Part shown: piece after piece, positions 1 to 41,094 of the stretch
Layout: each line of letters opens with the position of its first letter
Numbering within the stretch: position 1 is the stretch's first letter
Source of the DNA: a virus
Virus record (IMG/VR): IMGVR_UViG_3300024982_000006
Coordinates: 1 to 41,094 of that record
DNA: 41,094 bases
Strand: one strand, 5' to 3'
Notes under the pieces: generated by a model
What the model saw: only the letters and a program-made list of their open reading frames with translations
Database searches by the model: none
What the model was told of the DNA's origin: nothing
Program-made: the position numbers and the translations under genes

Positions 1-3000
1 AGTCGCACGCTTGTTCTGGTTGGTGAATGCGGATTCACCCATGATAGCCACGATACGGCCGCCAGGCTTCAGTAGCGTGTAGGCGTGCTGCACATGCTGG
101 ATGTCCCTGCCATCACTGAATGGCGGGTTCATCAGAATTCGGTCATATCCGCTGTTGCCAGCCCGTTTTTCAATGCCTGTCAGGCTGTCACGGTCATGCC
201 ATTGACTGGTGCGCGCGTCAGGCTGACCATTGGCGTCAAGTGGATCAAGTCCAACCCTGTTACTTCCGAGACCACCAGACCCACGCATAACACCAAGCGT
301 TCCATCCTTTGCGCGAAACACGTCACCATAAGTGAAGCCGCGTGGGCTCATTTCCATGAAGTCCCGGCTAACTACATTGAAACCCTTTGCCTCCAGCAGT
401 TCGCGCCGGTCATTGGACATTTCCCCGACATCAGGGTCAACCCCAGCGGCCCGGATGCGCTCGGCAATGTGACCCCAACCCGCGCTTGGCTCCAACACGG
501 CCATGCCTGGCTCAATGCCAGCGGTGTCCACCATTTCATCGGCCACGCTCTCTGGCGTTGGGAAGAAGTCCATTCCGTCATTGCGCCGGCCAATCATGGC
601 GCGCTCAAGTTCTTTTACCTTGCTGGGCGTAGCAGCCTGTTCCTGCAAACCTATGAACTCGCGTAGAGCGGAGCGGAACTCGGCCGGCGTCTCGATGCCC
701 ATGCGGGCCAGCAGCTTGCGCCGGTCGTGCGCCGTCTCCAGTTGCCACGGAACCGATACCTTGGCGCCACGGCGCGCGGCCTTGCCGATCTTCTCCACCA
801 ACTCCGCGCCGGTGTCTGGGTGCAGGGTCAGACGCTTGTCACCGTCGCCCTTCCATATACCGCGTTCAACGGCCTCGCTCGGGCTCAGAATCACCGCGTG
901 TTCGCCGCGCTTGACCTGGTAGGCAATCGCCTTGCCTTTGTAGCCACTGCGGGCAATGGCGGCCTCGGCGTCAGCCTTGGTGCCAAACGCCGCCACACCA
1001 CCGCCACGCGAACTGAATGCCGACACTTTTACGAAATTCTCCTTCGCAAACTTCGTGTAGGCGTCCGTCACATCATCGGCTTCTTTCAGCAATCGCTGAC
1101 CAAGCATCTTGGTCCCATCAACCTCCAGCAACTGACGCGCCAGCGTGGCCAAGTCAGAGCGATAGGCGGTGAAAGTCGGGAACTCGGCAAAGTCTGCCGT
1201 TTCTGCCGTCGGCGCCTCCCAACGGTGCTTTTCCTGATCAGCATAGCTTTCGTACTTTGCGCGCAGCTCTTCGCCTTTGGCTGTGGTGACATAGCTCTGT
1301 AGCGCTTCGACTTGAACCTTCTGCCGCACCCGGTCCAGGAACTTGGCCTTGCCATCCGCGATGGCTTGAGCGATGTTGCGCATGGTCTGTGCCATGGCTT
1401 TCTCGGCATTGGCAGCGGCTTCCGCGCTGGCAGCTTGGCGCGCCCGCTTTTCGGTGTTGGCCTTGCGTTCCTGACCCAAACTTGCGCTGGCGCGCTCGTC
1501 CAGCCTATCGGCCATTTCATTCAGGCGTTCGGTGGCGCTCTGGCTGCGATCATCGGCGAACGAATCGCGGCGCTCCTGCATCACGTCCTTGGCGGCAGTT
1601 GTGTCACCAGCGATCAGCGCCTTGAATGCCTTGGCTGCGTCCTCGGTGCGGAACTGCCATCCCGGAATGGCACCATTGCCACGGTAGCTAGAGTAATCCC
1701 CGCCCAGGCGCTTTGCCTGCGCCACCAGCGATTTGAATTCGTCGCCCGACACACGCTGTTCCAGGTTGAACTGCCACAGATCGTGCCCATGCTTGGTGTG
1801 CTTGGTCTGGATGATCTCGCTTGCCGTCACGGCTTCACCCGGGGCACGCAGGATGGCGTCCTGCTGGGCTTCTTTACGGGATGCGCGCTCGGCCCGGCTT
1901 GACGTTGCGGTCATGTCATCGTACTTTGCGCGCTGCGCCGGCGTGAGCATCAGGCGTGCCTCCTTGAAGGTCTTGCCGGTACTCTTGGTTGCGCGAATCA
2001 GGTTATGAAAATCATCTAGGGTCTGCGGGTCCTTGATGGCCTCGGCAACCTTGGCCACACGGGAGACGGCTTCTTCCTGCGCGCTTTTGCGGTCCTTGGC
2101 GTACTGGGCCAGTTGTTCGGTGTCGGTCTTCTCCACCATATTGCGCACGCCGTCGAGCCAAGCATTCTTGCCCATGCCGTGAGAAAAGCTGCGCGCCAGC
2201 ACGTACTGATTCGCGCCATCTCGCCACAGCGCTTCGACAATTTCCGGTTTTGTTTCCGACTTGTTGCGGTAGGCGAACATGCTGCCGCCCATTTTCAACA
2301 GATCATCCTTCTTGTTCTTGGCCAGCGCCGCCAGGATGTCGGCCTTGCTGCTCACCCAGCGTTCAAACCCCGCTTTGAATTCGTCTACCGTGGCCGTGCC
2401 GTCAGTGATGCGGCTCCACAGTGCTGTTTCGGCGTCGAGGATGTCGGCTGGCTCCACCGTGCCCGCTGGCTGCGCGCCATCATGCGCCGGCCCTGCGTCC
2501 TTGATGTCAATCCCAGCTTCGCTCAATGCTTGCACCATTTGGGCGTGTGCATGGTACGGCCAACCAACCATAGGTTCACCGCCTCGGCTCTTGGTAAGAG
2601 TCAACCCAAGGATGCGGGACACCTCTTTTGCGTCGTTTCCGATGACTTCAAAAAAGTCGCCAATCTTGACCGTTTCCAGCGTCTTTCGTGGCTTCTGTAT
2701 TGGCTGGTCGGCGTCCTTGATTTCTGGCGCGGGTTTGGCTACACTTGTACCCGACCCCTCCGCAGGCTGGTCGCCCAACCCATCGGCTTTGGTCGATGAA
2801 GCGGCCCCAGAGATACCGGAGGGGCTTTTGTTTTTGAGGATGAAGTAATCGGAGCGGTCCTGATCTCTCTTCTGCTGGATAGCGTTGTCCTTGGCTTCAC
2901 GCGCCGCACGAATTCGCTCCAACCCCGGCTTGGCTACCGGTGCGGCTGCTGGCTTTGCTTCGGGCGCGGCTGCCACGCCATCGCTTGCTGCGGGCTTGGC

Positions 3001-5421
3001 AGGGTTGGTAGCTGGTCCTGCCGCTTGTTGTTGCGCAGTTGCTTCGACGGCTTTTGGGGCTTTCTCACTGGGTTGCTCCTGGGGTTGAGAGACTTTCGAT
3101 TTCACGTCCCAGCGGGTTGCGCTGGTCTTGACGGCTTGATGGGTGTCTTTGAGACCGTTCTGAGCGATGAACTGCTGGGCCTCCAGGCCATTGCTGAAAT
3201 AGGCGCTGCCTTTGGCAATGCGCTCGATGGCCTTGGCGCGCTTCTGATCATCTGATTGCGATTCTCTATTCGAAGGAGTACCATCAACTGATGAACTCTG
3301 ACCAGAACTCTGACGCACAGTACCCTGGCTTCGCGCGGATTCAACTGTTTTCAGGGGAGCGGCCTGCGAAGGTGGATTCACCTGTGCCTGCTGAGTCGCA
3401 CCTTGGGGTGTTTTATCTTGCGATGCCTGACCAGTCCCCGATGTTGTCTGGTCTACCCCAGCACCTTCCACGGTAGCGCTTCCGGCATTGGGCAGTCCCT
3501 CGGCGGTGGCTGCATCTCCCGCCACAACTGCTGGCGCTTCTCCCGCCTGCGCTGCTGGCGTGGTGTTGGTTCCTGGTGGTGCGTTTTGGACACGGGTAAC
3601 GTCCTTCGCGGTGAATCCTGGTCCTGCCGTGGCAGTGGTTTGTGTGCCCAGTGTGGTTGGTTGCGCGCGGCCGGCGGCTACTGGCGCTGCATCAGTTCGC
3701 TTGGGCAGTTCACCAGATTGACCCAGCACACCAGCAACAGGTCGGCTTTGCTTGGCTCCAGCTCCTGATCCATCAACTGGTCCAGGTGCCACGCTTGCCG
3801 TGCTGTCAGCCCGCCCAGCCGGTACGACTCCTGAACCAGCGGACTGAACTCCATTTTTTGGGCCATTGGCATCCTTGCGTCGTGCGACAAAGCCGTCTTG
3901 CACCTGGGCGATAGTCCAGTCCTTGCCCTCCATGTTGGCGCGCCGGGCCGCCGCCAGACGGTTCGGGTAGGGCTTGCCCAATCCATTCAGGATGTCGCCA
4001 TCCAGTGTTCCCTTGTACTGGATTCCTCCGTCTGCAACTGTCTGGTTGCTGAACAGCACCGCGCGCTTGTCCTCTGGCGACATCGCGGCTTCGGCAATCG
4101 GACCATGGGTGATAGGCTTGGTGGCGGTGTCCAGTTCTGCGGCCTGGCGGTCCTGCTCTGCCGTGGCCTGCTCGTAGGCCGCTTGGTCGGCTTCATTGGC
4201 CTGCTGGAGCTGGATTTCCTGATGCGCGCCAGTATCCACGGCAGTGACGGCTGCGGCGCTGATAGGTCCGGCGGCCGGGTCCAGGCCCATGGCCTCGGAT
4301 GGTTTGACGACAGGCTCCGGCGTTCCAGGCTGCGGTGCCAGTCCCATCATCTTGGCGCGCGCTGCCGGCTGCTGTTCTGCTGGCAGGCTGTTGATGTAGG
4401 CGTCGATCTCCGAGCGCCTTGCTACCGTGCCATCGGGAAACGACAGGTAGGGGTCTGGCGTGTTCCCGATCTGCAATGCAGGCGCAGCCGGTTCTGGCGC
4501 GGCCTCTGGAACAGGCGCAGTTTCACCGACATGCGACACCACGTTGGCGCCACCACCCATCACGGCGCCGGCCAGCATGCCTTGCGCACCCGCCTTGGCT
4601 GCGCCTTCGTCCCATGGTTTGCCCTGGGCGATGTTCTGCGCAACCTGCTCTTGGTAGGACTGCGGCAGTTCTTGCAGAACGCCCTCGTTTGCCATGCCTT
4701 CTGCCAACTTGCGCACGACACCCTTGCCCGCTGCGGCCTTGGCGGCTTCCTCGCCGACAACACCGGCCTTGCCAGAAGCCAGCATGGTTTGTACGTCGCC
4801 AATGCCCAACTTGTTGGCCAGCTTTCCGGATGCCAGCGAGATTCCACCAGTCAGGGCGCCGGATGCCGCCAGCACAGCGGATTGCTCTGGCGTCAATAGA
4901 CCGGTGGGGGATTCCTGGCGTACCTGTTCGGCGTTCTGTCCGGCCGATACCAAACCTTCTCCGGCTGCGCCGGCCGCAATGGCTCCGAGCTTGGGCGCTA
5001 CTTTCAGTAACCCGCGCGCCGCCGCGCCACCGCCGATCATGGAGGGCGCCGACTCCATCACAGATCCAGCGATGGTCGACGGGTTCCGAACCATGGCGCC
5101 AATGGTCGGCAGGAAACCATCTGCCTGGGCTACTTCCTGGTCTGCCGCCTTCTGTTCAGGAGACAGGTACTCGCCCATGATCTGTTTGGCGTCCTTGAAA
5201 CGCACGCCAGCGGATTCGGCCAGTTTCCCGGCGCGGCCTCCCGTCACCAGATCGGCAACGCCTACCGCCGCCTCTGGCACGCCCACCACGCCTTGCGCGA
5301 GCTTGATGCCCTGATCGGCAATGCGGCGGATGGCGCCGGATGGTTTTGGAGTATCGGGACCAAGAAAGCCGTCAATCTCGGACGACTGTTGACCGTCCAA
5401 GAAGTCGTTGATCTCGCTCAT
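1..5421 (-). CDS. Giant polyvalent virion protein with MutS-I-like and N6-adenine methyltransferase domains (C-terminus outside window)
   Basis: The frame is open for 1807 codons from the ATG at 5421 to the left edge, so the true protein is longer. Residues 1-380 are Ala/Gly-rich with hydrophobic stretches (about 115-270), suiting a protein that passes through the tail. Residues 560-900 are a low-complexity Pro/Ala/Gln linker. Residues 919-973 (starting KIGDFFEVIGNDAKE) resemble the MutS domain I fold, a known module of phage polyvalent proteins. A charged helical region follows (about 1080-1500). From about 1620 comes a DNA methyltransferase: FFPTPESVADEM, SAM-binding motif EPSAGWG (1644-1650) and catalytic NPPF (1765-1768), typical of N6-adenine enzymes. 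Such proteins are packaged and co-injected to protect incoming DNA. The ATG overlaps the upstream stop as ATGA. Host DNA protection is inferred. Confidence 0.85.
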   Translation of the reverse strand, partial: MSEINDFLDGQQSSEIDGFLGPDTPKPSGAIRRIADQGIKLAQGVVGVPEAAVGVADLVTGGRAGKLAESAGVRFKDAKQIMGEYLSPEQKAADQEVAQADGFLPTIGAMVRNPSTIAGSVMESAPSMIGGGAAARGLLKVAPKLGAIAAGAAGEGLVSAGQNAEQVRQESPTGLLTPEQSAVLAASGALTGGISLASGKLANKLGIGDVQTMLASGKAGVVGEEAAKAAAGKGVVRKLAEGMANEGVLQELPQSYQEQVAQNIAQGKPWDEGAAKAGAQGMLAGAVMGGGANVVSHVGETAPVPEAAPEPAAPALQIGNTPDPYLSFPDGTVARRSEIDAYINSLPAEQQPAARAKMMGLAPQPGTPEPVVKPSEAMGLDPAAGPISAAAVTAVDTGAHQEIQLQQANEADQAAYEQATAEQDRQAAELDTATKPITHGPIAEAAMSPEDKRAVLFSNQTVADGGIQYKGTLDGDILNGLGKPYPNRLAAARRANMEGKDWTIAQVQDGFVARRKDANGPKNGVQSAGSGVVPAGRADSTASVAPGPVDGSGAGAKQSRPVAGVLGQSGELPKRTDAAPVAAGRAQPTTLGTQTTATAGPGFTAKDVTRVQNAPPGTNTTPAAQAGEAPAVVAGDAATAEGLPNAGSATVEGAGVDQTTSGTGQASQDKTPQGATQQAQVNPPSQAAPLKTVESARSQGTVRQSSGQSSSVDGTPSNRESQSDDQKRAKAIERIAKGSAYFSNGLEAQQFIAQNGLKDTHQAVKTSATRWDVKSKVSQPQEQPSEKAPKAVEATAQQQAAGPATNPAKPAASDGVAAAPEAKPAAAPVAKPGLERIRAAREAKDNAIQQKRDQDRSDYFILKNKSPSGISGAASSTKADGLGDQPAEGSGTSVAKPAPEIKDADQPIQKPRKTLETVKIGDFFEVIGNDAKEVSRILGLTLTKSRGGEPMVGWPYHAHAQMVQALSEAGIDIKDAGPAHDGAQPAGTVEPADILDAETALWSRITDGTATVDEFKAGFERWVSSKADILAALAKNKKDDLLKMGGSMFAYRNKSETKPEIVEALWRDGANQYVLARSFSHGMGKNAWLDGVRNMVEKTDTEQLAQYAKDRKSAQEEAVSRVAKVAEAIKDPQTLDDFHNLIRATKSTGKTFKEARLMLTPAQRAKYDDMTATSSRAERASRKEAQQDAILRAPGEAVTASEIIQTKHTKHGHDLWQFNLEQRVSGDEFKSLVAQAKRLGGDYSSYRGNGAIPGWQFRTEDAAKAFKALIAGDTTAAKDVMQERRDSFADDRSQSATERLNEMADRLDERASASLGQERKANTEKRARQAASAEAAANAEKAMAQTMRNIAQAIADGKAKFLDRVRQKVQVEALQSYVTTAKGEELRAKYESYADQEKHRWEAPTAETADFAEFPTFTAYRSDLATLARQLLEVDGTKMLGQRLLKEADDVTDAYTKFAKENFVKVSAFSSRGGGVAAFGTKADAEAAIARSGYKGKAIAYQVKRGEHAVILSPSEAVERGIWKGDGDKRLTLHPDTGAELVEKIGKAARRGAKVSVPWQLETAHDRRKLLARMGIETPAEFRSALREFIGLQEQAATPSKVKELERAMIGRRNDGMDFFPTPESVADEMVDTAGIEPGMAVLEPSAGWGHIAERIRAAGVDPDVGEMSNDRRELLEAKGFNVVSRDFMEMSPRGFTYGDVFRAKDGTLGVMRGSGGLGSNRVGLDPLDANGQPDARTSQWHDRDSLTGIEKRAGNSGYDRILMNPPFSDGRDIQHVQHAYTLLKPGGRIVAIMGESAFTNQNKRAT

Positions 5422-7208
5422 TGGTATCCGATCTTCTTGAGTTCAGCAATCTTCTGCTCACGACTCAACGCGGCGTTGTTCTTGATGGCCATCGCGCGCG
5501 GGTCGGTCTGGATCGACCGTTGACCTTGCTGTTTGATCTCGCCCGTCGCCTTGTTGAATATCACCCCGGGCTGAGTGACAACTTGATTGTTCACTGGATC
5601 AACCGTCTGCCCACCCGGGGCATAGGCGTACTGTTCTGGCGTTTCCTTGCCGTACTTGCCCTGCCACGCGCGGTAGTTCTCCTCGGCCATAGCCTTCTGC
5701 TCCGGCGTGGCGTTGGGATCAGCCATGATCTTCTGAGCGGCCAGCATGTTGGACTTCACCTCTTGGTCGATACCGGCAGACTTGGCATCCACACCGAACT
5801 TGTCGCGCGCCAGTTGGCTGGCCGCTGCATTGCTGCTGGCCTGGCCCTGCCCGGCAATCGTGGCGCCCAGCCCTGATTGGAGTTGCGACAATGCTGCTGC
5901 GCGCTTGGCCGTCATCGGGCCGTTGGCCAGATTACGGATGGCGCCCTGAATCGGATCAGTGGCGTAGTCGGCCCGGGTCTTGCCGCCGAAGTCGCCGCCG
6001 TAGGTAGCACGCACCGATTCGGTGTCACCGCGCTCGACGGCGGCCATGCGGGCAGCCTGCAGGGCTTCACCACCATCTGCGCCGCCGCCATATCCTCCCA
6101 GCGCGCGCACGGCGCCGCCCGGTGCGCTTGGCATCGTGACGGTTCCGCGTGACGGTAGGGTTTTCCCCATGCCGTCCACCATCTGGGTGTTGCCCTGTGC
6201 ATCCGGAGCCACGTTGATGCCGCTGTAGGTCGTGGAGCCACCCGTACCAGTAGTCTTGTGGATCACGCCCGGCCGCAGATCGGCGGGCAACTGCGCCGGA
6301 ACTGCGTTGAGTTCCTTGCTGAAGTCGCGGCTGGCGCCAAGGCTTGGTCGGCTGGTATCGGCATTGAGCCGGCGTGGATCATCGAACGCAACCCTTGCTG
6401 GCGCAGTCTGAACAGTCGCTGGCGTCTGCGTTGTCGCCTGGGGAACCGTTACCGGGCTCGCGGTAGCCGGAGAAACGGCCGGTGGACTGACTCCACCAGG
6501 ATACAGCGATGAATCAATGGTCGGCATGCCATTCGGACCGGGTGCGCCAAGATTCAGTGTTCCGAGTCCGGCGATGCGTCGGCCGGCACGCTGCAGTACC
6601 GATTCCCCAGGAAGATAGCCATACTGGTCTTCGGTGCGGGAATACCTGTTGTAGTCCTCGCTGTCCTTGGCGCCGACGAAACCGCCCGACGCCATGCAGC
6701 GGATCGCCCCGCCCTTCTTCATGCCCATTTCGGACATCTTGTCTTCCATGCTGTCGCCAGCTTCTTCCTTCTTGCTGTCACCGACTTCGTTGATGGCGTT
6801 GAGCAGGGGAAGTCCGAGCTTGCGCACGGCAGACGCCTTGATCATGAATTCGCCATTGCTGGCCATGATCGGAACATCGTCACTGGTGCCAGTACCGGGT
6901 CCGCGCACCGCGCCGCCTTTCTTGAGCCCAGCCGCCTTCATGGCCTTGGTTTCGCGTTCCTTCAACGTCGCGTCGGCGGCATAGCCACCAATTGCTGAAG
7001 CCGGAGTTGCTGGTGAGACTGGAGTACTGGCTGCTGGTGTTGCAGTTGCGGCCTTGGCTGCGCGTTCTGCATCCTGACGGGCGAACTTCTGCGTCATCGT
7101 CTCCTCGGGTCCGCTTGAGAAAATTCCCTTGATCTTCCCGATCAGTCCGCCCGACTGGTAACGCGGCAGTGCTCCCAGCTTTGGAGCGGTTTGTTTGGGA
7201 GTGTGCAT
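5418..7208 (-). CDS. Putative internal virion (ejection) protein
   Basis: This protein of about 596 aa has no assigned enzymatic domain. Two KKGGA segments flank a stretch (GTSDDVPIMASNGEFMIK) of a type seen in phage internal and tape-measure-like virion proteins. The middle is Pro/Thr/Ala-rich and the C-terminal third is helical and charged. I chose the ATG at 7208 because GAAGGG lies 7 nt upstream and because the predicted promoter at 7237-7279 would start the mRNA near 7229. An in-frame ATG at 7238 and a TTG at 7265 would then not be transcribed from it. Its stop overlaps the polyvalent-protein start (ATGA), so the two are probably co-translated and co-packaged. The ejection role is inferred from position and composition. 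Confidence 0.7.
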   Translation of the reverse strand: MHTPKQTAPKLGALPRYQSGGLIGKIKGIFSSGPEETMTQKFARQDAERAAKAATATPAASTPVSPATPASAIGGYAADATLKERETKAMKAAGLKKGGAVRGPGTGTSDDVPIMASNGEFMIKASAVRKLGLPLLNAINEVGDSKKEEAGDSMEDKMSEMGMKKGGAIRCMASGGFVGAKDSEDYNRYSRTEDQYGYLPGESVLQRAGRRIAGLGTLNLGAPGPNGMPTIDSSLYPGGVSPPAVSPATASPVTVPQATTQTPATVQTAPARVAFDDPRRLNADTSRPSLGASRDFSKELNAVPAQLPADLRPGVIHKTTGTGGSTTYSGINVAPDAQGNTQMVDGMGKTLPSRGTVTMPSAPGGAVRALGGYGGGADGGEALQAARMAAVERGDTESVRATYGGDFGGKTRADYATDPIQGAIRNLANGPMTAKRAAALSQLQSGLGATIAGQGQASSNAAASQLARDKFGVDAKSAGIDQEVKSNMLAAQKIMADPNATPEQKAMAEENYRAWQGKYGKETPEQYAYAPGGQTVDPVNNQVVTQPGVIFNKATGEIKQQGQRSIQTDPRAMAIKNNAALSREQKIAELKKIGYQ

Positions 7209-7236
7209 GCCGTGGCCCTTCAGAATAGCTTGAGCC

Positions 7237-7279
7237 ATTCTGTTCAGAGCCGGTCGGCTCGGCAAACCCTACTGGGGGT
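7237..7279 (-). promoter_or_regulatory. Late-module promoter, copy 1 of 5
   Basis: The repeated box (7263-7279, minus ACCCCCAGTAGGGTTTG) ends in a -35-like TTGCCG at 7265-7260. A 17-bp spacer and a -10-like CAGAAT at 7242-7237 follow. The box begins on the stop codon of the upstream gene. The expected start near 7229 leaves about 20 nt before the SD-preceded ATG at 7208. An inverted repeat GAGCC/GGCTC lies in the spacer. This promoter would drive the ejection protein and the polyvalent protein. Confidence 0.6.
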
Positions 7280-9177
7280 TACAGTTCCTCGCTCTGCGAT
7301 GCCAGTGAATTCATTCCCGACATAGCTGCGCTGGCAAGTTGTGCGTAGGTCTGGGCATTGGAGTGACCCAGCTCTGCCAAGGTCTTGCCGAAGGTCTGCC
7401 GGCTGGCCACCGATGCGATACCAGCCTCCAGACTGATCCTGGCGTTGGCAATGGCGGCGTTGGATGTGGATCGGTAGTATTCCCCGTAGACGTTGGCGTT
7501 CGCCACTGCAAGCTGCATCTCCGCACTGAATGCCGTCAGCTTCTGGCGCTCGTTCTCTATCTGGCTGTTGGCCACAAGCGCCCGCGCCTGTACTTGCGTG
7601 CTGTATCCCTGCATGACGGCCGAATAGTTCGACGCCTTGGCTTGATTGGTGGCGGCCAACGCTCTGACAACCTCGGTCTTGGCTTCAACCTCGGCCTTGA
7701 CGGCGTTGACGCGGGCATTGAAGGCGCCCACCTGTGACTCATAGACCTTGACCAGTCCAAGTTGACCTTCGATCTGCGCCTGGTATCCCTGCCACTCGGC
7801 GTTCTTGCTCTGCACCAGCGTCCCGAATGCCTGCACTTCTGACTGGAACAGATCGACCTTCACCTTCTCGAATGTGGCTTCTCCCAACACAGCATCAATT
7901 TGCGCCTTCCATACAGAGGCGTAGGTGTTCAGGGTTTCGATGCGCGCCTTGTAGATATCAACCTTGGCACGGTCTACTTGCGTCATGGCCTGCAGCGCGT
8001 CGATCTCGGCCCGGTACAACTCGATGGTTGCCATGGCACTGCGCAACTTGGTCTCATGGATTGCGGCCTCCACCTTGTAGGCATCCAGCTTGATTCCGTA
8101 AGCCTTCACCGCCGTGTTGTAGACCTCGATGATGGCGCTCAGGACGTTCTTGGCATAGTCCAGCGCCTGACTGTTGAGCGTCGTCAGATTCTGCAAGTAA
8201 CTCAGCGATGCACTCAGCAGGGTAGATCGCAGACCGGCCGAAGTCGTCACGGCAAACTGCAGGTTCTTCTGTTCCATCTCGGCCTGCATCACCACGATCT
8301 CGCGCGCCGCCGTGGCGTTGATGTCGGCCGCCGCCTGGCGCGCGGTCTGGTTGCCAGAGGTCAGTGCCCCGGTCGGCAACGTGAAGCCGCGTGTTGCCGC
8401 ATCGGCCCAGTTGGCGTCCTGCACCCGGCGCGCCTCGGCGTCGGCCTTGCTGCGCGATCGGGTGTAGATGGCATCCTCCACGGCTGCCTTGAGGCCAGTC
8501 CCACCGGCCATGTAGGTTGCAAGCTGTGCCTCAATGGCTGCCATCTGCTCGGCAAAGCGCGGGTTGTACTTGGCCAGCATGGCGTCGACGTAGCCATCCA
8601 TCATGGTGATGGTTGATGGCGCCATGGACGCATAGGCTGATGTGAATCGGCTTTCATGGTCCGACGGCATCACGGTTGTATCAACCGGAGCAATTGCCGT
8701 GAACGCCGGCAGCGTCAACGAAGGTGCTGTCGGCTCTGTCCGCTCCGTCAGGATGGGGCTGGCCGGGAATGGATCTGTCAAAGCGGACGGCATGTCCGGA
8801 AACACCAGGCTGCTGCTCACCGTTGGTGATACCGCTGTGAAGGCCGCCACCGCAGACGGCTTGTCAGGCAGAGACAGCGTGGGCGAGGCAGTTGAGAATG
8901 TCGGAAAACTGACCGACGCGAACGGGCTGATGACATCGAACTCCGGCGCCGCTGCCGGCTCGGACGGAATCTCAATCACATGCTCCTCGAACGTGGGCAG
9001 TGTGACGGATAGTTCGGTTGGCGGAGGAGATGGAAGGGTGGCCGGCGTTCCATAGGGCTCAAAGAACCCGATCGAATTCATATTCGATACCGCGCTGCTC
9101 ATGGCATCTTCCGCCGCCGTGGTAACGGTGTCGGCGTAGGCCTGAGCGTTGGTGATCAGATCGGTTACGACAGACAT
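7279..9177 (-). CDS. Long helical tail/virion structural protein
   Basis: This 632-aa protein starts at the ATG at 9177, preceded by AAGGAG, one base after the stop of the gene upstream. Residues 40-180 hold repeated Pro-rich beta-type motifs of the form FP-x-SP-x-LxLPDxPSA. The remaining 430 residues are almost entirely helical with few Gly or Pro and regular hydrophobic spacing, indicating a long coiled coil or helical bundle. It lies between the tail-fibre-like genes and the ejection proteins. A role as tail needle, tail-tip shaft or ejected helical protein is possible; the sequence does not decide. The stop codon abuts promoter copy 1. Confidence 0.65.
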   Translation of the reverse strand: MSVVTDLITNAQAYADTVTTAAEDAMSSAVSNMNSIGFFEPYGTPATLPSPPPTELSVTLPTFEEHVIEIPSEPAAAPEFDVISPFASVSFPTFSTASPTLSLPDKPSAVAAFTAVSPTVSSSLVFPDMPSALTDPFPASPILTERTEPTAPSLTLPAFTAIAPVDTTVMPSDHESRFTSAYASMAPSTITMMDGYVDAMLAKYNPRFAEQMAAIEAQLATYMAGGTGLKAAVEDAIYTRSRSKADAEARRVQDANWADAATRGFTLPTGALTSGNQTARQAAADINATAAREIVVMQAEMEQKNLQFAVTTSAGLRSTLLSASLSYLQNLTTLNSQALDYAKNVLSAIIEVYNTAVKAYGIKLDAYKVEAAIHETKLRSAMATIELYRAEIDALQAMTQVDRAKVDIYKARIETLNTYASVWKAQIDAVLGEATFEKVKVDLFQSEVQAFGTLVQSKNAEWQGYQAQIEGQLGLVKVYESQVGAFNARVNAVKAEVEAKTEVVRALAATNQAKASNYSAVMQGYSTQVQARALVANSQIENERQKLTAFSAEMQLAVANANVYGEYYRSTSNAAIANARISLEAGIASVASRQTFGKTLAELGHSNAQTYAQLASAAMSGMNSLASQSEEL

Positions 9178-9178
9178 T

Positions 9179-10780
9179 TCAGATTCTCCTTGAGAGTTTG
9201 GCGACCTTGAAGTCGATGGAGTCAACAGCCAGTTCACCCGAGCCGTTGGCACCGAACGCGTAGTAGCGGTGGTCCCGGATTCCTTTGCCGAATTTCTGCC
9301 GGTAGTTCTGTGCCAGCTCGCCGCGCGGTGTCGTGTAGTGGTAGGCCTGTGTCTGCTCACCCTCGCCGGCGTACAGGGTCATCGTCGCGGCTGGTCCGAG
9401 TCTTCCGCCAAGGTAAGCCGACTCGATGGTCTTGAACTCCGGGTAGCCGAAGTCCGTCACCGCTGTCTTGAATGCCCACGGGATAGCGGTCGGTGTCGCC
9501 GCGTAGTCCGTGGTGCCTTCCAGCAGATACAGCCCTGTCTCATTGGCTCCGAAGTAGCTGTTCTGGTAGCGCACGATGTGGGTGAATGGAAAGTTGGTAT
9601 AGCGCGTCACTTCGTCGGGCGACTCGCCTGTGTGCTTGATGTTGACAGCGTAGGCTTCATAGGTGGCTGTCACCGTAGCCGTCCCGATGGCCGTCAGGGT
9701 CATCTCCGGCAAGACAATCCAGGCAGTTCCGGTCGGCGAGGCCATCAGCGCAGGCAGCGTCAACTCGGCGCTTCCGGAATCCTCCCGCGTCCCCGTTGCA
9801 ACCAACTCGAACAGCGGCAGCGTCATGGCGGCGTCGCCGGTTGCCCCGGTGAGGCCGGTTGCCGCCATGCCAAGAATTCCTATCGTCACGGAGCAGACCG
9901 CGCCGGAATAGCCGACCATGTCCAGCATAGGAAGTGTCGTATTCGACTTCCCAACGTCCGGTACAAGCCCGGTCCCTGCCCCAGCAAGGCTTGGTAGCGT
10001 CAGCTCGGCAATGCCCCACCCTTCCGTGATGCCGTCGCCAGAGAATGTCAGCGCCGGCAGTGTCGAGTTCGAGTTGGCACCCCCGAATCCCGCCAAAGTC
10101 AGCGCCGGCAGCGTCTGGATGACAGAGTTCTCGTCTACCGTCTCGTGCCCGGAACCGAATGCGGTTATCGCCGGCAGTACCGATGCCAGGTTGCTGCCAC
10201 CAGAGCCGACGAAGCTGAGCATCGGCAAGGTATTGTTCGAATTGATGGCGCCATAGCCCACCCCGGACATCGCCGGCAGATCGACAACCACCGACCCGCC
10301 CATGTCGCCGGTCACAAGCAGCATCGGAAGCGACTTGTTCAGTATCCCGGTGCTGGGCGGCATCTGGAAATACTCGGTGGAGATGCCTATCGCCGTATTT
10401 GCGGATGCAAAGGTTTGCCACAGAACCCAAGTAACGGCATCGTCAGAGTACGAGAAATATCCCGCCACCGGGTTGTTGGCCGTGCTGTTTCCGTTGACGA
10501 TGGTGATCGAGTTGATTTCTTGCTCGTTGCCGGCACCAAAGTCCCAATACACCCAGCCTGGAGCCGCAGCAGAGGAGTTCCAGTAGGTCGCAGAATTGGA
10601 GTCGAAAAGCTTGCTACCCTCATACCCGACAGAGGAGAATGAGCTTTCCGTCGCCGTGCCATTCCCGGTTGTGGCCAGGTTGGTACCGCCGCTCGTTGTG
10701 CGCAGCTCAAGGCCTGCAAACAGGATGGTGGTCGAGGTTACGTTGGAGACGTAGACTCGCCAGTAACGATGTGCTGCCAT
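9179..10780 (-). CDS. Tail-tip or fibre protein with discoidin-like domain and LPxL beta repeats
   Basis: This 533-aa protein starts at an ATG with AGGGGGA upstream. Residues 1-140 look like an F5/8-type-C (discoidin) galactose-binding-like domain: RYWRVYV, then LFDSNSATYWNSS, then WVYWDFG. Residues 145-365 carry about ten short repeats of the form LPxLxxxGxG, such as TLPALTLAGFGG, suggesting a beta-solenoid. Residues 370-533 form a separate globular domain with many Tyr residues (YAGEGEQTQAYHY). The layout fits a receptor- or polysaccharide-contacting tail protein. It is immediately downstream of the 785-aa tail protein (10 nt gap). Confidence 0.65.
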   Translation of the reverse strand: MAAHRYWRVYVSNVTSTTILFAGLELRTTSGGTNLATTGNGTATESSFSSVGYEGSKLFDSNSATYWNSSAAAPGWVYWDFGAGNEQEINSITIVNGNSTANNPVAGYFSYSDDAVTWVLWQTFASANTAIGISTEYFQMPPSTGILNKSLPMLLVTGDMGGSVVVDLPAMSGVGYGAINSNNTLPMLSFVGSGGSNLASVLPAITAFGSGHETVDENSVIQTLPALTLAGFGGANSNSTLPALTFSGDGITEGWGIAELTLPSLAGAGTGLVPDVGKSNTTLPMLDMVGYSGAVCSVTIGILGMAATGLTGATGDAAMTLPLFELVATGTREDSGSAELTLPALMASPTGTAWIVLPEMTLTAIGTATVTATYEAYAVNIKHTGESPDEVTRYTNFPFTHIVRYQNSYFGANETGLYLLEGTTDYAATPTAIPWAFKTAVTDFGYPEFKTIESAYLGGRLGPAATMTLYAGEGEQTQAYHYTTPRGELAQNYRQKFGKGIRDHRYYAFGANGSGELAVDSIDFKVAKLSRRI

Positions 10781-10789
10781 GATGTCCCC

Positions 10790-13147
10790 CTATACCCAGC
10801 CCACCAGGGCCGGATAAGATTTAGCGGCAAGGTCAGCCGTTGTCCCTACCGGGGCGGCGGTCGCTCCGATGATCACGGGGTCGGTAAAACTCGTGCTCAC
10901 ACGAGCCACCAGATTGCCCGGCAGAACGCGATCTTCCAGAGGCGTTTCGTGAAACGCAGCCCACCCGCTGTATTGGGCCTCCACCACTCCGGTGCGACAA
11001 ATCAACTTCTCCATCCCGCTTTCCTTGATGGGATCACCAGGTGGCGGAATGGTCAGGTCGTCACTGATGGTTGATGTTGCAGTCCACCCGCCGAACCGGT
11101 ATGAGATGTAGGGACCGAAGATGCTGCCGCCCATGCCGGTCCAGCCGTATTCGTACTGCACATAGTCGTTGCCCGTCAGTCGTGCCACGCGGTGATAGGT
11201 GTAGTCGTTCAGGACGAGTTTGATGCCGCGCAAGTAGATTGCCTCGGAATCATAGAAAGGAACCACAGCATCTGCGTATCCCGATTTCCCGCTCAGATAG
11301 TTGGTCGACGTGTAGGTGAAATCAACATTGGCGGCGCAGACCACCTTGGAGCTGTCGATCGGCCCGGCACGAGCCCAGCCGTGCGGTGAGCCATTCGGCA
11401 TGCCGTAGTCGTAGTAGTTGCTACCCCAGAAGCTGTACCAGGCATAGGTCGGATTTCCGAAGGCGTCGTAAGGTTCTTCCGGCCTGAATGTCGCCGGGTC
11501 AGGGTCAATGGTTCCGTTCAGGGATTTGCCAGTGACCGTTATCTTGGCCTCGTAGGCGTTGTAGGGCATGCAGATGATTCCGGTCTTCTCGCTGTCGCAT
11601 GAGAACTCGCAGAAATTTCGCTCCGCTATGGGCTCGAAGCGCTCCCAGTAGCCGTCTTCCAGGCCAAGCGTCGATCCGGTGATCGATCCGTCCGGCGCAA
11701 GGAATCCTTCGCTGGCCGATATGCTCAAGGTCGTCGGGTCGATCTTGCCAACCTGCGATCGGCACACCTTTGCTACGTCCTTCGCATAGAACACGTAGAA
11801 GAATCCCTCACCCAGGATCATTGGCGCATCCGACTGCACGGTCTTAATGAAACCGTACACCGGTGGCTTGTCCGTGTCGGGCTCCATGTTGGACCAACTT
11901 GGCTCGGCGATGCACCAGTACGCTCGCGGCGCCGCCCAATCCGTCGGGCCTTCTATCGCCCGGTGCTCAACGCTGAACGAGGTCACTGCATGCTCGGTGA
12001 AATGAGAGACAACAATGCGGTAGTGGGTCGAGCGCAGACAGAAGCCGTCGCCGTAGGGCTGGCTCAGGTTCACCACGATGTCAGCCGCCGTGCCAGACCA
12101 GTTCCAGTGCCATCCGTACCCCATCGAATACGTGCTTGTGGTACCTACCGCCAGTGTGATGCGGTGCGTGTGGTAGGGCGCGCACTGGGACAGAATGTAG
12201 GCCTCGATGTGGTGCAGATCCTGTTCCGTCATTCTTGAGGCCAATCGACTGTCTGCCTTCAGGTAGCCGCGCAGCGACTCCCCGCAAGTCGAGCTGATCA
12301 GCGGATAAATCACCAGCTTGCCGAGTTCGACCCGCATCAGCCAGTGCTTGCCGGTTTCCGTGTCCAGAAACACGCCGGTATTGACGTTGATGACAACCGC
12401 TTCCAGATCCTCGTCAATATCGTCCGGGCCTTTGTAGGGGGCTATCGCTATCGACGGCGGGTTGTTGATGGACGCCGAAATCTGCTCGATCTTCTTTCCG
12501 GCAGATACCGCCGCACCGGTCTCCTTGTCGATCCGGTTGTCGGCATACATGAAGCGCCCGTACATCGACTGAACGTAGAGGCGACAGCGTCCGGTGAACA
12601 TGGATGCCGGGCAGGCGAACGCCGACATCTTCTTGTCCTCCAGGTCCTCGTCGTTGGTTTCCGTCCTGAACACTGGCGGGTGGACCGTTTCGTCGAATAT
12701 CGTCTTTGGGGAGAACGAGCGCGCTGCGGTGGCATCGGCAGGGACTTCTCCGACGAATCCACCGGCGTGCTTGATGCTGCCGGCAACCTGCCCCGTCACT
12801 GACTCGTCATCCCGGACATAGCCGCTCTTGGCTGTTACTTTGGTGAATGGACCACAGTAGCTGATCGCCTCGCCGGCCCGGTGCAATATTCCTGGCGTGG
12901 ATGCATCGGTGCGGTTCTTGATGATGGATACCAAATCAACCAGCCCGCTGTCCATGTTGAACAGGCATTCCCCACCGATGATCTTGATGTAGTCCTGATC
13001 CCCGGAAATTTGAACGTGGATGTCAAATCCGCCAACCTTGTATCGCTGGTTGGCGTATTGCAAGCCCGTCGCCCGCATGGATTTGATTCGAGTCCTTGCG
13101 AATGGGAGGTATATCTCTCCGCCCTGGACTATCTTATGGGTTTCCAT
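10790..13147 (-). CDS. Large tail structural protein of unknown family
   Basis: This 785-aa protein is rich in Tyr, Trp and beta-forming sequence and is cysteine-containing. It shows no catalytic motif that I recognise. It starts METHKIVQGGEIYLPF; the SD is weak (GGCAGAG). Its size and its place between small head/tail proteins and the discoidin-like protein suggest a tail tubular or tail-hub component. The stop codon TAG overlaps the SD region of the following gene, so the two should be coordinately translated. Function is inferred only from position. Confidence 0.6.
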   Translation of the reverse strand: METHKIVQGGEIYLPFARTRIKSMRATGLQYANQRYKVGGFDIHVQISGDQDYIKIIGGECLFNMDSGLVDLVSIIKNRTDASTPGILHRAGEAISYCGPFTKVTAKSGYVRDDESVTGQVAGSIKHAGGFVGEVPADATAARSFSPKTIFDETVHPPVFRTETNDEDLEDKKMSAFACPASMFTGRCRLYVQSMYGRFMYADNRIDKETGAAVSAGKKIEQISASINNPPSIAIAPYKGPDDIDEDLEAVVINVNTGVFLDTETGKHWLMRVELGKLVIYPLISSTCGESLRGYLKADSRLASRMTEQDLHHIEAYILSQCAPYHTHRITLAVGTTSTYSMGYGWHWNWSGTAADIVVNLSQPYGDGFCLRSTHYRIVVSHFTEHAVTSFSVEHRAIEGPTDWAAPRAYWCIAEPSWSNMEPDTDKPPVYGFIKTVQSDAPMILGEGFFYVFYAKDVAKVCRSQVGKIDPTTLSISASEGFLAPDGSITGSTLGLEDGYWERFEPIAERNFCEFSCDSEKTGIICMPYNAYEAKITVTGKSLNGTIDPDPATFRPEEPYDAFGNPTYAWYSFWGSNYYDYGMPNGSPHGWARAGPIDSSKVVCAANVDFTYTSTNYLSGKSGYADAVVPFYDSEAIYLRGIKLVLNDYTYHRVARLTGNDYVQYEYGWTGMGGSIFGPYISYRFGGWTATSTISDDLTIPPPGDPIKESGMEKLICRTGVVEAQYSGWAAFHETPLEDRVLPGNLVARVSTSFTDPVIIGATAAPVGTTADLAAKSYPALVGWV

Positions 13148-13159
13148 GCTCTGCCATGA

Positions 13160-13939
13160 TCAAGCCGATGGCATGGTGAGGCTGAAGGTGTCGATGGTCG
13201 ATGGCGCGGCAACCGCAACCGCAATGTTGGACAGATTCAAATCGGCGCCGGACGTCGCAATGCTGCCGTCGATACGCGGAAACCACGGCGCGCCGCTCAG
13301 CAATGCGCCGGAGTCTGTGGTATCGCTGCTGTACAGCCGAAACCAACCGGCCGTACCAGCGGCAACACCCGCGAAACTCCATACCTGCGTCGAGAGCTTT
13401 GCCAGCACACCGGACGCCGGAGACGTGAACAGCAGACCATTCACTGGTGCCGCACCCGCCGTCACCGAGCCCATGTTGACGTAGGTTGCCGTGACAGTGG
13501 TGAGCGTGCCTGACACTGCAGCAGTGGTGACACCAGTACCAGGACGGCCCTTGATGGTCACCACCGAAGTAGCCGCAGAGGCTTCGAACATGCCGTTGCG
13601 GTTGATGGCTTCGGCCAGACTGACAGCAGTTGCCGCCGTATCGCCAGCGGTAGCCGTCACAGCTCCATCGGGGATGATGTTGAGGCCACCCACCGTGATG
13701 GTGTTGATGGAACCACCAGCAGCGGCGGTGATCGTGATCGAACCGGCAGCGCGGGTTTCCTTGGTCAAGGCCCCGGAACTGGCGGTAATCACGCCCAGCA
13801 GCGTACCTGTCTTGAGGGCATCAGCACTGGTAGGCTGAGTCCCGGTGTAGACCTCGATGTAGCCTTTGTTGAACATTCCCGTCAGGCCAAGAGTTCCGGT
13901 GATACCGTTTCGCACGCCGGTTGAGAGTCGAATAGCCAT
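13160..13939 (-). CDS. Phage structural protein with inserted beta module
   Basis: This 259-aa protein follows a GGAGAAA ribosome binding site. Residues 1-50 (MAIRLSTGVRNGITGTLG... FNKGYIEVYTGTQP) and 150-259 look like one compact structural domain. Residues 60-140 form a Gly/Thr/Ala-rich beta module with the pattern A-x-SLAEAINRNG followed by VVTIKGRPGTG. This resembles modules inserted into many phage virion proteins. It probably decorates the tail or head-tail junction. No enzymatic residues are evident. Confidence 0.65.
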   Translation of the reverse strand: MAIRLSTGVRNGITGTLGLTGMFNKGYIEVYTGTQPTSADALKTGTLLGVITASSGALTKETRAAGSITITAAAGGSINTITVGGLNIIPDGAVTATAGDTAATAVSLAEAINRNGMFEASAATSVVTIKGRPGTGVTTAAVSGTLTTVTATYVNMGSVTAGAAPVNGLLFTSPASGVLAKLSTQVWSFAGVAAGTAGWFRLYSSDTTDSGALLSGAPWFPRIDGSIATSGADLNLSNIAVAVAAPSTIDTFSLTMPSA

Positions 13940-13950
13940 GCTGATTTCTC

Positions 13951-15111
13951 CTAAAAACTATTGAAGGCGGAACCGCCTTGTTGAAGTGCGACGAGGTAGC
14001 GTTTCTGGCCACCGGTCTGCACGAGGGTTCCGCCAGCCGACAGGCCGGGGGCGACACTGACCCTGGATGCGGTCAAGTTGGTGAATGGCAAACCGGCACA
14101 CAGGCCCCGGGTTGACCAGAACAGGGTGCGGCCTTCGTCGTTGGTCCAGTGCTGGCCCGGCACGACGCCGTAGTCAGCAAGTAGCGTCAATCCGTCCGGC
14201 GTGTAGGCATGAATGGCCTTGTCGGTTCCGACGATCAGACCGGCGTCATGCGGCGCCAGCATCACCACCTTGCCCGGGACCATGAAGAAGTCGCGCGCCA
14301 GGTTGAACAGGTGAAAGCCCAGCGGCTGGCTGAACCAGACGGCGCTCTGATCGTTGGTGACGTCGTACTGGCTGGCGTAGATGCGGCCCTTCCAGGCTTG
14401 GATCACATCGCAGTCGGGTAGCGGGTCCAGTCCGTCCAGCACAAAGTCGCGCCCCAGGGCGTCCGGTGAGTGGTTCCATACCATGGCGGTACCGGATGGC
14501 GATGCTGCCAGCGAAAACACTGTGCTGTCGGCCGGCGCAATGTAGACATTGGAATCGGCTGGGATGCCGCTGATCTGTAGCGCCTGACCTTCCGTCAACA
14601 CCAGCTCAACCGGATCACTGGCGCCGGTCTCCCGGCCATCTGCCAGCCTGGTCGTAACCAGAACGCGGTACAGGCCCGCCGGCAGAGAACCGGTGACGGC
14701 CTGCACGGTCGGTGAGGATGGGATGTCCCAGCGCCAGGTCTTGCGGCTGTGGGCGCGGTTGAGGATGCCGCTGTCGGTGCCGTTGTTGTAGAACACCTGA
14801 TCGTTGATCTCGCACCAGAACATGCGCGCCGTGCTGGCCAGCGCCTGGATGGCCACGTGGTCCGTTCCGTTGCTCGACTTGAGCACGCCACCATCCACCA
14901 CGTAGAGACGTGAGTAGTCGCGGGTCGCGTAGGCGCTGGTGAAACTGCCGACAGAGGAGCGCGAGTAGCCGTCACGCCGTACCAGGCTTCCGGTGTCGGT
15001 CACGTTGACGTTGTTGGCCGTCACCAGCCAGCCCAATCCCAGACGCAGCGCATCGCTGACGTTGTTCAGGCCCAGGAATCGGTCGATCCTTGGAGGTGCG
15101 GAGGTAGCCAT
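13951..15111 (-). CDS. Putative tail protein with beta-propeller-like repeats
   Basis: This protein of about 386 aa starts MATSAPPRIDRFLGLNNVSD. N-terminal segments typical of phage tail-hub proteins (GLNNVSDALR, NNVNVTDTGSLVRRDGY) are followed by repeated short strands such as GRIYASQYD, GLIVGTDKAIHAYTPDG and GRTLFWSTRGLC, which suggest a propeller-like fold. Upstream in-frame TTG codons lie inside the promoter box and are unlikely starts. The predicted transcript from promoter copy 2 begins at about this ATG, and no good SD precedes it, so it may be translated leaderless. Confidence 0.65.
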   Translation of the reverse strand: MATSAPPRIDRFLGLNNVSDALRLGLGWLVTANNVNVTDTGSLVRRDGYSRSSVGSFTSAYATRDYSRLYVVDGGVLKSSNGTDHVAIQALASTARMFWCEINDQVFYNNGTDSGILNRAHSRKTWRWDIPSSPTVQAVTGSLPAGLYRVLVTTRLADGRETGASDPVELVLTEGQALQISGIPADSNVYIAPADSTVFSLAASPSGTAMVWNHSPDALGRDFVLDGLDPLPDCDVIQAWKGRIYASQYDVTNDQSAVWFSQPLGFHLFNLARDFFMVPGKVVMLAPHDAGLIVGTDKAIHAYTPDGLTLLADYGVVPGQHWTNDEGRTLFWSTRGLCAGLPFTNLTASRVSVAPGLSAGGTLVQTGGQKRYLVALQQGGSAFNSF

Positions 15112-15118
15112 TGCAGCG

Positions 15119-15161
15119 ATGTTCCGCAATCCACCGCATTGCGGCAAACCCTACTGGGGGT
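15119..15161 (-). promoter_or_regulatory. Late-module promoter, copy 2 of 5
   Basis: The box at 15145-15161 is identical over 17 bp to copy 1. The -35-like TTGCCG is at 15147-15142, the spacer is 17 bp and the -10-like GAACAT is at 15124-15119. The spacer contains a 7-bp inverted repeat (CCGCAAT/ATTGCGG, partly overlapping the -35). It lies directly after the stop of the 68-aa gene and would drive the tail genes downstream. The -10 match is weak (3 of 6). Confidence 0.55.
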
Positions 15162-15162
15162 A

Positions 15163-15369
15163 TCAAATCAGGATGTCGGGGATGCTGTCGGTCTCGGCGA
15201 TCATGTCGATGTCGACTCCGACAAACGTCAGCACCGCGGTGAATGGCTTTCCCTGATGCAGGGGGCCAAACTCGATCTTGAGTATTCCCGTTACGCGCTC
15301 GCCGGTATCGAGGAATACGTCCGTTCCTTGCGGCGTGCCGTCCGAGACAATTCGGATGCTGCGCACCAT
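15163..15369 (-). CDS. Small conserved-type phage protein, function unknown
   Basis: This 68-aa protein starts MVRSIRIVSDGTPQGTDVF. It is acidic near the C-terminus and predicted all-beta, with a segment GILKIEFGPLHQGKP. The start lies one base past the upstream stop (TGACATG), so it is coupled to the carboxypeptidase fibre gene. It could be a fibre chaperone or a small tail component; nothing in the sequence decides this. Promoter copy 2 begins two bases after its stop. Confidence 0.6.
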   Translation of the reverse strand: MVRSIRIVSDGTPQGTDVFLDTGERVTGILKIEFGPLHQGKPFTAVLTFVGVDIDMIAETDSIPDILI

Positions 15370-15370
15370 G

Positions 15371-18220
15371 TCATTGCACGTAAATGTCCGTGCCGGATGG
15401 AGTGGACAGCACAGACAGATACTGGCTGACAGGGGCGCTCAACACCGATATGTCGGCGACGAAGTTCCGCACCGACGCGCCGCCGCCAAGGCTATGGGCA
15501 TAGAACACCGTCGTATTGCCGAACAGTCCCGGCAACAAGGAGACTGCGCCCGTTGCAACCGTCGCCGAATAGAAGGCGTTGAGATTGCTCAGGATGCTCG
15601 GCAGAAGTGTCGACCCGGCGTCGGTGACGGTCGGGGAATGGAATGTGTTGGTGTTGCTGACAAGAGAAGGCGTGAGGTCCACCGCACCAGCCCCTACCGT
15701 TGGCACGTGGAACAGCTGCGTATTGCTGAACAGGCCCGGGGCAACCGTCACGCCACCAACCGAGATCGAGGCAGCGTAGAAGACTGGCGCATTGGTGAAC
15801 AGATCAGGCGCCAATAGGAACCCAACCGTGATGGTTGCGCCGTAGAAGGTCGTCGAGTTGGTGACAAGTGATGGAGTCAGATCAACGGCGCCAACCGATA
15901 CGGTCGGAGCGTGGAAAGTGCTGGTATTCGTCACCAGCCCTGGTAGAACAGCAGGCCAGGCGCCGTCCGCAAACAGGTCCGACACTGACTTGATGACTGT
16001 CGCACCGTAATCCTTTGTCTGCGTCTCCGTCCATGTCAGGTCACGGGATGACTCAATGAAGGTTGCCAGCGGCGCTTTCCTGGTTCCATTTGCCCAGTAG
16101 CAGCTGGAATCAACTGGGTTATCACCAAAGGTGGTAATGCCGGCTGTGTAGACCAGCATCTTTGTCAGGAACGTCGAATAGAACGGCGATCCGGAGTAGA
16201 TGAAGTTCCCAGAATATCCGCCATGGAAATCGAAGAACGCCGCCACATTCTTGGTGCCCAAGTCGGTCGTGATGGCCGCCATCGTCTTGGTAGTGGACTC
16301 AATACCCGGCGTGGTTACCCAATGCCTGTTGGTGTCGTAGGTTGGGTTGACGGAATTGAAGTCACCGCGCCAGTGGCCGCCGTAGCGCCCCATTGGGTTG
16401 GTCATCGGGTAGATGAACCACTCGAAGTTCTTGCGCGCCGCAATAGCCTTGGCATCACTGCCGCACAGGAACTCCACCGCGCCCTGCAACATCCAGTTGC
16501 CAACGTCCTCGCTGGCATGTTGTCCGGCGATCATCACAGCTACGCGCTTTGCAGATCCGTCGGCGGGCTGCTGCGTGTCGTCGCTGATGCGCAGCGAATA
16601 CAGAGGCTGCGCCGGTATCGTGCGCCCGCGTTCGTCGGTCTGGGTGCCCATGGTGTCGGACACGTAGGACAACCCCGCCGAACTTGGCGGCATGGAGACG
16701 TAGGATGAATACGTGGATGCCAAGGAAGAAACCAGCGCTGCGGTCATCGTTCCCGTGTACGGCCGAATGCTGCAAACCCATACCGTGTCGCTGGTGAAAT
16801 CCGCGTTTTCCTTGAAGTCGATGTTGAGGTTGTCGCCGCTCAGCGCATGGGTGTCGAAGTAGTTCCATGTGACCTGGTCGTAGGACCACATGAAGCGCTG
16901 GCTGGACTGGAAAAACCAGCGGTCCAGGATGGTGGTGCTGGGCGTCTCGTAATACCTGACTTTCCAATTCGGCCGCTTGCCAAGCAGGCCCGTCACCCGG
17001 GCGTGGAACACCTCATAGCCTGGCGTGCCAGGGACGTTTTCACTGACCTGCAGGCGCGGGTAGATGCGGATGGTCGGCGCGTAATAGTCCTGGTCGATGC
17101 TGGACGCGCTGATGTTGATGTTGCCGCGCTCGTGATCGTCATGAAACTCGACCACCAGAATGACGGTAGGCGCATAGAAGCTGTTGGTGTTGGTGAACAA
17201 TGAGGGCGTCAGTCCCACCGATCCCATCGTCACCGTGGCAGCATGGAAGTTGCTGGAGTTCGTCAGCAGGCTCGGAGCGAGATTGAAATCACCTTGCGAA
17301 ACCGTTGCTGCATAGAAACTGTTGGAGTTCGTAACCAGCGACGGCGTGAGTCCTACCGCTCCGACTCCAACCGTCGCAGCATAGAACGTGTTGGTATTGG
17401 TGAAAAGACTTGGCGTCAGCGTCACGCCAGACGTAGCGGTATTCCTGCGATCCGCCATCAACGCAACCCGATGGGGATTCTCAAATAGCAGTTTGTGCTC
17501 GTTGGCGGTAAGACCTGATTCCGGGTGATCAAAGATCAGCTTCGGTCCCAGCATGCCGTCCCAACCGCGAATTCCGTCGGTGGAGCGGTTGCCGATGTCC
17601 AGCGTGATGCTGGCGGTTTGATAGTTTCCGGTCGAGGCCGTGACGACGCTGGTCGATACCACGGCGCCGTTTTTGTACATGGCCGGCGTGTTTCCCACCG
17701 TGCGCTGGTCGTGCGTGGAGCCGTAGCCAACCCAGGCGCTGAGCACCGGGGCACCAGAGATCGCCCACGCCCCGTTGGCTGCGTCGGTCACGCGCTGGTA
17801 AAGAATCTCGTAGCTGCTGGCTGACGAGATATACCAGCTCTCATCGCCAATGGTGTTGCCGGCCTTGCCGGCTGGCTGCATGATGCGGCCCAGATTGCCG
17901 CCGCCGTAGCCGTTGGCATAGCTGAACAGCAGCCAGGACCGGATGCCGCTCGCCGGGTCCAGCGACGGGCCATCGGTGCGGTCGGTGGTGCCCGTGCCGT
18001 GTGTCGTGCCGTAGCCTTTGACTGCGCCGTACTTCGCGGTGGTCTGCAGCTTGGGCGGGCCTACCCGGCTGGACGTGCCCTGCCAGCCGCCCTTTTTTGT
18101 CCAGATCCAGCCGTTGCCAACGTCGTACAGGACCAGCCCGCGCTTGAGCCAATACGGGTCAAGGGGGACCGGCCCGCTCGGCTGGGTTGTCCGAATGGTC
18201 TTGCGGCGCTTCACGGCCAT
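15371..18220 (-). CDS. Tail fibre with LamG-like N-terminus and embedded M14-type zinc carboxypeptidase flanked by 22-residue repeats
   Basis: This 949-aa protein starts MAVKRRKTIRTT. Residues 25-250 resemble a LamG/concanavalin-like domain (LKRGLVLYD, later GLTANEHKLLFENPHR). Residues 267-355 are four copies of a repeat of the form LTPSLxTNxxxFYAATVxxG. Residues 370-750 contain an M14 metallocarboxypeptidase pattern: zinc ligands H568 and E571 (GQHASED) and H666 (DFHGG), substrate-binding N631-R632, and putative catalytic E732 (TWTET). Spacing is close to carboxypeptidase A and cytosolic-carboxypeptidase-like enzymes. Seven more repeats (about 757-916) follow. Such an enzyme could trim peptides or peptide cross-links at the cell surface during adsorption, or act on a surface protein. 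The substrate is not known. Confidence 0.8.
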   Translation of the reverse strand: MAVKRRKTIRTTQPSGPVPLDPYWLKRGLVLYDVGNGWIWTKKGGWQGTSSRVGPPKLQTTAKYGAVKGYGTTHGTGTTDRTDGPSLDPASGIRSWLLFSYANGYGGGNLGRIMQPAGKAGNTIGDESWYISSASSYEILYQRVTDAANGAWAISGAPVLSAWVGYGSTHDQRTVGNTPAMYKNGAVVSTSVVTASTGNYQTASITLDIGNRSTDGIRGWDGMLGPKLIFDHPESGLTANEHKLLFENPHRVALMADRRNTATSGVTLTPSLFTNTNTFYAATVGVGAVGLTPSLVTNSNSFYAATVSQGDFNLAPSLLTNSSNFHAATVTMGSVGLTPSLFTNTNSFYAPTVILVVEFHDDHERGNINISASSIDQDYYAPTIRIYPRLQVSENVPGTPGYEVFHARVTGLLGKRPNWKVRYYETPSTTILDRWFFQSSQRFMWSYDQVTWNYFDTHALSGDNLNIDFKENADFTSDTVWVCSIRPYTGTMTAALVSSLASTYSSYVSMPPSSAGLSYVSDTMGTQTDERGRTIPAQPLYSLRISDDTQQPADGSAKRVAVMIAGQHASEDVGNWMLQGAVEFLCGSDAKAIAARKNFEWFIYPMTNPMGRYGGHWRGDFNSVNPTYDTNRHWVTTPGIESTTKTMAAITTDLGTKNVAAFFDFHGGYSGNFIYSGSPFYSTFLTKMLVYTAGITTFGDNPVDSSCYWANGTRKAPLATFIESSRDLTWTETQTKDYGATVIKSVSDLFADGAWPAVLPGLVTNTSTFHAPTVSVGAVDLTPSLVTNSTTFYGATITVGFLLAPDLFTNAPVFYAASISVGGVTVAPGLFSNTQLFHVPTVGAGAVDLTPSLVSNTNTFHSPTVTDAGSTLLPSILSNLNAFYSATVATGAVSLLPGLFGNTTVFYAHSLGGGASVRNFVADISVLSAPVSQYLSVLSTPSGTDIYVQ

Positions 18221-18229
18221 GAGGCGGAC

Positions 18230-18718
18230 CTAGTAGGTGATGGCTTCGTACCAGCACTGACCACCCGCGCTGGCGGTGGCGTTGAGGGCCTGCACCATGC
18301 TGTGCGTCACGAACACGACATACCGGTGCGGGCACTTGCCGAAGACAGATTCCAGATCGACACCGCCGAACTCGTAAATTCTGTTTGCGGTGGCGTCCGT
18401 CTCGAATGTCTTGATGCATTGGCCAGACTGGATCAGCACGTTGCGGTAGGTGACAGTCTCCGCTGAACTGGTTCCGTCGAAAACATCGGGGTAAGTGGCC
18501 GTGCCTCCAATGTCCCAGACAGGGATAACCCAGACCTCCAGCTTTCCGGCCGTGGGCGCGGTGTTGTTGGCCTTGAAGCGTCCCGACAGGATGTGGGTGT
18601 CAGCCGCATTGGTGATGACGGCCGACTCCCAACCGGCGACCCATGTGCTGCTGCTGGCCAGGCTGTCAAGGTCGGTCGAGCCGAAGATGGCAACGCCATT
18701 GGCGTAGGCGGTGGTCAT
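18230..18718 (-). CDS. Small virion structural protein
   Basis: This 162-aa protein has a clear AAGGA site before the ATG. It is beta-rich (WVAGWESAVI, GKLEVWVIPVWDIGGTATYPD) and contains three Cys. Ten nucleotides separate it from the fibre gene. It belongs to a run of three similar-sized beta-rich proteins between the head-tail connectors and the fibre. I infer a tail or fibre-attachment role; no family was recognised. Confidence 0.6.
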   Translation of the reverse strand: MTTAYANGVAIFGSTDLDSLASSSTWVAGWESAVITNAADTHILSGRFKANNTAPTAGKLEVWVIPVWDIGGTATYPDVFDGTSSAETVTYRNVLIQSGQCIKTFETDATANRIYEFGGVDLESVFGKCPHRYVVFVTHSMVQALNATASAGGQCWYEAITY

Positions 18719-18727
18719 GGCCGGTCC

Positions 18728-19144
18728 TTACAGCGTGAAGATGCCGGATGCATTCCACGTGATCGTGATGTTCCCGCCATTGGGAGTCACCGGAAGCCCG
18801 GTCACACCGGTGTCGATGTAGGCAATCAACGGCCAGGTGGTGTTGGCGCCGGCGTTCTTGCGGTACAGCACGATGGCCTCGCACGTAGCGCCAGTCACGG
18901 CCGTGTAGGTCAGATCGGTACCATCGAATGTTCCCGTCACCTGCGTCTTGGTCAGAATCTCCTGGTCTGTCCCAACCACGCCAGACAGCGAACTGTAGAA
19001 CTGATGCGCGGCGCTGTAGGTGTAGGTGCCGGTGTCGACCAGCGCCGCATAGACGCCGGTTGCTCCTTCGGCGGAATTGAGCAGGTTGTTCGAAGTCCCC
19101 TTGAGGATTTCTTGCTTCCAGAGTGGGTAGAGTGCGTTGGCCAT
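18728..19144 (-). CDS. Small virion structural protein
   Basis: This 138-aa protein starts MANALYPLWKQEILKG after AAGGAG. The opening is a type often seen in small tail-associated phage proteins, and the rest is beta-rich (TWPLIAYIDTGVTGLPVTPNG). It is the middle member of a three-gene run with gaps of 9 nt on each side. Function beyond virion structure cannot be stated. Confidence 0.6.
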   Translation of the reverse strand: MANALYPLWKQEILKGTSNNLLNSAEGATGVYAALVDTGTYTYSAAHQFYSSLSGVVGTDQEILTKTQVTGTFDGTDLTYTAVTGATCEAIVLYRKNAGANTTWPLIAYIDTGVTGLPVTPNGGNITITWNASGIFTL

Positions 19145-19153
19145 GACAGCTCC

Positions 19154-19747
19154 TTACGTGGTGACTTCTTTGGTGACTGAGATAGAGCCGTACATCAACT
19201 GCGTGACGACTCCAGGGGTTGAGACAAGTTCGAGGTCGTAGACCCCAGAGGTCCATGTCAGTGCGGCGGCGTCTGTTGCCGTGATGGCCAGCGTGATGGT
19301 CTTGGCCGAGGCGTCGATGACGATTCCGCCGTTATCGGTGGTCAGGCTCAGAAAAACGGTCCCGCCAACCTTGTCCTTCACAGCCATGCGTGCCGTGTAG
19401 CCGGTCAGGTCGTGCGGCGTGTACCACTGCAGGTATCCGCCACTTGTCCAGGTGCCGTAGTTGCCGGCACTGATCGGGTTGAATTCGATGTGCGTTGTGT
19501 CAACCACTGTCGCGCGCCGGAAGTCAGCGGACTTTGGCGGATTGCTGGCAGCGTTGAGTTCAGTCATGCCAGCCGCATCGACCACCGCCACGCGCCAGCC
19601 ATCGGGAATTCCGTGCACACCCGTGGTGATCCTCACTGGTGCCGTGTTGCTCATGCCCAGGATGGCAGTGAACAGGAATGGCTCGGTCTCCCAGCGCAGC
19701 ACCTTCTCAAAGGTCTTGCCTTGAATGATCTCGATGTCGAGTTCCAT
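19154..19747 (-). CDS. Baseplate/tail protein with BppU-like beta domain
   Basis: This protein of about 197 aa starts at the ATG at 19747, whose A is the last base of the upstream TGA; two in-frame GTGs lie just before it. The C-terminal 85 residues follow the pattern DLTGYTARMAVKDK, then ITATDAAALTWTSGVYDLEL, then GSISVTKEVTT. That pattern is typical of N-terminal baseplate-attachment domains of BppU-like and related receptor-binding complexes. It probably attaches the fibre or small tail proteins to the tail hub. The family assignment is from pattern memory. Confidence 0.6.
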   Translation of the reverse strand: MELDIEIIQGKTFEKVLRWETEPFLFTAILGMSNTAPVRITTGVHGIPDGWRVAVVDAAGMTELNAASNPPKSADFRRATVVDTTHIEFNPISAGNYGTWTSGGYLQWYTPHDLTGYTARMAVKDKVGGTVFLSLTTDNGGIVIDASAKTITLAITATDAAALTWTSGVYDLELVSTPGVVTQLMYGSISVTKEVTT

Positions 19748-20412
19748 CACCACACCGCCTTGTTGTATAGCGGTCGATTGGCTTGCGAACTGCGACGCAC
19801 ATCGGCATCGGGGCGAATGCCAAAGACGCGCGTGAACTCGGCCAGCGCACGGTCTGCCCGATTGGGGTCATAGACCTCTGTATCTGGCCTGCTGTAGTTC
19901 TTGTGCAATGCCCACTGGATCAGATGCCGGTGGTGAATGCGGGCAATTTCTGGCTTGTCCGATTCGCTTGCCATCGGCTTTCGCGGGATCCGGTAACACT
20001 CAATGGTCAGCGTGCCGGCCGTCTCAGGAATGCATCCCATGCGGATGCTTTTGTCCATCTGGATCAGCTCGGTAGGCGTGTCCGTCGTGGTTCTCCAGTC
20101 CGGGAAATTTCGGTCCTGCTCGACCCGATCGGTCAGCGTCATGTGGATGACTTCGCTGCTGCCGGTCTCGGTGAAGTCGGCCCGCGTGATGTCGAGAACG
20201 GTTTCGTGCAGGGGGTAAACGCTGGTGCCGGCCGACACCGAAATCTCGGTGATCGCCGTATTACTGGACTCATGAATCAGGCTGGCGCGGATGGCCGCCT
20301 CTTCTTCGGCTTCGTTGAGCCAATCCGTGACGAGTTCATCGCTGGCCAAAGGCGGAACGGCGGTGTCATCCGCATCCACCCGGTACTTGGCGATCAACTC
20401 TGCGAGAGTCAT
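19747..20412 (-). CDS. Head-tail connector (adaptor) protein
   Basis: This 221-aa protein is mainly helical at both ends, starting MTLAELIAKYRVDADD with WLNEAEEEAAIRASL. The central beta section contains CYRIPRKPM and the C-terminal half holds HHRHLIQWALHKNY. This layout is typical of the adaptor that docks under the portal in podovirus-like phages. It overlaps the upstream gene by ATGA. The adaptor role rests on pattern and on position between capsid and tail genes. Confidence 0.65.
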   Translation of the reverse strand: MTLAELIAKYRVDADDTAVPPLASDELVTDWLNEAEEEAAIRASLIHESSNTAITEISVSAGTSVYPLHETVLDITRADFTETGSSEVIHMTLTDRVEQDRNFPDWRTTTDTPTELIQMDKSIRMGCIPETAGTLTIECYRIPRKPMASESDKPEIARIHHRHLIQWALHKNYSRPDTEVYDPNRADRALAEFTRVFGIRPDADVRRSSQANRPLYNKAVW

Positions 20413-20786
20413 ACGACTCCAAACTGGTCCACCATCACGGTGACTTGTTGACGCAGATCGTTGACACCCTTGCGCTTGTCCAGGCTGGCATTGAAATGGG
20501 TCTTGGCGAATGACGCCAGGGCGTCCTTGCCCATGTTGGCGACGGCATCGCGCATGTTCTGCGCCTCGTCTTCATCCTTGCGTGCCGGCGCAATCTCAAC
20601 TGTCAGGGCGTCAGCATCACCTTGCGTGTACACGTCGGGATGCTTGAGCATCAACTTGGCGATGTTTGCCGGGACCATGCGCGAGTCGCCACGGTCGAAG
20701 TTGATCTTGGTTCCGAACGTGCCATCGGTGTAGCTCGGCCGCACTCCGATGTACTTGACTGGAACAAGGCTGACTGCTTGGTTCAT
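20409..20786 (-). CDS. Small head or head-tail protein
   Basis: This 125-aa protein follows an AGGAA site. Residues 1-55 form a beta domain (VPVKYIGVRPSYTDGTFGT). The C-terminal half is helical and charged, ending KRKGVNDLRQQVTVMVDQFGVV, which resembles short SAP/HeH-like helix-extended-helix ends. It is the first gene after the capsid-region terminator at 20804-20831 and overlaps the connector gene. A head-completion role is inferred. Confidence 0.6.
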   Translation of the reverse strand: MNQAVSLVPVKYIGVRPSYTDGTFGTKINFDRGDSRMVPANIAKLMLKHPDVYTQGDADALTVEIAPARKDEDEAQNMRDAVANMGKDALASFAKTHFNASLDKRKGVNDLRQQVTVMVDQFGVV

Positions 20787-20803
20787 GGTGTTCCTGTGTT
20801 GAC

Positions 20804-20831
20804 AAAAAGGCGGGATGCCGTAGCACCCCGC
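20804..20831 (-). terminator. Rho-independent terminator after the head decoration gene
   Basis: On the minus strand a 9-bp stem (GCGGGGTGC/GCATCCCGC, one G-U) is capped by the stable tetraloop TACG and followed by C and five T. It lies between the decoration-like protein and the connector-region genes. Partial termination here would keep capsid and decoration transcripts more abundant than connector and tail transcripts. Confidence 0.85.
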
Positions 20832-20853
20832 ATGCCTCGTGGCAACTGCCTAG

Positions 20854-21330
20854 TTAGGGCGCACCACCGATGACGCCGTAGACGATCACGTCAACGACAC
20901 CAACCACGGCATTGGTCGCCGCATCCCAGTCCATGACGATGTACATGTCACGAGCCAGGGTGATGGGCGCAACGGCGGTGTTGTCGGCGCGATACCGGCC
21001 AACTGCGTTCAGCACCAGTGAGGCGGTGAAGTAGTCGGCGTCGTCTTGCGTGGTGACACCATCGACAGCGCGCAAACCAACCTTGGCGGTGGTTGCGGCG
21101 GTGAAGGCGTCAGAGACGATCATCAGAGCGTCTTGCACCAGCATGCCGGCAGGCAGGACACCAACGATCAGTTCGTCATTGGCAGTGGGGGCGGCCGCAC
21201 CATCGCCATCTGTCCAGACACCGCTGGAGTTGGTGGTGACGTTGAAGGTCAGCGCGGCCAGATTGCCGTAGGGGGCGCCACCAAACTGCTTTTGGCTGGC
21301 AAGTTTCTTGCGAGTGAAGGTCGTAGCCAT
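20854..21330 (-). CDS. Putative head decoration protein
   Basis: This 158-aa protein has a strong AAGGAGC site. It is Ala/Thr/Val-rich and beta-forming (NDELIVGVLPAGMLVQDALMI), with a C-terminal hydrophobic strand VVGVVDVIVYGVIGG. It sits directly downstream of the major capsid gene and upstream of a strong terminator, so it should be made at capsid-like levels. That fits a stoichiometric head decoration or cement protein; this is inferred from position and composition. Confidence 0.65.
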   Translation of the reverse strand: MATTFTRKKLASQKQFGGAPYGNLAALTFNVTTNSSGVWTDGDGAAAPTANDELIVGVLPAGMLVQDALMIVSDAFTAATTAKVGLRAVDGVTTQDDADYFTASLVLNAVGRYRADNTAVAPITLARDMYIVMDWDAATNAVVGVVDVIVYGVIGGAP

Positions 21331-21361
21331 GTTGGGCTCCTTGAGGTTGTGAGGGTGTATG

Positions 21362-21394
21362 GACGCAGGCCGGTGTTACCCGGCCCGCTGCGTC
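21362..21394 (-). other. Strong hairpin after the major capsid gene
   Basis: The minus strand can form GACGCA(gcg)GGCCGG / CCGGCCTGCGTC around a short loop right after the capsid stop codon. No T-run follows, so it is not a classical terminator. It may stabilise the 3' end of the capsid mRNA or slow readthrough. Confidence 0.5.
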
Positions 21395-21396
21395 AC

Positions 21397-22671
21397 TTAG
21401 GCCAGGCGAACGGCCGTGTCGATCGCCATCACGCCGTAGTCGGTGTATTGGCTGGAGTCGCCGTGGTCGATGAGGAAGCGGATCTTGCTGCGGCCATTGA
21501 TCGCACCCAGCAGGATTTCCAGCTTGTCGCCATGGTCCAGTTCCTTCTCGCTCAGGAAGTACGGCATGCCCGTCTTGGGATGCTTGCCCCAGGCTTCGGC
21601 CAGTGCCTGACCACCCAGCAGAATCGCGCGATCCACTGCGTAGGTGGTGCTGAACGCTGCCGGCACGAGGTCGGTCGAGGTCTCCGTTTCCGTGGTGTAG
21701 CTGGCGCAGTAGCGCAGGCTGTCACCGGCATAGAATCGGATCGGCTTGGGCATCTTCACGATCAGAATGCCGTTCCACAAACCGGCTTCACCGCAGAACA
21801 GCGGATTCATTCCAGCCTGTTGGGCGCGCGCCATCGCGTTCGCCTGCAGCGTGCGGAAACCAGTAGACTGAACGAAGCTGGTGTACTGCTCGCTGGAGAC
21901 CAGCAGAACCCGAACCGGCGCATCGCTGGCCATCTTGTCGCCTTCGAAGACGACCGGAGGAGGCGGCACAGCCATCGAGTCGACCAGCGTGCGAATGCCG
22001 TCAACCACGTCGGCGTTGAGCACGTCAGTGGTGGCGATGCTGATTTCGCTGCCGGCCGCTGCAATGTGCTCGATACCGGAACCCGTGGACATGTAGTGCC
22101 GGTTCTTGGTAGGTGCCTTGACGGTGTTGATCGCGATGGACGCAAAGTCAGCATCGCTTGCCTTCGGTACTGCCCATTCGATGTTGTCGTGGAAGCCACG
22201 GGCGCCGGCCAGGTGCGTCAACACCAGTTGGTCGGACAGACGGCCCATGTAGTTCTCGCCCAGAGCACGGGCCAGCTTGCGCAGCTCATGCGGGGTGCGT
22301 TGCTGCGTCATGGTGTCGCCAGCAGAGATCGGGTAGCGCGCCTGGTTGATGCGCAGACGGTCCTGACTGAACGACATGGAACGACCCAAACCCTCGGCGT
22401 TGTTGGCGCCCATGATGGGTTTTCCGCCCATCGGGTTGATCAGGTCGAAAGTGATTTCGTCACCGGCCATCTTCTGCAGGTCCATGCAGCGCACGATCGG
22501 CATTTCGCTGCTCGACTGTTTGCGGATGGTGGACTCGGCATCAGCCTGTTGCGGGAACTTGCCCGTCAGGCGACCGATGGTCGTATTGCGCTGCATGTTG
22601 GCAGCGAACAACCCAGCGGACTGGATCGTGATGGCCTGCGGCGAACCGTAGGGAAGACTGGTAACAGACAT
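21397..22671 (-). CDS. Major capsid protein, N4-gp56-like family
   Basis: This 424-aa protein starts MSVTSLPYGSPQAITIQSAG after GAAGGAG. The segment around residues 45-85 (SEMPIVRCMDLQKMAGDEIT, then INPMGGKPIMGANNAEG) is characteristic of the N4-gp56-like capsid family. A following conserved block includes INQARYPISAGDTMTQQRT. The length fits the family (about 400 aa). The gene lies between scaffold and decoration genes, as expected. It would form the icosahedral shell in the HK97-like fold assigned to this family. Confidence 0.85.
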   Translation of the reverse strand: MSVTSLPYGSPQAITIQSAGLFAANMQRNTTIGRLTGKFPQQADAESTIRKQSSSEMPIVRCMDLQKMAGDEITFDLINPMGGKPIMGANNAEGLGRSMSFSQDRLRINQARYPISAGDTMTQQRTPHELRKLARALGENYMGRLSDQLVLTHLAGARGFHDNIEWAVPKASDADFASIAINTVKAPTKNRHYMSTGSGIEHIAAAGSEISIATTDVLNADVVDGIRTLVDSMAVPPPPVVFEGDKMASDAPVRVLLVSSEQYTSFVQSTGFRTLQANAMARAQQAGMNPLFCGEAGLWNGILIVKMPKPIRFYAGDSLRYCASYTTETETSTDLVPAAFSTTYAVDRAILLGGQALAEAWGKHPKTGMPYFLSEKELDHGDKLEILLGAINGRSKIRFLIDHGDSSQYTDYGVMAIDTAVRLA

Positions 22672-22727
22672 GGAAATACTCCTTCAATGGGACTTGGCTG
22701 CGCCATCCCGGCGCTGCCGTATAAGGG

Positions 22728-23657
22728 TCAAAGAACCCGGTTCATCAGGGCGTTGATCTGCTCTGGCGTCTTGCCTTCGAACATGCTCAAAATCCCCGTA
22801 CTTGACATATCCAACATCGCCGATGCCTGGTCGGTGTGCGCTGCAGAACCTGCCGGAATCTCCGACAGACTCGTAGGCGGCGCCGACTGAGCCTTGGCAA
22901 TGGCTGCTTGCGCAGCTGCGGCGGCTACCGTTGGCACGGCGGTCGTCGCGAGTTTTGCGGTGGAACTCTTGAAAGTGTCCAGAAGCTCGACCACATCGGC
23001 CGCACTGCCTTGAGCAATCACGTTCCTGATGGCGGAACGCGCAAAGCTGGGCTGCGACTCGATCCAATCGTTCATCTGCTTGCTCTCAACCACTGACTCC
23101 ACATCGGGGTGCGCCTTGTAGATCGTCGAGAAGTGCTCGTCTGCGGCGCTGATCTGCTGCTGTTGCTGGATGGGCTCCACCACAGCGGCCAACTTCGCCT
23201 CAAACTCTGCCTTGATTGCCGCCGTTTCCAGGGCAACCGTCTTCTTGATGCCTTCCTTGATCGCGTCATCCGAGTAGTCACCGAAATCCACGCTGTCAGC
23301 CGCTCTGGCTGGCTCGCCTGGTGCTGCTTGGACCGGAGCACTTTTCAATGCCTCGATCTGCTGCTGCGCCTGCTCTGCGACGGTCTTCCAATGCTTCTCG
23401 GCTTCCCGAGCCTCTGTCAGCTTCTCGAATGGGATGGTGTGAACACCGTCCTTTGCGAGAATCACCGGCTGCGTTTCCGCTGCTGGTGTTGCTTCCACTT
23501 TGGCCTCTGGTTCTGGCTTGACTTCTGCCGCGACGGCGGGCACGTCGCTTTCCGTTTTCACGGTATCGCCCTCTTGCAAGCTCAGCATTTGCATCGCCTG
23601 CGCATCGGTCAACTTGCCATCAACTTGATTGGCCTCGAAAAACTCTTCTATCTTCAT
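22728..23657 (-). CDS. Putative scaffold protein
   Basis: This 309-aa protein starts MKIEEFFEANQVDGKLTDAQ at the ATG at 23657, with AAGGGTGA upstream. A longer reading to 23756 would cover the structured leader and is rejected. It is acidic and helical with Pro/Glu/Ala-rich stretches at 45-70, and has a coiled-coil region (EAEKHWKTVAEQAQQQIEAL). The C-terminal helix MFEGKTPEQINALMNRVL is a plausible capsid-binding end, as in P22-like scaffolds. Position just before the capsid gene supports the call. Confidence 0.75.
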   Translation of the reverse strand: MKIEEFFEANQVDGKLTDAQAMQMLSLQEGDTVKTESDVPAVAAEVKPEPEAKVEATPAAETQPVILAKDGVHTIPFEKLTEAREAEKHWKTVAEQAQQQIEALKSAPVQAAPGEPARAADSVDFGDYSDDAIKEGIKKTVALETAAIKAEFEAKLAAVVEPIQQQQQISAADEHFSTIYKAHPDVESVVESKQMNDWIESQPSFARSAIRNVIAQGSAADVVELLDTFKSSTAKLATTAVPTVAAAAAQAAIAKAQSAPPTSLSEIPAGSAAHTDQASAMLDMSSTGILSMFEGKTPEQINALMNRVL

Positions 23658-23797
23658 GTCATCACCCTTGCCACATGTCGCCGTGGCCGCGTTGAAGGGC
23701 TTGCTCTTACGAGTCAGGGGCCGAAGCCCCGTTCTCTCCGTCTCAGGGAACCCCACTGCTTCACAGCGTTGGGCTCTGCTACCTCTCCCGAGGTTGC
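23658..23797 (-). ncRNA. Structured 5' leader of the scaffold-capsid transcript
   Basis: If transcription starts near 23797 from promoter copy 3, the 140-nt leader holds consecutive hairpins. These are 23794-23781 (5 bp with GGGA, a GNRA loop), 23768-23754 (5 bp), 23751-23731 (7-bp arms with one mismatch), 23730-23717 (GGGGC/GCCCC with TTCG loop) and 23713-23704 (CTC/GAG with GTAA, a GNRA loop). GGGCTT of the fourth hairpin can also pair with AAGCCC at about 23702-23697, giving an alternative fold. The fold was found by eye. A role in mRNA stability or translation control is inferred. Confidence 0.5.
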
Positions 23798-23803
23798 AAG
23801 TGA

Positions 23804-23846
23804 ATCATCCGGCTACTGGCGCGCGCGGACAATCCCTACTGGGGGT
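23804..23846 (-). promoter_or_regulatory. Late-module promoter, copy 3 of 5
   Basis: The box at 23830-23846 differs by one base from copies 1 and 2. The -35-like TTGTCC is at 23832-23827, the spacer is 17 bp and the -10-like GATGAT is at 23809-23804. The predicted start near 23797 falls three bases before the first hairpin of the structured leader. It would drive scaffold, capsid and decoration genes. Confidence 0.6.
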
Positions 23847-23850
23847 CAGC

Positions 23851-24513
23851 TTAGAAGTCGCCCAGCCAGACCCACGTCAGATCAACCGTGCCCGACCAGG
23901 TCTGTGTCGCATCGGCGTCAACGTCGGTTGTCGTTGCGTAGGCCGAATTGAGGTACACCGGTACGGCTGTCGTGTGGCCATCGAGCTGAGCCGAAGCAGC
24001 CAGAACCGGGTTCACAGCGGTGCCAGCGACGTTGATCGTGGCGCTGGATGTGAAAGCGGTAGACGGGGCGATGTCCACCATCCCGCTGGTAAGCGAGACG
24101 TTCGAGGCGGCTGCAGAACCCAGCGACACCGCACCCGTCGCACTGTTCAAAGTGGTCAGAATCGCGCTGGTGGTGGTCTGCGCCAGGCTCGCCACAGTGC
24201 CCAGCAGCAGAATCCGGCCTTCTGGAAAGGTGTAGATCTTGGTGCTCTGGTACTCGGTGCCGTTCACCACGGCTTGCGCGACGTTGGTCAGAGTCAACCG
24301 CGTGGTGCGAATCGACCCGGCGCCGCTCTCTGTGGCCGCGACACCGGTGCCGCTCACAACGCCCACGATCTCCTTGAAGGCGTCAGTATGGTCGCGGTGG
24401 TAGGACGCCATTTCGTCATCGACTTCGCGGATTTGCCCGGCTGCCCAGGTCACCTTGTGGTCTTGACGGTCAGAGGAAAGGCCGCTTGTCACGGCGCGGA
24501 AGAGTTTACCCAT
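23851..24513 (-). CDS. Putative head protein, beta-rich
   Basis: This 220-aa protein starts MGKLFRAVTSGLSSDRQDHK after GGAGATC. An N-terminal helical segment (VDDEMASYHRDHTDAFKEIV) is followed by a Ser/Thr/Ala-rich beta domain with several near-repeats. The two genes between portal and scaffold (this and the next) resemble each other in composition and may be head decoration or fibre proteins. No enzymatic motif is seen. Confidence 0.6.
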   Translation of the reverse strand: MGKLFRAVTSGLSSDRQDHKVTWAAGQIREVDDEMASYHRDHTDAFKEIVGVVSGTGVAATESGAGSIRTTRLTLTNVAQAVVNGTEYQSTKIYTFPEGRILLLGTVASLAQTTTSAILTTLNSATGAVSLGSAAASNVSLTSGMVDIAPSTAFTSSATINVAGTAVNPVLAASAQLDGHTTAVPVYLNSAYATTTDVDADATQTWSGTVDLTWVWLGDF

Positions 24514-24573
24514 GATGGATCTCCATGTTTGGCTATTTAGATACCGTCCGGTTGCGCCACGACCATTCGGTGT

Positions 24574-25185
24574 TTACCCCTGCAGCACGACATGCGTAAT
24601 CACGCCTGACGTGTGGCTGTTGATGTCCACGCGCACCGCGCTGACCGGTGTCGTGTAGCCGCCGTCGGTGCTGGCCGTCTTGCCGGTCAATGCCGACAAA
24701 TTGAAGGCCGGCGAGTTCTCGGTAGGCGGGATGTCGAATGTGTGCTGGCCGTCGAAGTTGCATGAACCACTGACCAGGTACACAGCAGCAGACGCCCCGA
24801 ATGGCAAGCGGGACGGGTCCAGATCGACCCATGGCGTATGTCCTGTTCCAGCCCAGCCGATGTCGAAGGTATCGGCGCCGATGGTTGCCGATGGCGTGGC
24901 ACTGGTCAGCGTCTTGAATGCCTTGGTGCTGGTCACTGTGGCGGAAGTGCCTGGCGCGGCCAGCGTCTCTGTCAGTGCCTCGCCATTGGCCCCGGTTCCG
25001 ACCAGAACAATGGTCTTGGCAGCGTGGTCTGTCACGGAGTCATTGCGGATCGTCACATGGTGCGCGATGCCGTCTGCGGCGCCTGCGGTGGCAATCGTCC
25101 AGGATGCTCCAGTGACGTTGGAAGCGTGGCCAGTCAGCGATGCCGCTGCCAGGGTGAAAGTGGTTCGGGATGGGTAGCGGTTCAT
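24574..25185 (-). CDS. Putative head protein, beta-rich
   Basis: This 203-aa protein starts at the ATG overlapping the portal stop (ATGA). It is Thr/Ala/Gly-rich and predicted all-beta (TFTLAAASLTGHASNVTGASW), with one Cys. Translational coupling to the portal suggests a head role, perhaps a decoration or head-fibre subunit. The family was not recognised. Confidence 0.6.
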   Translation of the reverse strand: MNRYPSRTTFTLAAASLTGHASNVTGASWTIATAGAADGIAHHVTIRNDSVTDHAAKTIVLVGTGANGEALTETLAAPGTSATVTSTKAFKTLTSATPSATIGADTFDIGWAGTGHTPWVDLDPSRLPFGASAAVYLVSGSCNFDGQHTFDIPPTENSPAFNLSALTGKTASTDGGYTTPVSAVRVDINSHTSGVITHVVLQG

Positions 25186-27422
25186 TGCATTGCTCCAAGG
25201 TTGTCAGTGGTGCGCGCCGTCTCGATCCCGGTCATGGGCGAATCGGCCTGCTGTGGGACGGGTGGAAGTTGTGGGCTGGTGTTCTGCTTCACATCCAGCG
25301 GCGGCGCAGCAATTGCTGCGGGCTGCGGGAAGTTCGGGTCAACTCCGGCCGGTGTTGGAGGCTGGTAGCCGGCGCCCTGCATCACGACATCGGCAATCGG
25401 TGCGATCTGCGGCATGGTGGCGATGGTCTGGCCGGCTTGCATGGACGCGAAGGCGGCTTCTACACCAGTCTTGACGGTCTCGGCGATCAGCTTTGAAATC
25501 TGCGCCATCTGCAGTTCAGCCTTCAGGTCCAGTTCGCGCGACTTGAGATCGTGATTGGCTTGAGCCAGGGCAGTCTTCACGGCTTCGTCGATCTTGGCCT
25601 GAACCTGCTCGGGTGTCGCCTGATTCTTGGCCTCTTGGATCGCCTTGATGATGTCGTCCTTGTTGGGCATGTCCATCAATGCCAGCAGATGCGGAAGTGC
25701 CACGATCTGCAGTTCCTGCGGCATGCTCTTGAAGGCTTCGGACAACGCAGAAACCTGCTGAGCGCGGAAACTCGATGTCGTCGGCACATCCGACACAGCC
25801 ACCTTGAGACGGATGCGCTGAACGTCGTTGTTCAGGTACTGCATGCCGCTCTCATCCGTCATGGGCTCATTGAGCCTGACAGTTCGATCCGGGATCACGG
25901 CATTGCCGCGAATCAGCACTTCCTGTGGCTGATCGGCCATGTCTTCGATGATCATGGACAACAACAGCTCTCCCACCTTGGAGCGGGCAAACTTGAAGTT
26001 GTCCATCAGGCCGGCCAGAGACTGCGTGGCCTGCTCGATCTGGGTGTTTTCCTGTACGCCGCTGGTGGCAGTTCCCTTCTGGCCCTGGAAGCCCGATGTG
26101 ATGCCACTGGCGCGCTCGATGCCGTTGCGTGAGTCCTGCAGCATCTTGTACTGCTGCTCTGTGAGTTGAAAGTCGCGCTCTACCTTGAACACGGCTCCAG
26201 GCTTTGCCATGTGTTCTTCATTTAGCACGATGTCGGCATCCACCCGGGAAGCCTGCTGCCTGAAAATCTCGTCCGAGTAGCTGACAGCGCCCTTGGTGCG
26301 GATCGTGCGAGTGGCCGATAAGCCCCAGCGAATCTTGCTGGTGGCAGAGTTCACGTTGTCCTGCAGGTAGACCATGCCACGGACACGTCCGAAAGGAACG
26401 CCGGTACGGTCTTCGCGCTGACCCCAGAACGGCACGTAGGGGAAATCGCTGTGCTTGTATGGCGTCGGGCCGTCGTAGAGCTTGTGCGGACCCATCCAGA
26501 AGCTCACGTACATCCTGGCGACAGTGGCTTTGCTCGGGCGAATGCGGCCACTGGCCAGCGCCAGCACGTGCACGGCGTTGCTACCGTCGTATTCCACGAC
26601 ACGACCATCCGGCGTCTTGAGCACCGTGACCGACTCCCAGCGCCGATACCAGACCTCAAACAGACAAACGCGGCCATTCTCAGCATCGCGCCATTCCTGC
26701 TCTTCCACGCTCCAGCCGCGTTGATCTTCCCAAGCCATCGCCATCTCGGTCGATGTTCCACCGTCTGCCGTGGCCGCGAACTGATCAGTCCAGCGCCCAT
26801 TGGTACGGTCGATCAGATCGGCATGCTTGGGAAACTTCAACTTGACCTGAGCGACATCACTCCAGCGCCGACGCACCAGATAGCGGGCATTTGGCAAGCC
26901 GGGCTCGCGGTCCAACATGTCCCAGAAAATCTCGTTTCTGTGCACAGCCTTGCAGCGGTAGGGGAATTTGAACGGGTCAGACTCTCGCGCCACCTCGACC
27001 CAGCCGATACCAACGCAGGTTTGCGGCTTGAAAGCATCGGTGCAAGCCTTATCAGCGCCGCTGTTGCGCTCAGCTTGGTTGAGCTTGTAGTTCAGTGCGT
27101 CGGCAACGTCGTCGCCGTCATCACCGTCTGGCGTCACGCGCCAGTCTGTTCTGGTTTTCGCTTCCAACCCCACAACAGCTTCAATGGCCGGGCCAATCAG
27201 AGGCTCGATGGCGGGCGGCATGCCGATCTTGCGCTGCGCCTCCAGAACCTCGCTGTTGAGCTGGTTGCCGTCAACATAGTCCATTTCCTTGTCCGCCTTG
27301 GCACGCCAGGCCGGCTGGTTCTGGATCTCGTAGAACCATTTGGTAAACGTCGACAGCGACAGGCCGGCCTTGTCAGGCTGGTCAGTGTTGGTCATGGTGG
27401 CTGGACTGATTGAATTGGTCAT
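25182..27422 (-). CDS. Portal protein, P22-like
   Basis: This 746-aa protein is close in length to the P22 portal (725 aa). It carries the family's N-terminal features: a helical start with FTKWFYEIQNQPAWRAKADK, YVDGNQL, and PAIEPLIGPAIEAVVGLEAK. Further on come WDMLDREPGLPNARYLVRRR and a long helical barrel-like C-terminus (residues 500-640, LAQANHDLKSRELDLKAEL). The portal forms the dodecameric DNA channel at one capsid vertex. The start overlaps the terminase stop (ATGA); an internal ATG ten codons in is an alternative. Confidence 0.85.
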   Translation of the reverse strand: MTNSISPATMTNTDQPDKAGLSLSTFTKWFYEIQNQPAWRAKADKEMDYVDGNQLNSEVLEAQRKIGMPPAIEPLIGPAIEAVVGLEAKTRTDWRVTPDGDDGDDVADALNYKLNQAERNSGADKACTDAFKPQTCVGIGWVEVARESDPFKFPYRCKAVHRNEIFWDMLDREPGLPNARYLVRRRWSDVAQVKLKFPKHADLIDRTNGRWTDQFAATADGGTSTEMAMAWEDQRGWSVEEQEWRDAENGRVCLFEVWYRRWESVTVLKTPDGRVVEYDGSNAVHVLALASGRIRPSKATVARMYVSFWMGPHKLYDGPTPYKHSDFPYVPFWGQREDRTGVPFGRVRGMVYLQDNVNSATSKIRWGLSATRTIRTKGAVSYSDEIFRQQASRVDADIVLNEEHMAKPGAVFKVERDFQLTEQQYKMLQDSRNGIERASGITSGFQGQKGTATSGVQENTQIEQATQSLAGLMDNFKFARSKVGELLLSMIIEDMADQPQEVLIRGNAVIPDRTVRLNEPMTDESGMQYLNNDVQRIRLKVAVSDVPTTSSFRAQQVSALSEAFKSMPQELQIVALPHLLALMDMPNKDDIIKAIQEAKNQATPEQVQAKIDEAVKTALAQANHDLKSRELDLKAELQMAQISKLIAETVKTGVEAAFASMQAGQTIATMPQIAPIADVVMQGAGYQPPTPAGVDPNFPQPAAIAAPPLDVKQNTSPQLPPVPQQADSPMTGIETARTTDNLGAMQ

Positions 27423-28942
27423 AGTCGCCAGTCAGGTGGGGGGGGCGGGTTGTAGGCGCTCATCGAGCCTGGCGACGGAATACCAGAGACAAAGGTCATG
27501 GCCACTGCGTCACCCTTGTCAGGAGAGCGCCCAAGCGCCTCGCGTATCTCGTCCTTGTCACGGATCTGGATCGCGGCAACCTTGCCCATGCTCACGACCT
27601 TGTAGCGAACCGCACAGAGGTCTTCTGTCAACTCCGGGTCAGGAGGCAAAGAGATGGGGTCAGGATTGGTAGGGTCCAGTGCCTCGCGCATGCGCCAGTA
27701 CATCTCGGCGCGCTTGTTCTTGAAACGCAGTTGGCCAGCCTTGTCGGACAGTCCACTCGATGCAGAACCAACTACGGGCAAGACCAGCAGATTCAGGCCG
27801 ACGATGAAATCCAGCGCGCTTGATCCGATACCGATACTGTCAACGCAGACGCAGGCACCGTTGCGGATGAGTGGCACGATGAAGCCTGCTGCGGTAGGAC
27901 CATCCTTAACCACGGCTCCAGGAACTGACACCATCTCGTCGAACCAAGTCCCATGGCGTCGCGCCGCCGTGCTCTTGTCTTGTCCGCCGCGTGTCGGATC
28001 GAATCCGATCGCCGTCATCGGCCCCTTTGTGTCTTTCTTCACCCACCGCGCTTGTGCAGCTTTCACCCATTCGGTGGGTACAAGTTGCCATGCCGGGTCA
28101 CTGGCGCCGGCCTGAAAGTCACCGCGCAGCATCTGACTGCGCAGGGGCTCGGGAAGCGACTGCAGCGTCGCCTTGTAGCCGGTGGAAGCGAGAAACAGGT
28201 TGTCATCGACGTTGGACGGAATGAATGTTCTGCTCTTTGGCGTGAACCAATCCGCGCCGACCTTGACCGGATCGCCGCTTGGAACCTCCATGTCATCGCC
28301 ATTGACATCTGTGACATACCAGCGCAGTTCTCCCGGCTTGGCTGGGTTCGGATGTGTCGGATCGAGCCACGCTGCCCAAAAGCGCTTCACCCACTGACCT
28401 TCACTCGAAGTGGGGGGATTCCCGGCGCAGACCACGCGCTGGCGCTGGCTCGGGTCATCGGAGCGCAGCCAGCCTATCAGCGCGCGAAACTGGGCTTCCG
28501 TGAAGTGGGGCAGCTCGTCAAACGCCTTCAGGTCATGGGCGCGGCCCTGATACTTCATCCAGTCGTCTGGCTGGGCAACGCTGCCAAGCTCCATCACACG
28601 CCCGCCAGGAATCCTCCAGACGCCGGACTGTGAGTTGTAACCGGTGCGCGTTCCCAGAATCCGCGTCATGTCCTCCTCAAGGCCAGTCAGCTGCACCGCC
28701 TCGCGCCTGAAGATGATGGAACGCTTGTGAGCCGTCAGTGACAGTCCCAGCATCAGGCTGGACTTGCCGCCTCCAGCCGATCCGCCATAAAACAGGATGT
28801 CAGCTTGGGACTCGTAGGCCATGCGTTGCGGCCCGGGTTGAGGAACCCATACCGGAACGCTCGCCAGTAGTTTGTCAAGCTCGGCCTTGTCGGCCTGCGA
28901 CATGCGCGCGATGGTCTCCATGGCCTCAGTGGTCGTGCTCAT
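27419..28942 (-). CDS. terL: Terminase large subunit
   Basis: This 507-aa ATPase-nuclease motor packages DNA into proheads. The ATPase domain has Walker A GGSAGGGKS (53-61), Walker B ending in D141-E142 (LKAFDEL) and coupling motif CAGNPP (171-176). The RNase H-like nuclease domain has acidic residues D314 (GFDPTRGG), D367 (VDSIGIG) and D477 (KGDAVAM). The length and all key residues are intact, so it should be active. It overlaps the upstream terS by four bases and the portal downstream by four. Confidence 0.95.
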   Translation of the reverse strand: MSTTTEAMETIARMSQADKAELDKLLASVPVWVPQPGPQRMAYESQADILFYGGSAGGGKSSLMLGLSLTAHKRSIIFRREAVQLTGLEEDMTRILGTRTGYNSQSGVWRIPGGRVMELGSVAQPDDWMKYQGRAHDLKAFDELPHFTEAQFRALIGWLRSDDPSQRQRVVCAGNPPTSSEGQWVKRFWAAWLDPTHPNPAKPGELRWYVTDVNGDDMEVPSGDPVKVGADWFTPKSRTFIPSNVDDNLFLASTGYKATLQSLPEPLRSQMLRGDFQAGASDPAWQLVPTEWVKAAQARWVKKDTKGPMTAIGFDPTRGGQDKSTAARRHGTWFDEMVSVPGAVVKDGPTAAGFIVPLIRNGACVCVDSIGIGSSALDFIVGLNLLVLPVVGSASSGLSDKAGQLRFKNKRAEMYWRMREALDPTNPDPISLPPDPELTEDLCAVRYKVVSMGKVAAIQIRDKDEIREALGRSPDKGDAVAMTFVSGIPSPGSMSAYNPPPPPDWRL

Positions 28943-29640
28943 GGCAGAGGACCAACCTTGGACATTAGGTAAGCCAGCTTGACAGCCCGCTCGGCGTCCG
29001 TCATGCCGGTTGGCTTGGTCGGGTCTTCTTCGCCTCCATAGTCAATGCCAAATGCCTCGCGCTCTCCTTTGCGGACCTTTTCATCCACATCGGCCAGCTT
29101 CTTCAAGTCATCGACCAGGGCGCTGCGTCCCATTGCCTTCCTGAGTGCATCGTGGGCTCGGTCCACGCCATTGTCGTCTGGCTTGCGCACCATCTCAATG
29201 ATCTCAGCCAAGTCCACCATGTTTTCGGCTGCTTGTTCGATCTGAGCCAGCAATTTGCGCTTGACTTGCGTGATGCTATTCAGGCCCTTGCGGTGCCCAA
29301 GGATCACGTTTGTGTTGACCTCGGCAGCAGCAAGAACCGTATTGCTGACTTTCTGCTGACCCTCGCTAACTTCCTTGCTGACTAATTGCTCGATCAACTT
29401 GGCGTTCGTCGCCTGCTTGATGGCAATTGCGAGGTCTTGTGTCCACCCGTCCTTCTTTGCCTTACGGGATATGAGACCATTGTTCGCACCATGCTTAGCT
29501 TCAAGCTCGCGCAGCGTGAACTTCCCGGTTCGATAGTCTCTCTCGACAGCTTCCCAGTCAGTGCGCTTCTTCTTGCCCGCAGCGCCGCCAGCCTCTTTTG
29601 AGGCGTTCAGCACGTGGCTCTTGGATTTCGATACCGTCAT
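28939..29640 (-). CDS. terS: Terminase small subunit
   Basis: This 233-aa protein has an N-terminal helix-turn-helix region (residues 28-66: WEAVERDYRTGKFTLRELE, then KHGANNGLISRKAKKDGW). A long helical oligomerisation segment and an acidic C-terminal tail follow. It should recognise the packaging site and stimulate TerL. No SD precedes the ATG at 29640, and the predicted start from promoter copy 4 (about 29641) coincides with it, so leaderless translation is likely. Confidence 0.8.
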   Translation of the reverse strand: MTVSKSKSHVLNASKEAGGAAGKKKRTDWEAVERDYRTGKFTLRELEAKHGANNGLISRKAKKDGWTQDLAIAIKQATNAKLIEQLVSKEVSEGQQKVSNTVLAAAEVNTNVILGHRKGLNSITQVKRKLLAQIEQAAENMVDLAEIIEMVRKPDDNGVDRAHDALRKAMGRSALVDDLKKLADVDEKVRKGEREAFGIDYGGEEDPTKPTGMTDAERAVKLAYLMSKVGPLP

Positions 29641-29648
29641 GCATACCG

Positions 29649-29692
29649 ATGATGCTGACGACTGGGGTTATGGACAAACCCTAGTGGGGGGT
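29649..29692 (-). promoter_or_regulatory. Late-module promoter, copy 4 of 5
   Basis: The box at 29675-29692 reads ACCCCCCACTAGGGTTTG on the minus strand, with one extra C and ACTA in place of AGTA. The -35-like TTGTCC is at 29677-29672, the spacer is 17 bp and the -10-like CATCAT is at 29654-29649. The box overlaps the TAG stop of the HNH remnant. It would drive terS, terL, portal and the two head genes. Confidence 0.6.
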
Positions 29693-29836
29693 GCGCTCCC
29701 CGATGGGCCGCCAATCAGTAACGTCCCAATTGCCTTTGCCATGATTGCAGTCCCCGCAAAGAACTTGCAGATTGTCCATGGACAGGGCTAGGTCAGGAAA
29801 AAGCAGCGCTGAGGTCGTCTTTTGCTTCTTTGACAT
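29681..29836 (-). pseudogene. C-terminal half of an HNH endonuclease
   Basis: A 51-codon frame encodes DLALSMDNLQVLCGDCNHGK followed by GNWDVTDWR. This is the typical C-terminal half of phage HNH nucleases that lie beside terminase genes. The N-terminal zinc CxxC and the catalytic His of an HVDHIKP-type motif are absent, and the frame closes upstream with a stop. Either the gene is a degraded remnant or a short independent peptide starts at the ATG at 29836. The last codons form part of promoter copy 4. Confidence 0.6.
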
Positions 29837-30009
29837 GCTGCTCTTCTCATAGCTATGCCGGGTGACTGGTGAGAGTCACGATCTCCATTGATGCTGTTCA
29901 TCTGCCAGTCCATCAACCAAGTGCCGCAGTGGGGCAGGTCATCGCAATATCGGCACAGGCTGTCACATCCGGCTATTGCTGCTCCAGTCGCCTTGCCAAC
30001 GCTGGAACG
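29788..30009 (-). pseudogene. Cys-rich fragment without start codon
   Basis: An open stretch of 73 codons contains SLCRYCDDLPHCGTWLMDWQ followed by MNSINGDRDSHQSP, a conserved-looking Cys/Trp-rich segment. No ATG, GTG or TTG precedes it before the upstream stop. It overlaps the HNH remnant in another frame. It looks like a relic of a small phage gene; a frameshift joining it to neighbouring frames is possible. Confidence 0.4.
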
Positions 30010-30101
30010 TCACGGTTGGTCGTTCCGTGGCGCGTGTTTCTCGGGTGCGGCCCATGCAGGCCCGGTAGCTGCGTCAGTAGCGCCCTGACCACAAACGCAA
30101 A

Positions 30102-30187
30102 AGTCCTAAAACTGCTGCGTTCCTGATGCAGCCACATCAGTCCGGTTGCCCGGCCGGTTTCCCGGTAAACGCATGAGTTTTAGGACT
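30102..30187 (-). ncRNA. Four-way-junction structured RNA
   Basis: The minus strand tiles into four helices. P1 pairs 30187-30169 with 30120-30102 (12 bp plus 5 bp, separated by a 2x2 internal loop). P2, 30165-30154, is CCGG-GAAA-CCGG. P3, 30153-30142, is CCGG-GCAA-CCGG. P4, 30140-30123, is CTGATG/CATCAG with loop TGGCTG. Both tetraloops are GNRA only on this strand. The P4 loop can pair with CAGCCA just upstream (30212-30207), a possible pseudoknot. A sigma70-like promoter places +1 at about 30187. Position at the early/late boundary suggests a cis-acting antitermination or regulatory leader, or a small RNA. Confidence 0.65.
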
Positions 30188-30194
30188 CGTGGGT

Positions 30195-30223
30195 ATTGTC
30201 TCAGTGTGGCTGCACATTGACAA
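30195..30223 (-). promoter_or_regulatory. Sigma70-like promoter ahead of the structured RNA
   Basis: The -35 is TTGTCA (30223-30218, 5 of 6), the spacer is 17 bp and the -10 is GACAAT (30200-30195, 4 of 6). The start is predicted at 30187-30188, the first base of helix P1. It may be the main late promoter, comparable in place to lambda pR'. Confidence 0.55.
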
Positions 30224-30228
30224 GCCCA

Positions 30229-30273
30229 ATCTTCGTCATGTCGCTACTTCGCATCAATCCTTAGTGGGGGGGT
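30229..30273 (-). promoter_or_regulatory. Late-module promoter-like box, copy 5 of 5 (divergent)
   Basis: The box at 30255-30273 reads ACCCCCCCACTAAGGATTG and contains the stop codon of the zinc-ribbon gene. The TTGATG at 30257-30252, 17-bp spacer and GAAGAT at 30234-30229 keep the arrangement of the other copies but match consensus poorly. It may instead be an activator site for the promoter at 30195-30223, lying roughly 70-85 bp upstream of that start. Confidence 0.45.
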
Positions 30274-30521
30274 GGATGCTGGAGAACTCCGTTCCGCATG
30301 TTCCAGCGTGCAACCGCAGCTTCTTTGCTGGCTGATGGCACCTGATCCATACAGCAGGAGCCTCCGTGGTTGATCGTATTGCGGCATGTCACACCGTACC
30401 AATACCGGTCTCCGTTCTTGTCGCCGTACATTCTGCCGAACGTCACGTTCGCCAATTCAAGCTGCACGGGTCCACCGCAGAACGGACATGGCAAAAGCGG
30501 GGTTTCTTGCTCAATGTTCAT
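30261..30521 (-). CDS. Lar-like zinc-ribbon protein (restriction alleviation family)
   Basis: This 86-aa protein starts MNIEQETPLLPCPFCGGPVQ at the ATG at 30521, preceded by AGGGAG; a longer reading overlaps the neighbour and is rejected. It shows the family pattern CPFCGG, then YGVTCRN, then GGSC, then a C-terminal SKEAAVARWNMR. Rac-prophage Lar relieves type I restriction in the host; many relatives are untested. Its stop codon lies in promoter box 5, so it ends the early operon. Confidence 0.75.
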   Translation of the reverse strand: MNIEQETPLLPCPFCGGPVQLELANVTFGRMYGDKNGDRYWYGVTCRNTINHGGSCCMDQVPSASKEAAVARWNMRNGVLQHPPPH

Positions 30522-30522
30522 T

Positions 30523-30723
30523 TCACGCGCTCCCTGCTGGGTTGGGGTTGTCCGGGTCGTGCAAGTCAGCAATGGCCTTGGCTGCCCGCTCCCTGGCCAC
30601 CACGGCTTCATAGAAGCGAAGCAGGTTGGTATAGCTGAAATAGCAGAGGACGTCATTCACCCATTCCATGCCGCATTGGCGTGCCAGGGCTTGGAGTTCA
30701 GGCTTGGTCAGTTCTGCGCTCAT
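30523..30723 (-). CDS. Small early protein, unknown
   Basis: This 66-aa helical protein starts MSAELTKPELQALARQCGME. The start chosen overlaps the upstream stop (ATGA); a start four codons earlier is possible. It ends one base before the Lar-like start (TGAAATG). The amphipathic helices and one Cys give no family. It probably acts in host takeover like other small genes in this run; this is inference. Confidence 0.55.
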   Translation of the reverse strand: MSAELTKPELQALARQCGMEWVNDVLCYFSYTNLLRFYEAVVARERAAKAIADLHDPDNPNPAGSA

Positions 30724-30953
30724 TGGCCATCCCATGTCTTCAGTTCTGGATCAGGCGGTTTGCGGTTGCGCGTCGCAGCCGTGTCGGCGTGATACCCGCT
30801 TAACACGATCCACACGTACTTTGGAATCTCGGCCCATTGAGATTCATCGATGTCACAGCTCACGCACCAGAAGAACTTGCCACCTTCAACCTTCAATTGA
30901 AGCGCGCCACGGTAGTTTCCGCATTCTCCGAATTCAATGAACGAATCAGTCAT
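30720..30953 (-). CDS. Small early protein with CxxC, unknown
   Basis: This 77-aa protein starts MTDSFIEFGECGNYRGALQL and contains FFWCVSCDID, a CxxC pair that could bind zinc or be redox active, plus aromatic-rich WAEIPKYVWIVLSGYH. It is coupled by ATGA to the downstream gene and nearly abuts the one upstream. No function can be assigned. Confidence 0.55.
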   Translation of the reverse strand: MTDSFIEFGECGNYRGALQLKVEGGKFFWCVSCDIDESQWAEIPKYVWIVLSGYHADTAATRNRKPPDPELKTWDGQ

Positions 30954-31156
30954 CTCATCCCTCTCTCGGCGATGCGGTGTTCCAACTCTCGAATCTGATT
31001 GATGGTCAGTGGCGGCAGTGGCGGGGAATCCAATTTCCTCCCTGTTACCACGTCACGTCCTGTCACGAGATTGATTGTCAACGTCAATACGACAAGTCCA
31101 ATCGAGGTCACAATCACGGCCAGAATGGCACACACGGCAATTTCAGGGAAACTCAC
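30950..31156 (-). CDS. Small single-pass membrane protein
   Basis: The start is a GTG at 31156 within GTGA, overlapping the upstream stop, with GAGAGGG before it. A longer reading to 31231 would overlap that gene more. The 68-aa product has one clear membrane segment (IAVCAILAVIVTSIGLVVLT) followed by a charged cytoplasmic or periplasmic tail. A role in holin, superinfection exclusion or host membrane control is possible but unproven. Confidence 0.55.
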   Translation of the reverse strand: MSFPEIAVCAILAVIVTSIGLVVLTLTINLVTGRDVVTGRKLDSPPLPPLTINQIRELEHRIAERGMR

Positions 31157-31344
31157 GGCTTCACCCTCTCGGCTTTGATACACGCATAGCCTGAATACTG
31201 CTTCACTTGAACGCCGCCAGCGGTTTCGCATGCTTTCTGAATCTCGGTGTTCTTCTTGCTTCCCACCAGGATGATCCCAAACACCACGACAGCGATTATC
31301 ACAATCACTGCTCCAGGAAGTATCGCCAAGAAGGATTCTGACAT
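31153..31344 (-). CDS. Small single-pass membrane protein
   Basis: This 63-aa product starts MSESFLAILPGAVIVIIAVV; the membrane segment ends at IILVGSKK. A Cys pair lies in the tail (KACETAGG and GYACIK). The tail pattern ACETAGGVQVKQYSGYACIK resembles small periplasmic phage proteins. It starts two bases after the stop of the DUF1508-like gene. It forms a pair with the next membrane protein, with a GTGA overlap. Confidence 0.6.
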   Translation of the reverse strand: MSESFLAILPGAVIVIIAVVVFGIILVGSKKNTEIQKACETAGGVQVKQYSGYACIKAERVKP

Positions 31345-31346
31345 CT

Positions 31347-31526
31347 TCACGCCAAATCCACCATCATCTTGCCCAGGCCCATCAGCGACTGGAACCGCTT
31401 GACGGCCCGCACCACGTTGCGCCGGCTGGCGTATCCCTCGCCACCAGTTGCAATGATGTGGTTGTTCTTGGCGGTCAGGTGCCAATACCACTGACCATCT
31501 TGACCTTTGAAGTACTTGAGTTTCAT
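31347..31526 (-). CDS. YegP-like DUF1508 domain protein
   Basis: This 59-aa protein starts MKLKYFKGQDGQWYWHLTAK. It matches the single-repeat DUF1508 pattern: aromatic-rich FKGxDGQWYWHL, then NNHIIATGGEGYASRRN, then AVKRFQ. YegP-like proteins are small alpha/beta folds of unclear role, often linked to stress. A strong AAGGAG site precedes the ATG. Its small size makes it easy to miss in automated annotation. Confidence 0.75.
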   Translation of the reverse strand: MKLKYFKGQDGQWYWHLTAKNNHIIATGGEGYASRRNVVRAVKRFQSLMGLGKMMVDLA

Positions 31527-31544
31527 GATGTCTCCTTGAAAAAG

Positions 31545-31895
31545 TCACCGCCCGAATTGCAGCCCAGTCCCAGCAGTCGCCGCACCAACGTTCTTCGTCT
31601 CTCTCAGCGAAAGATCCAGCACATGGTCGCCGATTTCCAGCTTGACCCGGCCATTGTTCAGGTACGTCACCGACACGTGGCGGTCTACGGGTCCATCCTC
31701 GACCAGCTCCACGATGCCATTGACGGGCCGGCGCAGGATTCCATTGTCCAACATGGTCTTCAGGTGATCGTCAACGATCGACAGCTTCAATCCCGTCGTC
31801 ATGCTGATGACCTGGCGGCTGCACACCCGATTTGCATTCGTCAGATCAATGATCGCCTGTTTTATGATTACCGATGGTGATTCCGGCTTGCTCAT
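31545..31895 (-). CDS. Putative winged-helix regulator
   Basis: This 116-aa protein starts MSKPESPSVIIKQAIIDLTN. Residues 10-60 look like a winged helix (NRVCSRQVISMTTGLKLSIV, then DDHLKTMLDNGILRRPVNG). Residues 75-116 are a short domain ending LSLRETKNVGAATAGTG. It overlaps the LuxR-type HTH gene by ATGA. As one of three DNA-binding proteins in a row, it could take part in control of the late promoters. Confidence 0.6.
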   Translation of the reverse strand: MSKPESPSVIIKQAIIDLTNANRVCSRQVISMTTGLKLSIVDDHLKTMLDNGILRRPVNGIVELVEDGPVDRHVSVTYLNNGRVKLEIGDHVLDLSLRETKNVGAATAGTGLQFGR

Positions 31896-32116
31896 GCTGT
31901 CTCCTTCTGTGACTTGAATCGTTGCTGCTCAGCGGAAAATTCCGCCACCAGTTGGTAGTAGGTGTCGCACTCATTGACGTAGCGAGCCAATCGCAATCGC
32001 TCGTACACAGTCACCTCGGATACCTGCAGGCGCTGGGCGATTCCGGTGATAGTGTGGCCACGCACCAGCAATTTCAGAATCTCCGTGTGGCCGGGTTCCA
32101 GGCGCAATTCATTCAT
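31892..32116 (-). CDS. Mini LuxR/GerE-type HTH protein
   Basis: This 74-aa protein is essentially one GerE-type helix-turn-helix: LEPGHTEILKLLVRGHTITG then IAQRLQVSEVTVYERLRLAR. There is no receiver or ligand domain. It overlaps both neighbours by a few bases. It may bind as a dimer, or as a heterodimer with the adjacent paralogue. A role as activator of the repeated late promoters is my inference. Confidence 0.7.
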   Translation of the reverse strand: MNELRLEPGHTEILKLLVRGHTITGIAQRLQVSEVTVYERLRLARYVNECDTYYQLVAEFSAEQQRFKSQKETA

Positions 32117-32312
32117 GTAGCGGGTGCTCCCTGGAATAGCTCGCCAGCAACTGCCAGCCAGTCTTGAGCCCGTTGCGCTCCCGAGCCCTGGCGATGTAGT
32201 TCGAGCAGGCGCTGACGCCTACGCCCAACTTGTCGGCGATCTGCTTCATTGCATCCCCGGCACTCAGCAGGTCCAGCACCTGGCGCTCGCGGTGGCTTAG
32301 TCTCAAGCTCAT
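32109..32312 (-). CDS. Mini LuxR/GerE-type HTH protein
   Basis: This 67-aa protein starts MSLRLSHRERQVLDLLSAGD and continues AMKQIADKLGVGVSACSNYI. It fits the canonical LuxR C-terminal pattern (LTxREREVLxLLAxG, KxIAxxLGVS). A GAAGGAA site precedes it. The last eight bases overlap the start of the second HTH gene. GerE-like single-domain proteins are usually transcription activators that bind next to a -35. Confidence 0.75.
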   Translation of the reverse strand: MSLRLSHRERQVLDLLSAGDAMKQIADKLGVGVSACSNYIARARERNGLKTGWQLLASYSREHPLHE

Positions 32313-32322
32313 GTTCCTTCTC

Positions 32323-32808
32323 CTACCTTGCCAGCCCAGAAAACGGATTGCTGTAGTCCCGCCAAGAAATCCCCGCCCTGACGCGGGAAATCAGTGACTG
32401 GTGCACCCCATAAAGCTCGGCCAATGCCCTGCTACTGTCCGTGCTGACGCGAATATCCCTGGCAATGTCCATTGACAACTTCCCCTTCTCGCGTTTTGCT
32501 GCGGCAATCCTGGCGCCACGCACTGGAGTCGAGAATGCCCCACGCGCCGCCGCCGCCTTCGCTACTGCGGCTGTCGTCGATGGCTTCAAGTGCGCGGGGT
32601 TCACGCACAGCTTTTCGCCACATGTCGTCACCACCGGCTGACGCGGCTTGAGCTTTACGCCAGTCAGTTCGATTGCGACGCGGCGCACCATGGAACAGCC
32701 ACAGCCGGGCGGCTTCATCGTCGGATAGCCCTGGCCGGTAGTGGAGCCGCGCCAGACCCAGCAATCGCCTTCCTCTACCGTGCGGGCTTTGATGTCGTCT
32801 AGGGTCAT
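32323..32808 (-). CDS. HNH homing-type endonuclease
   Basis: This 161-aa protein starts MTLDDIKARTVEEGDCWVWR, overlapping the upstream stop by ATGA. The pattern CWVWRG, then VVTTCGEKLCVNPAHL, is typical of the HNH class found in phage homing nucleases. The C-terminal 45 residues form a helix-turn-helix (DSSRALAELYGVHQSLISRV), a common DNA-targeting end. It may be a mobile gene within the early operon, though it is translationally coupled. Confidence 0.7.
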   Translation of the reverse strand: MTLDDIKARTVEEGDCWVWRGSTTGQGYPTMKPPGCGCSMVRRVAIELTGVKLKPRQPVVTTCGEKLCVNPAHLKPSTTAAVAKAAAARGAFSTPVRGARIAAAKREKGKLSMDIARDIRVSTDSSRALAELYGVHQSLISRVRAGISWRDYSNPFSGLAR

Positions 32809-33068
32809 GCCAATTTCTCGATGGTGTCGGCCACCCAATCAAGCTCGCTCATCTTCCTGGCCCGCATGCGTGATTTGTCGCCGTGTACGCCGTATTGGCC
32901 GGTGTGGCAGCATTCGCACAAAGGCACCGTGAGCCAATTGGAGGCCCGCTGGCTCATGCCCATTCCATCGCGGATGTGATGGACTTGAGAAGGCCCACAA
33001 CAGCCACAGCATGCACAGGGCAGGCTGGCCACCCCACCCATCCACTCGCGTTCTGCTTTCGTAGTCAT
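32805..33068 (-). CDS. Ref-like RecA-dependent nuclease
   Basis: This 87-aa protein matches the Ref (recombination enhancement function) C-terminal domain: REWMGGVASLPCACCG, then GPSQVHHIR, then RASNWLTVPLCECCHTG and HGDK. Phage P1 Ref is an HNH-type nuclease that cuts in RecA D-loops. This version lacks the long basic N-terminus of P1 Ref. It adjoins NinB and RusA, consistent with a recombination cluster. Confidence 0.75.
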   Translation of the reverse strand: MTTKAEREWMGGVASLPCACCGCCGPSQVHHIRDGMGMSQRASNWLTVPLCECCHTGQYGVHGDKSRMRARKMSELDWVADTIEKLA

Positions 33069-33511
33069 TCAGCCCCCACCAGTTCGCCGGTTTCGTGATC
33101 CAGCGTCACGACGCCGTTATCCGCTGCCCACGCCTGAACGTAGGTAATCAGGTCGGCACACTCGGATTTCGTCAGCTTGCTCGTCCTGGCCGGCACGATG
33201 TCGATTCCGTGGCCATCCAACGCCGGCAGAATCTCGACTGACTCGCCGCGCGTCCTGCACCAGGCGCTGACGAGCAGGCGCTTCCAGCATTCAAGATCGC
33301 GCTTGGCTCCGGCCCACTCCTTCTGCCGAGCAATCTCACCAATCAGCGCGTGGAGCAATCTGTTCTCAGCGCTGGACCGTGTTTCGGGCTTGCAGTCGAT
33401 TTGCAGCCTATGGCCTGCCAACAGCATGGATTTCATCCAATTCCAGGCCCTACTCAGTTCCTGATGGCCCTGCTGGGCGTTCCAGAGCGTCAGTGATAGT
33501 CGGTCGCTCAC
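33065..33511 (-). CDS. ninB: NinB-like recombination mediator
   Basis: This 148-aa protein has the NinB/Orf pattern: RAWNWMKSMLLAGHRLQI, RSSAENRLLHALIGEIARQ, WKRLLVSAWCRTRGE, and a C-terminal DLITYVQAWAADNGV. In lambda, Orf binds single-stranded DNA and SSB and replaces RecFOR. Overlaps on both sides place it in the recombination cluster. Confidence 0.85.
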   Translation of the reverse strand: MSDRLSLTLWNAQQGHQELSRAWNWMKSMLLAGHRLQIDCKPETRSSAENRLLHALIGEIARQKEWAGAKRDLECWKRLLVSAWCRTRGESVEILPALDGHGIDIVPARTSKLTKSECADLITYVQAWAADNGVVTLDHETGELVGAE

Positions 33512-33762
33512 TTCGCCAGATCCCGGTCAGACTGCGCCAGCACACCGCCAGGCGCATATAGTTCCTCGAACTCTTCATCCCATAGCAAAAACGCTCGCGT
33601 CCCGTCGTGCATAGCCCAATGCTTGTCGCACCTGGTGCAGCCAACTTTTCGCGCTCCATGGTTCAGTACCCTCTCCACAACGTAGCGATGCCCGACAACC
33701 GCACAAAGCAATCGCGTGAACATGGCCTCGATCAGGACTGGGGTGGGGGTGCGCTGGGTCAT
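33508..33762 (-). CDS. DUF1660-like small zinc-ribbon protein
   Basis: This 84-aa product contains CAVVGHRYVVERVLNHGARK then VGCTRCDKHWAMHDGTRAF, the pattern of a small prophage family (DUF1660). It has Cys and His suited to zinc binding and no known activity. The ATG at 33762 overlaps the RusA stop (ATGA); an internal ATG at 33723 fits the usual family start better. Either is plausible. Confidence 0.65.
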   Translation of the reverse strand: MTQRTPTPVLIEAMFTRLLCAVVGHRYVVERVLNHGARKVGCTRCDKHWAMHDGTRAFLLWDEEFEELYAPGGVLAQSDRDLAK

Positions 33763-34208
33763 GCTGCAAGCCCCATCACCGGCACCAGCAACCCAATCGG
33801 TATCACCGTCACCCGCACGCCCGGCGTGTCGCCGTAGCGCTTGCGCTTGGTCACATCCACCACCTGCACGTCGTCGCGCCAGACCACACCGTTCAGGCCG
33901 TCGAAGATGGCTTTCTCGACGTTGTCGATGTCGGGCTTGGTGGTGGGGTACACCTGGCCGGACAATGCCTGCACGCGCTTGCGTTGCGACCAGCTGGCGG
34001 GCACCTGGCAGACGATCTCAAGCGTGACGGCGGCCGGGCCGTCGATCAGCGGCGCACCGGCCATGGCTACCTTGGCGCTGTGGGCAACCAGGCCTTCGTA
34101 GTTGACGGTCTTCTCGGGCGTGTACATGGTCGCGAACTTGCCGCCGCGCGTGGTGACACGGGGTCGGCCCTTACCGATCGGTGCGCCGGGAACGACGAAG
34201 GTCAGCAT
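33759..34208 (-). CDS. rusA: RusA-like Holliday junction resolvase
   Basis: This 149-aa protein starts MLTFVVPGAPIGKGRPRVTT. It has the conserved acidic cluster KPDIDNVEKAIFDGLNG (D93, D95) and WRDDVQV (D112, D113). These residues bind magnesium in the dimeric RusA family, which resolves recombination and replication branches before packaging. The length is standard. The ATG lies inside the end of the 28-codon frame upstream. Confidence 0.88.
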   Translation of the reverse strand: MLTFVVPGAPIGKGRPRVTTRGGKFATMYTPEKTVNYEGLVAHSAKVAMAGAPLIDGPAAVTLEIVCQVPASWSQRKRVQALSGQVYPTTKPDIDNVEKAIFDGLNGVVWRDDVQVVDVTKRKRYGDTPGVRVTVIPIGLLVPVMGLAA

Positions 34209-34288
34209 TGCCGCCCTCCTTCATTGCCGCCGATGTAGACGGCAACGCCAGTTGATGCGCCGGGATCTAGGCCCATGATGGTTTTCAT
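34202..34288 (-). CDS. 28-aa mini-ORF with RuvC-like first strand
   Basis: This short frame encodes MKTIMGLDPGASTGVAVYIG and ends eight codons later, at 34202. DPGxSTG is the first beta-strand of RuvC/RNase H-fold nucleases with its catalytic Asp. The frame is coupled at both ends: its ATG overlaps the upstream stop, and the rusA ATG is embedded just before its own stop. It is best read as the stump of a RuvC-type resolvase replaced by rusA, kept for coupling; translation is uncertain. Confidence 0.5.
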   Translation of the reverse strand: MKTIMGLDPGASTGVAVYIGGNEGGRQC

Positions 34289-34689
34289 GTGGGGTGTGGT
34301 TGGTTATGTGGCGCAAGCGCGTTCCACGAATCAAGAAGTCTGATTTCAATCTCTGGCAATCTGGCCTTCAATTCGTCGTGCTTCACGCTGTAGGCACTCA
34401 ACTTAAACCACAGTCCTTGTACTTCCCCAGTAACATCAATTTCAGAGCTTTCCCATGACTTCATCCCGGATGTATATGCAAATGGGCGAATCACAATTTG
34501 CATCTTCTTGCCTTCGTTGCAATCGCACTCACGCGCTGGGTACTCGCTGCGCCGGTAGGCGTACCAGTTGCATCCGCTGTCGCGCATCAGTGAGTCAATA
34601 GAGCAACTGAATCCCTGCGAGATCAGCCATTCGCGCAAATCATCACATCCCCACATGGCAGGTCGTTCGGCCCTATTCGTTTCACTCAT
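34285..34689 (-). CDS. Early protein of unknown function
   Basis: This 134-aa protein starts MSETNRAERPAMWGCDDLRE at the ATG with AGGAG seven bases upstream; a GTG at 34707 is a weaker choice. It has several Cys, a segment YPARECDCNEGKKMQIVIRP and an aromatic-rich beta region. No family was recognised. It is coupled to the RuvC-like stump and rusA. Confidence 0.6.
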   Translation of the reverse strand: MSETNRAERPAMWGCDDLREWLISQGFSCSIDSLMRDSGCNWYAYRRSEYPARECDCNEGKKMQIVIRPFAYTSGMKSWESSEIDVTGEVQGLWFKLSAYSVKHDELKARLPEIEIRLLDSWNALAPHNQPHPT

Positions 34690-34707
34690 GGTCAACTCCT
34701 GCGTCAC

Positions 34708-35073
34708 TCAACACGCCACCCCCACGCTGCCGATATGCCGATGACACCCACGCTCGCTCTCCGGCCCCCACTGCATGCGCCCGTCCCATTCCATGAACGG
34801 CCGCTCGCGTGGCGGAACCACTTGCAGCGGTGCGCGCTCTGCTTCGAGCAGTGCAAGCCGGCCAGCGCTTGTGATTTCGTAGAGCACACGGGACTTGCCC
34901 AGCGTTGGAGCGATAAGGCCAGCCTTCTCCATCGGCGCTAGGAATTCGGCTACCAGCTCGTCGACGTTGTAGAGGCCCAACCTCTTCCAGTTGCGGTTAA
35001 TCAGCCATGAGGCATATCGCGGCTCGGTCTGGGTGTTGAGCGCTTGCAGGATCTCTTTTTCGGCGGTTTTCAT
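34708..35073 (-). CDS. Putative winged-helix early protein
   Basis: This 121-aa protein starts MKTAEKEILQALNTQTEPRY after AGGAG. Residues 3-75 have a winged-helix rhythm (ASWLINRNWKRLGLYNVDEL, then MEKAGLIAPTLGKSRVLYEI). The tail is Pro/Arg-rich and ends in Cys. It might bind DNA or a host protein; the sequence gives no more. It follows the acyl carrier protein gene by 16 nt. Confidence 0.6.
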   Translation of the reverse strand: MKTAEKEILQALNTQTEPRYASWLINRNWKRLGLYNVDELVAEFLAPMEKAGLIAPTLGKSRVLYEITSAGRLALLEAERAPLQVVPPRERPFMEWDGRMQWGPESERGCHRHIGSVGVAC

Positions 35074-35089
35074 GATTTGGTCTCCTGTA

Positions 35090-35350
35090 TCAGCCAACCC
35101 GAGCGCATGCCGGCGTAGGAAGCAAGCGATCAACCAGCGCGACTACATCGGCCACGGTGGTGCACTTCTCGAAGTCTTCGTCTGTGATCTCCAAATCGAA
35201 TTCATCTTCGATACCCATGCAAAGCTCGATGACGTCCAGACTGTCAGCTTTGAGGTCTGCAACGATTTGCGATTCAGGTTTCACAGCGTCATCAGAAACG
35301 CCAAGCAGCTCGCAAAAGATGCGGGTCACGGTTTCAGTGGTTGTCTTCAA
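35090..35350 (-). CDS. Phage-encoded acyl carrier protein
   Basis: This 86-aa protein has the full ACP signature: a helical N-terminus, then VADLKADSLDVIELCMGIED with S37 as the phosphopantetheine attachment site, then EFDLEITDEDFEKCTTVADV. The start is probably TTG at 35350, with GGAG eight bases upstream; a GTG at 35329 is possible. It overlaps the upstream gene by 17 bases. ACPs carry acyl chains for lipid synthesis; host holo-ACP synthase could modify this one. Why a phage keeps it is unknown. Confidence 0.85.
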   Translation of the reverse strand: MKTTTETVTRIFCELLGVSDDAVKPESQIVADLKADSLDVIELCMGIEDEFDLEITDEDFEKCTTVADVVALVDRLLPTPACARVG

Positions 35351-35534
35351 GGTTGGTCTCCAGTTGTTTCATTGCTTTGGTCAAATCAGCGGGTAGCGCC
35401 GAGTACAGCTCCGGGCACTCGCGCGCCATTTGCTGCACGCGGTGCCAGGCGTATTGCTTCCAGGATGGGTGCGCTGCAAGCCAGCTGTAGTGGTAAAGGA
35501 TCCGCGCGTAGTGCGCTTGGGGTAGTTCGGTCAT
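35334..35534 (-). CDS. Small early protein, unknown
   Basis: This 66-aa basic, Trp/Tyr-rich protein starts MTELPQAHYARILYHYSWLA. The start overlaps the helicase stop (ATGA). The pattern WKQYAWHRVQQMARECPELY recurs in small phage replication-region proteins as far as I recall, but I cannot name a family. It may accompany the helicase. Confidence 0.55.
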   Translation of the reverse strand: MTELPQAHYARILYHYSWLAAHPSWKQYAWHRVQQMARECPELYSALPADLTKAMKQLETNLEDNH

Positions 35535-36475
35535 GCCGCCTCCTGAAAATCATCGAACAGGTGATACGGCCTGACCTGGCTTGTGCGGTCGTCACAGAAT
35601 CTCAGGCTGCGTTGGTCGTTCCAGAGCTTGATCTTTCCCTCCCACCGACCATTGCGCTGCTTGTCGCACTTCACCACGGCGCAAGGCTGTTCCAAGGCTT
35701 CGAAGTCGTTGGAGTTCTCTTCCAACTTCGCATACTTGGCCTTGTTCATCCACACGACAACACAGTTTTGCGCTTGGTCACTGATGGCGCTTGAGCCCCG
35801 AATTTCGTAGCGAGTCGGGAGCTTGCTGTCATCGCTGCCGTTAGGCTTGCGGCAATGCGTGATGACGTGGACATGCAGCCCTGTTTCTTGTGCCAGTCGC
35901 ACCAGCCCGGTGGCAAAGCGCTTCTGCTCGTCCAGGCTCTCCTCGCTGGCGCAAATCATCATCATCGAGTCGAGGAATATGTGCTGACCCTTGTGCTTGT
36001 CGGCGAAGTAGCGGCACAACGCAAACGAGTGGTCAACGGACAGGTTCCCAACGTGGTCGAACAGCCAGAGCTTGTCGTCTGTCCATTTGTGAAACGTTCC
36101 CACCATCGCGCGATTTGGGTTCTCCAAGCCGGTGGCCTGCCGCGTCATCCGTGCCATGGTGTCGGGCGGGTCCATTTCGAGCGAAACAATCATCACGCGC
36201 TGACGTTGCACCTGCAGATCGAGTGCAACCTGGCTCGTGAACATGCTCTTGCGATGCCCGTTGTATCCAACCCATGCCGTGACCTCTCCAGGCCGGAATT
36301 CAAGGCCACGCGCGGCACTGTGCATCAGCATGGACGGGCTGTGAATTCGCGTCTCTTCCGGCATCAGGCGCTTTATCACATCCTCCTGAAAATCCGAGGC
36401 TGGACGCACTTTTGGTGCAAAGTCTGGACCACCCATGTAGTCGTTCAGATCAATGGAATCGGGTATGAGCTTCAT
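35531..36475 (-). CDS. DnaB/Twinkle-like replicative helicase with variant Walker A
   Basis: This 314-aa protein is a RecA-fold ATPase without a DnaB N-terminal domain. The P-loop reads GYNGHRKS (70-77), with Arg where Gly normally precedes the Lys. Walker B is HIFLDS (D169), and the sensor region is VHVITHCRKP. A C-terminal beta segment reads CAVVKCDKQRNGRWEG, typical of DnaB-like proteins. It should unwind DNA at the phage origin, loaded by the O-like protein. The gap-free overlap with its neighbours supports a replication module. Confidence 0.8.
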   Translation of the reverse strand: MKLIPDSIDLNDYMGGPDFAPKVRPASDFQEDVIKRLMPEETRIHSPSMLMHSAARGLEFRPGEVTAWVGYNGHRKSMFTSQVALDLQVQRQRVMIVSLEMDPPDTMARMTRQATGLENPNRAMVGTFHKWTDDKLWLFDHVGNLSVDHSFALCRYFADKHKGQHIFLDSMMMICASEESLDEQKRFATGLVRLAQETGLHVHVITHCRKPNGSDDSKLPTRYEIRGSSAISDQAQNCVVVWMNKAKYAKLEENSNDFEALEQPCAVVKCDKQRNGRWEGKIKLWNDQRSLRFCDDRTSQVRPYHLFDDFQEAA

Positions 36476-36894
36476 GCTGTAACCAGTCCCTGACTGGCCT
36501 TGTAGTCGTTCAAGTTGGTGTGCCAGTCGCCATCGCCAAGCCAGTCACGGACCATCCATTTCGGCCACTTCAACGTGACCAACTTAGGCCGCGCAAAGAG
36601 CACCATCCAGCCCAATTCGCGCTCGGTGTCGATCACGTCAAGCTGACCCGGCTCGCAGTCCTCGATGTCGCGCAGAATCGACCCGAAGCGCGTCTCAGCG
36701 CCAATCAGCACGATGACGCTTGGCAGACCCTTGACCCAGCGCCAGTTGTAGGCTTGGCCAGGATTGGCGTACACCGTGGCGTTGTCCAGATGCGGATCTC
36801 CGTTCAAAGCGACGATCAGCGGCCCGGATGGGCGAAGGCCCTTGAGCCTGTTTTGCTCGATGACGTAGCCGTTTGTCGGGTATGGCAGATTCAT
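36472..36894 (-). CDS. Replication-module protein, unknown
   Basis: This 140-aa protein starts MNLPYPTNGYVIEQNRLKGL after GGGAGGG and overlaps the O-like stop. It is Trp-rich (YNWRWVKGLP, LKWPKWMVRDWLGDGDW) and has alternating beta strands such as PSVIVLIGAETRFG. Position between initiator and helicase suggests a helicase-loading or single-strand-binding partner, but no family was recognised. Confidence 0.6.
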   Translation of the reverse strand: MNLPYPTNGYVIEQNRLKGLRPSGPLIVALNGDPHLDNATVYANPGQAYNWRWVKGLPSVIVLIGAETRFGSILRDIEDCEPGQLDVIDTERELGWMVLFARPKLVTLKWPKWMVRDWLGDGDWHTNLNDYKASQGLVTA

Positions 36895-37700
36895 TTGGCG
36901 CCCTCCCATGCTGGTGCAACCCGGTTGCCGTCTCGGTTTCGTTCCCCGGACAGTCGCTGGCAGGTGGCCTTGAGGTACGCCCTGGCGTCTGCCGGCTGCT
37001 CGGAAACAGCTCCCTGAACTGCCGTCAAAACGATGTCGTCGGACGGGTAATCTTTCGACAGTTTTCCAATGAAAGTCCGCGCTTGTGGCTCCGGCATTCC
37101 CTGCTCGGACAACAGCGAGACAGCTCCCCGCCAGAGCTCGGTCTTTGACTTTTCGGCTGGAGACCTTGGTGACGGCTTGCCGTCCGTAGATTTATCTACG
37201 GAAGTATTTATTGAAGTAGTAGATGAAGATGTAGGGCCGTAACCTTGCCGTTCACCAATGCCTACCTTTGGTGTTGGCATTGGTTTGGTGTTTGGTGGCT
37301 GGTTGTCCTGCGTAAACTGGGTAGCCGAACCCCTCCTTTGGCGAACCCATTCATCACGGACAAAGCGACTGGAGTACCAGCATGGACCATGGCCTGGCTC
37401 AACCAAAGTGACCGGCTCGCCGTCCTTGCCTGCGTGGCGTGGCGTGTAGATGTAGGGTGCCGCGCCCTTGTCGGCGCCTTTCAAAACATCCTTCTCGACA
37501 AGTTCGCGCACCATCTTGATGCTGGCGCCGGCCGCGTTTGCGACATCTACCAGTGGCCAACGGCACACGCCATATTCATCGCTGTCATGGAGAACGCACA
37601 AAACATCCATCCAGACACCGCGAGCGGCCGGACTGCAACGCCGTAACTTAGCGTTGTTGCGCCAGTCGGCGGTGTAGAACTGAAAGGCTGGACGCTTCAT
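36891..37700 (-). CDS. O-like replication initiator (DUF1376-type N-terminus)
   Basis: This 269-aa protein starts MKRPAFQFYTADWRNNAKLR at the ATG overlapping the HNH stop. Residues 1-125 form a DUF1376-like winged-helix region (AARGVWMDVLCVLHDSDEYG). A low-complexity Ser/Thr/Pro linker (about 135-185) precedes a helical C-terminus (WRGAVSLLSEQGMPEPQART). This is the usual layout of phage initiators, which bind origin repeats within their own gene and recruit helicase. The linker-coding DNA carries such repeats. Confidence 0.7.
   Translation of the reverse strand: MKRPAFQFYTADWRNNAKLRRCSPAARGVWMDVLCVLHDSDEYGVCRWPLVDVANAAGASIKMVRELVEKDVLKGADKGAAPYIYTPRHAGKDGEPVTLVEPGHGPCWYSSRFVRDEWVRQRRGSATQFTQDNQPPNTKPMPTPKVGIGERQGYGPTSSSTTSINTSVDKSTDGKPSPRSPAEKSKTELWRGAVSLLSEQGMPEPQARTFIGKLSKDYPSDDIVLTAVQGAVSEQPADARAYLKATCQRLSGERNRDGNRVAPAWEGAK
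37184..37283. other. Candidate replication origin inside the O-like gene
   Basis: A perfect palindrome CCGTAGAT-TT-ATCTACGG (37184-37201) is followed by an AT-rich stretch (37202-37235). An inverted repeat CCAATGCC/GGCATTGG (37255-37262, 37276-37283) comes next, with nearby TTTGGTG direct repeats extending to about 37300. Lambda-type origins sit in this place, in the linker of the initiator gene. Origin function is inferred. Confidence 0.45.
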
Positions 37701-38236
37701 TCGTTGCGCACCTTGTTCCAGCAGATGCCGCAGAAGTACCTGAAAGTCTTGGCCCCGCCTCGTGGAAACTTGGCGCGCGCAATGTCGGCAGCCTCCAGGC
37801 AAACATAAAGCCCCAACTTTTCATTGAAACGCCTGATGCTGGCTGTCCAGTCGCGGCTCATCCCTGAATTCGAGCTGCCGGGATCAATGATTTCAGCTAC
37901 GCGCCACATGTCTTCCTCAATGCGGTCCCGCTTGGCCTCCATGATCTCGCTGTACCCACGAAGTTGCGCCTCGGTTTCAGCAACAAGTGCCGCCTTGTCG
38001 GCCAGGGATTGTGGAACGGCATCCAAGCTGACAGCACCTTTGCCACGGTTGCAGGTGAAGCATGCCGTGATCAGGTTGTCCTGATCGTTTTTTCCACCTT
38101 CTGCAACCGGATGAATGTGATCGCACTCAAGAATGGCTTCGGGCGGGTGGGCGCCACAGTACTGACAGGTAAACCCGTCTCGCTTGAACACCTCAAACCT
38201 GGTCTTTTTGCTCAGGCCAATGCGTTTATTCGCCAT
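37697..38236 (-). CDS. HNH endonuclease with C-terminal helical domain
   Basis: This 179-aa protein starts MANKRIGLSKKTRFEVFKRD. It has an intact HNH motif: C24-C27 (CQYC), D39-H40 (ECDHIHP), N54 and C59-C62 (CFTCNRGKG). The remaining 110 residues are helical with a terminal CxxC-like FRYFCGICWNKV. Longer upstream readings run through the neighbouring gene and are rejected. It overlaps that gene by 11 bases and the O-like gene by four, so it is part of the replication operon. Confidence 0.8.
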   Translation of the reverse strand: MANKRIGLSKKTRFEVFKRDGFTCQYCGAHPPEAILECDHIHPVAEGGKNDQDNLITACFTCNRGKGAVSLDAVPQSLADKAALVAETEAQLRGYSEIMEAKRDRIEEDMWRVAEIIDPGSSNSGMSRDWTASIRRFNEKLGLYVCLEAADIARAKFPRGGAKTFRYFCGICWNKVRNE

Positions 38237-38456
38237 GCTGGCCCCCCCGCATCGCCGCCGCATCCCGCTCTCCCATGGCGTCGAAACACTCTGCCTCCAC
38301 CACCGCGCGCCTGGCGCTGGCCTGCGCTTCCATTTCACGCAGCGCTCGTCTGGCGCCATCGCGGTCACCCAAACGCATGGCGATTTCAATGCTCAGGCCG
38401 TCCACCTGGGCCTGTAGTTCGCGGCGCAAGTCGATCAGTTGGGAGAGTGGGATCAT
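38226..38456 (-). CDS. Small coiled-coil protein, paralogue of the next
   Basis: This 76-aa protein starts MIPLSQLIDLRRELQAQVDG after GGAGG. It is one long charged helix ending RDAAAMRGGQHGE. The segment SQLIDLRRELQAQVDGLSIE then IAMRLGDRDGARRAL matches the 49-aa protein just upstream, so the two arose by duplication. Function is unknown; a small regulator or anti-host peptide is possible. Confidence 0.6.
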   Translation of the reverse strand: MIPLSQLIDLRRELQAQVDGLSIEIAMRLGDRDGARRALREMEAQASARRAVVEAECFDAMGERDAAAMRGGQHGE

Positions 38457-38468
38457 GCGGCCTCCAGA

Positions 38469-38618
38469 TCAAGAGATGGTTGGCGCAGGCGCTCGCGCTG
38501 CAGGGGCTCGTTGCGCTTCATCGCGGTCGCCAAGAGCCATGGCGATCTCGACGTCTTTGCCGGCTAGCTGCGCGGCCAGAGCACGGCGCTCGTCTATCAG
38601 GGTGGCTAGGGTGGTCAT
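38469..38618 (-). CDS. Small coiled-coil protein (49 aa), paralogue of the preceding
   Basis: This frame encodes MTTLATLIDERRALAAQLAG then KDVEIAMALGDRDEAQRA. It shares LID-RR-L-AQ and EIAM-LGDRD with the 76-aa gene. Its ATG overlaps the upstream stop (ATGA). The C-terminus diverges into an Ala/Pro tail, which suggests a frameshift or truncation relative to the longer copy. Confidence 0.6.
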   Translation of the reverse strand: MTTLATLIDERRALAAQLAGKDVEIAMALGDRDEAQRAPAARAPAPTIS

Positions 38619-38860
38619 GCGGCGTCCCCCAGAGCAATCGCTTCTTCAAGGGTCGCAACCCCGTCTTCATGGCCTAGGCGACGGTTATCAATGGACCATG
38701 GGTCCCGATCCTTTGGCACCTTGTGAATAGCTTTGTAGGTCTGCCAATGCCTTGGCCTAACGCGGCTTGCGCAGTATTCGACGATCCAGACGGGCTTGGT
38801 GTTGTGGAGAAGGCACGAGCCATGCGGGCGCTCTACTAGGGTGTAGTTTTCGATGCTCAT
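38615..38860 (-). CDS. Small early protein, unknown
   Basis: This 81-aa protein starts MSIENYTLVERPHGSCLLHN. It has beta-forming WIVEYCASRVRPRHW and an acidic C-terminal helix (ATLEEAIALGDAA). It is coupled to CII upstream and the small coiled-coil gene downstream through ATGA overlaps. No family was recognised. Confidence 0.55.
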   Translation of the reverse strand: MSIENYTLVERPHGSCLLHNTKPVWIVEYCASRVRPRHWQTYKAIHKVPKDRDPWSIDNRRLGHEDGVATLEEAIALGDAA

Positions 38861-39243
38861 GCTGCCCTCAGCGTAGGAAAGCTCTGCACTCCCTGCAGCC
38901 GTTCCATGCGGCCCAACATGTCGGCCAAGCGAGCCTGAGTCTCGATGAACGCGCGCTGCAGCTCGGCAATCTCGTCCTTGGGCTCAATGGGCTGGGGCGG
39001 CGCGTAGCTGAGCTCGTTGCACAGCCATTCCATGCCGATGTGATGGCCCTTCGCCCTGGCCATGCGCAGAATGAACAGCACTTGTTCTGGGGATAGCTTG
39101 GCAGGACGATCCTCGTTGAGGCAATCCAACAGAGCGCGCTGGGCGCTTTCCTGCGACCGCTCTGGCCACAGCTTTGGCCCAACCTTGCCAGAGCCGCCAA
39201 GGGCCTTGACGCACTCAACAAGAGCTTGATTCAGTGAATCCAT
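38857..39243 (-). CDS. CII-like phage regulator
   Basis: This 128-aa protein starts MDSLNQALVECVKALGGSGK at the ATG with AAGGATC upstream. The block VGPKLWPERSQESAQRALLD then CLNEDRPAKLSPEQVLFILR is typical of the phage regulatory CII/CP76-type family, where it covers an HTH region. The C-terminal part is a coiled coil (EIAELQRAFIETQARLADML). It follows Cro beyond a terminator block, as in lambda. A role in lysogeny choice is inferred. Confidence 0.7.
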   Translation of the reverse strand: MDSLNQALVECVKALGGSGKVGPKLWPERSQESAQRALLDCLNEDRPAKLSPEQVLFILRMARAKGHHIGMEWLCNELSYAPPQPIEPKDEIAELQRAFIETQARLADMLGRMERLQGVQSFPTLRAA

Positions 39244-39314
39244 GGTGATCCTTTGCGAACGGCGGCGAAGGTGTCTTGAAAGGTTCGCACCGGTTCGCAA
39301 GCCGATTTCTGGGC

Positions 39315-39344
39315 AAAAAAAGAGGGCTCGCCGATAGTTGAGCC
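39315..39344 (-). terminator. Second early terminator
   Basis: On the minus strand GGCTC (39344-39340) pairs with GAGCC (39329-39325) around a 10-nt loop and is followed by CTC and seven T. It lies 16 nt downstream of the first terminator and before CII. Confidence 0.7.
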
Positions 39345-39360
39345 ATGAACACGAACAAAG

Positions 39361-39390
39361 AAAAACCCCCAAGGGCCGGAGCCCTCGGGG
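39361..39390 (-). terminator. First early terminator (tR1-like)
   Basis: A 10-bp stem with one mismatch, CCCCGAGGGC/GCCCTTGGGG, closes a TCCG loop on the minus strand and is followed by TTTTT. It lies between cro and cII, like lambda tR1. Confidence 0.85.
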
Positions 39391-39394
39391 TAAG

Positions 39395-39417
39395 CCGTGG
39401 TGGAGTTACTTCCACGG
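39395..39417 (-). promoter_or_regulatory. Hairpin between cro and the early terminators (nut/put-like position)
   Basis: CCGTGG and CCACGG form a 6-bp stem with an 11-nt loop immediately before the first terminator. The position matches lambda nutR. No boxA was confirmed. It may be an antitermination site or only part of the terminator block. Confidence 0.35.
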
Positions 39418-39443
39418 GGGGAGGAATGGGGGGCGGCGGGCAT

Positions 39444-39647
39444 TTAGGCGGCCGTGTTTTGCGCTTCTGCCTTCACTCGATCTCTGAGGGCAAGCAAGGC
39501 CTCGCCAAGAGAGTGACGAGGCTGCGCTGTTCGAGCGTTTACGAGATCGCTAACAGTCCCTTGACTGCATCCGCATGTTGCGGCGATCTGGGGTTGCGTC
39601 AGGTGGCCAAATTCCTGGATCTCGGCGATGATGTTTTTCCAGTCCAT
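39444..39647 (-). CDS. Cro-like HTH repressor
   Basis: This 67-aa protein starts MDWKNIIAEIQEFGHLTQPQ and continues IAATCGCSQGTVSDLVNART, a compact helix-turn-helix of the Cro type. It is transcribed divergently from the longer repressor across two operator-like sites. The candidate promoter would begin transcription at about the start codon, and no SD is present, so translation may be leaderless. Confidence 0.8.
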   Translation of the reverse strand: MDWKNIIAEIQEFGHLTQPQIAATCGCSQGTVSDLVNARTAQPRHSLGEALLALRDRVKAEAQNTAA

Positions 39648-39653
39648 CGCATG

Positions 39654-39681
39654 ATGATAACGAGTTTCCGTTATTATGCAA
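39654..39681 (-). promoter_or_regulatory. Early promoter (PR-like)
   Basis: The -35 is TTGCAT (39681-39676), the spacer 16 bp and the -10 TATCAT (39659-39654), giving +1 near 39647, the first base of cro. Operator 1 lies within the spacer and -10, so repressor binding would block it. Confidence 0.6.
39657..39674. promoter_or_regulatory. Operator 1
   Basis: A perfect inverted repeat ATAACG-AGTTTC-CGTTAT overlaps the cro promoter. The core TTTCCRTTAT recurs in operator 2. Confidence 0.65.
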
Positions 39682-39699
39682 GCGGATTTCCATTATCGC
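39682..39699. promoter_or_regulatory. Operator 2
   Basis: GCGGATTTCCATTATCGC shares TTTCCRTTAT with operator 1 and has GCG/CGC ends. Its centre lies 25 bp from that of operator 1, on the repressor side, where it could control the weak repressor promoter. Confidence 0.55.
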
Positions 39700-39718
39700 T
39701 TTCCCCTAGGCTGTAGCC

Positions 39719-40186
39719 ATGGCTACTGACTATGGGAAACGGCTTCGACTTGCACGGAAGCATGCGAAGCTGACACAGGTGAAACTATCGGAACTCACGA
39801 AGATTCCGCAGAGCACCATTTCAACTGCTGAACGCGAGGGCCATGGGTCTGGGGATACGCCGGTCTACGCATGGGCGTGTGGCGTGAATGCCCTATGGCT
39901 AGCCACTGGAGAGGGCAACATGTTGGATCAGGCCATCCACCCACCGTTGATCCGCAATGAGTCGGCATTATTCCCGCCGGCAGTGAATTTAGGATTCCCG
40001 CAGCTCAGCGCGTTGGCTGTTGAGTTGGCCGAAAGATTCGACCGCCTGACCGTCAAGGAGACGAGGCTCGAGGCCTTGAATGCTTGCCTTGCGTTGCTGG
40101 AATCGAGGGCATCACAAACCAGACCGACGGCACTTAAACAATCAAATGGAGCCGATGTACAGCGGCCCCCGGAAAAGTCTACTTAA
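39719..40186 (+). CDS. XRE-family phage repressor
   Basis: This 155-aa protein starts MATDYGKRLRLARKHAKLTQ. The HTH (residues 5-60) reads VKLSELTKIPQSTISTAERE, then WACGVNALWLATGEG. The C-terminal region is helical (ALAVELAERFDRLTVKETRL) and has no S24 self-cleavage domain, so induction cannot work by RecA-stimulated autocleavage as in lambda CI. It is divergent from Cro and should maintain lysogeny. The SD is weak (CTAGG). Confidence 0.8.
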   Translation: MATDYGKRLRLARKHAKLTQVKLSELTKIPQSTISTAEREGHGSGDTPVYAWACGVNALWLATGEGNMLDQAIHPPLIRNESALFPPAVNLGFPQLSALAVELAERFDRLTVKETRLEALNACLALLESRASQTRPTALKQSNGADVQRPPEKST

Positions 40187-40222
40187 TTGGTATGGCATTG
40201 TGTGACTGTTTGTAAGCGATGT

Positions 40223-40253
40223 GAATAAGTCACAAGCATCATGTAACTTATTC
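40223..40253. promoter_or_regulatory. Inverted repeat upstream of the lipoprotein gene
   Basis: GAATAAGT and ACTTATTC form perfect 8-bp arms 15 bp apart, between repressor and lipoprotein genes. No T-run follows, so a regulator-binding site is likelier than a terminator. No strong promoter was identified here. Confidence 0.4.
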
Positions 40254-40334
40254 CTTGGGATGTGAAGACAGACGGCGCGGTAAAGTCTTTTGGCGCACCC
40301 CAGCAGCGCATTTTGCTGGCGATTTAGGGATCGT

Positions 40335-40610
40335 ATGAAACTTGCCACACTGACCATGACAGTCCTGCTTGCAGGGTGTGCAACACCAAGCACCGGCCCG
40401 GTTGCTCGATCTGGAGACTTGTTCACCATCACCAGGCAAGGAGGGGGATTTCTGATATCCACGGATTCCCTCAAAGCGCAGGCTATCAACGATGCCGAGT
40501 CACACTGCGCCGGCATTGGCAAGAAGTACAAGTTTATCCACAGCAAAGAGATCCAAGCTGGAGCACTGGGAAGATGGCCAGAAAGCGAGGTTCTGTATCA
40601 GTGTTTGTGA
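40335..40610 (+). CDS. Small outer-membrane-type lipoprotein
   Basis: This 91-aa precursor starts MKLATLTMTVLLAGCATPST with lipobox LLAGC (Cys15), after AGGGA. The residue after Cys is Ala, not Asp, which favours outer-membrane sorting. The mature part has two Cys and ends WPESEVLYQCL. It lies next to the repressor on the same strand and ends at a strong terminator, so it may be expressed in the lysogen and alter the host surface. The ATG at 40290 is rejected because it lacks a signal peptide fit. Confidence 0.75.
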   Translation: MKLATLTMTVLLAGCATPSTGPVARSGDLFTITRQGGGFLISTDSLKAQAINDAESHCAGIGKKYKFIHSKEIQAGALGRWPESEVLYQCL

Positions 40611-40635
40611 CTGATTAAATCAACCAATCTCAAAG

Positions 40636-40656
40636 CCCGCCATGAGCGGGTTTTTT
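40636..40656 (+). terminator. Rho-independent terminator after the lipoprotein gene
   Basis: CCCGC-CATGA-GCGGG is followed by six T, 26 bases beyond the stop codon. Confidence 0.9.
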
Positions 40657-40719
40657 GTTGCCCGCTGCCTGGCTGAGTTGAGCAACGGACTAAGTGTTTT
40701 CCCTTGGCTGCAAAATATT

Positions 40720-40761
40720 TATCGGCAACCCGTTGACTTCTGATAACGGAATGCCGATACT
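40720..40761 (+). promoter_or_regulatory. Promoter overlapping an imperfect hairpin
   Basis: The -35 is TTGACT (40733-40738), the spacer 17 bp and the -10 GATACT (40756-40761), giving +1 near 40768. The same DNA folds as TATCGGCA/TGCCGATA plus CCGTT/AACGG (40720-40759). A hairpin here could also be the end of a mobile element. The promoter would drive the structured RNA downstream. Confidence 0.6.
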
Positions 40762-40803
40762 TCATTCCACCACACCAAACAACACTGTGTTGCCAGGTGT
40801 GTA

Positions 40804-41050
40804 GAGAGTGCAGATAGGTGTGGTGGTGGGGAAAGTAGACCCACTGAAACAGGTAAGGCGCAATTGGTTTAGGCGGCAACACGGCGAAATCCGTGTCGAG
40901 GTGTCCATGAGTGTTTGTGAAAGCAAACCATGCGCCCGGATGCCGTGCAGGTGGTGACTCCTGCAGCCGCGAAAGCGGACCGACTTCGGAACCACCTGGT
41001 AGTCGCGCTAGCGCCGGGGTAACGACCGGCCCACACCTACCTGCACTCTC
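40804..41050 (+). ncRNA. Large structured RNA, HEARO/omega-RNA-like candidate
   Basis: A closing helix pairs 40804-40823 with 41031-41050 (19 of 20 bp, one A-C mismatch). Inside are hairpins at 40826-40844, 40879-40896 (6 bp), 40906-40932 (with GAAA loop), 40946-40965 (6 bp), 40967-40978 (CCGC-GAAA-GCGG) and 40980-40989. An 8-bp pairing CAGGTGGT (40948-40955) with ACCACCTG (40991-40998) competes with or pseudoknots the fourth. The region from 40611 to the edge has no convincing gene until 41083. An RNA of this size directly 5' of a plus-strand ORF fits the RNA of IscB-type elements; a retron is less likely because no long msd-type hairpin is seen. Confidence 0.55.
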
Positions 41051-41082
41051 AAGCAAGGTTTATCAACCAAGGAGTGGAGCAA

Positions 41083-41094
41083 ATGGCGACAACA
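41083..41094 (+). CDS. Start of a plus-strand gene cut by the window edge
   Basis: ATGGCGACAACA (M-A-T-T) follows an SD-like AAGGAG at 41069-41074, 33 bases after the structured RNA. Only four codons are visible. If the RNA is omega-like, this should encode an IscB-type HNH nuclease; this cannot be tested here. Confidence 0.45.

Follow-up and report, generated by a model that had tools for sequence, protein, structure and literature searches.

In phage lambda, late genes are expressed from one late promoter by antitermination. P2 and P4 have multiple late operons with one conserved site, centred near -55 in P2, at which the small activator Ogr/Delta works together with the host sigma-70 polymerase. 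The site of a class II activator abuts the -35 element and is centred near -41.5. In phage Mu, the four late promoters lys, I, P and mom carry a site for the activator C beside their -35; C is a small dimer that binds immediately upstream of a poor -35 and turns on the separate late operons together, and transcription is performed by host RNA polymerase from a non-consensus -10 (PMC4461284).

The window analysed in this study is the complete IMG/VR record IMGVR_UViG_3300024982_000006, one virus contig of 41,094 bases. On its minus strand it carries late genes encoding the small and large terminase, a P22-type portal, the capsid, an SU10-type adaptor and the head-closure protein Hc3. The portal matches P22_portal and is 54.6% identical to the portal of Pseudomonas phage F116, and the capsid gene belongs to Phage_capsid_3 (E 4.3e-134). 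Portal, capsid and adaptor are homologous to F116 genes and appear in the F116 order (P22_portal, Phage_capsid_3, SU10 adaptor). Judged by gene homology and gene order, the window is a fragment of an F116-like (Hollowayvirus-related) phage.

An earlier note on this DNA had described five same-strand boxes with a common consensus, each followed by a hexamer at constant distance. All five were recovered on the minus strand at the same coordinates. Searching both strands of the window for ACCCCCASTAGGGWTTG with up to 3 mismatches returned exactly these 5 places, and 100 dinucleotide shuffles of the window contained a mean of 0.16 matches (maximum 2, never 5). Each box has a hexamer with A at position 2 and AT at the end, located 24 nt past the last box G. 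The spacer between a TTGNNN -35 and the hexamer is 17 bp in every copy of the window:

7263-7279, minus strand: box 1, ACCCCCAGTAGGGTTTG; -35 TTGCCG 7260-7265, -10 CAGAAT 7237-7242, predicted start about 7229
15145-15161, minus strand: box 2; -35 TTGCCG 15142-15147, -10 GAACAT 15119-15124, predicted start about 15111
23830-23846, minus strand: box 3; -35 TTGTCC 23827-23832, -10 GATGAT 23804-23809, predicted start about 23796
29675-29692, minus strand: box 4; -35 TTGTCC 29672-29677, -10 CATCAT 29649-29654, predicted start 29640-29641
30255-30273, minus strand: box 5; -35 TTGATG 30252-30257, -10 GAAGAT 30229-30234, predicted start about 30221

For all five copies, the predicted start (7229, 15111, 23796, 29641 and 30221) is within one base of the one proposed in the earlier note. 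Its consensus holds in general, with exceptions in two copies: box 4 contains one extra C, and box 5, the weakest copy, has two extra C and reads TAAGG instead of TAGGG. The following genes are predicted to be expressed from boxes 1 to 4:

5418-7265, minus strand: virion gene (615-aa frame), predicted target of box 1; likely ATG at 7208 with the SD sequence GAAGGG
13951-15111, minus strand: head-closure Hc3-like gene, predicted expression from box 2
22728-23756, minus strand: gene in scaffold position, PHROG 479 (no assigned function), predicted expression from box 3
21397-22671, minus strand: major capsid protein gene, predicted expression from box 3 together with 22728-23756
28939-29640, minus strand: terS, small terminase subunit (PHROG 1206, E 1.8e-48), predicted expression from box 4

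The earlier assignment of the boxes to gene modules had to be changed for box 2, which lies before the head-closure (Hc3) gene rather than the tail module. Box 5 precedes an untranslated structured RNA and no protein gene. The left end of the window interrupts a giant ORF, of which at least 1807 aa are present, and the five boxes are therefore a lower bound for this phage. The PHROG families matched by this ORF are those of F116p59, so that the lysis region, together with the box expected there, would be located outside the record.

Portal-based scans provided 80 viral and 48 prophage loci for comparison, and about 130 loci (132) were used in the counts. They derive from Pseudomonas, Acinetobacter, Psychrobacter, Comamonadaceae, Rhodocyclaceae and others. 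The architecture in these relatives is CCC..STARGG adjoining a TTGAC-like -35 and, after 17 bp, a -10-like hexamer. A loose box pattern matched 234 sites on the late strand and 12-13 on the opposite strand; with the -10 letters required in addition, the 132 F116-like loci gave 145 matches on the late strand vs. 0 on the opposite one. Conserved columns among non-redundant copies are CCC, S-T-A-R-G-G, the TT of the -35 as well as the A and T of the -10, and nothing is conserved in the spacer between -35 and -10. In the unselected -10 columns, A2 was present in 31/36 and T6 in 28/36 copies. The core is ACCCCCTGTAGGGTTCGAC in most relatives, CCCGGCATAGGG in several Comamonadaceae phages and CCCCCCACTCTGGG in some freshwater contigs.

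In the relatives, where about 87% of the sequence is coding according to a naive ORF call, 97 of 124 boxes are intergenic. The remaining 27 lie in opposite-strand ORFs (20 boxes), many of which are probably not genes, or in same-strand ORFs (7 boxes, 4 of which overlap only the final codons). Boxes are situated before terS, the scaffold/capsid genes, and the adaptor or tail block; those of F116 precede terS, p42, p58 and the lysis genes including the holin. In F116 coordinates, these boxes are located at 22727 for terS, about 28680 for p42, about 45730 for p58 and 59201 for the lysis genes. The proposal of promoters with an activator-like box is thus supported by the strand bias and by the -10 spacing, which is kept even in distant relatives. 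A neutral repeat scattered in genes of related phages, mentioned in the earlier note as the finding that would speak against promoters, was not what we observed, as the boxes keep to the late strand and are largely intergenic. The notion of a phage-specific regulon proved too narrow; the boxes mark a late regulon of F116-like phages in general. Taken together, the comparative evidence supports the five boxes as putative late-gene promoters of an F116-related phage, with a design recurring across about 100 relatives, and the promoter reading appears well supported for a family-wide regulon rather than for one phage.

As regulator, the earlier note had pointed to small HTH proteins; the window encodes two of them, at 31892-32116 and 32109-32312. 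These are not conserved together with the box, unlike the product of the neighbouring gene:

31545-31895, minus strand: 116-aa winged-helix protein of PHROG 8117, candidate activator of the late genes; homologous to F116p37 (171-aa ORF in L024)

The PHROG 8117 profile, whose function is listed as unknown, covers the DNA-binding domain with E-values of 1e-26 for the window protein and 4.2e-77 for F116p37. Homologs, F116p37 included, were detected by profile search in 92 of 132 loci, the widest conservation of any gene on the early side of terS. In F116 the gene directly precedes the terS promoter. The AlphaFold model of a relative (mean pLDDT 91.8) consists of a winged helix, a sheet of three strands and, at the C-terminus, a helix of 52 residues; in the shorter window protein the helix spans 97-115 and most of the C-terminal coiled coil is absent. 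Best matches of the domain in Foldseek were winged-helix regulators (ROK, IdeR/DtxR), which were weak with an E-value of 0.005 at best.

Presence and absence of gene and promoter agree. With the 98th percentile of the opposite strand as threshold, the matrix promoter score was higher in 77 of 79 loci with the winged-helix gene (median 27.5 vs. 3.5), and the two remaining loci have visibly variant boxes. Loci without the gene generally lack the promoter. Four of 15 loci with no winged-helix gene in reach exceeded the promoter threshold, three of them owing to a single chance match within the portal gene. In the fourth, L115, a different contig of the same assembly carries the winged-helix gene (E 1.7e-60). 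This gene is absent from the whole genome or record of L099, L022, L122 and L042. Furthermore, a nested Pseudomonas clade (L044, L046, L047, L049, L054, L099) possesses neither the gene nor the box and carries another late box, AGTCACATAGCG, distributed 26 vs. 0 by strand. On the portal tree the absences of the winged-helix gene correspond to three changes, or two after correction for L115, that is, to few independent events. In a partial Mantel test, box and winged-helix divergence showed no link beyond that explained by the portal (partial r 0.019, p 0.37), and box and portal divergence remained linked (0.44). Because of the few independent events and this negative result, we can only infer that the winged-helix protein is the activator, binding the box and thereby activating transcription. 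Given that the promoters are real, it is quite likely the late activator.

It might also be that the promoters are real and activator-dependent and that some other protein of phage or host binds the box, e.g. a small HTH protein or a protein of the late module, with the winged-helix protein doing something else. This would fit the divergence of the box, which tracks the portal tree and not the winged-helix protein. The window itself encodes two candidates, the GerE-like protein at 32109-32312 (E 1.5e-7) and the HTH_23-like protein at 31892-32116, and the small HTH ORFs match sigma-70 region 4 below the cut-off. However, relatives of these two ORFs occur in fewer than 3 related loci, whereas nearly all loci that carry the box and extend far enough upstream contain the winged-helix gene. 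We therefore regard a different binding protein as unlikely and the winged-helix protein as the preferred candidate.

The position of the box relative to the start codons offers a further view on its function. In 21 of 33 non-redundant cases, the ATG of terS is located 6-8 nt past the -10, which equals the expected +1. In the window, the start codons of terS (ATG 29640) and of the Hc3 gene (in-frame ATG 15111) are likewise at the expected +1. The terS mRNAs of the window and its relatives as well as the Hc3 mRNA of the window would accordingly be leaderless, with the 5' end at or within 1-2 bases of the ATG. An ATG at the expected +1 lends independent support to the -10 and to transcription beginning about 38 nt past the box, and we infer that these sites are transcription starts. 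With such a start, the box is centred near -42: its last G is at about -38, the centre of the dyad at about -42 to -43, and it adjoins the -35. It would thus occupy the position of a class II activator site.

A dyad touching the -35 could just as well block RNA polymerase, and the candidate gene stands before the late region just where Q would, which would suit a repressor operator or a loading site for a Q-type antiterminator. However, the site stops upstream of the -35 at about -38 rather than covering it, the weak core promoter elements suit activation, and Q works at a single promoter instead of the 4-5 dispersed ones observed here. Either function seems very unlikely to us.

Least probable is that the box constitutes the entire promoter of a phage-type RNA polymerase, either T7/T3-like or as an N4-like hairpin read by a virion polymerase within the giant late protein: the box is small, same-strand, intergenic and multi-copy, forms a GC stem around a short loop and resembles the T3 promoter core, ACCCTCACTAAAGGG, and F116p59 weakly matches PHROG 2206 (N4 virion RNA polymerase, E 3.8e-9), but this match covers only the N-terminal part of the profile (positions 187-649 of 3406), a PF00940 polymerase is absent in F116, 10 related contigs and the window (T7 control E 9.9e-110), and neither the fixed-distance -35 and -10 nor an ATG 37-38 nt after the box would have a place. 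The T7/T3-like promoter was rejected for want of a PF00940 gene, the N4-type hairpin promoter because its geometry does not fit and the profile match is limited to the N-terminal part. Three further candidates were discarded. A phage sigma factor was represented by weak sub-cut-off HTH matches in two window ORFs and by none in the relatives tested. For a CsrA-type RNA site (F116p47 is annotated as CsrA-like), most copies have no GGA core, and the fixed -10 spacing argues for DNA. The likeness of GGTTCGA to a tRNA T loop was set aside because that part varies between copies (TTTT, TTAG, TTGG).

Hence, we return to the boxes as activator sites of host sigma-70 late promoters, with the winged-helix protein 31545-31895 as the most likely activator, an explanation which we consider likely as a whole. 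In this mechanism, the host sigma-70 RNA polymerase would read late promoters whose -35 (TTGNNN or TNGAC) and -10 (NANNAT/NANACT) are both weak and separated by 17 bp. On the upstream flank of the -35, centred at about -42, lies the box as an imperfect dyad, CCC-N(3-6)-(A/G)GG; a dimer bound there would contact the alpha subunit as well as sigma region 4, as in class II activation. The winged-helix/coiled-coil protein, encoded shortly before the late region at the place of lambda Q, would turn on terS for packaging, the scaffold/capsid and connector genes and those for virion proteins in concert, with terS and Hc3 mRNAs made leaderless. It would also turn on an untranslated structured RNA at box 5:

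29850-30221, minus strand: structured pseudoknotted RNA behind the box 5 promoter, 3' end uncertain

Apart from a 48-codon HNH-like remnant, there is no protein gene in the interval between box 5 and box 4, and this stretch folds well, with a z of -3.07. The RNA is present in seven freshwater phage contigs, counting the phage of the window, always beside terS, terL or the portal. Its 5' part comprises two crossing helices of 10-14 and 10-13 bp, the sequences of which vary between contigs with pairing kept, indicating a covarying pseudoknot; the 3' part comprises 200 nt and is highly conserved. No match was obtained in Rfam or in phage and plasmid collections. A box promoter is located directly upstream of the RNA in the window and in L016, and other carriers seem to use other promoters. 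In the window the RNA is presumably transcribed from box 5. A packaging role for an RNA is so far known from the phi29-type packaging RNA. It may be speculated that PHROG 8117 is a previously unnamed late-activator family which controls late transcription in F116-like phages of both Gamma- and Betaproteobacteria and, in the phage of the window, additionally turns on a pseudoknotted ncRNA acting in packaging or assembly, a combination we consider rather unlikely.

The late switch of F116-like phages seems to be undescribed. Our literature search found no paper on the box or its regulator, none containing ACCCCCTGTAGGG and nothing relevant on late promoters of F116; the F116 genome paper (Gene 2005;346:187) was outside this search and could mention promoters. 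PHROG 8117 gains a concrete, testable function, and a cultured phage can now serve to test late control for the entire group. The analysis further supplies promoter positions for many Pseudomonas, Acinetobacter and Comamonadaceae prophages and predicts that terminase mRNAs are leaderless. It also brought to light a structured RNA beside the packaging genes that had not been listed before. A related clade appears to have swapped regulator and promoter box together.

Compared with the systems outlined above, the candidate gene resembles lambda Q in its position: it closes the region of recombination genes (NinB), and the late genes follow directly. Unlike the late control of lambda, there are 4-5 dispersed promoters with a box at -42. 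As in P2 and P4, one conserved site is found at multiple late operons, for which we propose the host polymerase and a small activator as well; the box centre at about -42 differs from the position near -55 in P2. The Ogr/Delta zinc-finger (PF04606) was detected in 0/7 records (E. coli control positive), and the Mor/C family (PF08765) in 0/7 F116-like records, with one control genome positive. As proposed here, several separate late operons are under one activator box next to the -35, as they are in Mu. Unlike in Mu, the box is a different one, the candidate combines a winged helix with a coiled coil, several genes are predicted to be leaderless and the regulon of the window would include a structured RNA. 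By this comparison, the regulon would work like the late regulons of Mu and P2 but belongs to neither family.

Beside the packaging genes, box 5, one of the five repeated minus-strand late promoter boxes of the window, precedes a structured RNA:

29850-30221 (-), structured RNA with a pseudoknot and a conserved 3' part

Further copies are found in the related viral contig L016 (about 1640-2010) and in L144, L145, L146, L149 and L152. The pseudoknot covaries between contigs, and the 3' part (200 nt) is highly conserved among the seven freshwater phage contigs carrying the RNA, which represent at least 2 distinct phage types. In every carrier contig the neighbouring gene is terS, terL or portal. 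A search of Rfam with the structured RNA gave no match. Candidate roles are an RNA related to packaging, a site for packaging of the DNA and a mobile RNA element.

The following genes were detected around boxes 4 and 5 and upstream of the winged-helix gene, the candidate late activator:

29690-29836 (-), 48-codon ORF, 3' end inside box 4
30261-30656 (-), Lar-like restriction-alleviation protein (PHROG 599, E 8.9e-9), directly preceding box 5
31892-32116 (-), HTH_23-like tiny protein, immediately upstream of the winged-helix gene
32109-32312 (-), GerE/LuxR-like tiny HTH protein (E 1.5e-7), upstream of the winged-helix gene

The 48-codon ORF matches PHROG 144 (E 4e-4; residues DNLQVLCGDCNHGKGNWDVTDWRP) and resembles the C-terminus of HNH endonucleases. 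The two tiny HTH proteins showed no conservation among relatives.

Three proteins of the window show domain matches:

1-5421 (-), giant phage protein (1807 aa or more), relative of F116p59; match to MutS domain I (PF01624) at residues about 911-974, E 4.1e-8, above the cut-off
15371-18220 (-), late protein of 949 aa; zinc carboxypeptidase domain (Peptidase_M14)
9179-10780, 533-aa protein with an F5/8 type C carbohydrate-binding-like domain

At many terS promoters of related loci (e.g. L035 4778-4830, L083 7426-7480 and L097 7589-7645) the -10 is enclosed by a perfect short dyad, CCCGG-NNNNNNN-CCGGG, which extends to the ATG; this dyad is possibly an operator for autoregulation. Close to its contig end, locus L020 (1-110) has the box on either strand (position 36 minus, 85 plus), which is probably an artefact of a fold-back in the assembly.

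Among the F116-like phages, one Pseudomonas clade (L044, L046, L047, L049, L054 and L099) lacks the winged-helix gene and carries a different late box, TTGC..AGTCACATAGCG, with 26 copies on the late strand versus 0 on the other, so that the late switch has apparently been swapped there. Pseudomonas phage F116 (L024) itself encodes, according to its record annotation, the CsrA-like regulator F116p47 within the structural gene block (18164-18370), which could form a second level of late control, acting post-transcriptionally.

Follow-up and report, generated by a model that had tools for sequence, protein, structure and literature searches.

A CCP-like M14 metallocarboxypeptidase domain between two repeat arrays in a putative phage tail fibre

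Where phage fibres are known to be enzymatic, their targets are mostly polysaccharides or peptidoglycan. The locus studied here raises the question of what a peptidase of the M14 family could do in a fibre-type protein, placed between two arrays of short repeats. The gene lies in a 41-kb IMG/VR contig, here called the window (the whole stretch analysed, 41,094 nucleotides), which also contains a terminase, a portal, a major head protein and an Hc3-type gene. The head protein of the capsid is 50-56% identical to those of the Pseudomonas phages 8P and H66, and the phage is a podovirus with capsid genes resembling the 8P/H66-type phages. The fibre gene is located between the virion structural genes and the Hc3-type gene. 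Its coordinates (Table 1) are exactly those of a preliminary description of the sequence, and it encodes 949 residues on the minus strand. That description had proposed a tail-type protein in which an M14 metallocarboxypeptidase stands between two arrays of repeats. Pfam, the repeats, the match to PHROG 8501 and the fold search all support this proposal.

Relatives were sought among the contigs with a related head protein and by an alignment search, the latter yielding L082. The same plan of head, repeats, enzyme and repeats is found in two further uncultivated phage contigs, L016 and L082, and since these are independent contigs, we judge an assembly artefact to be an unlikely source of the plan. 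A second contig (L008) ends in a stretch that encodes the first 25 residues of the protein with 100% identity.

Table 1. Features of the fibre gene and of its two cassette partners, with positions in the window, strand and supporting evidence.
Feature	Position	Strand	Evidence
Tail-fibre-type protein, 949 aa: head, 4 repeats, CCP-like M14 enzyme, 7 repeats, short C-terminal tail	15371..18220	-	Same layout in the L016 and L082 homologues
N-terminal head, residues 1-258	17447..18220	-	50% identity to L016 head; without Pfam match
First array, four 23-residue repeats, residues 267-358	17147..17422	-	Repeat pattern; PHROG 8501 match on the related second array
Putative CCP-type N-terminal domain, residues ~361-525, contains P487-Y488-T489 (CCP motif III)	16646..17140	-	Alignments; VIA-align with CCPs
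M14 catalytic domain, residues ~526-755	15956..16645	-	Pfam PF00246; PDB sequence matches to CCPs; fold search
Zinc-ligand motif H568-A-S-E571	16508..16519	-	H and E invariant in three phages and bacterial CCPs
R618, equivalent of BcCCP Arg226 / CPA Arg127	16367..16369	-	Alignments; PMC3940198
N631-R632, predicted substrate-carboxylate binding pair	16325..16330	-	Alignments; PMC3940198
H666, predicted third zinc ligand, in DFHGGY	16223..16225	-	Alignments
E723, most likely catalytic general base	16052..16054	-	Invariant in three phages; follows model strand; T-x-E in relatives
Second array, seven repeats, residues 757-916	15473..15952	-	Repeat pattern; PHROG 8501 E 1.9e-10
162-aa cassette partner directly upstream of fibre gene	18230..18718	-	Homologue at same position in L016 (3e-86) and L082 (4e-15)
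138-aa cassette partner, PHROG 644	18728..19144	-	L082 homologue lies two genes upstream of its enzyme gene (2e-62); L029 also has one

The repeats start at residues 267, 290, 313 and 336 before the enzyme and at residues 757, 780, 802, 825, 848, 871 and 894 after it. A pattern written from the repeats matches the protein 11 times, against a maximum of 0 across 2000 shuffles, so the repeats do not arise by chance. The search bears out the four and seven copies counted earlier, and the repeats are regular, with the period, first given as 22 residues, being slightly longer: 23 residues, and 22 at one place only. The consensus is tLtPSLfTNTntFYAATVgvGaV, and the mean pairwise identity of the repeats is 46%. 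PHROG 8501, which matches the second array, is described as 'minor tail protein', and the same 23-residue repeat family occurs in gp68 of the Pseudanabaena phage Pam2, where the likeness to the window protein is confined to the repeats. From these repeats, the position of the gene and the kept neighbouring genes we infer that the protein is a tail fibre, in which the repeats would form the shaft.

The head of the window protein has no match in Pfam, even at an E-value of 5. The L082 head, located at the same place, matches Laminin_G_3 (PF13385, E 3e-8), and the two heads are not convincingly alignable; the LamG-like fold that the preliminary description gave to the window head is suspected. 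An NCBIfam match to QatD at residues 243-300 was set aside as a chance match.

Peptidase_M14 (PF00246) is the one domain that Pfam finds in the protein, at residues 530-635 (E 7.3e-11; 42.6 bits, cut-off 21.6), and the enzymes of L016 and L082 are also above the Pfam M14 cut-off. Among the solved structures, the best sequence matches of the window enzyme are, in order, 4b6z (E 3.5e-9), 3k2k, 3l2n, the eukaryotic CCP5 and 4a37. A profile of the three phage domains finds the same CCP families. The bacterial members of this list, BcCCP of B. cenocepacia (4b6z), BmCCP (3k2k), SdCCP (3l2n) and PaCCP (4a37), belong to M14D and share an N-terminal beta domain followed by an M14 catalytic domain with the phage protein. 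However, they are cytosolic, stand-alone enzymes, whereas the phage form is found inside a fibre-type protein between repeats.

A first AlphaFold model, made from the three phage sequences with no bacterial rows, has a mean pLDDT of 43 and is too weak to be used alone. All 12 Foldseek matches of this model at E < 0.001 are CCPs. The second model has a mean pLDDT of 50, rising to 70-88 in parts of the catalytic core, and took in two bacterial CCP rows, so it is not fully independent of the CCPs. With VIA-align, it superposes on BcCCP with a Z-score of 20.1 and an rmsd of 4.5 over 308 residues, compared with a Z-score of about 15 for CPA and CPB, which mostly cover the catalytic half only. The alignments to 4b6z and 3l2n (Z about 20, rmsd 4.5-4.8) span model residues 3-389 and thus include the CCP-specific N-terminal domain, in a half of the model with low pLDDT. 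The CCP-only Foldseek matches and the difference in Z-scores make it most likely that residues 361-755 form a divergent version of the two-domain CCP arrangement. We reject a classical CPA, CPB or CPT subtype, as the CCPs score higher and also cover the N-terminal domain. The enzyme had been described as a generic M14 carboxypeptidase; the family holds, while both sequence and fold matches place the subtype as CCP-like.

In BcCCP, zinc is bound by His171, Glu174 and His268 and the substrate by Arg226, Asn235 and Arg236, with Glu344 as the base (PMC3940198). Judged from the alignments, the equivalents in the window are H568, E571 and H666, then R618, N631 and R632, and finally E723, and each of these is the same residue in all three phage domains, whose overall identity is about 30%. 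The preliminary description had listed H568, E571, N631-R632, H666 and E732 as the M14 set and had made the proposal depend on these residues clustering around a metal site. All of them are present. The proposal was judged by fold and alignment: the core has an M14 fold, and the predicted ligands align with those of solved CCPs.

The zinc ligands and N631-R632 of that set are retained, and E732 is not. We prefer E723 to E732 as the catalytic base because E732 is replaced by D in both phage relatives and is placed at the start of the last helix in the model, whereas E723 is invariant and adjoins the end of a strand (353-357 in the numbering of the second model), where the sequences end in TFIE or VTHE. 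In both relatives, the equivalent glutamate has a T-x-E setting (VTHE), as in CPA and BcCCP. E723 is thus most likely the catalytic glutamate, placed solely by conservation among the phages and position at the strand. A five-row MAFFT alignment (A6) sets E732 against the TVE motif of the bacterial enzymes, but given its helix position and the D in the relatives we judge this to be a gap artefact.

Several motifs of the bacterial CCPs are lost in the phage form. The HPGE zinc motif is replaced by HASE in the window and by HGGE or HAGE in the relatives, and the NPDG motif by NPMG and NAPG, respectively. Because these two motifs are not kept, we file the enzyme as CCP-like M14 (M14D-like) and not as a CCP. 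The N-domain of the CCPs is characterised by the motifs F(D/E)xGx(L/I) (I), W(F/Y)(Y/N)(F/Y) (II) and P(F/Y)(S/T) (III) (PMC3940198). Motif I is nearly kept (HERGNI in the window, FERSSV in L016), motif II is lost in the window (VFHA), and motif III is present in the window (PYT, 487-489) and absent from the relatives.

The degenerate HASE and NPMG motifs could also mean that the M14 fold is catalytically dead, or a mere lectin-like binding module that recognises a C-terminus or carboxylate on a host receptor. Fibres work mainly by binding, and inactive metallopeptidase homologues are known (review PMC11266112). However, the zinc ligands, R618, N631-R632 and the glutamate base are invariant in three domains that are 30-51% identical to one another, as expected under selection for catalysis, and we regard a dead or purely binding domain as quite unlikely.

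The specificity is harder to read. The S1' site of bacterial CCPs is fitted for acidic residues, and the deglutamylase activity of BcCCP is itself low (PMC3940198). Counting 14 residues back from E723 without gaps, as from Glu344 to Lys330 in BcCCP, leads to W709 in the window, where the relatives have F or Y. Provided that this stretch is free of gaps, the pocket at S1' seems to differ from the acidic-substrate pocket proposed for the bacterial CCPs, which we take as a lead: the Lys/Asn of the bacterial enzymes is probably aromatic here, and this would argue against a simple glutamate specificity.

The acid-suited S1' site of the bacterial enzymes (PMC3940198) would fit another reading, in which the fibre degrades a surface polyamino acid or an amino-acid-decorated polysaccharide, like the phage poly-gamma-glutamate hydrolases (PghP). 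PghP and PghL, zinc enzymes of phage origin, have a carboxypeptidase-like fold and clear away a barrier of poly-glutamate (PMC6506827). However, PghL has other residues at the Arg and Asn-Arg set kept here (PMC6506827), the phage residues near S1' look aromatic, and the phage is without a link to any poly-glutamate producer. We consider this reading very unlikely.

The relatives show how the protein is assembled. In L016, a 993-aa protein at the same place contains a related enzyme, and the pair aligns with 34% identity over 800 columns. There (L016:14644-17625) unrelated repeats of the TDALSLADSAS type flank the enzyme on both sides, i.e. the repeats are swapped and the plan is kept. The 857-aa protein of L082 consists of a LamG head, three repeats, the enzyme and three repeats, in a T7-type contig, whose fibre and internal virion protein genes are of that type. 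At L082:6047-9575 a cassette of a 142-aa protein, a 174-aa protein and the enzyme fibre directly precedes the T7-type tail fibre gene. Two contigs of a related phage (L028 and L029) have at the equivalent locus a 379-aa protein with the repeat family of the window and without the enzyme; a Pfam match to TMEM43 on the L029 repeats was set aside as a chance match. Given these layouts and the kept neighbouring genes, the head, the enzyme and the repeats each act as a module of their own, and unlike phages have a three-gene cassette in common. Enzyme and spacer repeats are thus swapped independently in the design of these fibres.

The viral contig scans used exact peptide patterns, and three phages with this plan is therefore a lower bound. 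In INPHARED no close homologue of the enzyme was found, the only match being a weak one to BUCT702 from the L082 domain, and the scans of genome contigs gave no match. Phage 8P, related by its head protein, has nothing comparable annotated at the site, so not every member of the group needs the gene.

The preliminary description called the arrangement unusual, which holds in part only. For M14 domains as such it is overstated, because they are already annotated in tail or receptor-binding modules of Staphylococcus, Bacillus and Stenotrophomonas phages, in dozens of records; a tblastn search with the M14 domain of Stenotrophomonas phage BUCT702 alone finds 38 phage records. As predicted for the window, Staphylococcus phage StB20 carries the domain in a tail protein (orf55, 'tail protein, Zn carboxypeptidase'), whose N-terminus matches solved receptor-binding proteins of staphylococcal phages (6v8i, 5efv), and BUCT702, Bacillus phage Pony and Acinetobacter phage AbIPP1 have M14 in or beside the tail module. 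However, the StB20 enzyme resembles carboxypeptidase A/B/M/T structures, that of BUCT702 resembles MpaA and carboxypeptidase B, and that of Pony, encoded beside its tailspike, resembles carboxypeptidase T. None of these three, the tested proteins with solved-structure matches, has a CCP match; the AbIPP1 protein has no match to a solved structure. For Clostridium phage phiCP24R, the review PMC9234517 describes a zinc carboxypeptidase domain that was reported as new to viruses, and lists it among the genes of a picovirus with lytic domains. The phage collection yielded no CCP-like enzyme, and the literature search no paper that connects CCPs with phages. The two-domain CCP-like type between two repeat arrays, common to three phages, appears to be an undescribed variant.

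Virion peptidoglycan hydrolases are common, and the domain might be a virion-associated peptidase of the M14C-like type that cleaves peptidoglycan stem peptides after contact with the outer membrane and aids DNA entry. M14C enzymes process cell-wall peptides (PMC3940198), and the MpaA-like M14 protein of BUCT702 is encoded close to lysis genes. However, the nearest relatives of the window enzyme are CCPs, not M14C enzymes or MpaA, and the domain is part of a repeat-spaced fibre-type protein rather than a tape measure or an injected protein. This makes a peptidoglycan target unlikely.

The reading we favour, with moderate confidence, is an active zinc metallocarboxypeptidase of the CCP-like type, displayed by the virion on the repeat shaft of a tail fibre, which trims the C-termini of host-surface peptides during adsorption. 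The protein would be mounted on the virion tail of the podovirus, with the head or the tail part anchoring the fibre or binding the host, and the beta-type 23-residue repeats on both sides would space the enzyme as a shaft. The enzyme would then clip at least one residue off the C-terminus of a host-surface peptide or protein, and this trimming may loosen a barrier or expose a receptor. Such a role in adsorption, also suggested in the preliminary description, is plausible. That three unlike phages keep a CCP-like enzyme with its active site, on repeat shafts that can be exchanged, suggests that the trimming of peptide ends at the host surface is also part of what phages do.

A more specific version, which we regard as rather unlikely, is a mobile cassette whose CCP-type enzyme edits the C-terminus of one particular host surface protein (pilin, flagellin or an outer-membrane protein) in receptor engagement. 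If true, the editing of surface-protein C-termini would be the first task of the CCP group outside the cell and in an infection. The phage enzyme offers a testable route to the substrates of the bacterial CCP-type enzymes.

Rfam and tRNA scans of the window found no match. Elsewhere in the window, the virion structural protein encoded at 9179-10780 (-) has an F5/8 type C (discoidin-like) domain close to its N-terminus and is possibly a second surface-binding protein of the virion. At 30261-30656 (-) there is a sub-threshold match to PF14354, the restriction alleviation protein Lar (E 1.6e-5; 25.5 bits, cut-off 28.6). A giant ORF at 1-5421 (-), cut by the end of the window and at least 1807 aa long, matches the phage giant-protein families PHROG 11358 and PHROG 15406 ('DNA methyltransferase') and, at residues 911-974, MutS domain I (PF01624, E 4e-8).

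Follow-up and report, generated by a model that had tools for sequence, protein, structure and literature searches.

A four-way-junction RNA element with twin GNRA hairpins behind a predicted late promoter at the early/late boundary of a phage genome

We analyzed a viral DNA of 41 094 nucleotides (IMG/VR record IMGVR_UViG_3300024982_000006, positions 1 to 41 094), the whole of which is referred to here as the window. The late genes lie on the minus strand and encode TerS (phrog_1206), TerL, a P22-like portal and the major head protein, and the early side contains genes for a Cro-like protein, a DnaB-like helicase, RusA and NinB/Orf. The phage also encodes an acyl carrier protein (35090–35350, minus strand, phrog_5934). 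A PHROGs scan of early ORFs revealed no N- or Q-type gene, in agreement with a preliminary description of this DNA. Most relatives with a TerL identity of ~70% are prophages of Comamonadaceae and neighbours. In the 56 loci where both genes were located, a gene of the 116-aa type (o116, phrog_8117) stands upstream of terS. The gap between the two is 128–300 nt in about a dozen loci and reaches up to 4136 nt, with cargo genes, in others; in the window it is 1.9 kb and contains the RNA element analyzed below, whose position between the early genes and terS is as previously described. The sole gene-like ORF between the element and terS matches HNH endonucleases in their C-terminal part only and, judged from its sequence, looks like a remnant. 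The genes that frame the element are as follows.

31545 to 31895, minus strand: o116, winged-helix protein (phrog_8117), candidate late activator (profile match and predicted fold)
29681 to 29836, minus strand: 51-aa ORF with a match to the C-terminal part only of HNH endonucleases (sequence match)
28939 to 29640, minus strand: terminase small subunit gene, terS (phrog_1206, 1.8e-48)

We computed the folding energy of the minus strand from 30187 to 30102, which had been proposed to tile into four helices with few unpaired bases, and obtained this fold at –47.8 kcal/mol. Dinucleotide shuffles gave –23.3 ± 3.1 (z –8.0; 0/200 as good), and the element had the top score among 20 502 90-nt windows from the whole phage on both strands. 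Pair probabilities exceeded 0.99 in the predicted finished transcript. The layout consists of 12 bp, a 2×2 loop and 7 bp around three hairpins, with two single A linkers, and all three hairpin loops are tetraloops. Its parts are listed below.

30102 to 30187, minus strand: four-way-junction RNA element, 86 nt (fold z –8.0, top of 20 502 windows)
30176 to 30187, minus strand: outer closing stem, 5' strand AGTCCTAAAACT, 12 bp with 30113–30102 (fold)
30167 to 30173, minus strand: inner closing stem, 5' strand TGCGTTT, 7 bp with 30122–30116 (fold)
30154 to 30165, minus strand: hairpin 1, CCGG-GAAA-CCGG, GNRA loop (fold)
30142 to 30153, minus strand: hairpin 2, CCGG-GCAA-CCGG, GNRA loop (fold)
30123 to 30140, minus strand: hairpin 3, CTGATGT-GGCT-GCATCAG, 7 bp including a U-G (fold)
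30102 to 30113, minus strand: outer closing stem, 3' strand AGTTTTAGGACT, then TTTTGCGTTT (fold)

The twin hairpins at 30165–30154 and 30153–30142 were exactly those given in the preliminary description, whereas its uninterrupted closing stem of 17 bp was replaced by an outer stem of 12 bp and an inner stem of 7 bp, parted by a 2×2 internal loop (CA/GC). The third hairpin was recovered too, with seven pairs (six plus a U-G) instead of six. The GNRA loops occur in the minus sense only, as had been observed; the plus strand also folds (–41.3), and its corresponding loops are UUUC and UUGC. We conclude that the element is a real structure, namely a minus-sense structured RNA element at the early/late boundary.

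We further analyzed the promoters of the late strand. A repeat first seen at 30255 and 29675 turned out to occur five times in the window, on the late strand in every case, and it also precedes terS in related phages. In a gapless alignment of the 88 best sites, a strong A and a strong T, four apart, appeared 22–26 columns past the box CCCCCNNTAGGGTTYG. The late promoter consists of this box, a distance of about 21 nt and a sigma70-like –10 in which only A-11 and T-7 are conserved. In a sigma70 –10 element, no bases are more constrained than A-11 and T-7, and this assignment places the center of the box near –42, where class II activators classically bind; as far as sequence can tell, the motif is consistent with a class-II activated promoter. 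The promoter class and the promoter positions were computed with matrices. The first matrix was built from 13 hand-picked sites, covered the upstream 18 columns only and gave 114 matches on the late strand versus 11 on the other strand. With the –10 added (25 columns), 99 late-strand versus 0 other-strand matches were obtained in 83 clade loci (TerL >64%), and 2 versus 1 in 62 neighbouring-clade loci (TerL <60%); on the opposite strand, in the window as in the clade, every score was below 14. The same loci had served to train the 25-column matrix; neither this strand contrast nor the following held-out test depends on that. Among 71 held-out sites, which lie outside the seed loci and were chosen by the upstream box alone, A and T occupied the exact –11 and –7 columns in 64 (next-best offset, 10), although sites in related prophages are not independent of each other.

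The five promoters of the window, together with a sigma70-like site proposed earlier, are as follows.

30229 to 30271, minus strand: late promoter P1, box CCCCCCACTAAGGATTG at 30271–30255 and –10 GAAGAT at 30234–30229 (matrix 23.6)
30195 to 30223, minus strand: previously proposed sigma70-like site, TTGTCA-17-GACAAT (chance-level match)
29649 to 29691, minus strand: late promoter P2, before terS (ATG at 29640, near-leaderless; matrix)
23804 to 23846, minus strand: late promoter P3, ahead of the gene that precedes the major head protein gene (matrix)
15119 to 15161, minus strand: late promoter P4 (matrix)
7237 to 7279, minus strand: late promoter P5 (matrix)

P1 is the weakest of the five (23.6 versus 26.5–33.8) and carries both the promoter box and a –10 with A-11 and T-7, the features by which a promoter was assigned to the late regulon. 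Its predicted +1 lies at about 30222, so that the element corresponds to +36 to +121 and the stem begins ~35 nt from the start. The preliminary description had instead set +1 at the first base of the closing stem, off the site TTGTCA-17-GACAAT (30223–30195, minus strand). Both hexamers are present, at the proper distance of 17 nt and together with an extended –10 TG; however, a 9/12 match is at chance level (1.1 such sites expected in the region versus 2 found), and the site sits at and downstream of the predicted start of the conserved P1. A transcript that begins at 30187 off this site is therefore hardly credible.

The start codon of terS is located 7–10 nt past the –7 T of its promoter in the window and in ~30 relatives, and in 31 of the 42 terS-proximal held-out sites the ATG occupied columns 49–52, at or just past the predicted +1. 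By position, the terS mRNA is apparently leaderless in these phages. Farther downstream, the gene that precedes the major head protein gene has a hairpin GCCAC-GGCGANAU-GUGGC (23687–23670, minus strand) immediately ahead of its ribosome site. This hairpin was found in 32 clade loci in the forward direction and in 5 on the reverse strand, and across about 30 related loci its stem covaries (two-sided changes in 4/5 pairs; 100% of cells paired, 0/500 shuffles) while the loop is conserved. It looks like a translational control element.

The candidate for the activator is o116. This gene and the promoter occurred together in 47 of the 61 clade loci with enough upstream DNA and were both missing from 7, and o116 was missing from 49/49 loci of the other clade, an association much of which falls within one clade and is therefore confounded by descent. 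In two loci (L063 and L170), a late promoter precedes the o116 homologue's own gene, as expected of autoregulation. AlphaFold2 predicted a confident winged helix (mean pLDDT 92.5), and the nearest solved folds include DNA-binding proteins of the DtxR/IdeR and MarR types, with weak E-values. From these sequence and model data, o116 is likely to be the activator of the late promoters, and its co-occurrence and predicted fold make it a candidate for binding them. The arrangement resembles class II activated sigma70 phage late promoters in having a box near –42, no proper –35, and A-11 and T-7; it differs in that the terS mRNA appears leaderless. To our knowledge, neither the box CCCCCNNTAGGGTTYG nor the phrog_8117 protein has been described as such a part of a late promoter.

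We then considered the RNA that would begin at P1. An upstream CAGCCA had been noted as a possible pairing partner of the loop of hairpin 3; the partner was confirmed, and its extent proved to be longer, at 10 nt.

30205 to 30214, minus strand: TGCAGCCACA, perfect 10-nt complement of 30136–30127 in hairpin 3 (repeat comparison)

This stretch corresponds to +9 to +18 of the predicted P1 transcript. When folding was computed by length, with equilibrium energies at each length and not kinetics, the helix between TGCAGCCACA and the hairpin-3 strand was the minimum free energy structure of the growing chain at 96–102 nt; at 108 nt the inner junction won, and the finished transcript held the four-way junction.

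Such a change of pairing during chain growth could indicate a cis-acting late leader that protects or processes its own transcript or alters RNA polymerase by put-like anti-pausing or antitermination. The element lies at +36 to +121 of the predicted late transcript, and no terminator separates it from terS, which points in the same direction, as does the presence in the clade of another conserved, covarying leader hairpin, before the gene preceding the coat gene. However, long-range antitermination is unneeded where terS and other late blocks each start from a promoter of their own, and close relatives that lack the element have the same late promoters. Put-like antitermination, which had been raised in the preliminary description, thus loses its main argument: each clade genome contains several separate late promoters and a winged-helix candidate activator, and therefore no substitute for N or Q is needed. 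The HK022 put element is a cis-acting antitermination RNA of about 70 nt with two side-by-side stem-loops, located behind early promoters (PMC9378689). The present element is similar in that it is a highly structured phage RNA of about 70–90 nt close behind a phage promoter, with no protein partner gene seen, but its architecture is unlike that of put, since a single closing stem surrounds three hairpins and the promoter is a late one. Similarity to putL or putR was not detected, as blastn against the phage collection (11-base words, E up to 1) gave no match to lambdoid phages. On this evidence, we regard a cis-acting leader as rather unlikely. For a packaging RNA, the closeness to terS is the sole support.

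We searched for relatives of the element. The only other copy was found in a metagenome contig, IMGVR_UViG_3300004177_000006, which was 100% identical to the window in 5/5 pieces compared (up to 13.5 kb each) and hence represents the same phage. A blastn search against phages and plasmids gave no credible homologue. Pattern scans of viral contigs and of 85k genomes found nothing beyond the identical contig, apart from matches of the stem pattern in three unrelated viral contigs, which were judged to be due to chance. A covariance model found nothing convincing in ~160 terminase-related phage loci (weak matches of ≤17.3 bits, within chance) or in ~410 Burkholderiaceae genomes (matches of 20–25 bits, within chance for the number searched). 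In the window, Rfam 15 gave 0 matches at the gathering threshold; when E values up to 5 were admitted, the matches were at chance level and did not cover the element. Since no homologue of different sequence appeared in anything searched, structure and function are without evolutionary support.

Known classes of RNA were also compared. A tRNA was rejected (ARAGORN, 0 genes), as the loops are tetraloops only, there is no CCA end and the closing stem far exceeds an acceptor stem; a hammerhead was rejected because CUGAUG sits inside a hairpin, and a terminator because the U-run behind the stem is too short and the terminator scan did not report it. A CRISPR-repeat mimic was sought through spaced GTCCTAAAAC repeats, which were absent in the 301 family genomes searched. 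A coding function is unlikely: the 22-aa ORF at 30174–30106 reads PGNRPGNR across the twin hairpins and has no ribosome site and no relative. The late promoter of one locus (L135, +4735 relative to TerL) is followed at once by a 25-bp hairpin with A-run and T-run flanks (z –10.8), which contains CCCC-GCAA-GGGG and ends in CTTTTG. Its long GC stem, bordered by these runs, has the look of a two-way terminator, and we rejected the hairpin as a relative of the element, taking the similarity for coincidence.

An element private to this phage might also be a neutral or decaying self-complementary insert between o116 and terS, such as what is left of a mobile element or a damaged HNH cassette. This would suit a region that holds variable cargo in relatives (gap of 128–4136 nt), the truncated HNH ORF and the 27-nt arms, which are 81% complementary. 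It is at odds with two adjacent hairpins that both have GNRA loops in one sense only, with predicted pairs that are intact in 34/34 cases, with flanks that have no visible target-site duplication and with the lack of any copy in the ~410 Burkholderiaceae genomes. We consider such an insert improbable.

Palindromes were observed at a similar map position in another group. BPP-1 (L040, Rauchvirus) and its relatives (L087, L089, L095, L107, L112, L118, L123 and others) contain long palindromes ~0.8–1.5 kb upstream of TerL, mostly directly behind a large primase gene, in which tandem 9–11-bp repeats are arranged in mirror order around a core of roughly 60 nt; the sequence of the unit varies by phage, and the arms match. 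These palindromes are possible replication origins. The BPP-1 clade resembles the present phage in its related terminase and in a strong palindrome upstream of terS, but differs in the tandem-repeat arms of the palindromes, in their location behind a primase gene and in having neither o116 nor the late-promoter box. We rejected these inverted repeat arrays as the class of the element, and likewise rejected an HNH gene at that place in BPP-1, as bbp27 does not read as HNH. The iteron-armed palindromes, together with the nearly equal fold of the other strand (–41.3), could suggest that the element acts as DNA, that is, as a cruciform or inverted-repeat site bound near terS by a protein of replication, recombination or packaging. 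However, the palindromes share neither sequence nor iterons with the element, its GNRA loops are confined to the minus sense, and P1 points straight into it; a DNA-level function is accordingly very improbable.

The slot between o116 and terS was then compared among related loci. In a prophage of Variovorax sp. WS11 (L058), it contains a late-class promoter and a tRNA-Met (4759–4885), and the tRNA begins at 4810, with the predicted start of the promoter 2 nt ahead at 4808. This late promoter directly before a tRNA indicates that the slot can serve a structured RNA. The two cases have in common the promoter class, the slot and a four-way-junction RNA directly behind the promoter, although the present element is not a tRNA. 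In three other loci (L159, L182 and L187), promoters in this slot stand before a small protein gene.

In the window, the interval from P1 to the terS promoter P2 contains no intact gene, and the RNA is therefore the most evident product of P1. We accordingly favor, with a probability of roughly 0.45, the reading that the element is a late-expressed structured non-coding RNA that acts as a product. We infer that it is transcribed, where it starts, what activates it and how it may be processed as follows. Transcription would start near 30222 at P1, one of the five late-regulon promoters, where a phage activator, probably o116, would act at about –42 in place of a –35 box for host sigma70 polymerase. 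In the nascent RNA, TGCAGCCACA (+9 to +18) would briefly pair with the hairpin-3 strand, and completion of the inner stem would cause refolding to the four-way junction. The closing helix of 12 + 7 bp might protect the RNA or might be a processing site of the RNase III type, and the RNA would then most likely be a small RNA ligand of a phage or host protein. As there is no terminator behind the element, the RNA would run on into terS, which fits a cis-acting leader equally well.

More tentatively, the element may represent a new kind of phage non-coding RNA, with a twin-GNRA junction, an activator-controlled late promoter and co-transcriptional refolding, that acts on late phage or host processes. 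The RNA, if made, would be an unclassified addition to the few structured RNAs of phage late transcription. The late regulon itself is common to dozens of Burkholderiales-type prophages and comprises the box, the candidate activator, an apparently leaderless terS mRNA and a covarying leader hairpin. It explains how the late genes of these phages could be switched on without a recognized N or Q protein.
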